From: Blastobasis lacticolella
Taxonomy: Eukaryota; Arthropoda; Insecta; Lepidoptera; Blastobasidae
Assembly: GCA_905147135.1 (NCBI GenBank)
Contig: LR990041.1
Span: 620,001 to 684,000, forward strand
Reading direction: 5' to 3'
Length of the DNA stretch: 64,000 bases
The notes beneath the pieces were generated by a model. The model searched no databases, had not been told where the DNA came from, and worked only from the letters and a program-made list of their open reading frames with translations. The translations under genes and the position numbers were made by a program. Positions 1 through 64,000 of the stretch are shown here, one piece after another (position 1 is the first letter of the stretch; each line of letters starts with the position of its first letter).

Positions 1-3000
1 ACGTAGCTGAATCCGAATTAGGAAAAAAATAACAATAATTTCGGGCAGCAATGGAGTCTTAACGATAAACTTAATAAAAGTACCGAATTTCTTAGAATGA
101 ATAGTTAATTGTAACTAAGTAGTGGAAATCAGAAACCTCTAGTCAGTAATCAGTGTGGGGTCGTTTTTAACCTCCGCCGAAAAGGGGTGTTACATGTTTG
201 GCATGTGTGTGGGAGTAAGTATGTCTGTCTGTGGCACCGTAGCTCCAGAAAAGGATGTTCCCATTTCGATACGCTTTACTTGTTTAAAGCCAGATTAATC
301 GAGATGATTCTTGGTTAAGTTTAATTAAAATCGGTTCAGTATTGAAGAAATAATCATGCTAAGTTTTTCTGTGGATTAGGTTATGTTTTCTTTGCAAAAA
401 CATAGTAGCTAGAGATGTAAAGACAACGAACAACATTAAACAGTAACAAAAGCCCTTAACAGCTTAAAGGCAATTTCGCGCCGCGACAATCCTCACGCCG
501 CCATTAACACCCGATTTAGTCCAATTACAAACATCACAACGCCCGCAAATCGTCCTCCTAATGAGATTTCTGAACGCACCGACTGTTTTTTACATCTGTC
601 GCACTCGCAGATTCATGCCTCGTGTCCATTTCGTGTTTTTTTTTCTTTTTTTTTTCTTTAACGTGGCTCGATCAGCTTTGCGGCGGGGGGCCGGCCGGCT
701 AACGATTGCTCTCGAGTTTCGTGCGCCCTTTGATTGTCCGAATGTGACGGATTTGCGATTTCGACGCTGTTGCACGGAAACGACATGTTGAAGTAAAGCG
801 GATTAGAGAAAGTGTATTGGCGGGGTGTAAAGAAAAAATGATGGAATGTAAAGGCTTTGTTGTAATTATTATTGTGTAGGTACCTAAGCGTTTAGGCACT
901 TACTAAATATTGATTTTCGTTCTGTGTTCACGAGCAAAAATGTTGGAGTAAACATTTTAATTGAGAAGCTATAAGCAAACATGTTTCAAGTATTAATTTC
1001 GTTATACGAATCCAACACCGATTCCAAAGAATAAATTACATATTAACCTAAATTAGTTATACTTTTAATAATATCATACTTATACTTGAAATTGTCATAA
1101 ATATTCACACGAGAAATTAAAATTAATGACTTCCCACATAACATGCATGTCATATCTTATTTGTAGCGAATTTAAGTTGTGTTCCGAACGAGCCCCAGGA
1201 GACTAAACATCGATTGGAGAATAAATCATCTGCCCACATTCTCGGAGATGTATTCGATTTAATTAAGTCTTTACGATCGTTTGCGACACGTGAGGCTGAA
1301 TGAGCGGCGGCGCATTGTGCCGGCCAGTGTCGCATTGTCGGCAGCCAGTGGGAGGTTGCCCCGGTTTCCGAACGCACCTGTCATCCATTCTCTAAATTCC
1401 AAATACAAATTTAAATTTCAAACAAGAAGGTTCAAAATGTAACGCGGCGAGTGGGTGTCGGAGCGTGGGTCTTCATAGGGCAACGAATAAACGAATGTCT
1501 CAATATGGCGCGACGACGTGTTAAAGAAAGTATTGTCGGTTACTGACAATAGCGATAATTGATCGTGTCGATTCTACCTCATGCAGATGCCGTCGGCGCA
1601 CCCTTTATTTCTCCGTTATATGGATACACAATTTATTCCATTTGTTTAGATGTCTTTATGTAGGTTAGGGCGATGTTTGGAAGTAAATCTTTTGACATTT
1701 TAGAGGCTGCAGTTTGATGACTGTCATGTTTTTGTTGTGGATCCCTGATCGATGCAACTTACGGGAATTGGGGCAACGGTTTTTGTATCAATGACCCAGT
1801 CGTAAGATGAAACAAAAAATTAACAGAAACGTTTGATGTTAGGCTTTATAGTTTTTAATATCAAGTCAACCATAAGAACACACATCAACAATATCGTCAT
1901 TAAAATACATCCTGATCATGCAGCATACATGAGTTTATACACAAAAAAGCAAATGTTCCTCCAGAACAATCATGGCATCCACACTGAGGCTAACTAACGA
2001 AAATGAATGAGACTATTCATAAAACGAACGAGCTAAGAGTTTGAACAAAGCCCGCGTTTTTTGACAACTAAATGCGCGTTCAGAAACTGCTACTTGCCAG
2101 AGAGCGTGGCGAAACGAGCGTGGCTGGCCACTAGGCAACAGCAATGGCTTGTATACAGCCTGCGGTAGGTACCCATTATATTTTAACTTCACGCGTGAGC
2201 TGACTGACAGACTGCTAATGTTTGTGAACGCGAGAAAATTCGTCAAGAGCTGCCCGTAACCACTGGCCCATTGTCGACGAGCAAAGTAAATTAAACGTGA
2301 CTGAAACGGCTTAGTGGCGTGCGAGATCAACAAAATGTAATGTTTGTTTGCACTGTTTAAAGTTGTAATATTGATTTCTATTCTGCAGGTTGTAGACAAT
2401 GTGTTCTAGACGATCGTAGCCTTGCTTGATTGTGGCTTTTGACGATGAGATTACCTCAACTCTTTGAAGATAAGTCAATAACCGATGACAACTTCAAATT
2501 ACATAATTAAACACAATATTCAATGCCTGTATTAGCAATTAAGTCGTTATTAAAGAACTTGAGCGGCTGATGAAAAATTCGTTTCTATACTGTCTTTTCT
2601 TCCGCGAAACGAAAGACTTAACGCATTCTTCCCGTAGTGGTAGACAATTTTCTACTCGCTGCCGTCTCTCTTTCTCATTCGCTTCTTTCAAATTCATCAA
2701 TATTATGAGCATAATACTTATAGCATATGAAAATGATCCTGCTCATAAAAATATTACACGTAACATCACATTTAGCTAAGTACCACATACCAAACGAAAG
2801 ATTAACATAAACAAGCTTACTCTTAAATAGCTCATTTAAAAAAGTCAATCCAACAAAGGGAATTCCGGTGTCCGAGTCGTAAAAAAAATCTCATAATACG
2901 TCGATACCTCTCTGTGGCAGGACAGAGACAGAGTAAACGATCTGCTTTATCTTGGTAATGTTAACTGACCACAGATATTGTCTTTGTAGAGTTAACATCC

Positions 3001-3630
3001 AGAACTAGCTGCGCCGCGTGCCTTACCAAAAATGTATGCAGAATGGTTGAAAGCTCTGCCACACCATAAGCCAGACCAGTTAGAGACAGGGCGGGTTAAA
3101 CGCCGACGGACTTAGTAGTATTAATTTTTTTAATGCTTTTTTTTATAAGAATAGCTAGGCATTTGACTGTCTAGTAATTAGCCTATTCACGATTATAATG
3201 CAAGCATCAAGATTATATGGATCAGCCTAAAACCTGCCTACGTCCTCGTGAAGAAAAGGTCATCATCGCACAAGCAGCACTGACGTCAAGATGATGACGA
3301 TCTCTATCCCGCCTGTCAAACGTGGAGATTATGACAAAACCCGCTACTAAAATTATGAATTAAATCACCTTTGTACACTAGTACCTAAACAGGATCTACT
3401 AACAAACAGGATATACTAATAAACAGGATCTTGCACTGTTTAGAGATTGTTGAAGACGATTGTGATAAAACCTAAAAGTAAGTGTAAATCTATATTATGA
3501 ACACACCAGTTACCGCTTTGCATAAAAATACCAACCTGTATAGCGGTTCATAAAATTATTTTCCGTCTTATTCCTTTGAGACAGGTTTTGAGTTAGTCAT
3601 CTTCTCATTAGGTCATTTTCGCTTCTATAG
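1..3630. other. Intergenic AT-rich host DNA, no gene recognised
   Basis: No open frame here resembles a protein I recognise; all are short and AT-biased or lie over low-complexity tracts such as the T-run near 640-660. The style (frequent 'gtaggtacct', 'cagacagac'-type microrepeats) is lepidopteran. A possible decayed repeat lies at about 150-370 ('accgtagctccagaaaaggatgttcccatttcgatacgcttt'-type text). Around 3230-3340 a stretch ending in 'cgtggagattatgacaa' resembles the RTE-type LINE tail seen better preserved at 62.5-62.8 kb. Confidence 0.5.
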
Positions 3631-3639
3631 CACTCGTTT

Positions 3640-3775
3640 ACTAGCTATCCCGCCGCGACTTCGTTCGCGTGTTGTCCTACCCTATAAACCTTCCTCTTGA
3701 ATCTCTCTATCTATTGGTGAAAACCGCATGAAAACGCGGTTTTGAGTTTATCACAAACAGACAGACAGACGCGGC
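3640..3775 (+). repeat. Lepidopteran interspersed repeat fragment ('cgcgacttcgttcgcg' type)
   Basis: The stretch contains 'cgcgacttcgttcgcgtg' followed by 'gaaaaccgcatgaaaacgcg' and a run of 'cagacagacagac'. This order of phrases is widespread in moth and butterfly genomes and probably derives from a LINE or SINE family. It is used here mainly as evidence for the host lineage; the exact family and ends are not resolved. Confidence 0.5.
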
Positions 3776-4311
3776 GTGGCACTTTGTTTCATAATATGTA
3801 GTGATGAAAGCTGTAGTCCTGTATTCATCCTACACTGCTCCCGGTCCCCGCCTTCGGTGCGCCCGAGGCCTCACCTCGAGACCCGAAATGTTGTTCTTAC
3901 ACATGTAAATAGGCAGCGCGTTGTAAGGGAAACCCAAAACAATCCATCAAACGCATTTGTCCGTCCGTCTGTCCGCCGCGGTGCTACCGTTATCTTCAGA
4001 TCGATTGCTTTTTGTATAGTTTTCGTAAACCATTGTTCTGCCTCCCTTTCTACGGAGTCTCAACCTGTTGAATAAAAGGAATGTAATTCATTATAAATGT
4101 ATAATGGACGTTGCATGATAGATGCCTTCTACAGTTTCGTATTAACTTGGCCAACAATAGCGTACAACTACTTTTATTGGTGTAAGCTACAGGTAATGGA
4201 AACGGTAAATCGTCACATCAACAACCCGCGTAACAGTGCACGGCTGGATTTGAGATTACTCCACATTTGTGCATAGTTTTGCCATCTCATAATAACATCC
4301 TCTGAAAGAGG

Positions 4312-4500
4312 AGCGTCGGTGGCTGAGTGTTAAGGTATCCGACTCGTTCGCGAGAGGTATCGGGTTCGAATCCCACTGCGGTTATGTAGCAATGACTCTT
4401 TTCTGAGTTATGTATGCTTACCGATGCTCTTACGGTGAGGGAAAACACACGAAAGTTCACGAAACAATTTGTAACCAGTTCCTTATTTATGTGGACCTAG
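4312..4500 (+). mobile_element. tRNA-derived SINE
   Basis: The head 'agcgtcggtggctgagtg' is followed by a B-box-like 'gggttcgaatccc' and a body with 'tctgagttatgtatgc' and 'gatgctcttacggtgaggg'. The same modules occur at 11.1/14.1/14.95 kb (split by insertions) and inverted in the RSPH9 intron at 16.69-16.84 kb, so this is a repeated family. The pol III-like head and lack of coding capacity fit a tRNA-related SINE. This copy is the least interrupted in the window and serves as the reference for the others. Confidence 0.7.
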
Positions 4501-5149
4501 TGCGTCTACCTGTGTATCTACGGTTGTAGGCTTTGACACGATGTACGACAACCATGACTAGAAAGAGTACCACCACCTAGTTAGGTAGTGACTACTACTA
4601 CTCCTGATGGAAATATGTAATCTGAGTTTCCTTTAATCCCAGCAGTTCCAGTCGCAAGTATAATTATTTTGCAAGATTTTAGTCCCTCTTGTTCCAGTAC
4701 AGTAATAATGTCGACCATATTCATATATCTATGGTGTATTTAAACTCAATAGAATAGATACTTTAATCACAAACCCAATATTTATTTACACAAACTCTCT
4801 CCGACTCTCCAGCACGCGTCCAGCGCACGGATTTGGGCAAACAAAAACAATAATCCACTCATGCGCACGGACAATGGTGCTCGTCATTACGAAAACATGC
4901 GCGCGATGGGGCGCCAATTACGGTAACCCTATCGCGTGGGGACGCTGATTACGCTGGCAACACTGGCGACCTGACACGCGACCTCCGAGATTTGGCGGAG
5001 TATAAACATTGCACTTTATGTGTAGGTACAGTTTTTGGGGATCCCTTTCTCTGTTAAAGCGAAAATGGAAAGCTTGGACGAGGACCATTTTTCTTGTTCG
5101 TCTTATGGGAAAGGAGTGAATGGGCTGTTCCTAGACTAGTGCAGTGAAT

Positions 5150-5375
5150 AGCTCTATCATCGGCCGCATCGTCACTTACCACCAGGTGAATTTGGGGAAC
5201 CGTGGCTTTGGCAGTGGAGGGATATTTGCCTTTTTGCTGCCAGAGTAACGTGTTATAGAGGTGGGCAACGCATTGGCGATAGTCTCGGTGTTGCTAATGT
5301 CTATAGGCAGTGGTGACCACTTTTCATCAGGTGGCCCGCTTGCCTGTTTGCCTATCGTATAACATAAAAAAAAAG
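5150..5375 (-). repeat. Lepidopteran interspersed repeat ('caagcgggccacctgatg' family), minus copy
   Basis: Read on the minus strand it gives 'ggcaaacaggcaagcgggcc' then 'acctgatgaaaagtggtcac' and 'cctatagacattagcaacac'. A second copy lies on the plus strand at 22.37-22.48 kb, and a diverged one at about 15.23-15.33 kb. The family is common in Lepidoptera; whether it is a SINE or a LINE tail is not decided here. Confidence 0.6.
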
Positions 5376-5379
5376 GTGA

Positions 5380-8300
5380 GGTGGCGGTTAAATGCCTGGC
5401 TAGTCAAATTATTAAAAATGAAAAAGTACGGAGACCAGAAGAAACTCTTCGCTCGTGGGTTTTTTTTTCTTCTCAAATGGACCCTGCGTAGTAAACGCAT
5501 TCTGCCAAGATCGTCGGTTGTTTTTCTTTTCATAAGTAGGTTATAGTGTTTTTAGACAATAAAATTGGACAACGCTGTAATGTCCCGCTCGGCTCGGTTC
5601 CAACTCCGTTCCTCTGTGGTATAACAAAATTTCCATTTTAGTTTCCCTAAATACATTTTCGGACTATTTAGAATTACAATTTGCAATGAAGCGTTTCTGA
5701 TGAGCAGCATTTATTTGTATCAACTAGTTTAGTAATTAGTTTTTACGATAAGTATCCGAAAACGAAGTACCTATACCTACTAACAAGATTCATGCCGGAA
5801 TTTTTATATACATATATACGTACCTTTTGCTATGAGATCATTTACTCTCACCCTGCGCATCTCATTGCTCGATATTTTACGTTTAACGTTGATATTTTTA
5901 GTAGGTACCTATGACAGCAAATGGTATCTACTTATTAAGAAAGTTCACCTACTTACTTCATGTCGAAACGGACATACCAGTACCTAGATAGATAAATGGA
6001 CAAAATTATAAGCGAAAATATAAACTTAGGTTTAACTAACTTTGACTAACATTTTGCCTGTAACATGCTTTCGAACTTGTTAGAACAATCTTCAAAACCG
6101 TCCCAAAGCTTAAAGAGACTGGAACTAATTTTCTCTTTGATATAGTGTTCACTAATCACTCGAAAGCTTACACCCATCTGAATTCCACTCAAAAAATCCA
6201 AGACCAAACTACACTTTTTGGAATAAACTGCTTGAATCTGCAATATGTACAAGTTTCTCAAGCAAATTAGCGGTGGAGTGGCGCAGTCCGGCTCAGCGAG
6301 CTGCGCACACGCACAAAGCGGCGTGTTTAACATAAATAGCGTTAATCCGAAACAACCCTCGACCACGGCGCTTGCGCACACCCAATGGCCGCCCATTGTC
6401 GCCTTCACTGCGCATTCTCACAAGACTTCTTCCCTAATTGTGGGAAAAGAGCACTCCAATATCGCAATTTATCGAGTCGAATTCGATTGTGGGAACTGGG
6501 AATGCATAAAGCTTCGGGCGACCCATTAAATGTTTCCGAATAATTCAATTCTCTCACACGTTAATTGGTTATTAACGAACGCTGCGTTTCACAACTCCAT
6601 TGTTCCGTCGCCAAACTTGTAATTTTTTACCGAACCTACAACCAAATTGAATACAACGTGCATTTACAAGTAGTTACGGCTAACCGCGAATTACCATCAC
6701 AATCAGACGTTACGTTATCTGTTGCAACTGAAAACACCGAGCAACAATATGGCTTTGGAGCTGTAAATTTTTATTGTAAACATTTGCTTGCAAGGGTTAA
6801 GTTGTTTTCTCTGGAGGGCGGAGGCGCCGCGGGCGGGATTGGCGCTCCGAAACAATTAGAGGTGAAGTATAAAGGCCCGATTAGAGTCTCACGGGCTGCG
6901 GGGCGGCGAGGGGCGGGAGGGGGTGCGCCCGCGGCGATCCAGCTTTGTTTATCCCAGCCTCCATTCAGATTGCTCACTCGCGGATCGCGGCTCGCGGCGC
7001 GCCGCTTCAAAACAACTCAATCAACGCTGATTCGCAATGGAGGAGCCTACGGACGCATATGGCGAGTGTATTGTGAATCTCCAAAGGACCACACGATGTG
7101 CACGCGCAATTTATGACAATCGATTGCGAAGTGAACGCGAAGAATGGGGTTGGTCCGCTGATTAGTTCGTGGCAGAACTGTGAGATCGTCGTGATCCGAA
7201 TACGTACGAATGCTATCTCCATCATCATCCTCTTAGCGGTCCATCCTGGCTTCTGCCAGAATCCGCTTTACTACTCTTTCTTTTCCACTTCGGTCTTCGG
7301 TAACCTCGCGTCGCAAGACGTTGGCTCTCGCACCGGCTACAGCGATGTCGCTCAGAACTTCTTTCCTCATCAGCAAGTTTAAGCACCTATTTCCTGCGTA
7401 TTCCCGTGCCACGTAGACCTAACATTTAGATCAACATTATCCGGAACCCATAGAGTACTTGTCCTACACGCAGGCTATAGACCAATGTGTCTATTAGTTA
7501 AGGTAGTTAAATAATTACCGTAGCGTATAATTGCTACAGGGTAGATGTGGCACGCGTGTTGCCCATCTCGTAATAAACATTTTCAATCCTGTTTGATAAA
7601 CTATAAGCTGTACTGGACTACTGACTCCCTAGCTAGGGATACTAAAGATTGCGTACCTACCTACAATAGAAAACATCCTCTGAAATCGCACATAGCGCGT
7701 GTCCATTACCAGCGCACCCGGCTAGAAGTTACAGTTGCATTTGTAAGTACTTGTTTTGCTTCTGCACAAGGCTAACCAAAAGGAAATCCTACATACTTAG
7801 TAAAAACATCATCATCATCTTGGTGTTAAATCGTGGTTGAGCTCCCGCGCGGCACACGAGGGCCCGGTGTCCGTAATATTATAATAAACAATTATAAATC
7901 CGGTTGTCAACTTTAACGAAGGGTATTTTCTTAGATTAACAATAGTCAATCTATGTTAGTCTTTAATGCTTAAACCACTTTACCGATTTTTATGAAATGT
8001 TGCACTGCTGTAGCTTTTATACCATAATAGCACATGGACATATTGATAGAATATCACATAGACTATTTATTTATCCCGAAGACCTTTGGATTCGATGGGA
8101 ACCTCGTGACGGAATATTTTTATTTATCCCGAAATTCAACGAAAAAGCTGCAACACTGCGGATGAAGTATCTAGATAATCTGTAGCGATTATAATAAAAA
8201 CCTCCCCAGTCACCCAAACCTGCTTAGTTTCAACTTTACGCACGAGGGCACAAAATTGCAATAAATCAAATGCTGGACCGCTATCGGCACATCCGATCAT

Positions 8301-11100
8301 AACAACACTTGAGCACACCGAGGCCTCTTATTTTAAAACTACAGTGCGACAACGATCATCACAACGCGAGGGTTAGATTCTATTCAGCATAATCTCGGCC
8401 TTACGTATGACATCCACTACAGAACATTGGATTCCAGCATGTTTTCCACACCAATCGACACGTGTCTCCCGCATCCATCGGCTTCCTACGACCTTCACGA
8501 GAACGTCCGTCTATCTAGTGGAAGGCCGTCCCATGTTTCGATTGCCGGTACGTGGTCGCCACTCTCCAGAACCTTGCCGCCCCATGTTTTCTTGTGTCTT
8601 TATCAATGTTGTAGTGTTTGACGACCTGAGTAGTACAGTACGGTCTGCCACGCAAAGGTCGCGGCTTCGATTCCCGGCCGAGCAGAAATTGAAATGAAAA
8701 GTTTCTGTTACGGGTCTAGGTGTTATATAATAAGTGTGTATTTATCAGTTATTTAGCACCCATAACACAAGCTTTGCTTACTTTGGGGCTATATGCCGCT
8801 ATATGAATTATCTAATCCTATTTATTTATTTATTTGTTGTTTGTGTAAATAAATGTTTTTTCTTTCTTTCCATGTTGGCCATCGGTTCTGCAAGCTGCGG
8901 CCACTTAAGTTTTATGACTTAAAAACTTATACAGGGTGTTTCATAATACATGTATAAAGCCGTGAACTGGATGGAGTGCTAAACGTATTAAAACGATAGG
9001 TACAATTATTTCCCTTTCCCTTAGTTGTGTTACGAACATCTTCATTTTCAGTTTCTATTTGTGCCATTAAAACTCCAAATTTCCGTTTCCAATACAACCG
9101 CATGTTACACATTACTTCAGTTCCCTCCTTCTACTTCACCTCACGTTTAAACGATCCTTATCGGGTCCTCGTATTGATTTTCGTGGCACGTGCTGAAGCC
9201 GCTAAGCACGTCGCGTCGCAGGTGCATCGCGCGTGCCGAATCACGCTGTCACCTCCGAGAGTCCTCCTTTGGAGAGTGTAATCGACGCGCGCGCCGCCGT
9301 ATTGTCTCACTGGTGTACGGAGGGGTACGCAAATGACGTGACACGTGATCGCTATCTTTGTAAAGTTGCTGTTAGGTGATTGAGAGTCGTCTGTTTGCTA
9401 GAATTTAGGAATATAAGATAGGATCTGTACTTTAGATGGTAATCCTGAGACTAAGAGGACATCATGTCAAGCCTGAAGAGTAGGTGAAATGGTCAAAGAC
9501 GATTTAACCATTGGTCCAATATAACCAGTAAAACGTTCTTTATTATTAAAGGATTATTACAGGAGGGCAGGGGGAATTATTAACTTCTATTCTAGAGTTT
9601 GGTCTGCCCCTCGGATGGTGTAACCAACCAAGGAAGGTGTTCAAAGACTGTAAAGTAGAGTAAATTAATATTTATTGTTTAAATAACAGTTTAACGTGAA
9701 ATACTACTGCTAAGACAAAATACATGTCATGTCTGTATTTATACACAAGGAAGCTTTTTTAAAGTAGGTACCTATGTAAAATTTAAAGTCCTATCTAGGA
9801 TTAGAAGTTCACAAGTCTTATTTTAAATATTGAAAATGCTATTTTCTTTTGAATTCGAGGACGTAATGTGGAACCGAATGAAATGTTTTCTATGTCTATA
9901 TCTAATTACTTAAACCGTACGTCAACCCAATGATTAACCTAAAATTAACCAGAATTTAAAGTATTTGCTTTGTACTGTTAGCCGTACCTAAATAAAATCC
10001 ACACTAAATATCAAAATCAATTTTCTTCCTAGTAGCGCCATCTACCGTCGAGTAGTAGAACTATTTTATAAAGCTTTTATTGAAGTCACGTCCCAACTTT
10101 ACATAGACAGATACCAACTTATTATTATTGACATTTGAAACTTCCTCATTATTATCGTTACTAGTCCGGTGCCCTATCCATTTTAACAACCGCTTAATTA
10201 AATAACTTGCGTAGGTAGTTTAAAAGAAATCGAGATAGAAACTCTATATCAACAACACACCCATGCATATGCAACGTCACTGTGTAGCAATAATATTTAA
10301 AAAAAAACTGTGTTTTTCTAATGGTATATTCTTTTTATTGTTAATTTCTTTTTTACTCTTTACTTTGTATATTTTATTTTGTGGTGTTGTTTTTCTGTGC
10401 AATAAATTTATTCTATTCTATTCTATATCCCATGACCGTAGATATATATATACTACTAAGTACTTCAGACTTGTTTTTTTCGGAGAAGATCGTTTATTTG
10501 ATTAGTAGGTAGGTATTGCGTATGCCATCGAATCTAGGTTACCAAGTAACAAGTACAAAAAATACTTACGTCAATTTTGAATGAATAGGTTAGATAACTA
10601 TACTCAGTTTTATGATACAAATCAAAGAAATTCAAGTCGCTCACCAATATAATCAAATCACGTATAAAACCCAACACCTAACAAACAGCGCCGAGAATCG
10701 AATAAAACATTTATCACTCCAACCTCGTTCACGTTCGAAGCTTGAAATATTTTCCTCGGAACGTCACCCGCGAGTCTGCAAACAAGCAATGTGATCCTCA
10801 TCGGTTGGGGAAATAACTAAATTGGCTCTCGAATTCAGTCTAACACGTCCACTTTATCCAGACCCATCGCCCTTTAGCTGTAACTTGACGCAACGGGTCA
10901 GAGTCCCTGGTGCTGTTACTGGTCAGGTTGCGTATTAGGGTAGTTGGAAAGCAAGAGGAATTTGAGGGGGATAATTGTCACACGAGATGATGCGTCGTCT
11001 TACAGGTGCCTTATGGCCCCCCGTGACCCTCTTACCGGCTTACGACATGTTTTTATTTGGGTAGTAATGCCGTTATTGCGACGGACGGAGTGTTATGTTG
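5380..11100. other. Intergenic host DNA with GC-rich islands, no gene recognised
   Basis: Several open frames of 60-180 codons exist but none has recognisable domains. The longest (6565-7116, plus) crosses a GC-rich, CpG-rich stretch at about 6810-7020 that is atypical of the surrounding AT-rich DNA and could be a promoter-proximal region or a first exon of an unseen gene. A second GC-rich patch lies at about 9180-9310. At 8627-8700 a tRNA-like head ('cggcttcgattcccggccg') suggests another SINE fragment. Nothing else stands out. Confidence 0.4.
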
Positions 11101-11175
11101 TAACGAGCGTCGGTGGCCTATGGCTGGCGGGTCCGACTCGTAAGCGGGAGGAGCCGAGTTGCGATCCTCGGTTAC

Positions 11176-14091
11176 CAGGGATGTTAGATGCCAAGTCAGA
11201 AATTATGGCACAGGCCATATTCTGGTACTTTAGAAAAAATTATGGTACAGTGTAACCAGCAGTAGTCTCCCTAAAATGGTACGAAAATGGCTAAAATGGT
11301 ACGCTACTTTTCTATGTGGGGGGGGGGGGGGGGGGGGTTGTCTGCGGGTGCCAGTGAGAAAGGTCAAGTCAAGAAAGCTCTTACATACAATTGCGAAAAG
11401 CAACCTTACGTTCATACAGTATTGTCTATTTTGCGTTGTCATAAGGCGCCGTGAACGGAGCGGGCGAGATAAACCCAAGTAGCACAAGTAGCATTATAAG
11501 AGACCACGTTCGGTGTAACACGGAAACTAAAAGCTGCACAAGACAGTGTAACAAGGGTGTTGACAGCGCTGCTAACACTAATATAATGCTTAAATGGGCA
11601 CAAATTATTCAGCCTTTGGTTCTAATTTAGTTCACATTTCTATATAAAAGCATTATAATAGCAGTATATTGGAATTACTATGGGTCACAAGGCTGTTTAT
11701 CAGCTGTTTAATAGAACACGAGTGTCCTGTTATACAGGCTAAGCACTAAGGAATGGTAACTGATAGTCCTAAATAACGCTTTAGGTTCACGATTACCCTT
11801 TGATGATGTTCTTAAACTTATTTTGTCATAGCTCTAACGAAATAAATAAGATACAGCCGACCTGTGACATATTAATTTAGCTAAGTGACGATAAAGTGAT
11901 TATGGTGAAGGTGTAATAATTGTGTTATCTTAGTAAGTACACTTTTAACATTATAACCTGTGAAAATAACTGGGAATGCAAGTACACTGTGAATGTTCAT
12001 ATAGTTTTATAGCAAAACTTTTACGCGCCTCGAAAATATTTCGTTTTTAATTAGAAATACAGTATTTAATGCAGAAAAAAAACACGTCAAAAAATATATG
12101 TATGTCTTTTTTGTGTGTCTAACATAAAATTAAACAAAGTTTTTATTTTATATTAGAACTAGTGTATTTTTAACGTGAAATTAAAGTCAGAATTCATTAA
12201 TATAACATAAAAAACATTCTTTATTAGTGATAAGGTAGTAACAAAATGGCGACATTCGTATGAAACGTATGTGAACTGTTTTAATGCTAAATTAATTCCC
12301 GTGGCTATACAAGAGTTCACCCTGGTTCCTCAGTAATGCTTATTCCAGTAAATAATAGTTCAAGTGAACCAAAATGCAGCCTGACGGCTCTTAATAGCAT
12401 TATTATGATTCACATCAATGCTAAAACCATTTATGTGAACTACTTTAACGCATTACTTTTTAATATGAATTTTATAGTTTTAGGGATCCTCTGCAAAACA
12501 TCAACCACTTACAATTTAGTAATTTTAATATACGTAAAATTACTGTATTGTTAGAGCCCTCGTTATGTAACTCGCTTTTGGCTCTTTTTATATCCAAACT
12601 AGTGTTTTAATACTACTATCTATTAATTATGTCTTTTTTTGTCTGTTTACAGTTACAAATTAAAAAAAGTTAACAAAGCGTGAACTAACATGGGTGCTTC
12701 TTTTACTGGTTCCTGCAGAAGATCAGCGTGTGGGATAAGGTTTTGCCCCCATAATTAAGAGTGTTTCAAACGTATCACAGTTGTAGCCGCCTCATGCCTT
12801 ATGTGCAGATGTAGTGGTGTAAGATTAAGCATGACTTCCATGGCTGTAGCAATAACTAAACTCACTTTGTGAATTGTCCAAGTATATTTATTATTATCAA
12901 GTTTCAAGTAACTTTTTTTAAATTGATAAATAAAATATTATAAAAAATTTAAGTCTTTTTAATCATAATGTATGTAACAAGGGTATGAAATATTGGAAAT
13001 CCTTATGTTCAACGCATACTAATTTACATTTTATTTCTACTGGGTGTAACACATTTGCACTGCGACGTCTGCTGTACGTGGTGCATTACGGAACTGACTT
13101 CAGAAAATTATGTATTATGTATTTTGTTTATCTTCACTGGAATCTTCCTCCACATTTATACAACTCATAACTTAATTTATATTATGTACGGAACCGTGTT
13201 TTGAAATATGTACTGTCGCAGTTTGATTACCTTCGCAAGAACTATGGCCTCTCGAAATGACCGTTGAAGTGACCGTTGAATTATTAATTAATGTGAACCT
13301 GATTGCAGCTTTAGGTGTTATAATATACGGAAATAATTAAAATATTACTCAATGTGCCCTAGAATAGGTAACACAGATTTTATTATGCGGACTATAACAG
13401 TATAGTTATATTTTTATGTAGCCAATTTACAACCAAATGCTGTATTTCAGAGTTAGACGAGTATCTCACAACACCTTTGGTGTTCACATGTGTTCATACA
13501 ACACTTTTAACCAGCTTTGCAAAAGATGTTAAAAAGCTGTATAACAGAGTTGAGGTGAACCGATGTGTAACTTTATGCGATAAATCACTCTATTTGTACA
13601 CCACTCTAAAACTGATGGCTGTATGGCAGTTCACAGTGACTCTTATTAGATGCTAGCATTTCAATGGTATAAGTCTACACTTTTATGCAGCAATTATCAT
13701 ATTTTACTACCATTAAAATGCTCTTAAGCTACCAATGCAGTATAGAAATGCTAGTAGCTGTAAGACAGCATTTTTGACATCTACACTAACTCTGAGCCCG
13801 TCACAATAGTATCCGTACCTGCTTTTATGATGCTATTATACAGACAAAAGCGTAATGCGCAGCTCTAAGTTCACGGTTGAACAATTATAAATCTTTATTA
13901 ACTCTTATTGTTCTGAGTTACACCAAAAGTGATATTTTGTACTGCTACTTGTGCTTGTTGGGAAGTCATATAGCTGGATTGATGTAAAATTATGGTACTT
14001 TTGCGTACCATAATGGAAGTACTATGGTACATGGTACAAACACCTAGAAAATGGTACGTGTACCATAATTATGGTACGTATATCATCCCTG
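11176..14091. mobile_element. Non-autonomous hAT-type DNA transposon, 2.9 kb
   Basis: The element begins CAGGGATG and ends CATCCCTG, and is flanked by the 8-bp direct repeat TCGGTTAC at 11168-11175 and 14092-14099. An 8-bp target duplication with CAG...CTG ends is the signature of the hAT superfamily. Subterminal 'atggtac' repeats occur at both ends (11.23-11.30 and 13.99-14.08 kb), likely transposase binding sites. No transposase frame is visible, so it depends on another copy for movement. The interior is AT-rich and includes a run of 20 Gs at 11318-11337. Confidence 0.8.
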
Positions 14092-14128
14092 TCGGTTACT
14101 AATGTAATTTATCTGAGTTACGTATGTA

Positions 14129-14947
14129 TATGTCGCAGCCATCTGGTTAAATCTCATGGAAGGCTAGTCCGTTAATTAAACGCCGGTTTAACTAGTTGGC
14201 TTATTAAAGCCAGCCCTTTGGAGACGGCTGAAGTAAAATAAGGCAGGTGATTTAAATTTAGTTCAAATTTTATCTACTGCTGCGCTGGTAGTCACCAAAA
14301 CAAATCTGGCGTCAGACAGCTCGCACAGCAAGCAATGTATTTTTTTCGTTTTAACTAAATTTTAAATGTGGCACCTACGTGCTTTTAAGTAAGAATTGAC
14401 ATAACGTTAAGTAAAAGTTAAGATAACTTAATATGTTCATTTTCTTTACTTACCTTTAATTAGAAATGCCAAACTTTTGTGTCATTTTATATTTAATATT
14501 GTAAAATAAGAAAGTGCACTGTTGCTGTTGTTCCTACTACATAGTTACAAGTAGTAAATAAGTTAAAAATTTAAAGTTTTTATTGAATATTTTTACTGAG
14601 TAAAATACTGTTATAGGTACCTACTCACAATACAATTAATTGTTTATTTATTTATTAAATATCTTGCCACTAATAATGTTTTATTAAATAAAAGTGATCT
14701 TTACAAATTCATTATCTTTTATCTTAAATAAAGTATACCATTTAAGTTACCAGCGAACTTATGGTCACTCTAACCAACCATCTGTATAGCCTTTAACAAA
14801 ACGGCTAAATAACGTTCAGCCAAGTAGTTAGACGTTACGTTCGACAACGTGGCTAGTTAAACTTTAGCCATTTAATTAAATACCGTGTTTTATTAATGGT
14901 CTAGTCTTCTAATTAAATGGCTGATTTAACCAGTTGGCTGCGACATA
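14129..14947. mobile_element. MITE with 'tatgtcgcagcca' terminal inverted repeats
   Basis: Left end 'tatgtcgcagccatctggtt' matches the reverse complement of the right end ('aaccagttggctgcgacata'). The element is about 820 bp, has no coding frame, and contains internal 'ttaattaaa...ggttta' echoes of its own ends. It sits within the SINE described above and appears flanked by TA, which would fit a Tc1/mariner-type target, although the short duplication alone is weak proof. Confidence 0.7.
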
Positions 14948-15119
14948 TACATTAGTTGACTACTAACTGATGCTCTTACGGTGAGGGAAAACATCGTGGT
15001 GAAACCTGCACGTTCAGGCCATCAATCTGTACACATGATGGTTCCCCTGCTAACAGGGTCATGGAAGTCGGACTCTCTACTGTAATTAGTATCTACCAAA
15101 ACCTGGATCATAGTCAAGG

Positions 15120-15635
15120 CATGCCCCGGGCTTTCGATCGCAAAATCATAAAGCGGGACATTGACGCCAACATGATAATGAGATTATTACGTTGAGTTGA
15201 CCAAGATATTAGATATCCATCGATAAGGGCAGGCCTATTGACGTTGATGGTACCTAAGCAGTCACCGCAGCCTATGGACGTTTGCAATACCAGGGGTATC
15301 ACCCACGCGTTGCCGACCCCGTAAAAACCTTTTAACCCCTTTCTTGAAGAACTCCATGTCGTACTCTCCAGGGAAAACCGTAGACGATAGACGTGGCTTG
15401 TGTTGACTGCGGACCTGCGAAGCACGGTGCGCATGGAGTGATCATAGGTAGACAGTGTCTTGTTTAGGTCATCATCACCATATCAACCGAAACGCGCCCA
15501 CTGCTGGGCATAGCCCACCTCCGGAGATCTCCACATACTTCCGGTCCTGTGGCTTCCGCATCCAACTGGTACCTGCGATCCTTACCAGGTCGTCGGTCCA
15601 CCTTGAATGGGTTACTTTAACCGTTATTTGTCTCT
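15120..15635 (-). repeat. RTE-type LINE tail and lepidopteran repeat fragments
   Basis: At 15465-15625 the minus strand can be read as a short peptide containing RWTDDLVRIAG, the typical C-terminal end of RTE-clade LINE polymerases, followed by the well-known 'cccactgctgggcatag' repeat (shown on the plus strand). At 15230-15330 is a diverged copy of the 'cctatggacgtttgcaa' repeat also seen at 5.2 and 22.4 kb. These are decayed 3' ends, not functional elements. Confidence 0.6.
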
Positions 15636-15884
15636 ACTTTAACGACTTCAACCATACCGAATATTTCTATAGAACATCACTGAACTCTCGACTCCAATAC
15701 AAAACTTTTTGTTTTATGCAAATGTTGCACAAACTTTTTTAATTTCCATCTCTCTAGTGAGCAACGATTGCGTCATTGTCAAGGAGCTGCCAAACTGCCT
15801 GATCTGGAAAATAAATGTTTAACAAGTTTATTTACCTTGTAGAGGTACAAATTTAATTAATTACATTATTTCCATTTTGTCATC

Positions 15885-17408
15885 ATGACGAACATCCACA
15901 AACTATGGGAGTACCGAGAGTACATCAACGTGAACGGTTTCATGCCGAACTGTGAGCTGACCACGCGCATGCAGAACTCCCTCACGCTGCTCCAGATCGA
16001 GAACCACTTCTCCCAAATGCAGTACTGGGGGCAGATTTACGCCATAGACCACGATTACCACATCGCAGCCGGGGTCACCAGCGACATCCTCCACGATCGC
16101 AAGTTCTTCTACTCCACAGACTTTATCTTCTGGGGTCTGCTGCCTCGAGCAAGAAAGCTCCATAAGAAACTGTCCCTCCTCACCACGTTTCCGTTCAGAG
16201 GTGACCCCTCCCTCAAGATTAAAATCCTCGATGAGTCCCTTGAAGAAGAAGATCCGGAGAGGTGCAGTCTGATGAAAGAAGAGCATCGCTTGGCTGCCAC
16301 TATAAGCAATATTTGTGAGGAGGTAAATGTAAAAGAACCAACCCAAAATATTTAATAGCGGCTAATCAGTATGGGTAAATGGAGGTTTCTGTTTATTTAA
16401 ATATAGCTGAACAATTTGAACTAGACTACAACTACAAAGTTGTGAATTGGACATAATTATGTTGCAACTGCAACATCAGCTGCAGTAAACCGTCTGATTA
16501 TTAGTAATACTTCGATAAACCTAGAATCGTATTCTACTTAGAGGCGAAGGCCCGGGGTCCGGCTTCATTATGATCCAGGATTTGACAGATCAGGTAATTA
16601 CAGTGGAGCGACTGCCATCTGCCCTCCGTGACCTTTTGAGGCAGAGGATCCTAACCAGATGGGTCATGGTTATACGATATTACGATGTTTTATCACCGTA
16701 AGAGTACCAATGCTCTCGGTTAGTGTTCAACTAATATACATAACTCAAAAAAGAGTTATTGGTGCATGGCTGTACTGGGGTTCTAACCAGGTGCCTCTCG
16801 CTTACGAGTCGGACCCCTTAACCATTAGGCCACCGACACTCTTTAGGTAAATAAAACATTACCCAAAATATTAGGGACTGCCGGTATGTTTTATTGATTT
16901 ATTTGTAAAGAGTTTGAACTACCCTTCAACTACAAAATTGAACGTAGTTCTACTGCAACAGAAGCTTGCTGCAGTCAGCCGTCTGGTTATTGCTTATACT
17001 TAGATATATTTTTATTTTAATCACTAGGCGGAGATCTGCGCGCGCGGGCAGCTCATAAAGCGCCCGGACGGTGTGGTGGTCATCAGCCCCAACTTCTACG
17101 GGCTGACTGCTGCAGAGTCGAAGGAGCAGAAATCCTACTTGCACGTCAGGACTCCACAACACCGCTGGAACACTAACCTGCTCACCCGCCCAGATTACAA
17201 CTACAGTATGGATTTCCTGGACTCGGTCGACCAGGATATACCCAGCGGATGCTGGAACCTCTCAGTGGAGCAATGCGGCAGTATCGTTTATCTGAAAAGC
17301 CTTTACTGGCCAGGAATGATGTACTTCCACAGAGTTAGGACACCCGAAACCGGCTTCTTGTACATCGGCAGCGGGTTTAAGAATTTAGACGTACCGTTTC
17401 TTCTTTAA
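15885..17408 (+). CDS. RSPH9: Radial spoke head protein 9 homolog (two exons)
   Basis: RSPH9 is a radial spoke head component of 9+2 axonemes; in insects the likely site is the sperm flagellum. Exon 1 is 15885-16322 (146 codons, donor GTAAATG) and exon 2 is 17028-17408 (126 codons plus stop, acceptor ACTAG), a phase-0 intron. The product would be about 272 aa, close to the animal family size (about 276). Family features seen: QYWGQI and YIAxG-like text near residues 47-65 ('DYHIAAG'), GDPS in the middle, and a strongly conserved C-terminal third with MDFLDSVDQDIPSG, LYWPGM and a final GSGFKNLDVPFLL. The start was chosen at ATG 15885 because the N-terminal length then matches the family. Codon use is clearly more GC-rich than the flanks. 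It looks intact. Confidence 0.9.
16686..16843 (-). mobile_element. SINE in the RSPH9 intron, minus orientation
   Basis: Read on the minus strand: 'agagtgtcggtggcctaatg', then 'gactcgtaagcgagaggc', a B-box-like 'ggttagaacccc', and a tail with 'gagcattggtactcttacgg'. This is the same tRNA-related SINE as at 4.3 and 11.1 kb, inserted opposite to the gene within the intron. It does not touch either splice site. Confidence 0.65.
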
Positions 17409-17423
17409 TTTATTATATTTTTG

Positions 17424-17432
17424 ATAATAAAG
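17424..17432 (+). terminator. Probable RSPH9 polyadenylation signal
   Basis: An AATAAA hexamer lies about 20 bp after the RSPH9 stop codon ('gataataaag'), in an AT-rich context suited to 3' end formation. Confidence 0.6.
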
Positions 17433-18122
17433 TCCTATTATTATTATTACACAGCCTGTGTATCGTTATTTTGATATTTTGCATGTATAAAATTTTCTTT
17501 TTATTTCATGTTATTTGAAAATTCTGTTTTGTTAAAGCTTTAGATCCCTATGTAGATGAGCGTTCCAGGCGATAGAACTAATTCGCATACAACCGCGTGC
17601 GACCGCCTAAGCTGCCTTGTTGTGATTGGTTGTGATTGCTTTGCGATTCTATTGCTTAAAGATGGCGACGTTCAATTCGAGTTGGCGGTCAGGCTGCCGA
17701 TGTTGACGATAATATACCGTCTTTAATTAATCTGTGGTGTGGGACACCCTCCGGCATGATGGAATAACGATTTGAGAAAGGCTGCAGGTCGATGCTGGAG
17801 TCGTCAAGCCGAGGAAAGGGTGCATTGAATCTTATTGGGCTCCCCCAATGGATATATCCAGCACAGGACTAGTATAGGCTGATTATGAATAATGAACGAT
17901 GAATGAATGATGATCTTTTGATGACTTCACGTCCGAAGGGCGCTACCAGCTATCTCTTCCATGCACCCCTGAGTAGATATATTGATATTTGGCGCTTTTT
18001 ATTTTACATTACACGATTGTAATAATACTTAACCTATTATCACTTACACGATAAGAAGCAGATAATGTCCGATTAGATAATTTTTTATTCCTATGTAATG
18101 TCTACTAACGCCGCAAATTAGT

Positions 18123-18264
18123 CTTCTGTGGATGCCAAAAAGTTTATGTGCTATGTTGATCTAGTGGTGACGATGATGGACGTGTTGAAGGAGCAACAAG
18201 ACTTCGAGGATGTCGCTAACGCAGTCCTCGGAGCCTCTGATGATAAAAACTGCTCTGTATACAT
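18123..18264 (+). other. Possible isolated coding exon
   Basis: After an AG at 18119-18120 an open frame runs with a balanced, protein-like composition (for example KKFMCYVDLVVTMMDVLKEQ) before it degrades into a GT-rich microsatellite at 18.32-18.37 kb. A possible donor is the GT at about 18258. I do not recognise the peptide and see no partner exon, so this may be an exon of an unseen gene, an exon remnant, or chance. Confidence 0.2.
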
Positions 18265-18319
18265 ACAGATAAGCATTAATCTGCCTATCTACATAACTAA
18301 AGCTAGTTTGCCTTCGAAA

Positions 18320-18372
18320 CCACGTGCGCGTGTGTGCGCGTATGCGTGCTTGTGTGCGCGTGTGTGTAATTT
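18320..18372 (+). repeat. GT/GC-rich alternating purine-pyrimidine microsatellite
   Basis: The tract alternates 'gtgtgtgcgcgtatgcgtgc' style dinucleotides for about 50 bp. Such runs are slippage-prone and can adopt Z-DNA. No function is inferred. Confidence 0.7.
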
Positions 18373-18540
18373 TAGGGCCAATATGCCATACATTTTCTAG
18401 CTCGTTACGGGTCACGAAACTTTGCTTACAGGTGATGCCGCGTCTGCCGCGTGATTTTTGTTTTCCAATCATTGGCTTTACGGCTCTAGATTCCGGGTTC
18501 GTTTTGAATCTACTCCAGTCATGTCGAAAAGCCTCTCTAT

Positions 18541-19197
18541 TAGAGATGAAACGGATATCCGGCTACTATCCGGTATCCGGCCTATCCGGCGTCATTTTAC
18601 TATCCGGCCGGATACCGGATACTAAAAAAATATATGAAAAGTGCATAAAAGTGATATTATTCACAAGAATAAAGTAATCTCAAAAATTATAAATATTCCT
18701 TTATCAAAGCACTCTTAATTAGGTATCTACCCGTTGTTCATTTAGTAGGTAGGTTACCAAAAATTAATTTTTGCTAATTTAATCTAAAGTAAATAAAGAT
18801 AAATTATTATAAATTGGGTTAAAATATGAATTGCTCCTGCATTGAGAGGTAGTATACGGTTTCGTTCATCACCTTATTCGAGCTTAAGATAATCTTTCAC
18901 TACACTATGGTCCACGATGTTGGGGCTAATTACCCGTATTTCGGATCGAGGGTACCGCCCTAGGTCGGAAGAATTGTTCAGAATAATGTTCAAATATTTG
19001 TATTGAACGAAGACGTGAAATCACGTCAACACATGCAGTTGTCTAATTTTCCACTTACGCTCATAGCTTGCACAGATTTGTTCAGAATCTATGTCCTGCC
19101 AAATATCCGGCCGCCGGATATCCGGCTATCGGGCTTATGGGGTGACCGGATATCCGGTATTCGGTAGCCGGCCAAACAACTATCCGTTTTATCTCGA
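18541..19197. mobile_element. hAT-type MITE with TATCCGG subterminal repeats
   Basis: The element begins 'tagagatgaaacggatatcc' and ends with the imperfect reverse complement 'ggccaaacaactatccgttt' then 'tatctcga'. It is flanked by the 8-bp direct repeat CTCTCTAT (18533-18540 and 19198-19205). Clusters of TATCCGG/CCGGATA motifs in both orientations fill the first 85 bp and the last 110 bp. Size is 657 bp with no transposase frame. The 8-bp duplication places it with hAT elements. Confidence 0.8.
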
Positions 19198-19227
19198 CTC
19201 TCTATTATTAATCCTTGTACGTTGTCA

Positions 19228-19435
19228 CCATGGACTTACTACCCAAAGGGACCGCGCACTGCTTTGGCTAAAACCGGGCAGAGCGAAAGTCACCATCGAT
19301 AGTCCTTTGTCCCTTTCTAACAGTGTAAACACAACATGGACTTACTACCCAAAGGGACTGCGCACTGCTTTGACTAAATCCGGGCAGAGCGAGAGTCACC
19401 ATCGATAGTCCTGTGTCCCTTTCTAGTGTTGCCAC
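19228..19435 (+). repeat. Two tandem units of about 107 bp
   Basis: Two adjacent copies begin with 'catggacttactacccaaag' at about 19230 and 19336 and run through 'gtcaccatcgatagtcct'. A third, inverted copy occurs at about 20368-20480 in the middle of the foldback element, showing that these units belong to the same repeat family. Confidence 0.75.
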
Positions 19436-19591
19436 CATTGTTGATGCAAATTCCAAATTACTTTTATTATTTGGCGCGGACAACGACCTCAGGGGCAGGC
19501 AGAGACGGACCGGGTGCAATCTGAAGGCCATGTTTTCACCAGGGTCCAGCCCAAGCTTACCCTGCTACTCGGACACTATTGGCCCTAGAAC

Positions 19592-20950
19592 ACTAGTTCC
19601 TAGAGTGAAATGATAGCACTTCTCGAGATCATCATTGCGTATGACAGCTGTCAAAGTTAACCCATTGGTCCCAAAACACTAGTTTCTAGAGAGAAATGAT
19701 AGTACTTGTTGAGATTTACATTTCGAATGACAGCTGTCAAACTTTGAACTGAAATAACTCCTAAACTATTGGTGCTATAACACTCGTTCCTAAAAAAATT
19801 ATAGTGTTCATCGAGATCTACATTTCGCATGACAGCTGTCAAACTTAGAACTGTTGTAACTCGGAAACGATTGGTCTTAGAACACTTGTTCCTAGAGCAA
19901 TACGATAGTACTCATCGAGATCTATATTTCGGATGACAGTTCTAAGTTTGACAGCTGTCATACGAAATGTAGATCTCGACAAGTACTATCATTTCTCTAC
20001 AGAAACTAGTGTTTTAGGACCAATGGGTTCCGAGTTATAAAAGATTTAACTTTGACAGCTGTCATACGAAATGTATATCTCGACGAGTACTATCACTTCT
20101 CTTTAGAAACTAGTGTTGTACGATAATTCGTTACCGAACTCTTTTATCTGTTTTGTGGAACAAAAAGTCGTAGGTTAATAATTATGTCGACTCGACGTTT
20201 GTCGGATCATGTCGAAACGTTCAGTAGATCAAAAGGTATTTTGACAACTACTTTTCGGATTGTACGGATTACCTCATAATTATACCAAATTACGATAAAT
20301 ATATTTCAGCAATAATGGCAACACCAAACATGACACTTGTCAATTTAGAATGAAGGTGATTATGCCAATAACATTGTGTTTACACTGTTAGAAAGGGACA
20401 AAGGACTATCGATGGTGACTCTCAATCTGCCCGGTTTTAGTCAAAGCAGTGCGCAGTCCCTTTGGGTAGTAAGTCCATGAAACACAATGTTATTGGCATA
20501 ATCACTGTCATTCTAAATTGACAAGTGTTATGTTTGGTGTTGCCATTATTGGAGAAATATATTTACCGTGAATTTGGTATTATTATGAGGTAATCCGTAC
20601 AATCCGAAAAGTAGTTGTCAAAATACCTTTTGATCTACTGAACGTTTCTCCGACAAACGTCGAGTCGACATAATTATTAACCTACGACTTTTTGTTCCAC
20701 AAAACAGATAAAAGAGTTCGGTAACGATTTATCCTACAAAACTAGTTTCTAAAGAGAAGTTATAGTACTCGTCGATATCTACATTTCGGGTGACAGCTGT
20801 CAAACTTAGAACTGTCATCCGAAATGTAGATCTCAACTAGAAACTAGTGTTTTAGGACCAATGGGTACCGAGTTATAAAAGATTAAACTTTGACAGCTGT
20901 CATACGAAATGATGATCTCGAGGAGTGCTATCATTTCACTCTAGGAACTA
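19592..20950. mobile_element. Large foldback (long inverted repeat) element
   Basis: The outer ends are complementary: 'ctagttcctagagtgaaatg' at the left and its reverse complement just before 20950. The inner arms at about 20094-20345 and 20487-20760 are also near-perfect reverse complements, leaving a short centre near 20400. Each outer arm is built of roughly 80-100 bp units carrying the palindrome TGACAGCTGTC, in direct and inverted order. There is no coding frame. This matches foldback-type MITEs, and the DNA or its transcript could fold into a very long hairpin. Confidence 0.75.
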
Positions 20951-21059
20951 GAGTGCGTTCACCAGTGCGGGTGGCCGCGCCGCACAGCCGCACCGCATTG
21001 TCAGTAGTTAGGGATACCAGCATAAAATGCGGGCGATGCGGACAGGGATACAAGAAAAA

Positions 21060-22365
21060 AAGGCGTTATTTGCCTGAAATGGGAGACTAAGTCCTAAAAT
21101 ATTTATCCATAAATATAAGAAAAAAATTGTAAGTTTAAATTATAACTGCACTTCAGTATTTAAGCCTGCTATAAACTAGTGGGGGGGTTTGTCACAAACT
21201 CCACGCTTGGCACGTAAATCAAAAAACAGGAAACGCTGCTGACCAATTTTACAACAAAAGAAATGTCCTGAGCTGGCCTCTAAGACATTAATCTCCTTCC
21301 TTGTACGCGTACAACATCTGTGAACTTAATGTGTTAAACTCTGTCTAAGAAGTTTAGCAACCAGCGAAATTATAAGATTGATTGAAATCAACAAGTAGAT
21401 ACCTAAGCATAACTGATTGAATAATGAGGACCGTCTGTATACAACAAGATAGGAGCTAAAAGATGGACGTCTTCATTATTCTAAATCAGGTTGATTACTT
21501 GTTGATGTCAATCATTCTTATAATTTCCTAAGTCGCTTCACTTTTTAGACAGCGTCTAAAGCTATAATATAATCTGCCTTAATAATTTTATGTAAAATTA
21601 AATATAAACAAAGTACCTAAGCCACTAAATATACCCCAACAATATGAACATTATCTAAAATATCTAATCCCACATACCCCTAAATTTGTGGAAGAAATCG
21701 CTGGGTTGGGAACCCTGAGGGCCGGCCCGTGATGTCACACGGATATTAAACTATAGAATTTGCCACAAATATATTCGACTTTAGAGCCTACTTATAGCTG
21801 GAGTCACAATCTATATTTTGTTTCCTTTTTTAATGGTGCATATGACATGTCTGATAGAGAAGGATATAAGTTGATAAGTACCCATTCGAACCTACTGCTA
21901 TTATCAACTGTAAGTATTTTTTAATTTGTGACTGAGAGTTCTAGATAATTGCTCGAAACCAAAGATTTTGGATCATACAGCAATCGAAACTATAGACTTC
22001 TCTTTTTAGAAAGAAATTCTCGTTGACAGTGTTGCCACATTGGATTATTTTTTCGCTATACTGACGAAGTTTGGAGACAGCGTGGCGAAATTTTATAGTG
22101 TTTTACTTTGGCGAAAAATAAATTAGGAACTGGTAAATTTTTAAATGCTATTTTCATACAATAAGTTATATTATAAGTAATAGTCAAATTAAAGAAAAAT
22201 AAATTTAGTTCTGGTTGACTTGGAAACATTGCCAATATTTGGCCCAATGTTTGTTGTTCCTAGAACAGAGCATCTATGGAGTAGCTTCAATAATACTTAT
22301 TTTGATGACCTATAAAATAACGGGTGGTGCAGAAGCCACACTGTTGAGATTATTACATATTGAAG
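21060..22365. other. Intergenic host DNA, no gene recognised
   Basis: AT-rich sequence with no recognised gene. A pair of weakly complementary segments around 21.35-21.42 and 21.46-21.54 kb ('gattgattgaaatcaacaag' type) may be a decayed small inverted-repeat element. Confidence 0.35.
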
Positions 22366-22485
22366 TTTGTATAATTTTTTTTATACGGCTGAGAAACAGG
22401 CAAGCGGGCCACCTGATGGAAAGTGGTCACCGCCGCCTATGGACATCAGCAACACTAGGGGATATACGGATCAAATACAGGTATT
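22366..22485 (+). repeat. Lepidopteran interspersed repeat, plus copy
   Basis: Contains 'caggcaagcgggccacctga' and 'cctatggacatcagcaacac', the same family as the minus-strand copy at 5.2-5.4 kb. Probably a truncated copy. Confidence 0.6.
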
Positions 22486-22489
22486 ATAT

Positions 22490-25400
22490 ACAGATCTACT
22501 GTGGTTTGAAGCTTAACGTCGCCAAAAGAAGACCTATATGGCTAGCTGCAGCGCGGATCTTGAAACCATTCGTATAAACAGCGTAAATGGCAATAGAACA
22601 TAGAAGTTCAATTATTTTGGATCCGTGCTGCATGAGTCCGGCGAGTAGGGTCTAGTCCTGAATCCTGATTTACTACTCGAATTACTGTTGTTAAGTTTCA
22701 TTAAGTTAAACAAACGTTCAGCTTGTTGTATTGACTTATTTCCATTTCAATTACAATATTCGCATCTTCCATATTATGCACATTGTTGAACGTATTTTAA
22801 CATCACACTGTTTTAGTCATACATTTTATATATAGTTCCGCTTGATGTCACTAGATGGCGCTGCCTACCTTCTACATCGCGGTAGTGATATGTACCGTGT
22901 ATAATTTGTGATGTGAATTTTTAATATACCCTTTTTGAATCTGGACTTCGACTGGTTTCATTGTTAACCCGTTCCTAGTTCACCTACCCTTGGGAACACC
23001 CTACAGTACTGAGCCCGCAAAATTGCTGAGCTTGTTTACACATGTTAGATGTATGGTTTATGTGGTGTGAGACATCGCGGATAATATCGAAGGCTTAGTC
23101 ACGATTGTTGCCTGTATCAGGAAAGAGGTCTGTTTTTATTTCTTAGTGTTATTACACGTTTTATTACTCAATTTATTAAACGTGTAAATTAACATAACAC
23201 CCGATTTCTTAGTGCTACACACTAAATATTAAGAATTAATAAATTCAGTAACTTTTTCTAGTTGGTCACTCCATAGTCGCCTTGTTCTGAAATTTTCGAA
23301 TTTACGTCTTTTTATGTAAACCCGGCCAAAGAATTTTATAATCTAAACGCAGTTTGCCAGATCCATTCGTATGGCCGGTATGCATAGGCATACCGCTGTA
23401 AAGAGTTATATAGTGCCACAAACACAGACAATCAGATAGACCCGGTGTCAGCGGCGGCGACGGCGATGACATACACTTACCAGCACAAAAAGTGTCGGCT
23501 TTGTAAAGCCAAGAAGCAAAGCATGAACATTGATAATTCAATATATCTTTCTGTAATTTGTAGATCTACATATCAGGACTCAGCTAACTTTCGTGCGCAA
23601 TACTAGTATAAGAGTGGGTTTAGTACAGAATACTATACCTACTCTTATAATGCTATTACAATTCGAAGTTCAGGCTGAGACGTACTCAATAGTAGGAGAT
23701 ACCTATCTTTCAGCAATAGAATGTTGGGAGACAATTTCAAAACCGTTAATAATGTAGCTATTGAATAAAAATTCGATATTTAAAATAAAACATTTACTCA
23801 AAAATATTATAGTGTGGTCATTATTTTGACAACCTTCTTAGTAAGAAAAATTCAAATCCTAAGTACCTCAAAAATTCAAAACCCAAAAGTAACTAAGCAG
23901 ATATTGAATAATAATATTATAAAGAGGAAAGGTTTGATTTTTTGTTTGTTTGTATTGAATAGGCTTCGAAACAACAGGACCGATTTCAAAAATTCTTTCA
24001 CCGTTGGGAAGCTACACTATCCCCGGGTGACATAAGCTATATTATATTTTCTTAAAAATTATGGATCATTACTAAAACTCCAATAATGTAATCCAAGGTG
24101 TAAAAAATACCCAAAAAATTCCTTACAACGCGTGTGCTGCGAAAACTATTGATGATAGAACAAAATAATGTACTACGACTTTGCAGAACACATCATTATC
24201 TACAAAAAGTGTTGCGACAGTATATGTGTAACTATTATAGTTATGTCACAATAATGGTCTTTTATTTTTTAAATTTAATTGAAATGCCGCCGCTAAAAAA
24301 CGTTCTTTATTTGTACCTTAGCTATAATCCTTATCAAAATCAATTACTTTATATTCACGACTGCTTCAATACCTTTATATAACTTTTTGAATTATTCAAT
24401 TCAGACATTCCATTCGAAAGATATCACGAGTTTAAAAATGTGAATATTAGAAAAAAGTCGCGTGTTCGCCGCTCAGTCCGCTCGACTATCTAGGCAGCAC
24501 GGGGTACGTGGAGGGGAGTCAATGTCAAGAAATAAAGTGCCGCGCGGCTTACTCACGCGGTCGGCTCCCTACGCAGCGGTCGTGTGAGGAATCGAATAAT
24601 TTTCGCTTGAAAGTAAACCGTGTACCCGTAGTGGCACTCGTGCGAAGCCGCGGCTGCTAGTATTGAATAAAACTTAAATGTTTACAGTAAACCATTTAGG
24701 TCCTAAAAATTATTGTAATTTGATTGTAATTGACGACCTTTTAAGTTAGATGAGCTCGTAGATCCTAGATGTTACTCTTTGTTGTATTTATTTATGTAAC
24801 AATTTATTGCACACAATATAAAAAATAATAATTTTTGCATACAATATAGTATACAGAAATTACAAAATTAAAGACGACACAACAGGCACTACTTATTTCT
24901 AAGAAGAACTCTCTTCCAGCAGGCCTATAGAAGAGGGACATTATAGATTATAGGGGATGAGACGTGCGCATTAGTTTAAAAACATATCTATATTTAATAA
25001 ACTACATAAATTATAAATGAGATACTAAATACACACAATATAGTATATTTATAAATACACATACATATATACATAATAAAATAAATACAGGTATTGTATA
25101 ACATTCAGGCACATAATGTTCCTTTACACGCTTTTTAAATATGCATTTTGATTTTGTATGTATCAGCAACTCGTGGCCCCTCGTAGGTATAGTTGCTCTG
25201 CTCAATCCGACTCGTGCGGCGGTTTGAATGCTTGTACAAATTTGTACAAACAGTAATATATCTGAAATAAGTAAGTAATAATGTTATGATATAAAGATGT
25301 TTTTGAGGTTTGGTTTTGAAATTGAAATAGAACAAAGATAAGTATTTTTAAGATCAATAAAACTGGAAATATATTTTGACCAGCTTTTGCCCGCAAGCAC

Positions 25401-26157
25401 GCCCGCGTAGAAATCATTTTTATGACAGTTTAGCTTTTGCCCGCGTTACCATTTTAAATGGCCTTCGAAGGATTGTATGAAAGTTGACCTATTTGTCCGT
25501 TTTTTTGCAACGGAGTGTAAATAATTAATAGTACCTAATAATAATGTAGGAAATATGTAAATACGTACAAATTAATAATATATGCTTACCTTAAACAAAC
25601 TACCAGTCTTTTTCTGGCACTACAGCCCTTATAAACTTTGTATCTTGTTTTGTCAAATAGGGCTTGAGAATATCTCGAAAACTATGAAACTAGATTTTTA
25701 ACATACGAATGTAATCAAAAAATATTGGTCTCTTCATATTTATTTTATGAGCCCATGCTTGACGTTATTTCGGTTTACGTTCCTCTTCATCTGCCAACAA
25801 ACAACATGTCTTCATCAATATCCATTACAAGAAATTAAATGATACTTTAATGAACTAATATTATAAATATAGAGGGATAACCCGTACCGACAGTCAGCAA
25901 AGACTTTAATTTTTTTTAGAGCAAAGAGAAAGAGCAATCGGGGTTACCATCTAAGCGTTATTTTGAAGTGTCATTTATTAGACCAAACCATGATACACAG
26001 TTGGCATCCCTGCCCGCAATTGCGGTGCGGCCAGTGTGGCCATGCCATCAGCAACGTCAGCAATATCTCAATGCGATGCGTGCGGCGCGTGCGGCGCGTG
26101 CGGCTCTTGCGGTGCGGGCTAGTCGACGCGTAGCTTTAGTCATCTTCGCCAACCACA
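22490..26157. other. Intergenic host DNA, no gene recognised
   Basis: AT-rich sequence with short open frames only. A GC-rich patch at about 24.45-24.66 kb and a 'gcgtgcggcgcgtgcggcg' stretch at about 26.07-26.10 kb stand out in composition but carry no recognised gene. The latter lies next to the poly(A) end of the R1-like LINE and may be part of its target region. Confidence 0.4.
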
Positions 26158-28100
26158 TTTTTTTTTTTTTTTTTTTTATTACGCAGTTCGGGGAAATCCT
26201 CATGGACACCTGGGACGGGACGGCCCAGATAGTGCCGGACTCTTACCGGCTAAAACCCCTACCTGCCATGCTATTTACTTCCATCGAAATAAATCGATGC
26301 CATTTATCATTCAAAAATAATTTTATCTAAAGTTATGACTTATTTAGATGTGGGTTCTCAGCTCACCTTTACCTTATCTATGATTATGTTTACATTCCTT
26401 ATTTCTAATATCTACTTACTACTATTCTAATTTCACACTACTTTAAAAATAATCTGTGTTGTATTTGGGCGTATATCATCCAATATTATATCTGTCACTG
26501 GTTAGTTTCAGTTTATATTTTTGTACTATTTTTATTATATATGGTTTTTTTTTTTACATTCTTAATATTCTTGCAATATTCTACTTAGGTCTACTGATAT
26601 GTTCTTTTTTTCCTTTTAGGTCTATGATTGTTCTGCTATCGCTTTTATGTTCAAATGTATATTATACAAAATATACTGACAACATAATTTGCTTAAACTT
26701 GTTTCTAAGCATTACATCTTCTGCGATTCGGCAGCAGAACTCAGCAAAGGCTGTCCTAGTTTCTTTCCGAGTAATTAGGTTTTTTAGGTTTGATGTCGAT
26801 ATTTCGTCATTAAACCTCATTTCGAAGTCATATCTTCGTTTGGCGTATTTAGGACAGTCCAACGGCAGGAGTCCGGCCAAGACCAATGCTGCATTTAAAG
26901 AGACAGTGTGATAAGACCGGCAGATCTTTTGTGCAAAGCCTCTTTGCACTGAGTTCAACTGTTTTTTAATGGTAATTTTTTCTACTGCCGCAACCCATAC
27001 GCTGGAGGCATACAGAATTATGGGTTCTATAACTGCGACATATATGGTTCTGATTATCTCCGGATTAAGGCCCCAGGACAGTTTTGCAACTTTCGCTAAT
27101 CTTTTACATATATTGGTAGCCTTTTTACAAATATGTGCAACGTGACTGTTGAATTTCAATTTACTATCAATAATAAGGCCTAATAGTTTTACCTCGCTAA
27201 CTGCGTTAATTTTAACTCCTCCCATTTTGATGTCTGGTTCATCGTATTTACGTCTATTTGTTATTATCATTAAGTTTGTCTTGTGAGCGGCGAATTTTAA
27301 TTTATTTTCTTTACCCCAGTTGTCTATTGTTTCCAAAATGTTGCATGCGTCGCGCTGTACAGCTTCCGAAGTCTTTCCAGAAATAACCACCACCACATCG
27401 TCAGCAAAAGCCTGTCCATACACATTTTCTTTTCCCTCCAATATTTGCAGTAACGGGTCCAGCAGCAGATTCCAGAATGTTGGACCCGCTATGGATCCTT
27501 GCACACATCCTTTCCCTGTTGATATTTCGCAGGTTGCTCCAGCATAGCCTACTCTTACTTTTCTGTCCTCAAGGTAACTGTAGATGACTTTTCTTAGGTT
27601 TTTAGGGCAAGCTTTTTTGAAGAGTTGATCCTTTATTGCCGGCCACCACGCACTGCCGAACGCTCCCTCAATGTCTAGTGAAACCAGGGCCACTATGTCC
27701 TTGTTTGTTACCCTTTCTCTCACATGGCTCACCAGGTCGTAGAGAGCATCTTCAGTACTACGTTGTGGCGTAAACCCATACTGCCTAGGGCTGGATTTCG
27801 GTAGTAGGTGCCACCTTAATCGTACTACAAGCATTTTCTCCAAGATCTTTCCCAGTATTGAGAGTAATCCAATAGGGCGGTAAGATTTGGCTTGAGTATA
27901 ATCTGTCTTCCCTGGTTTTCTCAGTATTATAACTGTTGCTGTTTTCCACAGTTTTGGGAAGTATCCAATTTCTAAGCACCTATTGCTTATGGCAAGGAAT
28001 ACACCGATGTCCGCTCTGATTGCTGCAGAACATATGTCGGCTGTAAATCCATCTGGACCCGGCGCTTTTTTGGGATTGAATGTGTTTACAGGAATAATTT
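26158..28100 (-). mobile_element. 3' half of an R1-like LINE (reverse transcriptase)
   Basis: The minus-strand frame 26662-28093 encodes the reverse transcriptase and C-terminal region. It starts inside the family motif FNPKKAPGPDGF and contains YRPIGLLS, the motif A aspartate in SLDIEGAF, and the catalytic FADD in QAFADDVVVV. The poly(A) end appears as the T-run at 26159-26177, so 26178-26661 is its 3' UTR. The frame is open through the RT domain. It begins abruptly at about 28100, and the matching 5' half lies 25 kb away at 53.33-55.97 kb on the same strand, breaking just before the same motif, so one element has been split. The R1-clade call rests on recognising this RT style, not on a tree. 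Confidence 0.8.
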
Positions 28101-28677
28101 TCATGCAGAAACTTAAAAATTATAATCCAAAAAAACTCATAAATTTTGAAATAAATTTTTTTACGTCCAGAATTTGCGGTCAATTTGAAACTTTATCTGT
28201 CAGATGCAAAAGCATCTAAAACCTCCCTTTTCACTGCACTTGCATCAGATGTTTCCATACCTGTAACGATTGAGTTTTCTCGGAGCCCAGGCATAAATAA
28301 GGTTCATTCCAATCATTTTTATTCCCGGCCAACGGCCTGACAATTAGTGATTTCAGAAGTTTATAGTTTATAGATTTAAATCATTTTGAACGCAAAAGAC
28401 TCTGCCAACTTGACCTTGAGCTTGTCTATGTTTTCAACTTAAATCTATAATTGCTTTGAGATTAGCATTCGATGTATTTATTGAATACCATTATGTCATT
28501 TGATACTCGAAAATCAAGCGAATGTCCATTCGAACTTAAAGGTAACATCCCCATATCGTCAATAAAAAATCATACGTTTCAACAGACTTTTTTATTGAAA
28601 AGTATAAACTATATAAATAAGTAAATTAATTGATTATTCGGAGCACAGAAACTGATATCAATATTAACGTACATTAT
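28101..28677. other. Unassigned DNA between the split LINE and the viral block (left side)
   Basis: About 580 bp that is neither LINE nor recognisably viral. On the minus strand a short open tail ends in the peptide REVLDAFASDR and a stop at about 28200. Together with 52465-53325 it would make up about 1.4 kb of target DNA in which the viral circle integrated, itself an insertion in the LINE. Its identity is unknown. Confidence 0.45.
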
Positions 28678-28703
28678 TGACTTGCGTGAATCATTAATCA
28701 ATC
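28678..28703. other. Candidate left integration junction (HIM right arm)
   Basis: The text 'ttgcgtgaatcattaatcaa' matches the right arm of the complete HIM-like palindrome at 42.23 kb ('tagcgtgagacattaaaaaa') at 17 of 22 positions in the longest alignment, in the orientation expected for a circle opened there. Left of it the similarity stops. The match is short and AT-rich, so this call is less certain than the right junction. Confidence 0.5.
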
Positions 28704-29489
28704 CATTTAATGACATACATTCTCGTGCTATCGAAATCTATGCTAACGCCCTCTTGCTCCAATCAAAATGCTTCTTGATCAGGGGTTATCAACGAATTCT
28801 AACCCCAGCCGTATCTTGAAGTTCGAATTATCTTTTGCTGTTGGCAAACGCACTTGGCAAATACATAATTTTTCTACAGGTCATAGGTATTACGAAAAAT
28901 TCTTTGTGAACTTGTCATCCATGCTAACTGCCACTGATGTTGACCAGTGATCAAAATATGCTTCTACAGTAAACACAATTGTTACTATTGCTCTTCTTCT
29001 TGCTAGTGATGACTCTCTCACCAACAATCGCCAGCTCACTTATACGTAGCAATTCACACTAGTCCATTTTGGGTAATATTTACTGATCTATCATCACATT
29101 TGTATTTCACTATACACTTGTCTTAATAACATTTTGAATCACTCTAATGCTAGACCCTGAAGAACCATCAAATTTTTTTGAAGAATCAAGTACATTAACA
29201 CTTTGTAAATTATAATGTACTGCGTTAGACTAAAAACAGCTGCATATCGTTGCTTTCGAAGCTTTATCACAGCATTGGGTATCGAATTGGATTCAATTTC
29301 AATTTTATGTAAGTCTACAAATCATTGCAGTGATAATACGCATACTTTCATTGCTTTATCAACATCAAATGGATAAGGTGCGCATAAAAAGATGTCGAAC
29401 AAATCACGATGAAAAATCCAAAAACATATGTAAACTATCCAACAATACCTCAATTAAGATTTTTGAACGCTTATGACATCATTCAAGTA
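28704..29489. other. Viral non-coding stretch
   Basis: No gene is recognised between the candidate left junction and the end of the split PTP gene. Short frames such as 28768-28950 show no family resemblance. Long non-coding spacers are normal for bracovirus segments. Confidence 0.4.
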
Positions 29490-30014
29490 TCAAAAAGTAA
29501 TAGGAGACAGCTTCTTCTCGATATAGGCTCCAAGCAATTGGTAACACAGAACATAGTTTTCTAAGCGGTTCATAAATCCATACTTTTGCTGCCGCACTTT
29601 CTTTAGAACTCTTGGCACACATAGAGTCCCCGTTTTCTCAAATTCTGCAACACATATATCAAATACGCAAAACACTTCAGAGCCAGTGAGCCCGTCCAGG
29701 CACTGCAAAATCATAGGAGCAGTTTTTTTGTCAGCTTGTCTCTCCAACTGAAGGCACAAGTCTTTCACGTTGCAATAAAAATCTATGAATGCATCCGGCT
29801 GATGGGAAAAGTTGTCCCACGGCCACGCAGTGTATTGACATTGGGAAATTTTGTGCTCGTGGCCAGACTGGTTGGTCAGACTCAGCAAAGTCAATTTGTA
29901 GTGCGGTTTCTCACGAACCTCCAGAGTCTTTATCTTAAACTTATCGCAGACTGTCAAACAACCCTCATCCGGGAACAAATTTTGGTTACTCTTCTTGTCA
30001 CTGAATCGATCCAT
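29490..30014 (-). pseudogene. Bracovirus PTP-like gene, C-terminal part (cut by LTR element)
   Basis: This is the C-terminal two thirds of a protein tyrosine phosphatase-like gene whose N-terminal part is at 35118-35466. It shows the PTP fold signatures QCQYTAWPWDN (WPD-loop region) and the position of the catalytic loop, here QCLDGLTGS instead of HCxxGxxR: the Cys is kept but the preceding His and the phosphate-binding Arg are lost. The final helix text RQQKYGFMNRLENYVLCYQ is typical. Even before the insertion it was therefore probably a pseudophosphatase. The reading frame would be continuous across the 4-bp target duplication, so the gene was open when hit. Family role: bracovirus PTPs act on or sequester phosphotyrosine targets in host haemocytes. 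Confidence 0.85.
30011..30014. repeat. Target site duplication CCAT (left)
   Basis: CCAT directly precedes the left LTR and is repeated at 35118-35121 directly after the right LTR. This is the 4-bp duplication expected of Ty3/gypsy integrases and dates the element as inserted into the PTP gene. Confidence 0.8.
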
Positions 30015-30519
30015 TTTGGAGGTCTTGAGTAGTAGGATTAGTTAAACTCCGTAGACAAGTGTGGAATGGATGTATTTACAGAAAATGTGCCTAACTATAT
30101 TTACAAATACGTACTACCTAAACTTGTGTGATAGATCTAGTAAAAATCTATTTGCATTGACCAATGGGAAAGCCCGCCGCGAGATAGCTTCCCCCACCAC
30201 GCCGCGCGCCGGTGTGGTGCCGCTATAAATTGGAGGCGCAGAGCGGCGGACGCCCATTTGGCCGGCGCATCGAGGGACAGCACATCGGAGGAAGCTCGGC
30301 GCGCACGGTGGCGACTACAGCGGCGGCGAACTCCGGTGGTCTTCTGAAACTGCGCTGGGGCTCCGTGGCGTGAAGAATAATCGAAGACAAGTCGTTCTTT
30401 TCAGAACGCAATCCTGAGTTTCATGACAATACGCTCTCTGTGGCTAAATACGCATTCGTTCTATTTATTATAGAACACGAGTTTCACGACTTTTATACGA
30501 ATACAATACGGTAGCCACA
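30015..30519 (-). repeat. 3' LTR
   Basis: 505 bp, indistinguishable by eye from the 5' LTR at 34613-35117. Read on the minus strand it starts TGTGGCTACCG, has a TATA-like CGTATAAAAGTCG near the start, and ends CCTCCAAA. Confidence 0.9.
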
Positions 30520-30529
30520 GTACTCCCCC

Positions 30530-33500
30530 TCAAGCGAAGCGTACAGGTAGTTTGGTGGTGCGTCCGGCTCGTGTCTTGTGTTGTGTTGGTCTCGTGTTTC
30601 GCATTGTGGTCGGCTGTTGTCTCGATGTAGGTATCTTCGTTTCAGGGTCGTTTCTGTTGATTTGTTGTCGTTGGGTAGTGGAGTTGTATTCATTTTCAGC
30701 GGTCTCGTTCAGTGTGTAGGCAGGCTTGAGTCGGTCGATTGATATTTTAGCTTGTCGTTGTGGTAGTTGAACGGTAAATATTTTTCTGTCTCGGTCAATG
30801 ACCTTGTAGGGCCCCTCGTACGGTGGTTGTAGCGGCTTTTTTACAGCGTCGATTCTTACGAAAACGTAGCTGCAGGTTTGTAGGTCTTTATGCACGAAGA
30901 TCGGTCTGTTGCTTGCATGTGATGGTAGTGGTTGCTTTGGTTTCAGAGTGTTGATTGTTTTTCGTAGTTGGGATACGTAGTTGTAGTCGGCGACTTGCAG
31001 ATTTTCGGTTTGTGTAGTGGTAGCAAAAAAATCTCCAGGTAGGCGCAAGTTGTAGCCGTAGGTAAGTTCGGCAGCGCTGATATTTGTGTCGTTACGTAGT
31101 GCGGCTCGAAGTCCCAGCAAAACGGTAGGTAATTCTTCGATCCACGTAGTTTGTCCGGAGAGTCGCGTTTTCAGTGCCGCTTTTAAACTGCGATGCCAGC
31201 GCTCGACGATACCGTTTGCTTGCGGGTGATACGGTGTTGTGCGTGTTTTTTCTATTCCCATTATTTTCGTTAGGTAGGTAAATAGCTGGCTCTCGAACTG
31301 TCGTCCTTGGTCGGTTGTGATGGTTTGTGGGCAGCCAAAACGGGTTATCCAATGTTCGTAGATTACTTTCGCCACGTCTTCGGCGGTGATTTCTTCGGTA
31401 GGTATTGCTTCGGGCCATCTTGTAAGTCGGTCGATCATTGTAATAAGATAGCGGTAGCCGTGCCGCGTCGGGGGTAGCGGTCCGACTATGTCGATGTGGA
31501 TGTGCTGAAATCTGTCTGCCGGTGGGAACGAAGATAGTTCGCTTGACGTGTGGCGATGTATCTTACATTGTTGGCAGCGTAGGCATTGTTTGGCCCAGGT
31601 GCCAACGTCCTTGTTCATCGATGGCCAAAAGTATTTTTGCGTGACAAGCTTTCGGGTGGTGCGTACTCCTGGGTGGCTGATGTTGTGGACTGCATCGAAT
31701 GCTATCTTGCGGTACGGCAGCGGTAGGTATGGTCGCATGTGTTGAGTAGACGTCTCGCAGTATAGAGTAGTGTTCGAGTTAGGTAAAGTAATTTTACGTA
31801 GGCATAAATTACTTTGTTTCTCGAGCTTCGTTATCGTGTTGTCTCTTTCTTGCACTCTTGCGATTTCTTCGTAATTGAGTGTCGTTGGACAGGCGATACT
31901 TTCGACGCGGCTGAGGGCGTCGGCGACGACGTTATCTTGGCCAGTCACGTGACGAATGTCGGTGATGAATTCGCTGATGAATTGCAGTTGGCGTGCTCGG
32001 CGCGGTAGCTCGGATGGCGATGGCGACTTGTGTAATACGTAGGTAAGCGGCTTGTGATCGGTGAAAACTATGGTTTCTCTTCCTTCGAACATTTTTCTGA
32101 AGTGCTTGACTGCCATGTAAATAGCTAGTAGTTCGCGGTCGAATGTACTGTACTTCTGTTGTGCGTCGGAGAATTTCTTCGAGAAGTAGCCGAGTGGTTG
32201 CCATCTGTTACAGATGCGTTGTTGGAGGACGGCTCCAGCCGCTTTGTCGGAGGCATCTGAGAATATCGCCAATGTTCCATGGTGGGACGGGTGGGCGAGT
32301 AAAGCTGCCTTTTGAATGCTGGCTTTACAGGCTTCGAATGCAGATGTTGATTGGTCGTCCCATTTTATTTCCGTTTTGTCTTTCCTCTTCGAATTATGTA
32401 GGTAATTACTGAGCGGGGCTTGGATGGTAGCGGCGTTAGGTATATTCTCTCGGTAAAAGTTGAGCATGCCGAGGAAACGTCGTAGCTCTTCGATCGTCTT
32501 CGGTTTCGGAAAATCGGCGATTGCATTGATTTTCTCTTGTGGAGGTTTTATTCCGTGCTTCGAGACGTGGTACCCGAGGAAGTTGACTTCGTCTTTGCCA
32601 AACACGCATTTCGAAGGGTTGATAGTAATGCCGTATTCTTCTAGTCGTTGTAGGACTGTTCGAAGGTGTTTCCGGTGTTCATCTTCGGTTCGGGAAGCGA
32701 TGAGGAGATCGTCGACGAATGGAAAGACGTAATCCAGCCCTCGCAGTACTTCGTGGACAAACCGCTGAAAGGTTTGCCCAGCGTTGCGGAGGCCGGGGCA
32801 CATGCGTGGGAACTCGAACAATCCGAACGGTGTTATTATTGCCGTTTTTTCGATGTCTTCTTCCTTGATTGGCAATTGTTGATAAGCTCGGTTCAAATCG
32901 AGCGTAGAGAAGACTTGACAACCGGCGAGGTGGTAGGTAAAATCTTTGATGCGTGGTATCGGGTAGCGGTCGGGCTTCGTAATACTGTTTAGGCGTCGGT
33001 AGTCGCCGCAAACTCGCAGGTCACCGTTTTTCTTCGGTACGATGTGTAAAGGTGATGCCCACGGGCTCTTGCTCGGCCGGCACAATCCTTGATCGATCAT
33101 GCTTTGGAATTCGTTCTTGACTCGATCGTAACGATTGTGAGGTATGGGGCGGGCTCTGCAGTACAACGGTGGTCCGGAGGTCTCGATGAAATGTTCCACG
33201 TTGTGTTTGGGGTTGAGTTTCATCGAAGTGATGCGAGTGATTCCAGGGAAATCTGCTAGAATACTGTGGTAGGACTGTTGCAGGTCGATGCTTCGAACTG
33301 TAGGTATTTTCGTGTGACAAACTGGTGCGTTGACTGCTAGGTTTGTGACGTCATCGATTAGTCTGCGGTTCTTGAGGTCTACAATCAGTCGGTGATGTTG
33401 AAGAAAATCGGCTCCAATTATTGGTCTGCTGACGTCGGCGATGATAAATTTCCAGCGGTATGGTCGGCGTAGGCGTAAATCGAGATCCAACGTCGTTTCG

Positions 33501-33733
33501 CCGTAGGTAGATATCGCGGAGTTGTTGGCTGCGTAGAGCGTGAATGGCAGCGGTTGCGGTCGAGTTCCTTTCCTCTTCGGTATGACGGATATATTTGCAC
33601 CCGTATCTACTAAAAAGGTGAGTTTCGAGTTTCTGTCAGTGACGAATAGGCGGTGTGCTGTACTTGAAACACTGGTTTCCGCCACAGCCAGTGTTTGTTT
33701 TAGTTTTCCGACTTCTGTGCGGTGAATGAGCAT
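30530..33733 (-). CDS. pol: LTR element Pol polyprotein (protease, RT, RNase H, integrase)
   Basis: This 1067-aa frame encodes all enzymes for retrotransposition. Domains in order: aspartic protease with [13 protein letters not shown] (DTG at residues 43-45); reverse transcriptase with catalytic VDD in [11 protein letters not shown]; RNase H with [13 protein letters not shown] and FTDHKPLTY; integrase with the HHCC finger ending CLRCQQC, then the DDE core ([28 protein letters not shown]). It overlaps the end of gag in another frame, so it is probably made by ribosomal frameshifting. There are no internal stops, so it looks active or recently active. The frame ends 13 bp before the 3' LTR polypurine tract region. 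Confidence 0.92.
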
Positions 33734-34560
33734 GGCGACGTGCAGCGTCTGGCGCGATCTTCAAATCGGCGATGGTAGTAGCAGATTGGGCGATGCGGCG
33801 AGTGCGGCCGGGGTGGCGAACGGGACGGTGGTCTGCGGTGGTAGCGCTGGTACGATGGGCTTCGCTGTCTCGAGCGTTGGAAGTGGCCGCGTGTCGATTG
33901 CTGCGCTCGTCCTTGCTTTAGTTCCGCGACCTCCATACTAAGCTTCCGAATTTCTTCGAGAAGGGTTTGATCGTGGGTTTTGTCTTGAGCTTGAGACGCA
34001 GGTGTTGAGGACACGGCGGACACTTCGGGCGACTGTTGTAACACGTTGTCGGCGAGGTTCGCTAAGTCGTCTAGTTTTGCGGTTTTGTTGATATTTTCGC
34101 TGACGGCGATTGCAGAGCGAACGGTAGGTGGTAGATTTTTCTTCCAAAGATGCTGCAGCACTGGTTCGGACAGCTTTCCTCGGCTGAGCATTTTCATGTG
34201 GCGTAGCAGCTGGCTGGGTGTGCGATCGCCTAACTCCACTTCGTTAAGCAGCTTCTCGAGTTTCCGCTCGTCGCTCTCTTCGTAGACGCTGATGAGACGA
34301 CTTTTCAGCGTGTCGTAAAATTCGGCGTCGTCGTTAGGTGGGTCGTAGATGATGTCGCACACTTGTTCCAGCTCTGGTTTGCCGAGTTGCGCGATGATCA
34401 TGTCCACCAGCTGCCGTTTTCCTTTTTTCTGATCCGCTGTGACCGACTCGAATCTGTAGAACCATAGTCGTGGGGTGTCGCGCCAAAACTGTGGGATGCG
34501 CAGCGAGAGAGCGATGCCTGCAACTTCTTGCTGTTCCCGTTGATAGTCTTGAGTCGCCAT
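33700..34560 (-). CDS. gag: LTR element Gag
   Basis: 286 aa, starting at ATG 34560 some 50 bp inside the 5' LTR. The N-terminal and middle parts carry capsid-like text ([16 protein letters not shown], then [18 protein letters not shown]), as in insect Ty3/gypsy gags. Near the C-terminus is the finger [18 protein letters not shown], a C-H-C-C arrangement instead of CCHC, which is diagnostic for the CsRn1 clade. A basic Arg/Ser/Pro-rich stretch precedes it, probably for RNA binding. The end overlaps pol by 34 bp. Confidence 0.9.
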
Positions 34561-34612
34561 AGTTCCCGGTGCTAAGCTGTGTTCTTGCTTCTTGAACGGC
34601 GGTGGTCACCAC

Positions 34613-35117
34613 TTTGGAGGTCTTGAGTAGTAGGATTAGTTAAACTCCGTAGACAAGTGTGGAATGGATGTATTTACAGAAAATGTGCCTAACTATATTT
34701 ACAAATACGTACTACCTAAACTTGTGTGATAGATCTAGTAAAAATCTATTTGCATTGACCAATGGGAAAGCCCGCCGCGAGATAGCTTCCCCCACCACGC
34801 CGCGCGCCGGTGTGGTGCCGCTATAAATTGGAGGCGCAGAGCGGCGGACGCCCATTTGGCCGGCGCATCGAGGGACAGCACATCGGAGGAAGCTCGGCGC
34901 GCACGGTGGCGACTACAGCGGCGGCGAACTCCGGTGGTCTTCTGAAACTGCGCTGGGGCTCCGTGGCGTGAAGAATAATCGAAGACAAGTCGTTCTTTTC
35001 AGAACGCAATCCTGAGTTTCATGACAATACGCTCTCTGTGGCTAAATACGCATTCGTTCTATTTATTATAGAACACGAGTTTCACGACTTTTATACGAAT
35101 ACAATACGGTAGCCACA
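34613..35117 (-). repeat. 5' LTR
   Basis: 505 bp. On the minus strand the TATA-like CGTATAAAAGTCG at about 35085-35097 and downstream region would drive the element's transcript. The primer binding site begins directly beyond its inner end. Confidence 0.9.
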
Positions 35118-35466
35118 CCATCATCACAATAACTCGCACCTTGTATTCCCACACCATTTCCCAAAATTTTCCGCCGACATCTTGCTGGCTTTTGATGCAA
35201 ATATACTTCCTCTCGATCTCATAACCGTCAACAAAAGTGGCGCCGAGAACAGTCTCGTGACTTTTGAGCTTTACGTGACGATGAAGATGGCGCTCAAGCT
35301 GAATACCACCTCCATTTTCACTTTTATTTCCATCCTGGATTGAAGTTTTCAGCAGTTTTTCTTTTCTAGGCACTATGGAATAATATTCCGCCACGATACT
35401 AGTTAATGAGTCGCGTTTGCTTATGAAACGTAGAAAATCATTTCCATTTATAGGCAGAGTTGCCAT
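35118..35466 (-). pseudogene. Bracovirus PTP-like gene, N-terminal part (cut by LTR element)
   Basis: From ATG 35466 the frame reads through PTP landmarks RHVKLKSHE, GATFVDGYEIERKYIC and KFWEMVWEYKVRVIVMM, then runs into the LTR. It pairs with the C-terminal part at 29490-30014. A TATA-like element (GGTATATAAG, minus strand, plus coordinates 35551-35560) lies about 85 bp upstream of the start. The landmarks correspond to motifs in the other two PTP-like genes here (GASFINGYD, DFINASWVDGY). Disrupted, so no full-length product is expected. Confidence 0.85.
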
Positions 35467-35550
35467 TTTTTCAAACTAAATTAACACTCACTGCTGTTGA
35501 TATCTAGACAATAGTTCTTTCAGACTAACTTCCATTTTACAGGGCTTGGA

Positions 35551-35560
35551 CTTATATACC
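35551..35560 (-). promoter_or_regulatory. TATA box of the split PTP gene
   Basis: Minus-strand GGTATATAAG upstream of the PTP start at 35466; an initiator-like TTAGTC lies about 30 bp downstream. It now drives only a truncated transcript, or a fusion into the LTR element. Confidence 0.5.
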
Positions 35561-35569
35561 CATTGCATG

Positions 35570-36700
35570 CCGACTGCAAACTACGCACCTATCAGACCAT
35601 TAACTTAAATTAATGTGTGCGTTCACCCACTGCTACGTTTCGTGTGATGGTCATTCACTTAATTAACGTAGGTGGTGTTTACTTTTAGCTACTTGTTTGT
35701 AAACAGTAAATTCACAATCGAAGCTACTGAACTTCTGTTTATTAACCTCATTTCATTAATATAATTAGTATTTCATTCAAATTGTTTTCAAACATGCAAT
35801 TTTTGAGCCTAAATTGGAGATACTATTTTTGTATATCTATCCCCCAATTAAAATGACATTGAACTTCTCCATTTTCCTGTAAAAACATAAAACTTTAAAC
35901 ACTTCTTTGTTGATAAATTTCAAGTATAATCCATAGTTGTCTATAGATTACGTAATTATTGAATTAACTCATCAACGCACGTTTGATTCAGCAACAGCTA
36001 ATTACTCGCCGACAGCTTTGTACAAATAGATTACGATAGTATGGTAGCAGGCCTTTATACTCATTTTTCCAGTTTAATTTATTACTCACACGTAACTGTA
36101 ATTATCTTAATTGATTCGATTGTTTATGAACAATCTAAGTTTAGCATAGTGGGTGTTAAGGTCAGGACATACCACTTGTTCAAAGTTAGTAAATTAATTA
36201 AAAACTATTTTAGGCTTTAGAAGGTACCTAATTGTTATTGTAGTGTTTAAGGTTATAACAAGGGTCAAAAAACTTTGATAGTGCTAAAGCTTCATCCGTT
36301 ATTAAACATCAAAATAAATCAATACGAATGTTTGCTAATTCAACACATAGTCGTGAAGGGTTCTTTATGTCTAGAAGCTTTTCACCATTCATTTATTCTC
36401 GCCTACGCAGAAACAATCCCTAGAACTAGATTTGTTTTATCTACTATAGGAAACTGTGGGCGTTGTTTTGCTAATTAATTACATATAACCTTTTAGAAAA
36501 TAAATTAAAAGCTATTCTATGAATTAGAACTTATGGTGGTAGAGAAAAAAAACATTTTTATTAGATGATTTATTTTAAATACATTTAAGTGTCTTACAAT
36601 TTACTTATAATTTAGGAAATACTACTACATCTACTTCAGTCTTTCTTCAATGGGTTAGGACCATCAAAAGCGTCACCATCGGTAATATAGTGTTCTGTAC
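35570..36700. other. Viral non-coding spacer
   Basis: About 1.1 kb with no recognised gene between the split PTP and the 227-aa gene. AT-rich, no clear repeats. Confidence 0.4.
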
Positions 36701-36701
36701 A

Positions 36702-37382
36702 TCATGAAAATTCTCTGAACCTTAGATCTTTCTGCATGTGAGGTGGAAGCATATCCCAGACCCTGCTGATATCGTCTTTTGCATGCACCAAGATTAATCT
36801 CTCGTCCAAACAAGCGATATCTTCAGGGTGCATCTTTGTAAGAGTCTGAAGTTGGTAGAAAAGCTGCAGTGACTTCTCCATCGATGGTTTCTGACCCCAA
36901 CAACTTACGAACCAGCTTTTCATGCGTTGAACTGTTTCAAACGCACAGGCAGAGTCACTGATACTTGAGTGCTTCTCTTTGAACCAGCACATCTCATCCG
37001 GATCAAAGCTATCCAGACATTCAATATAAGGCATCTTCATCAGATCAATGATCTTCGACTGATGACCCGTGATTTTATCAAGCCACTGTTTCTCCCTTTC
37101 ACCCAACACGTAAAGGTACGCTTTGTTCTTGACGATTTCCATTAGTATTTCTTTCAGAGTTGTGTAGGAGGTTGATCCTTCTTTCCATTCAATTCCATGG
37201 GTCTTCAGCCAGAAGTCTGCGGTCTCTGAGATCTTGCCTTGGTTGCTGTACTCTGCTGGTGGCTTGAACATCTTCAATACAGGAGTATCCGATCCATCGG
37301 TCAGTGAAATGGCGGCCAGTTCTTTTATGATAAAATCATCATTTTCGGTGTAGAATCCCTCAAAATCAATAAACAACTCCAT
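36702..37382 (-). CDS. Bracovirus-block protein with DnaQ-like N-terminus, 227 aa
   Basis: ATG 37382 is chosen because a TATA-like CAATATAAGAACG (minus, plus coordinates 37460-37472) and an initiator TATCAGTTAC (about 37432-37441) lie just upstream, so any start further upstream would precede the transcript. The protein begins MELFIDFEGFYTENDDFIIK. The D-x-E spacing followed by a 'KELAAISL' strand resembles the DEDD-type 3'-5' exonuclease (DnaQ/RNase H-like) fold found in many uncharacterised arthropod proteins. Later catalytic aspartates are not obvious, so activity is doubtful. The frame is intact. It lies between the split PTP and the multi-exon family. Function unknown; homology call is tentative. 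Confidence 0.55.
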   Translation of the reverse strand: MELFIDFEGFYTENDDFIIKELAAISLTDGSDTPVLKMFKPPAEYSNQGKISETADFWLKTHGIEWKEGSTSYTTLKEILMEIVKNKAYLYVLGEREKQWLDKITGHQSKIIDLMKMPYIECLDSFDPDEMCWFKEKHSSISDSACAFETVQRMKSWFVSCWGQKPSMEKSLQLFYQLQTLTKMHPEDIACLDERLILVHAKDDISRVWDMLPPHMQKDLRFREFS

Positions 37383-37737
37383 CTTGTGCACTGGTGAACT
37401 TGATCCAAGTAACACGTAACGAGACTGGCAAGTAACTGATAAAGCTTTCAATAGCAAGCGTTCTTATATTGTTCACCCCACCCGTGAAGTATGATACAAT
37501 GATGATTAATTCCTAGCCATGAATAAATACATACATAAATCGATGGAATTAATGTTTAAAGTCACCAGTAATGAGTCATCATTGTGGTTTATTGTAACTA
37601 TCAATTTCCCTGGTTCGACATCCTTATTAGGAGTTGTTTTCATGTAGGTTATTCTTGATTATCCTGCGTGATGGATATGACTAATTTCCAGTGTATTATT
37701 CATGGCACTGTTGAAAAATGCCTACGGACAAAACTTA

Positions 37738-38023
37738 CTACGGACAAATAATATCACGGGCAAGAAAATGAACAATTATTCGCTTGAAACAACATACAAA
37801 ACTCACCAAGGACTAATGTGAGTATGAACACCATTAATTTTTATTAAATGGTCTACTAATTTAGACAAAGCATTCACTAACTTTTAATTTTTTTTGATTT
37901 TCCAGACCTCGAACAGTATTCGTCCAGGTTATCCCAGAGGATGATCCACTTGCACGCGTGAAGAAAGTTTCTGACAATCAATGGGAAATGACGTGTTATG
38001 ACACTCTAATTGCTTCTAAGTAA
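37738..38023 (+). pseudogene. 5'-truncated remnant of the six-exon gene family
   Basis: Two exon-like pieces match the fourth and fifth exons of the family. The first ends in 'actcaccaaggactaat' at the donor GTGAGT (about 37818). The second starts after the acceptor TTTTCCAG (about 37905) and carries VKKVSDNQWEMTCYD, the most conserved motif of the family, ending at a GTAAATTG. Exons 1-3 and 6 are absent. It is thus a fifth copy in decay at the upstream edge of the array. Confidence 0.6.
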
Positions 38024-38769
38024 ATTGTTTTATTATTTTATTACATATAACTTCTTCAAAAATAAAAAAAAGAGCTGTATTTATTTCGTTATAATTAAAA
38101 AAATTTGTTACTTTTGGTGATTATTAATTTTTGCTCATAACCTGAAAATACTAGACTATTTTTGGTCTCCTGCGCATATGAACGGAGTTGATGCGAGACT
38201 GCATCTCAACTGCTTCTTATGGTAGTCACCGTACTGTACATACGAGGAATCCTTCCGATAGTTGAGCACCACTGCTCTTTAGAAGCATTCTCAAATAAAC
38301 CTGAAAAATAAGCTGATAGCTGAAACAAATTATGTCAAGAGAAAATTGAATTGAACTGATTAATAGCAGGAATAATTTATTTAATTAAAAGATCGCAAAT
38401 ATTTTTAGAGAGTTATTAATGTTTACAAACAACTTGCCACGAGGTATCATGTACGATCTGTTAATCAGAGTGGGGGAAGCTACCGCAAGACATATTGTAG
38501 GAAGAGTGTGCAGAGCTGACGCCTGCGTGAGATAACCTACCGACTGAACTCTGCCTAGCCGACGAAAGAAATTCCAATAAATATTTTGAGATCAATGTTT
38601 CTGCTATTCGAATGTAACCACATGATTACTCACCGCATATTTTCCTGTTTCAAGAGCATTAAGTAGTGCCGAAAACTTTTGATATCTCAGTTGCTACTGC
38701 GAGATCGTTCCAGCTTCAGTGTTGTGCTGATTATTTATCAAAAATAAATTATTGTTATAAGATTAAGAT

Positions 38770-39803
38770 ATGAGCGAATATAAATTGATACTTTGTGACG
38801 TCCAAGTGCCCAAAGAATGGCCGGTGGAAACTGAACGATTAGTCATTACAAAACTAGTGAGAAAAGGCATCAGGGAGCATCCATTTGGCCAGAGAGTCGT
38901 GATAACTATTAACGATATATCAGCGTTGATCACAGGGGGCTGGCCGATGTACACTTTAGAGAGGATAGAACGTGAGTAAGTTTAGCTCTCACTTACGAAA
39001 GATCTTTTTTCGAACCAATTGTCACAATTTTTCCGTTTTCAGGAGTGATGAGTACACCCGCTACATCGACTTGTTTCTGCCGGTAAAAATTTCGATGTCC
39101 AAGTTTCAACCTGACGGATCTTCTCTACTTGAGAAGAATTCAGAGTAAGTACCAAAAATACAAATATTTTGAACTAACCTAAACTTGGACTGAAGAAAGT
39201 ACAACCAATTTTTTTTTCCAGGCTATTTCTCTCTGAGGATCTAACATTCGATCACCCGATTTCGAGACTGTTTGGATCCACTGGTCACAGAATTGCGATT
39301 GCTACACCAAATCTTCATAAGTAAGTCCTACGTCAGCGATATTTTCCGTTGTATGTAGAAGAGACTTACCCCAAACTGTTTTTACAGCATTCTACGGCGG
39401 ATGGATGTAACAGGCGAGGATGCGCACAACTACACCTGTCTGATAACGTATAGAAATCCCAAGGGCTTAGTGTAAGTAATAGTTATTGAAAAATAAATTT
39501 TGCGTTATCAATTTGGTGTTAAACTTTTGGAAATTTTTCAGACCTCAACAATTCGTCCAAGCTACATCAGATACTTGCGTATCGGTGGAGAAGATTACTG
39601 AGGCTGAATGGAATATTGTGTATGCTCATCGTCTGATTAAACCTCAGTAAGTTTCTGATGTTTCAAAGTTTCTAATCTTGTAATTTTCTTGTTGCGCACT
39701 TTCCAGCTGGATTTTGATATCATTTTTCCGTTACAGGCATTCTTGGTGCAATCGAAACATAGTACAACCCTTGAAGCGAAGCCCATTGTTCAGAAGACGC
39801 TAA
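38770..39803 (+). CDS. Six-exon family gene A (intact, unknown function)
   Basis: Exons: 38770-38975, 39043-39144, 39222-39320, 39388-39471, 39542-39646, 39737-39803. All introns are 67-90 bp, begin GT and end AG, and sit in phase 2, and the joined frame has no stop until TAA at 39801. The product would be about 220 aa. It begins MSEYKLILCDVQVPKEWPVE, has no signal peptide or membrane segment, and ends in a basic tail (KRSPLFRRR). I do not recognise the family; the regular phase-2 micro-intron layout matches multi-exon genes known from bracovirus segments. AATAAA follows at about 39822. It is the most diverged of the readable copies. Confidence 0.7.
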
Positions 39804-39856
39804 TATAATTGTTATGATTTTCAATAAAGTTTTATATTGTTTGACCTGTTTCGATT

Positions 39857-39950
39857 TATCCTGTTACGTGAAGAAGTGGAACGCTTAACATAATAAATAA
39901 TCCGTAACTCCTACTCTTTCCTGCTTTACAGAATTAATTGCATTCAAAAA
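39857..39950 (+). repeat. Short direct repeat shared with the tRNA-bearing blocks
   Basis: About 94 bp beginning 'tatcctgttacgtgaagaag' recur at about 40171-40264 and 44338-44431. They show the spacer between family genes has been duplicated in pieces. Confidence 0.7.
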
Positions 39951-40009
39951 TGCTTACCGTAAGATGGACGGTTTGGCTCAATGGATATAGAATAAGTGTA
40001 AGGAAATTT

Positions 40010-40439
40010 GGCATAGACCGGGTAGCTCAATTGGTAGAGCAGCCGACATGTAATCGGAAGGTTCTGAGTTCGAATCCCAGCCCGAGCTATCCCGAATTTT
40101 TTCTCACATATTCTATAAACTCCCATTGAGATGGCCCTTTCCCCATCCTTTCTCAATCCCCATCCTTCCCTCTATCCTGTTACGTGAAGAAGTGGAACGC
40201 TTCACATAATAAATAATCCGTAACTCCTACTCTTTTCTGCTTTACAGCATTAATTGCATTCAAACCTGTTGGATTCAATAAAGTTTCTGATTGTTTTACT
40301 AAGAAATTCTCAAAACCTTCAAGATTCTGTAATCAGTTTAGGTCGCGACCTTTCTTCGAATAACTGATTACAGGGATTTTTCCTTGTATCTTTAGTCTTA
40401 TCAAGTTTCGATAACTCTGTCGGTGAATTAGTAAACAAA
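40010..40439 (+). repeat. 430-bp duplicated block, copy 1
   Basis: Identical in length to 44177-44606 with only about three visible substitutions and no gap. It holds the tRNA-like sequence, the 94-bp repeat, an AATAAA and a 'ggtcgcgacc' palindrome. High identity indicates recent duplication or gene conversion compared with the more diverged genes beside it. Confidence 0.85.
40016..40087 (+). tRNA. tRNA-Thr(TGT)-like sequence, copy 1 (possibly pseudo)
   Basis: D arm 'gctcaattggtagagc', anticodon stem ccga/tcgg with loop CATGTAA, and T arm with TTCGAAT loop are all present, giving anticodon TGT (40049-40051). The acceptor stem pairs at 5 of 7 positions. Position 33 is A, not the near-universal T, which would impair decoding. 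No intron is visible. It therefore looks tRNA-derived but perhaps not functional; its presence in a virus segment spacer is unusual. Confidence 0.5.
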
Positions 40440-40582
40440 TTGCTTGGCTCTTAGTGACCAGTTTGGAATTAGTCATCGTACGTTCCTTTTACAACGATAT
40501 CGTCACTAACGCGCGAGTACAATATTAATCATCACGGGAATTGTGATCGAAGTGTTAAAGAGTGAAAATAATTACCGGAAAC

Positions 40583-40587
40583 TCAGT
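40583..40587 (+). promoter_or_regulatory. Initiator TCAGT of gene copy B
   Basis: TCAGT at 'aactcagtcagtgc' corresponds to the initiator of copy C at 42469. The TATA position about 20-30 bp upstream holds only a weak 'gaaaataatt'. Confidence 0.35.
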
Positions 40588-40698
40588 CAGTGCTGGAAAT
40601 CCATCGAGTACAGAGCTTTGTAATAATCCACCCAGATTACGAAATAAAAATTTCCCTGCTCTTGAAATAGATTGAAGTATTCAACATAATTGAATACA

Positions 40699-41846
40699 AT
40701 GGAAGTGTACCAACCTCTGAATTGGATCTTCAACATATCCAAGGAATGGTCGAAAGCAGTTGGACCAGTGGTAATTGAGGAATTGTTGAAACAAGCTCCC
40801 GACGATGATCAATTAGGCCAAAGAGACATTGTAATTAGAAATGGAGTTTCAGCGTTGGTTATTGATGAAGGATTCGGACTTTTGTTTGCAAGGATGGCAA
40901 AAATGTAAGATTTATATTTCATTCATTGAAATTTATTTTTTCGACTTCGTAATCTTGACAATTTTCCGTTTTCAGAAAAGATAACACAATTTGGAGGAGT
41001 GATGTTCTATTTCCGATGAGGGCTTAAATACTGAAATTTGAACACGGAATGCCCACAAAGAAGGTCTCAGTGTAAGAATGCAGAAATTTAATTGATTGAA
41101 CGACTCAAATACGAGTGCAAGTGTCTGATTCACTTTTTACTTTCAGGTACGATCTACCTGTAAGACTAACACAGCACCACCCATTTTCCGACTGGTTTCA
41201 ATCAAGATCCAATCACTTCAAAATTTTGACGGCAGCGCCAGCCCTTGAAGAGTGAGCGATTAATCTAAACTTTAGCGTAGATATTTAGTCTTTTATGTGG
41301 AGAAGACTTAAATATTTTAACTTGAAATTTCTTTCGTAGAATTTTCGAGGCAAAGGGCATTACGGGGGAGGAAGTCTACAATTACGCCATTGAAACAATA
41401 TACAGAACTCACAAAGACCTAATGTGAGTGTGAATATCATCAATAATCATTAGACCAGCTGGTGATTACTGGACGAGTTCTTTTCAATAATTTGGATTTT
41501 TGTACATTTTTCAGACCTCGGGAAATATTCGTCCAGTCTGCGCATACAAGTGACACAGTTACTGTCGTGACGAAAGTTTCTTACGACCAATGGGAGATGA
41601 CGTGCTTCAACCGTGTGGTTCCACCTGAGTAAGTTGTAAATTTTTTTACGCCATTTTTTACAATTTGTCCTTTTATTCAAAGTACGGAAGTGATAATTGA
41701 TTTGGATTACTTTCCATTTCTAAAATAGAGACGCTTATGGCCTTATTCAAATGTTACATTTCTGTTACAGAGGAACCCGGTGCGATCAACTATTAACATA
41801 CCCCTGGATTGCTTGTGGTTTTCGGACGTCCAAAAGTCCTACTTAA
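40699..41846 (+). pseudogene. Six-exon family gene B (stop in exon 2)
   Basis: Exons by comparison with copy C: 40699-40904, 40976-41071, 41147-41251, 41340-41423, 41515-41628, 41771-41846. Every splice site is intact and in phase 2. In exon 2 an in-frame TAA (about 41024-41026) occupies a position where copy C has a serine codon, so the product would end after about 85 residues. The remaining exons are still open, including VSYDQWEMTCFNRVVPP. The damage is thus a single recent change. ATG 40699 begins MEVYQPLNWIFNISK as in copy C. Confidence 0.7.
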
Positions 41847-42085
41847 ACGTTTAGGTAGAATCATTAGTTATCAATCCAAAGATAATCGCACGTCTCATAC
41901 CACGAAGTATTTGAGACAATACTTTACACTCGACATGAACGATAACAAGAATAAACACTAAGTTAATATACGAGGTATTATCGGTTAGTCTAATATATTA
42001 TTTATGATTTTCAATAAAGTTTTATGAAACTATTCTGATCGTTTTACTAAGAAGCTTCCAAATTCAAGATTCTGTCACCAGTTCA

Positions 42086-42302
42086 TAGGGAAAAAAATGA
42101 TCCGGAGATACGGCAGTGTCTCGCGCCAAGCACACGTCCAACATATCGACGGTACTTTGGTAAAACTTCTTATCTTCTATGCATTTTAAAAGAGAGATAC
42201 GAGGTTTTATCAAAGTACCGTCGATATGTAGCGTGAGACATTAAAAAATCTCAAGTTATACAACAATTGTATTGGGATTTTTCAATCAATTTTATCCGTG
42301 CA
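42086..42302. other. Complete host-integration-motif-like palindrome (HIM)
   Basis: Arms at 42140-42165 ('acatatcgacggtactttgg...') and 42204-42229 are reverse complements around an about 40-bp centre. The outer left flank (42104-42146, 'ggagatacggcagtgtctcg' onward) matches 35 of 43 positions with the cut right end of the viral block at 52422-52464. This identifies both as the same motif. The 217-bp stretch sits as a clean insertion in a copy of the spacer repeat: the flanking text 'accagttca' and 'ggtcgcgacc' is adjacent in the blocks at 40.3 and 44.5 kb. In known bracoviruses the HIM is where circles open for integration. Confidence 0.7.
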
Positions 42303-42440
42303 GGTCGCGACCTCTGAAAAACTGATTACACAGGGATTTACTTGTATGTTTACATGCTTAGTCTTATATGTTAGTCACACAATGGTATTATTACTAAAGC
42401 GCAAGCACAATATTAATCATCGCGAGATATATTAGAATTA

Positions 42441-42475
42441 TATATAAATGTACATAACTCCCGATACCTCAGTCA
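42441..42475 (+). promoter_or_regulatory. TATA box and initiator of gene copy C
   Basis: TATATAAA at 42441-42447 and the arthropod initiator CTCAGTC around 42471 are 30 bp apart, an ideal RNA polymerase II core promoter. The start codon at 42562 lies about 90 bp downstream; the in-frame ATG at 42448 precedes the predicted transcript start and was rejected. Confidence 0.65.
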
Positions 42476-42561
42476 CTCCTGAGAGCCCGTCGCATACGAG
42501 GTTTCCAATTCCCGATTATTTTCTCATAATAAATCACCCAGATTCTATAGAATTTAACAAA

Positions 42562-43729
42562 ATGGAAGTGTACCAACCTTTGAATTGGACATTCAACGTC
42601 TCCAAAGAATGTTTAAAAGCAGTTAGACCAGTGGTACTTGAAAAAATATTGAAAAAAGCTCTCACTGATTATCACTCAGGTAAAACAGGCGTTGTAACTA
42701 AAGACGGAGTTTCTGTGTGGGTTGTTGATGAAGCATCCGGACTTTTGTACATAAAAATGGAAGAAATGTAAGTTCTTTTATTTTACTCGTGGAAGTTTGT
42801 TTCTGAACTTCGAGATCTTGACGTTTTTCCGTTTTCAGAAAAGGTAGCAACACTCATAGAACTGATGTTCTTCTACCGATGAAGGCTTCGATAGTGAAAC
42901 TTAAACCTGGTACGCCGACAGAAAAGGTCCAAGTGTAAGTGTGCGAAAATTTTTCAACTGACTTAATCTTGATTCGAAAAAGTGTGTGATTTACTTTTTA
43001 CTTTCAGGAACGACCTGCCTGTAAAACTTACGTGGGATCACCTGTCGTCCAACTGGTTTGAGCCAAGTCCCGACAATCATAAAGTTGTGACGGCTGTGCC
43101 AGTCCTCGAAGAGTAAGCACTAAATTTTTCGTCTTTTTGAAATGGAAAAGACTTGAAGTTATTAACTTGAAATTGTTTTCGCAGAATTTTCAAGTCAGAG
43201 GACATTACGGGCGATAAGGTGTACGATTACGCAGTCAAAACAATATACAGATTTCACAAAGAACTAATGTGAGTGTGAACAGGTGAACACTATCAAATTA
43301 TTAGACCAATTGGAAATTATTAGACGAGTTTTCAATAATTCGGCTCCTGTACTTTTTCCAGACTTCGAAAAATATTTGTCCAGTCTGTGCTAACGGATAA
43401 TTCAACTGCACTCGTGAAAAAGGTTTCTGATGACCAGTGGGAGATGACGTGCTTCAACCGTCTAGTTCCTCCTGAGTAAGTGGTCACATTTTCAGTTTTT
43501 CCTTTCATCAAACGTACACCGATTATCTAGAAGTCAGAATCGTGAACTTCAACTTAAATTGAATTCGTAAAAATTATTCTTGATCCCTCAAACAGAAGTT
43601 AGTAGCCTTATTCGAATGTCACATTTTTGTTACAGAGGATCCTGGCGCCATCTATCAGTTACATTCCCCTGGATTACTTGTGGGTTCCGATTGTCCAAGA
43701 ATACTCAGAAGTTTATGCTGAATCACTAG
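42562..43729 (+). CDS. Six-exon family gene C (intact, unknown function)
   Basis: Exons: 42562-42767, 42839-42934, 43008-43112, 43185-43268, 43362-43475, 43636-43729, all joined by phase-2 GT-AG introns of 71-160 bp. The frame stays open to TAG 43727-43729, giving about 232 aa. It begins MEVYQPLNWTFNVSKE, shows VSDDQWEMTCFNRLVPP near residue 190, and has no signal peptide, membrane segment or known domain that I can see. AATAAA is at about 43814. With an intact core promoter it is the best candidate for an expressed member. Function unknown; family context suggests a wasp virulence product. Confidence 0.75.
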
Positions 43730-44176
43730 CTATCAATCCGAAAATAATCATACGCCTCATACCGCGAACCATTTGATACAATATGTTACTCTCGATATGT
43801 ATCATGACCAGAATAAACACTTGAGTTAATATACGTGTATTATTCAACGCCCTTCTACTTTCCTTGAAGTTCAGTTACTTTTCTATCGACAAATAGCAGT
43901 AATTATTTTTATGTGAACCATAAATCATAAATCAAATCATAAAAATATTTGTTTGCATGAACAGTAATTGAGTACATAACATCCTTTTCAGTTGTAAATT
44001 GTAACTCGGAAATTTAATCAGGCGCATTATGGTGATGATAATTATGACATCCGCTGTAAAATTTATTGACTTTTATGTGAGTCCATAAACTCTAATTAAG
44101 GTCAAACTATAAACCACAAGCCATAAACAACGAGCTAATTAAATTTTGTTCATAGTTCTGGAATGACCACCCTGAA

Positions 44177-44606
44177 GGCATAGACCAGGTAGCTCAATTG
44201 GTAGAGCAGCCGACATGTAATCGGAAGGTTCTGAGTTCGAATCCCAGCCCGAGCTATCCCGAATTTTTTCTCACATATTCTATAAACTCCCATTGAGATG
44301 GCCCTTTCCCCATCCTTTCTCAATCCCCATCCTTCCCTCTATCCTGTTACGTGAAGAAGTGGAACGCTTCACATAATAAATAATCCGTAACTCCTACTCT
44401 TTCCTGCTTTACAGCATTAATTGCATTCAAACCTGTTGGATTCAATAAAGTTTCTGATTGTTTTACTAAGAAATTCTCAAAACCTTCAAGATTCTGTAAT
44501 CAGTTTAGGTCGCGACCTTTCTTCGAATAACTGGTTACAGGGATTTTTCCTTGTATCTTTAGTCTTATCAAGTTTCGATAACTCTGTCGGTGAATTAGTA
44601 AACAAA
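44177..44606 (+). repeat. 430-bp duplicated block, copy 2
   Basis: Near-identical to 40010-40439. Here it follows gene C by about 450 bp instead of lying directly between two genes, so it marks where another gene copy may once have stood. Confidence 0.85.
44183..44254 (+). tRNA. tRNA-Thr(TGT)-like sequence, copy 2 (possibly pseudo)
   Basis: Same as copy 1, including A33, with one extra acceptor-stem change ('gaccagg' for 'gaccggg') that weakens pairing further. Anticodon TGT at 44216-44218. More likely a pseudogene than copy 1. Confidence 0.4.
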
Positions 44607-44609
44607 GGT

Positions 44610-45604
44610 TGATGTATTGTTAGTAGAAAGAGAGTCAAATACTGTAACATTCTATTAATAATTATCAATAAAACTTTTAACAACCATAAGAGGTTTGTTT
44701 GTTCTTGCCATCATAAAATATCAACTATTTTAATTACCCGCAAATGGTAGTATATTGATTTTGAAGGTTATAAAGAACAATTGATTGATTGCCACATAGT
44801 GGAACATAAACAAACCTCTTGAACAATGATGTACCAATCAATATAATGATTGCTCTAACTGGCATTTTATCGCCATATCGGGACAATTAATATCATACCT
44901 CAGCTCCGTGAACATTCTTCATTCGAGCCAATATATTCTATATCTAAATACTGTAGGAATCAACGGGAATATTCTCAGACAAGTTAATTAATAACAAAAT
45001 CTTGATAACATCGAATACATTTAAAACGTTCTAAGAAACGCCATAAAGGCCCGATAGCAAAACAAAGATAACAGAAAATTATTCACAGTTGAAATAATTA
45101 TTAGAATATGGAGATAAAAATTGATCTAAACTCTGTACGGTTCCAAGTTCTTCAAAAAATTTGGTACTAGGCATCCTGATGTTTCTGAAGATGACAATTA
45201 GATGTAAGTTTTTGATGAGACACAAAACTCTGATTCGTCAATCACCAATTTTATTTTGGAGAAAGTCAGAGTAAGAAGAGTGTAATTGTACTGTAGAGTC
45301 AATTTCAGCGAAACACATTGTTCTATATACTTTATGAATATCGTATGAGTGACAAATTAAACGCTGACCTTGGTAGTGGGGTTTTCCGTTGATAAGTATA
45401 ACTTTTGAATTGGGAGCTTCATTGTTTTGTACGGCATGGTCGTGGTTGGACGCATTTTCTCGAAATTTATTTAGGCGTTTTGAAAATCAATTTAGAGTAA
45501 GGGAAGTGAAAGAATAATTTATAAAAAAAGTTTAGTGTTTTGTCAAGCATCAAAGGTTTGTAATTTAAAAATTTATAAATTTACTAATTTCAAGTGATAC
45601 AATA
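44610..45604. other. Viral spacer, possibly with decayed gene pieces
   Basis: No open gene. Around 45.17-45.23 kb text resembling an exon 1 end and donor ('gacaattagatgtaagttt') hints at a very decayed family member, but the match is too weak to annotate. Confidence 0.3.
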
Positions 45605-45608
45605 TTAA

Positions 45609-46181
45609 GGTAGTTCCTGCGTGAAACCACTTTTCGAGAGATTCTTTTCAAATTTTTTTGACAAGTTAGGAACAGTGTTTTTTATCGATTCCTAGAGTTT
45701 TTGACCATTTATATCGCGAGATAAGGAAAAAGTTCGCGATTTCGAGGGTTACTTTCCACTCAAAGTATGTAAAACGTCAGGTCTCTTCAACGATTTTAAA
45801 TTATATTAAAAAATTCTCTCGACAGAATCGGAAGAAAAAGTAGGAGTGTGGAATGATGTTTGTAGAATAAGTTAAAAAAATAAAAGTACCACCTCACCAT
45901 TTTGTTTTAAAGATATTTAAATTAAAATATTAATTTTTTATCCATTTCCAACCTCTTCATTTTACTGTTCATTGTGATCTGGCAACACTGTACGCAGCGC
46001 TCCCTGAAATAGTGTTGAACAAAGTGCGCGAAATTCAAATCTTTTACAGTTATAACGAGCAACGTTGCCAGATCACCGTAACTAAAAATATTTGACTGTT
46101 GTGTGAGCGTCTGTGAGCCGAGGCTATTAATTTTTGACCATAGTAAATGCTCTGACTATACTATACCTCGCTGGAACTACC
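45609..46181. mobile_element. TTAA-flanked MITE (piggyBac-like target)
   Basis: The ends GGTAGTTCC and GGAACTACC are inverted repeats, each directly flanked by TTAA (45605-45608 and 46182-46185), the target duplication of piggyBac-type transposases. An inner inverted pair 'gatctggcaac'/'gttgccagatc' (about 45977 and 46066) could form a hairpin. It is 573 bp and has no coding frame. Whether it entered in the wasp or in the present host is not known. Confidence 0.65.
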
Positions 46182-46265
46182 TTAAACATATTTTAAATGA
46201 TAAATTATTCGAAATCCACTGACACGTTATTTAAATAGTCTTGGAACAATTTTTTAGAAATAATC

Positions 46266-47103
46266 ATGGAATATCAAAATATTCTCCCTGATATTCAAGT
46301 CCCCATTGAATGGCCAGTAGGGGCTTTGAGAGACGCCATTTTGGAGGTGGCCCAGATGGCCATCACACATTTTGAAAGGGGTCAGAGAACAGTCATAAAA
46401 ATACAAGATGTGATAGGGCTGATCTCATATGACGACATCACCCAGAAATATGTTTTTCTTAGAACGCAAGAAATGTAAGTTTGATACTACTTTCTGCACT
46501 TGTTTTTACTTTTCGAACTACTAGATCTTTACTTCTATTCTCCGTTTTCAGAAACCAGGAGGATACTTCAACCCTGGAGTTGATTATCCGATAAGCATTA
46601 AGGGTAAGCTTATCGGATATCGGAGCTTATTCATGGATGAATGGAGCGAGAAATACATTGGAGATTGAGTATTACTGATTAGTAATTATCAATACCTGAG
46701 GATCTGAGATGCGACCACCCAATTTTGAATTTTACAAACAGATTGCTCTACAATTAGAAGGTATATTTCCTTAATTTCTTAGGATAAAATTTTGCGTGAT
46801 TCCACTTTCGAACTATTCAAAGCAAGTTAAGTCTTCTTTTATTAATTTTCCTGAACATTTTTCAGACTTTCAAAAACATCAGGCCCTACGTCCACAGCAG
46901 ATCCTGTCTGAAGCTATAAAGACTTTGGTAAGTCGTTGCATTTAATTCTTGGAGACATTTTCCATTTTCCCGGTCCATAAAAAATATGCCGACAGATCGA
47001 AAGTTAAAATTTCAGAAAAGCAGATGTAACACGGTCTCAATTTAATATTAAACTTTTGTTACAGTTGATGGCGCAGCTGGGAAGTACCATAGATTTAGCT
47101 TGA
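46266..47103 (+). pseudogene. Six-exon family gene D (frameshifted, decayed)
   Basis: Exon 1 (46266-46474) is open, begins MEYQNILPDIQVPIEWPV (closest to gene A) and ends at a good donor. Exon 2 begins at 46552 but meets a stop within 15 codons; a one-base shift restores text similar to the exon 2 core of gene A, so there is a frameshift. Downstream only exon-5-like (46866-46927) and exon-6-like (47065-47103) pieces with splice signals remain; exons 3 and 4 are lost or unrecognisable. AATAAA follows at about 47190. Confidence 0.6.
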
Positions 47104-47378
47104 CCGTTTTCAGCTTGACCATTTCTACTAATTTTGTAAACATTCAGCGACCTCAGAAGAAAAAACTGTGATATTATTTTAAATATTTTTAATAAACTTC
47201 TCAATAATTGACGATGAAATTTTACTTACATTATTACATACCATAATACTCACAATCAGTAAATTCATTTTACACAGCCCTTAGTCAAAATTAGAGAAGA
47301 CAATTGGAAAAATACGAGATCAGATAAAAAACACTTAACTTCTAACTTAATTTTTAGATACCTTTAACATTAATTGAC

Positions 47379-47891
47379 CTAGTCTTCACTTTCACTGCAT
47401 TCACTTTCACTGTCACTTGAATACGGCTGATGACAATCCGCGCCGAATTCCAGGAAGATGTCCATCATCTTGAAATCGTCTCTCGTCCAAGCGACCTCAT
47501 AAGCAGTTAGACCTCCATAGTCACAAGCCTCTAAGTCCACGGTAGCCTGCTGACACATCCAAGTTGCCAGCTCGTAATCCTGATAGACGACAGCTATATG
47601 AAGCGCAGTACTTCCAGAAGTTCTGTCTGGTGCGTTCAAGTCTGCCCCCATCTGCTCCAGGATTTCCAGTAACTGCACTGCCTTCTGTCCTCTATGACTT
47701 CGTGCTATGATGTGGACACACTGATGTCCTTCAAAATTGTAGTCCCGCAGTAGAGATTCGTTGTCATCATTCAAACACCATCCAGCTCGCAGGAGAAGGG
47801 ACGCACACCCATAACGACAAATGTCATGGAAGAAATTGTCTCCATCGGTGTTCATTGCACCGAAAATTTCGCTGATTACAAGAGACTTCAT
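47379..47891 (-). CDS. Viral ankyrin-repeat protein (IkB-like, vankyrin)
   Basis: 170 aa with ankyrin repeats: NFEGHQCVHIIARSHRG, then SGSTALHIAVVYQDYELATW and GGLTAYEVAWTRDD, plus a partial N-terminal repeat. The C-terminus is acidic and serine-rich (SDSESECSESED). Length, three to four repeats and lack of the IkB regulatory ends match the ankyrin family of bracoviruses, which bind Rel/NF-kB factors in the host and hold them inactive. The frame is intact. A TATA-like GATATAATCG (plus 47974-47980 region) and an initiator TTCAGTC about 29 bp further lie upstream. It lies opposite to the preceding family gene D. Confidence 0.85.
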   Translation of the reverse strand: MKSLVISEIFGAMNTDGDNFFHDICRYGCASLLLRAGWCLNDDNESLLRDYNFEGHQCVHIIARSHRGQKAVQLLEILEQMGADLNAPDRTSGSTALHIAVVYQDYELATWMCQQATVDLEACDYGGLTAYEVAWTRDDFKMMDIFLEFGADCHQPYSSDSESECSESED

Positions 47892-47944
47892 TGCTTCTGA
47901 TGAGAAAAAAAATGTAGAACTGTCTCAAAGCGATGCCAGGGTAA

Positions 47945-47983
47945 GACTGAAGTAAAGTTGTTTCGAACTCCCGATTATATCAC
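47945..47983 (-). promoter_or_regulatory. Core promoter of the ankyrin gene
   Basis: Minus-strand GATATAATC then, about 29 bp downstream, TTCAGTC. The same TATA-TCAGT layout occurs at family gene C and the 227-aa gene, suggesting a shared promoter type in this segment. Confidence 0.55.
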
Positions 47984-47984
47984 A

Positions 47985-48655
47985 ACCGGGAACACCAAAT
48001 AGGTACTGGTGTATTTGTATAAAATCAATTTATGTGCATGATTTACAAGTGGATTTCCCGAAAGATAGCGGCCTGAATTTGTTTTCAATAAGTCATAACA
48101 ATCGTTCAATGTTTTCCTTTTGTGCTCAATAATAACAGTCGTTATTATGGCATGGTACTCTATAAGGTCTTTGAAATGGATTCCTACATAAATTATGACT
48201 GATATGGCCAAGCCTGATACCATTCTTAATCTAAATAACAAGATAAGTGTGTTGAGATGTCCGTCAATTTAAAAGTGTTCTGCTGTAACACAAAGCTATT
48301 ATTGTCTCATGAATAAAGCCTACGGTTTATAATCATTTTTTACATAAACGACAGATCGGCTTTTATGCAGACCCTACTAGATATAAGCGTAAAAACCATC
48401 GAGGATAAATACTGGTTCTAAATATAGATACACTCTGGAATAAACAATTCAGATTAAGGAAATTTGTATAAATATGGTAAAGCAGTCCTTATTTCTGTCG
48501 ATATAAGGTACAATATTTAATGAGAGATCAACTGACGGAAAATAACTTGGATCAATTACTTCAACTATACAGGCAGAATATTAGAAAACAGATTATCAAC
48601 ATTAGAATAACAAACAAACTACGTGTTTGAGCTTTTGATACATTTCAAAGTGTGT
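47985..48655. other. Viral non-coding spacer
   Basis: No gene recognised between the ankyrin gene and the second PTP-like gene. AT-rich with short frames only. Confidence 0.4.
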
Positions 48656-48659
48656 CAAT

Positions 48660-49556
48660 TTAAGAAGATTCTCTTTCATCTAGATATCTTTGGCTCCATC
48701 CCATTTCTCCTAAGACAAAGACATGCATGGCTTGATAGCAGAAAGTGTAATCGTCTATACGGTTCAAGCAACTATACTTTTGCCGTCTTAGTTTCTGAAG
48801 AGTCTTGGCCACTGACAACGTACCTGTGGACTTGAACTGGGTAACACAAATATCAAGGATACAGTACACTGCCGAGCAGCTGAGACCATCACGGCAGTGG
48901 ACCATAACAACTGTAGGCCTCGCTTCAGCCGATTGCTTCCTTTTAAAAATGGTATATGTTTCGTTCAAACTGCACACAAAGGACAAGAACACGAGCGGAT
49001 CATCTTTAACGCTATTACGCCAGGCAGTGTACTGATAATGCTGAATCTCACGCTCACGATCCGCGCGGTCAGACAGACGCAACACTGTTAGAGTAAAGCG
49101 AGGCTTCTTAGAGATCTTCAGCGTCTTCACTCTAAACCCTCCACACTCTATCTCACTGCCTTCAGTTGGACTCCAATACTGGTAGCTTTCTTCCTCAGCT
49201 CTTCGGGATGCTTTGACAATAGTTGTGACTTCACGACGCCACGCTAATTTCCAAAACTTCTCGCAGTCTTCTTCTTTCGGGTTGCTGACGCAGATATACT
49301 TCCGTTGTCTGTTGTATGTGTCGTAGCCATTTATAAAACTGGCACCGTGGTACCTCTCTTCTGTCTTCAGACAGCGAAAAAATTTGTGGGCTAGCTTTAA
49401 GCATCCACCGCAGTCAGCCTCATCGTCAGGTTCTTCGAAACTTCTCCGGGTCAGCTGAATGGTATTGTATTCTTGATAACTCAGGTCGAGACAGTACGGA
49501 TCATCCATAAGGATCAAAAAATCCATGGCCGAAATGTCTGGGAATTCTGCAGTCAT
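48660..49556 (-). CDS. Bracovirus PTP-like protein, catalytically degenerate
   Basis: 298 aa, complete from ATG 49556. PTP landmarks in order: GASFINGYDTYNRQRKYIC, KFWKLAWRREV, YQYWSP, IQHYQYTAW, and the catalytic loop VMVHCRDGLSCSAVY. The nucleophilic Cys of HCxxGxxR is present but the Arg is Cys and the last Gly is Ser, and the WPD aspartate loop reads WRNSV. It should therefore bind phosphotyrosine poorly and not hydrolyse it. The closing RRQKYSCLNRIDDYTFCYQA is typical. Many bracovirus PTPs are similarly inactive and may act by binding targets. The frame is intact. Confidence 0.88.
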   Translation of the reverse strand: MTAEFPDISAMDFLILMDDPYCLDLSYQEYNTIQLTRRSFEEPDDEADCGGCLKLAHKFFRCLKTEERYHGASFINGYDTYNRQRKYICVSNPKEEDCEKFWKLAWRREVTTIVKASRRAEEESYQYWSPTEGSEIECGGFRVKTLKISKKPRFTLTVLRLSDRADREREIQHYQYTAWRNSVKDDPLVFLSFVCSLNETYTIFKRKQSAEARPTVVMVHCRDGLSCSAVYCILDICVTQFKSTGTLSVAKTLQKLRRQKYSCLNRIDDYTFCYQAMHVFVLGEMGWSQRYLDERESS

Positions 49557-49559
49557 GTT

Positions 49560-51180
49560 GGTTTACAAATCACTTCTGGGGGAATGAGTCCACTTCCTAA
49601 GGCAGTAGCTTTTGAACTAGTCTCTCGGTGGCTACTGTTTTAATTATTAAGTATAATGACACCCTGGTGGTTAATAAATTAATTAATCTAAAGTGTAGTG
49701 AGCCTGTAGGGCATTCAGATCGCTGTGAGCAAGACTTTAATTACCACTAAAGTCAACTGACTTTTAGTGCTCTCGGAAACCTACCCCCTGAGCGGTCGTT
49801 AATTCTCTACGACTTTACTGTGAAATTAAGTAATTATTCAGCTCCTGCTGGGCAGACGTCGATCGTGCCCTTCCAAGAGACTCTTGAATGTAATTCCTAA
49901 CCAGACTGAGCTCAATCGAGTAAAGAGGCGGCTTTTAAACCAAAAATTACTAAGACACCCCAGACTGGGAAAGTTATTAGATTTAATGGGATTCATTGGT
50001 AGTTGACGAGACGAAAAATTATATTATAATTTGTTTATTGATAGCAAATAATGAGATAATCATCTCGTGAGCTATTTTCCAATGGAAATATCAAGAAATA
50101 TGAAGTAGAGAAAATAACAAATCAACGCGTAATTGAAGTATGAATAATCAATTAGTAGCATCGAAGATATTTCAAGCGTTTCTAAGTTATATGCAAAACG
50201 AATAGAGTTGACTCTCAAAACCTGTTTTCGCTATAAGCGAGCTTCAAAGAAAAATTTCGTTTATGGTAACCTCTGTCGGCAGTTATTTGATATAAAACCA
50301 ACAAATATGAGTTTTAAATTAATAAAAACAATGTTTAACAAAATTATTCCGTAAGTGTCCGTTTGTCTGTATGTAGCGAAAACCGCGTGGTCACGATAAC
50401 TCCCGAAAAACTTAACTGATCTAGTCCATTTTTTTTCCAAAAGGTTTAGTATTATCCTAAACTAAGTCCTTTCGGAGATCGCGGTCTAATTCAACGTAGT
50501 TTAATTGTAATTAATATTATAAAAATACGACTGGACATTTTGTTAGTTGTATATCTATATATATATATATAGTATATACTTAGTAAGCTTAAGTCTGTTC
50601 ACAACGCTTGCGTGGTATTGTACTGAGTTAAAAAAAGGGCGCGAAGCATTCTTTATTCAAAAATAATTAATTAATAAAACTAAAATGTCTCAATCTTATC
50701 TTTTTTATTTATTTTTTTTTGTTTTAAGTTTTTTCTTTTAATTGAGTGATCGCTATGAGGCGTGCACTTTTGGATTTTCCAAACTTTTTTTGGTCTGCGA
50801 GTACTGTATCTCATATTCTTATTGTCGTACTTTACATTAAAGAAATTCTTTCGAAAGTTGAGCACCACTGGTTCCTTGGCGCAACAAGCGCACATAGCGA
50901 CTAATCAGTGTTCAAATTCCATTCAATTACGTGCTCCTTGCTCCGTGCGGAGTCAAATGAGCGCCAATAAGACATCACGTACTGAAGGTTAATACAATTA
51001 CAACTCGTAACGTATGAAAATGTTGCATCAGGTTTCGTTCATGGCTTGAACCCGATATTATACCATAACACTCTATTGAACTTGTGATTCATTGCCTTTC
51101 AGGAAAATATAAAATTAAATACTAATATTATCATCGTAATGACACCACATCCAATTTATGTAAAGTATGAATAATTAAAT
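49560..51180. other. Viral non-coding stretch
   Basis: About 1.6 kb without a recognised gene. Contains a TA microsatellite (about 50560-50580) and a T/A-rich region at 50.69-50.74 kb. At 50.34-50.47 kb there is repeat-like text ('gtctgtatgtagcgaaaacc'). Confidence 0.4.
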
Positions 51181-51257
51181 TGCTATAAATTATCCTTAAT
51201 GAGGAAACAATAGTTATTTGATCTCTAACCTCTGTCAGGGCGTGTCTTCCTGTGATC

Positions 51258-52118
51258 ATGGGCGAAACATCATCCAAAAGTAGTGAGACTTTTGATGAAT
51301 ACCAACCAGTTGTACAAAGAATTGAGGAAAATTTGAATTTGAAACATAAACACAAGAAGTTATTGGAGGAGAGTCTCGAGTTATCGTGGAGCATAGCGGA
51401 ACTGCCAGAGAACGCTAGAAAAAATAGACATTCGAACATGTGCTTCGACTACAACCGAGTGACCCTCCCAGAAAGCGATGGAAGTGACTTCATCAATGCG
51501 TCCTGGGTCGACGGCTATAAGGCTCCAGGGAGATTTCTGCTCTGCCAGGCGCCTCTTCGAGAGACTGTCCAGGACTGGTGGACTATGATACTCACTTACA
51601 AGACAAGAGTGATTGTGATGCTGAACAGAATCATCGAACAAGACCAAGAAGCTTGTTTTCCCTACTGGAGCCAAGTGCAGCATACATCAGTCAACTTCGG
51701 CAAGTTCTCTGTTGAAACCAAGAAAGTTAAAGTCTTAAAAGATCATGTCGTTACTGATCTCCGTGTGACTGATGGCAGTGGAGCTTCCCTGGACGTGGAA
51801 CACTTTGCATACACCGACTGGCCTTCCGAGGGAGTTCCTCAAGATCCTTCAGGCTTCTATAAGTTTCTTGTGAAAGTGAGAAAAGCTCAAGAAAAAGCCG
51901 AGCTCCAACAAAGTGAATTTTTTCCAATGCTAATACATTCTAGGGCCGGATTAAATCGAGCCGGTGCTTTTGCGGCTATCGACATTTGCTTCACTCAATT
52001 TTATGATAGCAAAACAATAGACCTTCAGTCAGTCGTGCGAAATTTACGTAGGCAGAGACTGAATTGTTTATCGTTGCCGCAACATTACGTTTTCTGCCAT
52101 CGTCTATTTTTGAAGTGA
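51258..52118 (+). CDS. Bracovirus PTP-like protein with catalytic Cys replaced by Ser
   Basis: 286 aa from ATG 51258 (an upstream GTG is not used). Landmarks: RHSNMCFDYNRVTLP, DFINASWVDGY, DWWTMILTYKTRVIVML, YWSQVQ, FAYTDWPSEGVPQDP, and the loop LIHSRAGLNRAGAF. The loop keeps H, G and R but has Ser for the nucleophilic Cys, and the WPD aspartate is Ser. A Cys-to-Ser PTP cannot form the phospho-cysteine intermediate but may still bind phosphotyrosine. The N-terminus MGETSSKSS fits an N-myristoylation site, hinting at membrane targeting. A TATA-like CTATAAATT lies at about 51183. AATAAA is at about 52158. The frame is intact. Confidence 0.88.
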   Translation: MGETSSKSSETFDEYQPVVQRIEENLNLKHKHKKLLEESLELSWSIAELPENARKNRHSNMCFDYNRVTLPESDGSDFINASWVDGYKAPGRFLLCQAPLRETVQDWWTMILTYKTRVIVMLNRIIEQDQEACFPYWSQVQHTSVNFGKFSVETKKVKVLKDHVVTDLRVTDGSGASLDVEHFAYTDWPSEGVPQDPSGFYKFLVKVRKAQEKAELQQSEFFPMLIHSRAGLNRAGAFAAIDICFTQFYDSKTIDLQSVVRNLRRQRLNCLSLPQHYVFCHRLFLK

Positions 52119-52421
52119 CCCTCTGTGATAGTATTAAGAATTTGTATATTTTGTGTTGAATAAAGCTCAAATTTTTACTGTAGTACCTTTTTGTGCCCTT
52201 AGATATCACATTCCTTAAACCTACATCTACTAATTTGCATGTTGAAGCATTGAAACTGAGATAACTGATAGTCATAAGGTAGAGAATAACAAAAGTATTA
52301 ACATAACCGAAATAAGCGAATTTTATGCTATAGGTTGGATAATTCATTTCCACGCGTCATTGCTATCACTTAACGTTAAGCGCACGCGCGTTAAGTCGTT
52401 GATTCTAATTATAGCTTATCA

Positions 52422-52464
52422 GGAGACTCGGTAGTATCTCGCGCCAAATACATGTTCAACATAT
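52422..52464. other. Right integration junction (cut HIM left arm)
   Basis: These 43 bp match the left arm of the complete HIM at 42104-42146 at 35 positions, ending in the same 'caacatat'. The complete motif continues 'cgacggtac', whereas here the sequence continues 'taaacccaag', so similarity stops exactly within the HIM. That is how an integrated bracovirus circle ends. Confidence 0.75.
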
Positions 52465-53325
52465 TAAACCCAAGACTTTATCGAGATGGAAAACTGGAAG
52501 GTATTTGACGTATAATTTAAATCACCTTGAAAATATTTTAATTCTTTGGGTTTCTTCGTAGAAGTAATAAATATGTAACACAAAGTTTTTCAACTATGGC
52601 GCAGTAGGTGGAACTCTTGCCTGAAACTCGGGTAAACGAGTCGCTAAGGCAAAGTAACTCGGTAAATTTTGTTTGCAAATTAACGAGCTTTGGGAATTGG
52701 GACATGGTTCCCTAATTAATGAAGAGGAATGCTTACTCGATTAGCTGATGTCGATTCGGTATAACCCAAGTATATGGATTGTAAATTATACTGTTGTTCG
52801 CAAGGGGAAGGGAAAACCGGTCAGAGGTACCTACAAACCACAGGAAATTATGGTTTATAAATGAGAGCTAGCATACCCATTGTTTAAACTATTTTCAGTG
52901 GGGATAAGAATGTGGTTTTCCTGTTTTTGTTCTTCGTATCAAATTTGTATTTTCCATTGCCTATACCATTGTTATAAGTTATTAATTACTGAAGTAACGA
53001 TTGAAATTAAATTGTTAACCAAGTCCTGTTCAAACTTCTTTTGCTTTATTCATCAAGTTGTATTTTCATGTGTTACTGTGCAGAAGCGATTTGTTCAAAA
53101 TTTTGATTCTGATTTTATAAAGCTGTATACTTTACAGTTTATTCGTATGATATTCGCTATTTACACTCCCGTAGTAAACAATTTGTTTACCTAGTAAATT
53201 CACTTTCATTATAATTTCATGGTAACTTCAAACGTCACATCCTGAGAGTCATCAATTTGTTGTGACGTCGTCGATTTAGCTGCTGATTTTCTGCCAAGAT
53301 CATTAACTTTCTCGATCAAAGTCTT
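52465..53325. other. Unassigned DNA between viral block and split LINE (right side)
   Basis: Lepidopteran-style text ('cagaggtacctac') without a recognised gene. Next to the LINE break, minus strand, is a short open tail TLIEKVNDLGRKSAAKST...ending EVTMKL and a stop at about 53218. It may be the C-terminal end of a protein of an unknown element. Pairs with 28101-28677 as presumed integration target DNA. Confidence 0.4.
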
Positions 53326-54035
53326 TACTGTTTTAGTACGTTTTTGATCTCCGTTTCCGTGAACAACGGGTCTCCACTGTCCCCTATATCTGTGTACTCT
53401 TCAACCTTGGCCCTCAGGCTGGCCTGATTCGGTGTGTCGTCCTCTTTTTTGTCTTCTGGGTAAAAAGTTTTTGTTAACAGGTTCACCGATTCCTGTGGTC
53501 CAAGTTGTTTCCCGTTGTCCACTAACATCTTGTCGTCTTCCCATTTCTGCGTCCGGTTTATAACTCGGTATATTCCGTCCCATAAGCTTTCTCTATCCTG
53601 CCTGGTGCAGAATTTTTTCCACCCTATGGTCTGTGCCTCTTCAGCTGCTTGTTCGTATTTCTTCTTCGCTGTCAAATAACACTCCACCACATACTGTTTC
53701 CGGTGTGCTGCTGCATTTCTTATTCTTCTTTTCTTTGTAACCATGTCTTTTTTCAAATCTTCTAATTCCTCAGACCACCAGGGTATACCGTACTTTTTCT
53801 GTTTTTGTGATTTCTTAGGGATGCTGCTTTCACATGAAATTTTGATTGAGTCGACATATTTCTCTACTATTTCTTCCAGGTGTTCTTTAGTATATATTTT
53901 CTCAATATTATCTTTTGTTATTTTACTTTGTTCTAATCTTTCCTTAAAGATTTTCTTAAATCTTTCCCATTTAGCTTTCTTAGTATTGTATATTCTGGTG
54001 GTCCGCCTTTCCCTCTCATTAAACCTCCCAAACAA
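53326..54035 (-). pseudogene. R1-like LINE ORF2 linker between endonuclease and RT
   Basis: Open for 236 codons, with WWSEELEDLKKD and WKKFCTRQDRESLWDGIYR, typical of the region between endonuclease and RT in R1-clade elements. It ends at the split point and not at a natural stop. Confidence 0.7.
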
Positions 54036-54089
54036 GATGTTAAATATGATTGCGTTGTGATCGGAACTGGTAATGCCCTTATCAACTTC

Positions 54090-54800
54090 CTATTTGTCAA
54101 TGTATTGTAGCAATGCCATATTACATACCGTTACATCAACCCTACTCTTAAATTCCCTTCCTTCTCTTACAGTTTCGAATGTGGGCTCATCTCCTTCATT
54201 TAAAATTTGCAAGTCCAGCTCGTCTAAGAATGAGGCCAATTCTCTTCCTCGACTATTCTCCAAACTGTTGCCCCACCATGTACTCCAGGCGTTAACATCA
54301 CCACCTATTAACAGGTGGGCTTTTCCATATTTCTCAGTTATTTTATTGATGTGATTGAGGTACGGCTCCAGAGGCTTATCTACTTCGAGGTATACCGAGA
54401 CCAGCACTAATGATTTTGAGGACGCCGTCAGAGTTACGACGGCGATATTTTCCGTAGTTAATGACGCATCCTCAATTGCCTGTATTTTATCATCGAAAAT
54501 TAATATCGCCGCCTTTACCCGCGCTCCTTCACCCGGAAGTGCCTATATAGTCCTCACTCCCGGAAATGATCTGATCCTTCCATCCGCATTTACATGCGGC
54601 TACTGGATTAAAGCACCACAGATGTTCCGTTTGAAACTTTCTTTTACCAGTTCCTGGATTGCCAAGCGTTTCCTTTGGAGGTTTGCTTGTACAAATTTAT
54701 ATGTTTGGCTTATTCCTTGGGCGCCCGCTGCTAGCAATATGCTACAGACGACCTGGCCATATTATCCCACTTTTTCTTAATTGGGCATTCAAAGTCAAAT
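54090..54800 (-). pseudogene. R1-like LINE endonuclease (broken frames)
   Basis: The frame 54090-54407 contains LLIGGDVNAWSTWWGN and SRGRELASFLDELDLQILN, the apurinic-type endonuclease core. Its N-terminal part at 54.4-54.8 kb is scattered over other frames, showing frameshifts. Confidence 0.7.
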
Positions 54801-54819
54801 GCGTTGTGGTCGTCCTTAC

Positions 54820-55973
54820 TTAGTTTTTCCAGATGGCAATTACGGCATTTTGGTTTTTCACCAATCGTGTAGAATGAGCATTCCGATCTAGATGTGGGCC
54901 TCCGCAGTGGCTACAGAGACTCTCTACTTGGGAGCAATATTTTTTTCCATGCCCGAATCCAAGACACTTTGTGCATTGGATAAGGGGGGACTGGTCATAC
55001 ACGTATCTCCTTTGGAGATCAATATATATTGAACCAGCTTTTGTTAACCTTTTATGTACTTTAGGCGACACCTGAAGCACAACGTGTGTTTCAAGCGGAT
55101 TTCGTGCTCTGCGTTTATATTTCACGGACGCTCGGTAGTGTTCAGCAGGGATATCTTGTAAGAGGTGGCCGTTTTGCTTCTTAATGGCATTTACTATATC
55201 CTCGTCTGTATTGTACGCGAGTACATCCTTAATAATGATGAGGGGGTCTTTATTTTCTGCCTTCTGGGCACGCAGCTGAGGAGATGTTTTGAGCTTGGTA
55301 GTTATCTTCAATAATTCGTCTTCCGATTTGCAACTTAGTACTACTTTCTGATTTCTAGCTTTCCTCACTCTATCAACTTGTAGATTCCCCTCTTTTACGT
55401 CTAAAGTCTGCCGGATCTTGGTGAGTACGTCCTCGCTAGTGTCAACCTCTTCAGTCGATGACACTATGACTGAGTGACTTACTGGTATAGTCATACTTTC
55501 TCTGTTCACTAGTACCTCCGCATAGGAACGCCGGTCTCTTGCCTTTACTTCTTGTAGTAATTTTTCTTGATTTTTGGCTATAGTTTCCAATCTATTCTTT
55601 ATAACCTCCATCTCCTTTTTTGTTTCTTTCGCTGTTACATTGTGTTTTGCAATCTCTTCTTCTATTCCAGCGTTTATTGGCCCCGATGCACACCCTGAGT
55701 TTGTATCATGTTTCTGCATCAAATCACTTTCCAAAGCAATACATTTCGTATTCAAGCGAGTGACTATGTCGAATAATCCCCTCAGACTCGAAAGCAGTTG
55801 CTCCTTTACCGGAGTTTTGAGATTTCCCATAGTGTCTATCTAACGCCTGGCCTCCTTCAATAAATTGGCGGCTGTCATCATCGGGTTTGCTGTAGGTGTT
55901 GCCTTTAATAATTTGTTGGCACCTGTGCTAGACGTCTTTTGCACCTGCATCTTTGCGGGTGGTGTCGAAAACA
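54820..55973 (-). pseudogene. R1-like LINE gag-like ORF1 with degenerate zinc knuckles
   Basis: A 336-aa frame (from ATG 55830) ends with CTKCLGFGHGKKYC (a CCHC knuckle) and CSHCGGPHLDRNAH (a second, missing its last Cys). The frame extends upstream to ATG 55973 but is broken by a TAG near 55843. The upstream ATG lies in the target duplication of the Jockey-like insertion. Confidence 0.7.
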
Positions 55974-56131
55974 TATCTTTTTTTTTCTCTTATATTCATA
56001 TTTCTCCTGCTGCTATCTTCTGGTCATTTCCAGCAATGGGCAACACTTTTATTTGCTTTCACTGGGGAATATTTTTATGTTCATTGAGAGAGATCCAACG
56101 ACCGCATTCCTCAAATTTTGTTCAGCTCTGT

Positions 56132-58812
56132 TCAGAGTCTTGATCGTAGACTAGTAACACTATGTCTCCTTAATCTGGTGAATTGCATATTGCCACTGGA
56201 TACCAAAGCTGAAGCCATTATGTTGGAGTGGGTTGAAAGCCTTTCCAGATATCTTTTTAGATTTTGTCTTATTTCTTCCCTAACTGTGGGAATGGCCAGA
56301 TCTAGATACATATATCTGTTGCTGATGTACCAAGGGATCTTAAAGATCATTCTAATCATTTTTGACTGGAATCGCTCAATGATGTCCAAGTTTGTTTCAG
56401 CAGCAGTGGCCCAGAGTGGAATTCCGTAGGTCCAAACAGGCTTGAGAATACTTTTATATACGATAAGTTTACTCTCCACTGATAATTTTGATTTTTTACC
56501 CAAGAGCCAGTTCATATTCCTCACTTTGATGTCAAGCTGCTTTCTTTTCATCCATATGTGTTTACGCCAAGTTAATCTTCTGTCCAAGTGCAGACCCAAA
56601 TACTTGGCATCCTCAGACTGGGGGATGATTTGTCCGTTAAGAGTCACTGGCGGGCAATTTGATCGTCTTAATGTGAACGTGACTTGTGCAGACTTTTCCG
56701 CGTTTGTTTTTATTCGCCACTTGTGATACCAGGCGGTCATGAGGTCAAGACTTTCTTGTAAGTAACGGCTAGCTACGTTTTCATCGGCATGCGTAGCTAA
56801 GATAACAGTGTCGTCAGCAAAAGTTCCCGTTACCGTGTTTCTAGTTGTTGGTAAGTCTGCTGTATATATCAGATAAAGGACAGGTCCAAGAACTGATCCC
56901 TGGGGAATTCCGGCTGAAATCTTTCTCAGGGCCGAAGTAGCGTCTTGAAATTTTACCTCAAAGCATCTGTCTGTCAGGTATGACTTCAGCAGAGCATACA
57001 TATTGTGAGGAAGGTCTGTTTTTAGTTTGAACAGCAATCCATCGTGCCATACCCTATCAAAGGCCTGACTGATGTCGAGAAACGCCGCCGTGCAGTAAGA
57101 TTTTCTATCCAGCGCTTGGGAAATGGTGTTAATTGTTCTGTGAACCTGTTCCAATGTTCCATGGCCTTCGCGAAATCCGAATTGATGGTCTGGGATTATT
57201 GCCGAGAGGTACGGTTTTAATCTAGCAAGAAGCACTTTCTCAAAGACCTTCGACAAGACAGGCAAGAGGCTTATAGGTCTATATGACGATGGTTCATAAA
57301 GGGGTTTTCCTGGTTTTGGAATAGTGATTATTTGAGCAATTTTCCATTGGCTTGGGTAGTTACCTGTTCTAATTATTGCGTTAAATAAGGCTGTGATCAA
57401 CATAATGGTCTTATGTGGCAATTCTTTTAATATCCGCCCGGTAATCAGGTCATATCCAGGAGATTTATTATGTTTAAGCCCCTTTATTATGTGCCTTATT
57501 TCTCGTGGAGAGACACTCTTGATTGGAGGAGACAATTGGTAGCAAGCCTCCAGAAAGACACGTATTTCTTCTGTCGACATTGAATGATCTGTGCTGGGAT
57601 TTGGCTGAAATACTTTGGCAAGATGTTCGGCAAATAGATCAGCCTTCTCCTGATCACTTCTAGCCCATTTATCGGTGCCCTTTAATGGAGGGATTTGCTG
57701 CGGCGGTCTTTTGATTTGCCGTGTCGCTTTCCAGAGGGAATAATCAGTTGTTAGGTCCGGAGTTAGGTTCTGTAGGTATTCCTGGAATGATGCATTATCC
57801 CGTTCCTTTATCATGTTGGACAACTGTCTTGAGCAGCGATTAAACCTTTGTTTGTCCATCGGGTCACGTGTGTTATGCATATTCTTCTTAAAGTTCTTCT
57901 CATTTTGATCTTTTCTCTGATTATTAGAGGGTATTGCCTTTGGCAGCGATCCGTTTTTCTCCTCACAGGTGTTGCATTCCATGCCGCCTGCTGGATAGTA
58001 GTGTTGATATTTTCTACAGCCTTTTCTATATCATCAAGTGTTTTAAGCGGTACATTCAAATATGTATTACTGCACACGTGCTCTCTGAACTTTTCCCAGT
58101 TTGTATATTTATTAGACAGTGTTATGGGTTCTTCCTTTAGAATTATACGATTGCTAAGTGTTAAAATTACAGGAGAGTGGTCGGATGACAGGTCGACGTC
58201 ATTTGCCACATCCAAATAGTTTTCGGATATACCCTTTGAGATGAAGAAGTCCAAGATGTCGGGTACTCTTTGTGGATCCGTAGGCCAATATGTGGGTTGT
58301 GACGCAGCGTGGTGTTGCAATGCATTGTCCTGTATTGACTGATGTAGCTGCCTACCTCTGGGGTTGATTAATCGAGATCCCCATATAGTATGTTTAGAGT
58401 TCCAGTCTCCTCCTGCTATAAACTTTGCACTTAAGGTTCCAAAGTAAGTGGTGAAATCTTCGTGTTTTATACTATGTCTTGGCGGGCAGTATACAGCAGA
58501 TAGTGTCAAAGGACCATTAGCCGCGTCGATGACCACTGTCGTGGCCTGTAGGAAGTCTTCTTGGTATTTTTCGACCTCATGGTGTTTTATATTGGCCTTA
58601 ATAATGAGGGCAGTTCCCCCATGTGTCCTACCTGATGGGTGATTGGTGAGATACACTTTATAGCCTGGTAAAACTAGGTGATGTCTGTCTGTGTATCTTG
58701 TCTCAGATATCAGCATAGCATCTATGCAGTTAGTATTTATGTATGTTATTAATTCTTGCCTTCTTTCAGACAAGCCGTTAGCATTCCATGTACAGACTCT
58801 GAGGGTAACCAT
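56132..58812 (-). pseudogene. Jockey-like LINE ORF2 (endonuclease and reverse transcriptase) with a frameshift
   Basis: Starts at ATG 58812, directly after the ORF1 stop. Endonuclease motifs: CTWNANGLSERR, ISETRYTD, GGDWNSKHTIWGS, SSDHSPVIL. RT motifs: SYRPISLLPVLSKVFEK, FLDISQAFDRVWHDGL, GIPQGSVLGP, and FADD in TGTFADDTVILA. The frame changes between about 57870 and 57960, where the endonuclease frame (58812-57811) and the RT frame (57982-56132) overlap. One indel would explain it. C-terminal text HKWRIKTNAEKS and KYLGLHLDRRLTW is typical of Jockey. Confidence 0.85.
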
Positions 58813-60303
58813 TTATTTGGCAAGCCTTGTTGTTAGATCGATGATTCTGTCCATCATTTTGTCTAGCATTTTTTCTAGCATTGCTTCAAATTTGTTAAAC
58901 ATATTGTGTATTACAGTTAACATGTCGGGACTATCAACTTCTTTTCGCGGCCTTGTTTTAGCAGTCGAAGCAGTAGCTTCAGCGTAGGTCCGGTTGTTAT
59001 GCTTAAAATGTGTGTTTTCCGATGTGTACGTTTTTTGTACTGTATTCTGATTGTTTTCTGATTTTTGGTCTTCTCTGGATCTGTGTTCTGGTCTTTGGGT
59101 GGGTGGTTTGTTTTTTCCTACTATTTCCGTTTTGTACTGTCTATATTTAGAACAGCCCTTGTAACTAGCTGGGTGCGAACCAAGACAGTTAGCACATGTC
59201 GCTGGGACATCGATTTGCTTTTTACATTGTGTTGTGGGGTGGTCTTCCCCACACTTAACACATCGATGAGGTCTAAAGCACATATTTTTAGTATGGCCAA
59301 ACCTTTGGCATCTTTTACACTGTACTATTTCTTTTGTTTTATATGGGGCTTCAAATCTAACAATTGTGTGATTAATGGCTTTGACTGAGTAGATTTCTTT
59401 GTTATTGTTACTTGGTTCCAGCTCGACAAAGAAGAGAGGAAGCTTTTCTTTGTTTCGTTTGTGTATGACGTTGGTAATATTTCGTACTTCATGTCCTAGG
59501 CCTGTCAATTCGTTTTTAATTACTTCAAGATCCTCAGAGGCGTGTAGGCCCCTCATTACAACCCTGAAGGCTTTCTCGTGTTTGAGTTTGTACGTGTAGT
59601 GGCTTATGTTTGATTTTATTAAGGATTCTCTTATTAGCTTGTATGTGTCTATGTCACGTGGTAGGACTTTGACTGTGTGGCCATTTTTTAAGGTAGTTGT
59701 TTGGTACTTGTCTTCACTGCTCACAATTTCTTGCAGGGTTTTACGTAACTCGATTACATTTAGGACCCCTGTTATAAATATTGGTTCGGGTTTTGGTACC
59801 CAGGCCTTTTTTTCTATGTTTTGTGGTTTAGTATCTAAATTTAAGTCGCAGTCTAATACCTCGAAACTATTTTGTACAGGTACACTGAAGGAAGAAGGTC
59901 CTTTAATACGTTTATCATGATTTTTTAAAGGGCTCGTATCTTTTCTTTTCCTTTTCGCTTCTGGTGCTTTGTCTCTCTGCCATGACACTGATGGTTCCGA
60001 TGGTACATCTGTTTCCATTTTCTCAGATTCACTTAGAAATTCATCATCCATTTTTGGGCGGAGATTATTTTTCTTTATTTCACTAACAGAGGCGGAGCGT
60101 TGTCTGTTGAATAGTGATGGATGGAAGATCTGTTGGGTTAAAGTCTTCCTATTTGTATGTACGGTTTTTTCCAAATTCGAAGTTTTGCCCCTCCCAGAAT
60201 TTGTGGGGCTGCCCGAGCTATGTCCGGGGAGGGATTCTCCAGCTTCGCTGGTACCCTCCTGGGTTAGATTGTCTATTAATTCTTTATTTAAGTTTATCAT
60301 CAT
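58813..60303 (-). CDS. Jockey-like LINE ORF1 (Gag-like RNA-binding protein)
   Basis: 496 aa, intact. The N-terminal half is charged and low complexity; an RRM-like or gag-core region (VVMRGLHASEDLEVIKNEL) follows, then three zinc knuckles: CKRCQRFGHTKNMC, CVKCGEDHPTTQC and CANCLGSHPASYKGC. A coiled-coil-like tail (MFNKFEAMLEKMLDKMMDRI) ends it. Such proteins coat LINE RNA. Confidence 0.85.
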   Translation of the reverse strand: MMINLNKELIDNLTQEGTSEAGESLPGHSSGSPTNSGRGKTSNLEKTVHTNRKTLTQQIFHPSLFNRQRSASVSEIKKNNLRPKMDDEFLSESEKMETDVPSEPSVSWQRDKAPEAKRKRKDTSPLKNHDKRIKGPSSFSVPVQNSFEVLDCDLNLDTKPQNIEKKAWVPKPEPIFITGVLNVIELRKTLQEIVSSEDKYQTTTLKNGHTVKVLPRDIDTYKLIRESLIKSNISHYTYKLKHEKAFRVVMRGLHASEDLEVIKNELTGLGHEVRNITNVIHKRNKEKLPLFFVELEPSNNNKEIYSVKAINHTIVRFEAPYKTKEIVQCKRCQRFGHTKNMCFRPHRCVKCGEDHPTTQCKKQIDVPATCANCLGSHPASYKGCSKYRQYKTEIVGKNKPPTQRPEHRSREDQKSENNQNTVQKTYTSENTHFKHNNRTYAEATASTAKTRPRKEVDSPDMLTVIHNMFNKFEAMLEKMLDKMMDRIIDLTTRLAK

Positions 60304-60961
60304 TCTGGTCCCACGAGTAGGGTCGATAAATGGTCACTCTTGGGGTAACGCCCATTCCCAAGGAGAAGGCTATTTAAAACAGCGGGTCGCCTGGTACGCT
60401 GAGTTTGGCCGCTTGGGACTGTTCTACCTTACAGCCATGCATCCTCTAGGCACGGACCTCACCATAGGATTGAGGGGCATTGTTTATAGAGGTTGCCTTC
60501 CTCGCGATCCAAGTGGCGAAGCTCAGATCCCCGTGCCAGTGAGAGAACCCACTGGTTTACGGTCTGAGGGAACCCTTTCGGGCTCCACACTGATTTTCTG
60601 TCAGGGTTCTCTCCCTTAGCTAGTTAGTCGGATTTGAGGCGCCGACGGCTCGCCTTTGCCCTTCATACTTTGCTATTGCAGTCACAAGGTAGGAGGTAGT
60701 GTGCAAAGCTTGTTTGACATACAACATTGCCCAGGAGGTACGGCCCATATTGCTATGAGCCCCTCGCCAGTCCGCGGCGGCAGGCTGACGAGGGCGTGGA
60801 CGTGTACGATAGGACTTTATGGTGCGCGTCGATAGTTCATCTTTGCACACATGAACGTACGCTACTGGCTCTAACTCGGTTTTTATTAACCTATACCCTA
60901 GCAAATACAGGTCACCAAGGCCTCTCACCATTTTTACCCCCCTTTAACAAACAACATATCT

Positions 60962-63060
60962 AATTTTGTCGTTAGTATGTACAATAAATATCTCTATTAC
61001 CAAGTTAAAATTTAATGTAATATATAAAGATGTTTAAAAATAAAAAATCTCCAATCCAACAGAAGACCTGCAAGATAAATTTCTAGAATCTAATTTTACA
61101 TCTAATAATTATGTAACTATGTAGCCAATAACAATAAGCTGCTTGAGCTAAATATGCGAAGCAAAATTTTGTACCGGATGTAGAACTTTCTAGATTTATG
61201 CACTGAACCGCTTGTAAACCTTCGTAATACGGGAAAATTCACTTTTCGGTACAGTCGCGCGCAGAAAGAGCGCGTACACCTTGTTAATGTTGCTATGAGC
61301 ACAGCTATGCGTGTGAAGCAGTTAGAGCTATTACATGCAAGCGTCACTAATCTAATTCTAAGTACAATTAATAATAGTAATATAAACTACGACTTAGCTT
61401 TAAGTGTCCAAGAAATATGCTTGAGTATCTTCTGGATATTTGTCCACTTGACTTGTTCCGATGCCAATCGACTTTCCCAAATTGTTGATTTTTCTTGCGT
61501 AAATACAATTATGTACTGGCTGGCAACACTTCGGGGCTAGCCAATATCCCCAATTTTCGTTAAATTCTTGGTCCGGGACGGCGTGTATATGACTGGCCTT
61601 ATCTCATTCCAGTTGTACTAATATTATCTCCATAGTACGTCATCTACCGGTAACTGTCACTCGCCGCGGCGAGTTGTCAATGTGCTGTCACAACAATGTG
61701 ACTCTTTTTTATTATTTTCTACCCGCTAATGCACAAATCGTAAATCACTGTTGCAATGATTGCTTCACTTTTTTTTATTAGTCACTGGATTCACACAAAT
61801 TTCAGTAGGAATTTATTAAGTTATTTGCACTGCGACATTTAACCAGATGTTTTTATGTAGATTTATCAAGATTTTGCACACTTTTTTTAGAAAATATTAC
61901 GAATCGCTTAACTTCACTCTGTATTTGACAAGTGCCGAACCGGAAGTCCCTTCCCCAACTACTCGAAATATTCATAAAAGGGAATTAAAATATAAATGCT
62001 TAATTGAATAAAATAACATTTAGGTAATGAACAGTGTCTGTATTCGCAATTTTTTTTTCTATTTTAGGTTGCGCAAGTGCAATAATGAAACATTCTAACA
62101 TAACCACTGTTATGTTTCAACCCAATCGCCCACATATTCATGACAGTGTAGTTACAGGCGGTGATAAATATAATCTACTACCATAAGCTGAAGTGCTGTT
62201 GTACGTGCGTCATTAAATAAGAATATTGTTGATTATCCTCACCCTTAGCGATATGTCCCACGGTGTCTACTTATCATCAAAACTAATAGACCACTTTTTT
62301 GGCCAGCCGTACCTATCTCATATCATAAAATATCTTTCTAATTTTCAATAGGGATCGATTAATACTGAATACTTTGTGTCATATTATTTTTAATGAGGTT
62401 GGAATTATGGGGGTTATGGGGTACACCACCACCTCAGGGGCATCTCATTATTTTATATAGAAAAACGACTAATATTGTAATATGGTACTTTATTTATACC
62501 CTTACAAGCGATTACACGCGCGTGCGGTGTGGTGTGTGGTGCCGCCACCTCAAAGAATAGCACCACCCTATCTCTTCCCGTGGGTGTCGTAAGAGGCGAC
62601 TAAGGGACAAATCCGAAAGGTGGGCAGCAGCATCTTTCTGGGTAGATTTACATCAACTGCACTGCGATCTCCAACCCGCCTGCCAAGCGTGGAGATTATG
62701 GCAATGACCTCCCCTTTTGTGGGAGAGGCCCGAAGTCCTGCAGTGGACTGTTATGGGCTGTGATGATGATGATGAAGCGATTACACTACACAACATGCAG
62801 CCAGATAGTGATGTGGGGTGCGAAATTACTGCGTGTATAATCAAAGCTTCACTTAAGCTCCAAGCTTAAGTTATAGTATCCTGTGCACTCCGAGTCTTGT
62901 AAGACAAAATTAAAAAAAAATCTGAGATGAACCACCAAGTGGCCACACTCTATTAATGGCCATGCAAGGCGATGTGCAACGCCAAACGCTACAACGCCAT
63001 GGTGCGTTCAGACGCTTGCTTTCAAAGCGACATTCAATGGGCCCTCACGCGTAGTGCATG
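60962..63060. other. Host intergenic DNA
   Basis: No gene recognised. The first part may include the 5' end of the R1-like LINE. Short frames such as 61295-61540 have no family resemblance. Confidence 0.4.
62530..62780 (+). mobile_element. RTE-type LINE 3' end with (GAT)n tail
   Basis: Contains 'gtgggtgtcgtaagaggcga', 'cgcctgccaagcgtggagat' and 'gaagtcctgcagtggactgt', ending in 'gatgatgatgatga'. This text is characteristic of the 3' end of lepidopteran RTE-clade elements, which end in short tandem repeats and not in poly(A). Confidence 0.7.
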
Positions 63061-63069
63061 GACTGCTTA

Positions 63070-63520
63070 CCAGCAGCGGTACCGCCATTTTGATCCCACC
63101 CTGTGAAATGACGTCACAACATGCATTTCGGATGGGCTCTACTATCCTGTGACATAAAGTTGGTTTTACTCTAACTTCGTTGAAGTGAATTTTATTATCC
63201 GTTCTACTAACATAATTTTCAAGCGTTTTAGTTTTAATTTGATCCCGTTTTCAAAGTAAATTTAACATTGCAAATTACATAGAATGCACTCAAAATAAAA
63301 TACAATATAAAATAAAATATTCTATTATGAAGTAAATTTTTCTAACATTGTATTCAATTTATAATTACGATGTTTCAAAATCAAAATGTGAAACGGATAC
63401 TCCCTAAAAGCAGTTATTTCGTTGATTCTGACCGATACTGAATACGAAGTCTGTGACGTCATTCCAGAGGGTGGGATCAAAATGGCGGCATGCTATCGGA
63501 GATTGTCGGTACCGTTGCAG
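63070..63520. mobile_element. MITE with 'ggtaccgccattttgatccc' inverted ends
   Basis: The left arm at about 63078-63119 ('taccgccattttgatcccac', then 'gaaatgacgtcac') is the reverse complement of 63451-63490 ('gtgacgtcattccagagggt', then 'gatcaaaatggcgg'). The interior is AT-rich without a coding frame. Exact ends and target duplication are not resolved. Confidence 0.6.
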
Positions 63521-64000
63521 AGGTATGATCTATCTGGTTAAACTGACTTAAATTATTTGGTAAACAAATAATGCCTAAAATCGCGACTTGCCGTATCAAT
63601 CACGGTACATATAGAATGTGAATTTCAACGAATACTGCTGCAAATTATTCATTTATATACATAATTTCCTTAAACCAAATAAGACAAGATTATACCTGTC
63701 GTCGATGTCCGATAGTATACATAGTTAATCCGGGCGTGCGTGTACGGATTTATAATATTCTATAAATCAAAATCTAGGAACTAGATCACAAATATTTTAA
63801 TCATTATCGAAAGGAATTACAAAAATAGAGAAGTACAGAGAACTCAACAACCAGTCCGAACCGTGTCCCGAGCCAAAGTAACTTATCAGCTGTCATATGT
63901 GACCGCTGTCAACATGACGTTAGACGTCAACTTCAACTTTGACGGAATACAATCACGACACCCTTTGTCTTAGTCACGGCTTGCCACATGAAAAAATTTA

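Follow-up and report, generated by a model that had tools for sequence, protein, structure and literature searches.

A bracovirus-type circle opened at the HIM and inserted with a 3-bp target-site duplication in a chromosome of the moth Blastobasis lacticolella

The window considered here is a stretch of 64,000 nucleotides from Blastobasis lacticolella (assembly GCA_905147135.1, contig LR990041.1, positions 620,001 to 684,000 of the forward strand). It carries an insert of 25,244 bp (Table 1), or 20,137 bp once the length of a nested 5.1-kb LTR element is subtracted, whose limits are set by three features, namely the ACAG...CTGT termini, the duplication of a TTT target and the frame of a LINE that it interrupts. 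A sequence-only reading of the same DNA had placed the block at 28678..52464 and had estimated its size without the LTR element at about 18.7 kb; both values have to be corrected, as the insert starts 590 bp earlier and ends 867 bp later.

Table 1. Features of the insert and of its flanks (window positions)
Feature	Position	Strand	Remarks
Two exons of host RSPH9	15861..17408	+	first-exon ORF 15861-16355 searched; second exon is a reading
LINE ORF2 (jockey-like) that took the insert, RT half	26662..28084	-	
Target-site duplication TTT, left copy	28085..28087	.	
Whole HIM-opened bracovirus-type circle as inserted	28088..53331	.	ACAG...CTGT ends common to copies elsewhere
Left terminal repeat / HIM arm	28088..28115	+	GAAACTTA at positions 21-28
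PTP gene, C-terminal piece (broken by LTR element)	29490..30014	-	Pfam PF00102
Nested Ty3/gypsy LTR element	30015..35117	-	LTRs 30015-30519 and 34613-35117
N-terminal piece of that broken PTP gene	35118..35475	-	Pfam PF00102; pieces unjoined
ORF of 226 aa	36705..37382	-	no Pfam match; weakly like banchine ichnovirus proteins
Tandem repeated blocks (putative gene family)	37892..43492	.	65-81% alike; families D3, D4, D8-D10
Ankyrin-repeat gene, viral-ankyrin type	47379..47924	-	Pfam Ank_2 1.9e-9
PTP gene, HCRDGLSC at active-site motif	48660..49562	-	Y_phosphatase E 1.5e-37
PTP gene, HSRAG (Ser instead of catalytic Cys)	51222..52118	+	Y_phosphatase E 7.5e-64
Candidate DRJ/WIM	53121..53155	+	AGCT and some 31 conserved bases; right end 211 bp away
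Right terminal repeat / HIM arm	53304..53331	-	GAAAGTTA at positions 21-28 counted from the end
Target-site duplication TTT, right copy	53332..53334	.	
LINE ORF2 as above, upstream part	53335..54089	-	

The three PTP-like genes reported by the sequence-only reading are all found by Pfam. One of them is split by the LTR element, which has two identical 505-bp LTRs and a 4-bp TSD (CCAT), and its two pieces match Y_phosphatase with E values of 4.9e-21 and 9.8e-8 (each piece being scanned as an ORF that extends into the LTR). The catalytic motif of PTPs is HC(X5)R. The PTP at 48660-49562 would lack the catalytic arginine, because HCRDGLSC replaces this motif, and the PTP with HSRAG shows a cysteine-to-serine change of a kind known from bracoviruses (PMC3573978, in the available part of its text). 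A structure model of the PTP is weak (pLDDT 54). The viral ankyrin gene and the LTR element of the earlier reading are likewise recovered, and the repetition in its putative gene family corresponds to tandem blocks. The 226-aa ORF had 56 candidates and no significant match in a protein search, and its structure model is poor (pLDDT 43). No transposase domain was detected in any of the 14 ORFs of at least 90 aa that the insert has outside the gypsy element, by a scan that is blind to a spliced gene with short exons. As judged from sequence, the cargo consists of bracovirus virulence-type genes, namely two PTPs without a catalytic residue, one broken PTP and one ankyrin gene.

The left and right ends of the insert form a 28-bp imperfect inverted repeat (20/28, a score reached by none of 20,000 shuffles), which is seen in all nine copies compared (19-21/28). 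The HIM of CvBV is described, in the available text of PMC8460044, as an '8+5' motif made of the 8-mer TAAATTTC/GAAATTTA and the 5-mer ACCAG. The 8-mer is matched at 7/8 at positions 21-28 of both ends in the window, and at 8/8 at the left end of a related copy (C28:6.16 Mb, i.e. contig and position). By position, the 5-mer is matched at 3/5 at the left end and at 2/5 at the window's right end, so that the match to the HIM is partial. The end points are fixed among the copies: 23 of 24 left ends carry ACAG and one carries ACAA, CTGT is present in 27 of the 29 right ends inspected, and the flanks differ except in two pairs (L011/L012 and L064/L065). Since copies at other loci have the same two end points and several are equal in length, the earlier suggestion of a whole circle is supported. 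The HIM-cut, host-side form that had been put forward agrees with the inverted-repeat motif on both ends, and no uncut HIM was seen beside the left end in 25 cases. A bracovirus circle integrated through the HIM is expected to lose the 40-73 bp between J1 and J2. Direct repeat junctions at the ends had been named by the same reading as evidence against its view; no direct repeat of at least 40 bp joins the two insert ends. The AGCT block close to the right end is a candidate DRJ: the 50-mer around its AGCT is 32-46/50 alike across all 15 right ends compared. Position 53278, in the right arm, has another conserved AGCT. An integrated circle is expected to have a single DRJ, located internally and not at its ends. 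Three PTPs and one ankyrin gene, together with imperfect inverted ends of 28 bp and an AGCT block resembling a DRJ, fit a bracovirus.

Among named proteins, the PTPs are closest to those of Glyptapanteles and Cotesia and to those in other lepidopteran genomes: identity is 51% for PTP1 of Glyptapanteles indiensis BV, 50% for G. flavicoxis, 53% and 49% for Cotesia glomerata, 50% for Euphydryas editha, and 49% and 70% (partial) for Cydia pomonella. A choanoflagellate protein stands at 31%. Proximity to Glyptapanteles/Cotesia PTPs and to PTPs in lepidopteran genomes supports the bracovirus-type origin by horizontal transfer proposed earlier, and the donor was probably a wasp circle. When two PTPs of the insert were compared with viral contigs, no match was obtained for one and no confirmed match for the other. 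Banchine ichnoviruses also carry PTP and ankyrin genes, and such a virus might have been the donor instead of a bracovirus: PTPs of GfV and AsIV are among the matches of an insert PTP (that of GfV being the second best, 32%), and banchine ichnovirus proteins occupy ranks 1, 3, 4 and 7 of a viral structure library for the predicted structure of the 226-aa ORF (21-28% identity; E 3e-4, 2e-3, 0.3 and 0.6), a lead only with so poor a model. A banchine donor is nevertheless improbable, as the PTPs are closer to those of microgastrine bracoviruses (49-53% identity over 88-96% of the protein) and the AGCT block and the HIM 8-mer fit bracoviruses.

Both flanks are parts of one LINE ORF2 that reads as jockey-like. 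Joined with a single TTT, they read EIKNVLNTFNPKKAPGPD, with an 18-residue spacing that is also that of the second LINE of the window. RSPH9 sits 10.7 kb left of the insert, and its first-exon ORF has 40 matches among 45 candidates, of which 18 are named and all 18 come from Lepidoptera (moths or butterflies), the candidates having been gathered by shared words so that distant orders may simply be absent. These named matches are the reason why the flank is considered lepidopteran, as the sequence-only reading had held; braconid flanks, which that reading had named as a refuting outcome, were not found. Many insertions, flanks made of one LINE and a 3-bp target duplication lay beyond the view of that reading. 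It is extremely improbable that the window is wasp DNA, i.e. a circle re-integrated in a wasp genome or a wasp contamination. HIM-mediated re-integration into wasp germ lines has been published and is known in Cotesia (PMC8549517 and PMC3573978, in their available parts), but this origin is contradicted by the lepidopteran RSPH9 in the flank. Also against it, the assembly comprises 577 Mb and 45 contigs, and 28 of the contigs C1-C30 have PTP matches (some of them maybe ordinary host PTPs). It is confirmed that window positions 28,088-53,331 are a bracovirus-type circle, opened at the HIM and inserted in a jockey-like LINE of a lepidopteran chromosome.

The same assembly contains at least 24 further left ends and at least 26 further right ends of related circles (the left 400 bp has 37 matches genome-wide and the right 400 bp has 49). 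An exact 3-bp TSD flanks 17/17 same-family two-ended copies and is for this reason far beyond chance; in a pairing control, shuffled pairings of 16 copies reach at most 9 in 10,000. One pair of ends on C8 (left end 3,558,178 and right end 3,529,701, 28.5 kb apart, TTA vs TTT) was left out because the two ends belong to different circle families; if counted, it would give 17/18. Left ends without a paired right end lie at C27:0.04, C11:0.42, C8:3.40, C8:3.56 (the left end of the C8 pair just mentioned), C8:3.65 and C8:19.97 Mb, as well as at C2:15.34 Mb (right end lost) and C26:1.15 Mb (right match outside the loci fetched). The integration sites favour a weakly palindromic TNA: T is first in 26 and A third in 27 of 33 sites, 22 of which are TNA; position -2 is C in 12/23 and position +2 is G in 15/26. 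The 33 sites exclude L012 and L065 (same flanks as L011 and L064, respectively), L038, whose GTA site enters the count through L054 at its right end, L062, which has lost the right end, and L066, which lacks an end motif.

A constant 3-bp TSD with a preference for TNA is the signature of DDE-type integration, not of the tyrosine recombinase usually proposed. As is established, tyrosine-type strand exchange yields no constant 3-bp duplication at varied sites. Very probably, a circle from the bracovirus of a parasitoid wasp entered a germ cell of a lepidopteran, where it was cut at the HIM and a recombinase of the DDE type attached it to the chromosome. This enzyme would act on the two inverted terminal motifs (ACAG plus the 8-mer at positions 21-28) and would cut a weakly palindromic TNA target with a 3-bp stagger; every insertion would therefore be flanked by a 3-bp duplication. 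The exposure of the germ line would have been repeated and recent. In the usual model, a site-specific tyrosine recombinase (XerC/D-like) joins the HIM to the chromosome. Bracovirus particles carry such proteins (PMC8549517), and RNAi in one bracovirus implicated tyrosine-type viral integrases together with host retroviral integrases, integration of some circles being reduced by RNAi against the viral ones (PMC8460044; both sources in their available parts). The 17/17 TSDs contradict this model unless such an enzyme is confined to opening the circle and a different one does the joining; the model is hardly likely to apply here. Joining by end repair with microhomology, which has been reported at HIM junctions (PMC8549517 and PMC7843510, in the text available), is very improbable, as deletions and variable joins would be expected, against exact 3-bp duplications in 17/17 two-ended copies.

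The insert behaves in a transposon-like manner at its ends but is not classed as a DDE transposon. Tentatively, a DDE transposase or integrase that pastes circles at TNA with a 3-bp TSD might have turned the moth circles into transposon-like units, which would come in bursts of tens per germ line and would possibly move on. It is rather unlikely that one or a few arrivals were followed by multiplication inside the moth, with HIM-bounded inserts behaving as large non-autonomous transposons that a transposase of the host, or one brought in from outside, moved on. Inverted ends and a constant TSD are the requirements of a transposable unit, left ends are near-identical at different loci (0/1897 mismatches between the window and C2:19.24 Mb, 1/1689 between C28:6.16 and C2:11.26 Mb), and two other PTP families, defined by PTP sequence alone, recur with nearly equal scores, one at about 35 places and the other at about 14. 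However, wasp injections alone would give the same picture; somatic HIM integrations number 12-85 per host haploid genome, counted over 16 circles (PMC8549517, in its available part). Furthermore, the copies in the window and at C2:19.24 Mb are mosaics of 100%, 97% and 92% blocks, unlike the product of simple copying, and the parts of the copies that were read drew attention to no nested moth element common to different loci. A nested retroelement seemingly shared by the C21, C14, C3 and C4 copies, which would have demonstrated movement within the moth, was rejected, the translated C21 copy being PTP coding sequence between repeats. The two other PTP families show almost no private mutations across loci (9 of about 35 and 7/14 copies compared, picked by equal or near-equal protein score, so that protein identity is partly by choice and identity at silent sites is not). 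Colonisation by wasp circles was therefore probably recent and multiple.

There is no agreement on the enzyme that links bracovirus circles to host DNA: the proposals comprise recombinases of the particles, host retroviral integrases and repair (PMC8460044 and PMC8549517, in their available parts). Germ-line copies preserve both junctions, and their constant 3-bp duplication and palindromic target point to DDE chemistry. This is open to immediate checking in any lepidopteran genome that carries inserts of this kind, and the copy number suggests that a lineage which survives wasp attacks can acquire tens of foreign circles from them.

PIF/Harbinger DNA transposons belong to the 3-bp TSD class and prefer TWA/TNA targets. 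The insert matches them in these two respects and in its inverted ends, but differs from them by the absence of a transposase domain in the ORFs scanned and by its bracoviral gene content. Somatic circles of Cotesia typhae and C. vestalis (PMC8549517, PMC8460044) likewise have inverted end motifs and varied target sites; as far as the available text of these studies goes, their evidence came chiefly from chimeric short reads, each of which would normally show one junction. The words 'target site' have no occurrence in the main text of either paper, and the phrase 'target site duplication' was not found in the HIM literature searched, a set outside which the key 2023 paper falls. Bracovirus DNA in Danaus and Spodoptera (Gasmi et al. 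2015, PMC4574769) also resides in lepidopteran germ lines; these inserts are partial and, in the available part of the paper, its authors found no complete circles, whereas the moth insert is complete from HIM cut to HIM cut. Polydnavirus circles integrated in the germ line of Lepidoptera through the HIM were likewise described by Heisserer et al. 2023 (MBE msad050), according to a summary of that study in another paper; the present genome offers full-length copies in several families, PTP families at tens of loci and constant 3-bp TSDs.

The insert, a bracovirus-type circle opened at its host integration motif (HIM), lies between two parts of a single jockey-like LINE ORF2 carried by the minus strand, and TTT adjoins it on the left and on the right. 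Read inward, its left end is ACAGGAATAATTTTCATGCAGAAACTTA and, on the opposite strand, its right end is ACAGTAAAGACTTTGATCGAGAAAGTTA; this terminal inverted repeat matches at 20 of 28 positions, a value reached in 0 of 20,000 shuffles. Since 3 bp preserves the frame, the LINE frame alone does not decide for a target-site duplication (TSD), but the E-to-D spacing does: when the host frame is joined with one TTT copy, it amounts to 18 residues, as in the second LINE of the window (the one comparison on which the argument is based), versus 19 with two copies.

The insert carries three protein tyrosine phosphatase (PTP) genes and a single ankyrin gene, together with a tandem repeated region and a 226-aa ORF. 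One of the PTP genes is interrupted by a gypsy element whose 505-bp LTRs are identical and which is bordered by a 4-bp TSD; no recognisable transposase was found among the 14 ORFs of at least 90 aa outside this element. The GC content of the insert pieces is 0.36–0.37 versus 0.39–0.41 for the flanks. A 300-bp direct repeat, 99% identical (40010–40309 and 44177–44476), flanks repeated blocks that are 73–81% alike, which suggests gene conversion or recent duplication. The left flank also harbors dense nested tandem and inverted repeats (19229–20954) that are unrelated to the insert.

Features of the window and lengths of related copies in the assembly (end to end, from match coordinates)
Feature	Position or locus	Length	Basis
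Insert	28088-53331		ends and TTT on both sides
RSPH9 exon ORF (host flank)	15861-16355		protein search
Copy	C2:19.24 Mb	20.4 kb	
Copies	C21, C14, C3	9.9 kb	
Copy	C4	12.3 kb	
Copies	C28, C2:11.26, C24:3.02, C26:1.15	about 11 kb	
Copies	C2:21.32, C16, C17:8.66, C2:15.34	19-23 kb	
Copy	C17:15.44	21 kb	
Copy	C26:11.87	30.2 kb	
Copies	C6:15.17, C24:2.27, C6:21.90	5-6 kb	

Across the assembly (577 Mb in 45 contigs, window included), the left and right 400 bp of the insert have 37 and 49 matches respectively, some of which are not ends. Twenty-four oriented left ends, including that of the window, share one start point (23 ACAG and one ACAA, at C24:2.27 Mb), and locus L038 on C17 is one further left end; 27 of the 29 right ends inspected, window included, stop at CTGT. 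The flanks are distinct except for the locus pairs L011/L012 and L064/L065, and some copies were therefore made by host duplication. Two copies near contig ends (C6:21.90 Mb and C27:0.04 Mb) have the same host flank, so that a subtelomeric duplication probably took an insert to a second chromosome.

In all 16 two-ended copies whose ends belong to the same family, the longest common flank suffix/prefix is exactly 3 bp, whereas random re-pairing gives a mean of 2.59 and a maximum of 9 (10,000 trials). A further copy on C17, with GTA on either side, is the seventeenth; one end pair on C8 (TTA versus TTT) was left out, as its ends come from different circle families. Among 33 distinct target sites, T is first in 26, A is third in 27 and TNA is found in 22, with C two bases before in 12 of 23 and G two bases after in 15 of 26. 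Strand transfer by DDE enzymes is marked by a constant stagger and by a symmetric preference at the target. DDE joining of the circle to the chromosome would account in one step for the ends, the TSD and the target bias. Joining of the HIM to the chromosome by a tyrosine recombinase is very unlikely and joining by end repair scarcely credible, as neither alone yields such a TSD.

Over their left 0.6–1.9 kb, copies of one subfamily diverge by 0 to 4%, and several of the subfamilies are 7 to 16% apart. The copy in the window and that at C2:19.24 Mb share two mismatch-free blocks (1897 and 1629 bp) beside blocks of 92% and 97% identity; the circles are therefore mosaics. A genome search for PTPs (132 of 841 candidates scored, on 28 contigs; the low-identity matches may include ordinary host PTPs) revealed stops within 23 of the 132 matches. 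Contig C8, about 3.8% of the assembly, holds 24 of the 132, several with stops; it may act as a sink for inserts or be a chromosome with little recombination. Two other families, recognised by their PTP sequences, stand out: one has about 35 places of similar score, of which 22 fall on two exactly equal E-values, and the other has 14 places at a different score. Over 789 bp, nine copies of the first fall into two haplotypes that have two shared differences and lack private ones, and seven of the second (786 bp) show one private difference; judged from sequence, the copies of both are very recent. Their numbers lie within the 12–85 somatic integrations per haploid genome, from 16 circles, measured after parasitism (PMC8549517), so that one or a few wasp attacks on a recent ancestor could suffice to explain them. 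Supply of the copies from wasps requires no extra step; their multiplication by movement inside the moth is rather unlikely.

Concerning origins, the RSPH9 exon ORF has 40 matches, and all 18 that name a species are lepidopteran (top, Pectinophora gossypiella, 74%). The PTP at 51222 has 12 protein matches: four without name (72, 73, 53 and 76%), Glyptapanteles indiensis bracovirus PTP1 (51%), G. flavicoxis (50%), Cotesia glomerata (53% and 49%), Cydia pomonella (49%, and 70% for a partial match), Euphydryas editha (50%) and a choanoflagellate (31%). A weak model compared with a viral structure library points first to a Microplitis mediator bracovirus PTP (39%), then to a banchine ichnovirus PTP (32%). 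In this PTP, Ser replaces the catalytic Cys (HSRAG), resembling the Cys-to-Ser bracovirus PTP class described in PMC3573978. The 226-aa ORF (36705–37382) has no Pfam match and may lean towards the banchine ichnoviruses GfV and AsIV, its top (weak) viral-library matches, even though bracoviruses supply the closest relatives of the PTP; the two virus groups may have shared genes. Another PTP family (L076, C1:5.22 Mb; P0047) shares 82% identity with an annotated Cydia pomonella PTP, so that a related virus probably also entered other moths.

'Target site duplication' does not occur in the 13 listed papers that use the phrase 'host integration motif', and 'target site' has no occurrence in the main texts of PMC8549517, PMC8460044, PMC7843510 and PMC9981800. 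Passages at 12 of 22 places in PMC3573978 do not mention any, and PMC7843510 reports that ichnovirus insertions have a host motif in common close to their sites. Relative to these papers, the 3-bp TSD at HIM inserts appears to be new.

At 211 bp from the right end, all 15 right ends compared have a conserved block of AGCT followed by about 31 nt. This block is a candidate WIM/DRJ (wasp integration motif/direct repeat junction), in line with the description given in PMC4169385; a second conserved AGCT lies in the right arm at 53278. The 600 bp upstream of 25 left ends contain only chance-size matches (11–19 bp) to the right end, so that no uncut HIM was detected there. The HIM borders of C. vestalis bracovirus (CvBV), as listed in a passage of PMC8460044, comprise the 8-mers TAAATTTC/GAAATTTA and the 5-mers CTGGT/ACCAG. 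In nine copies compared, positions 21–28 of both ends hold the 8-mer (GAAACTTA, GAAATTTG or GAAATTTA on the left, GAAAGTTA on the right), with 7 or 8 of 8 bases matching CvBV. The outermost five bases of the ends (ACAGG or ACAGT) share just 3 or 2 positions with ACCAG, so that the match to the CvBV HIM is partial and does not extend to the 5-mer. PIF/Harbinger elements have TSDs of 3 bp that are TNA-like, and it is these elements that the insert copies resemble in their TSDs.
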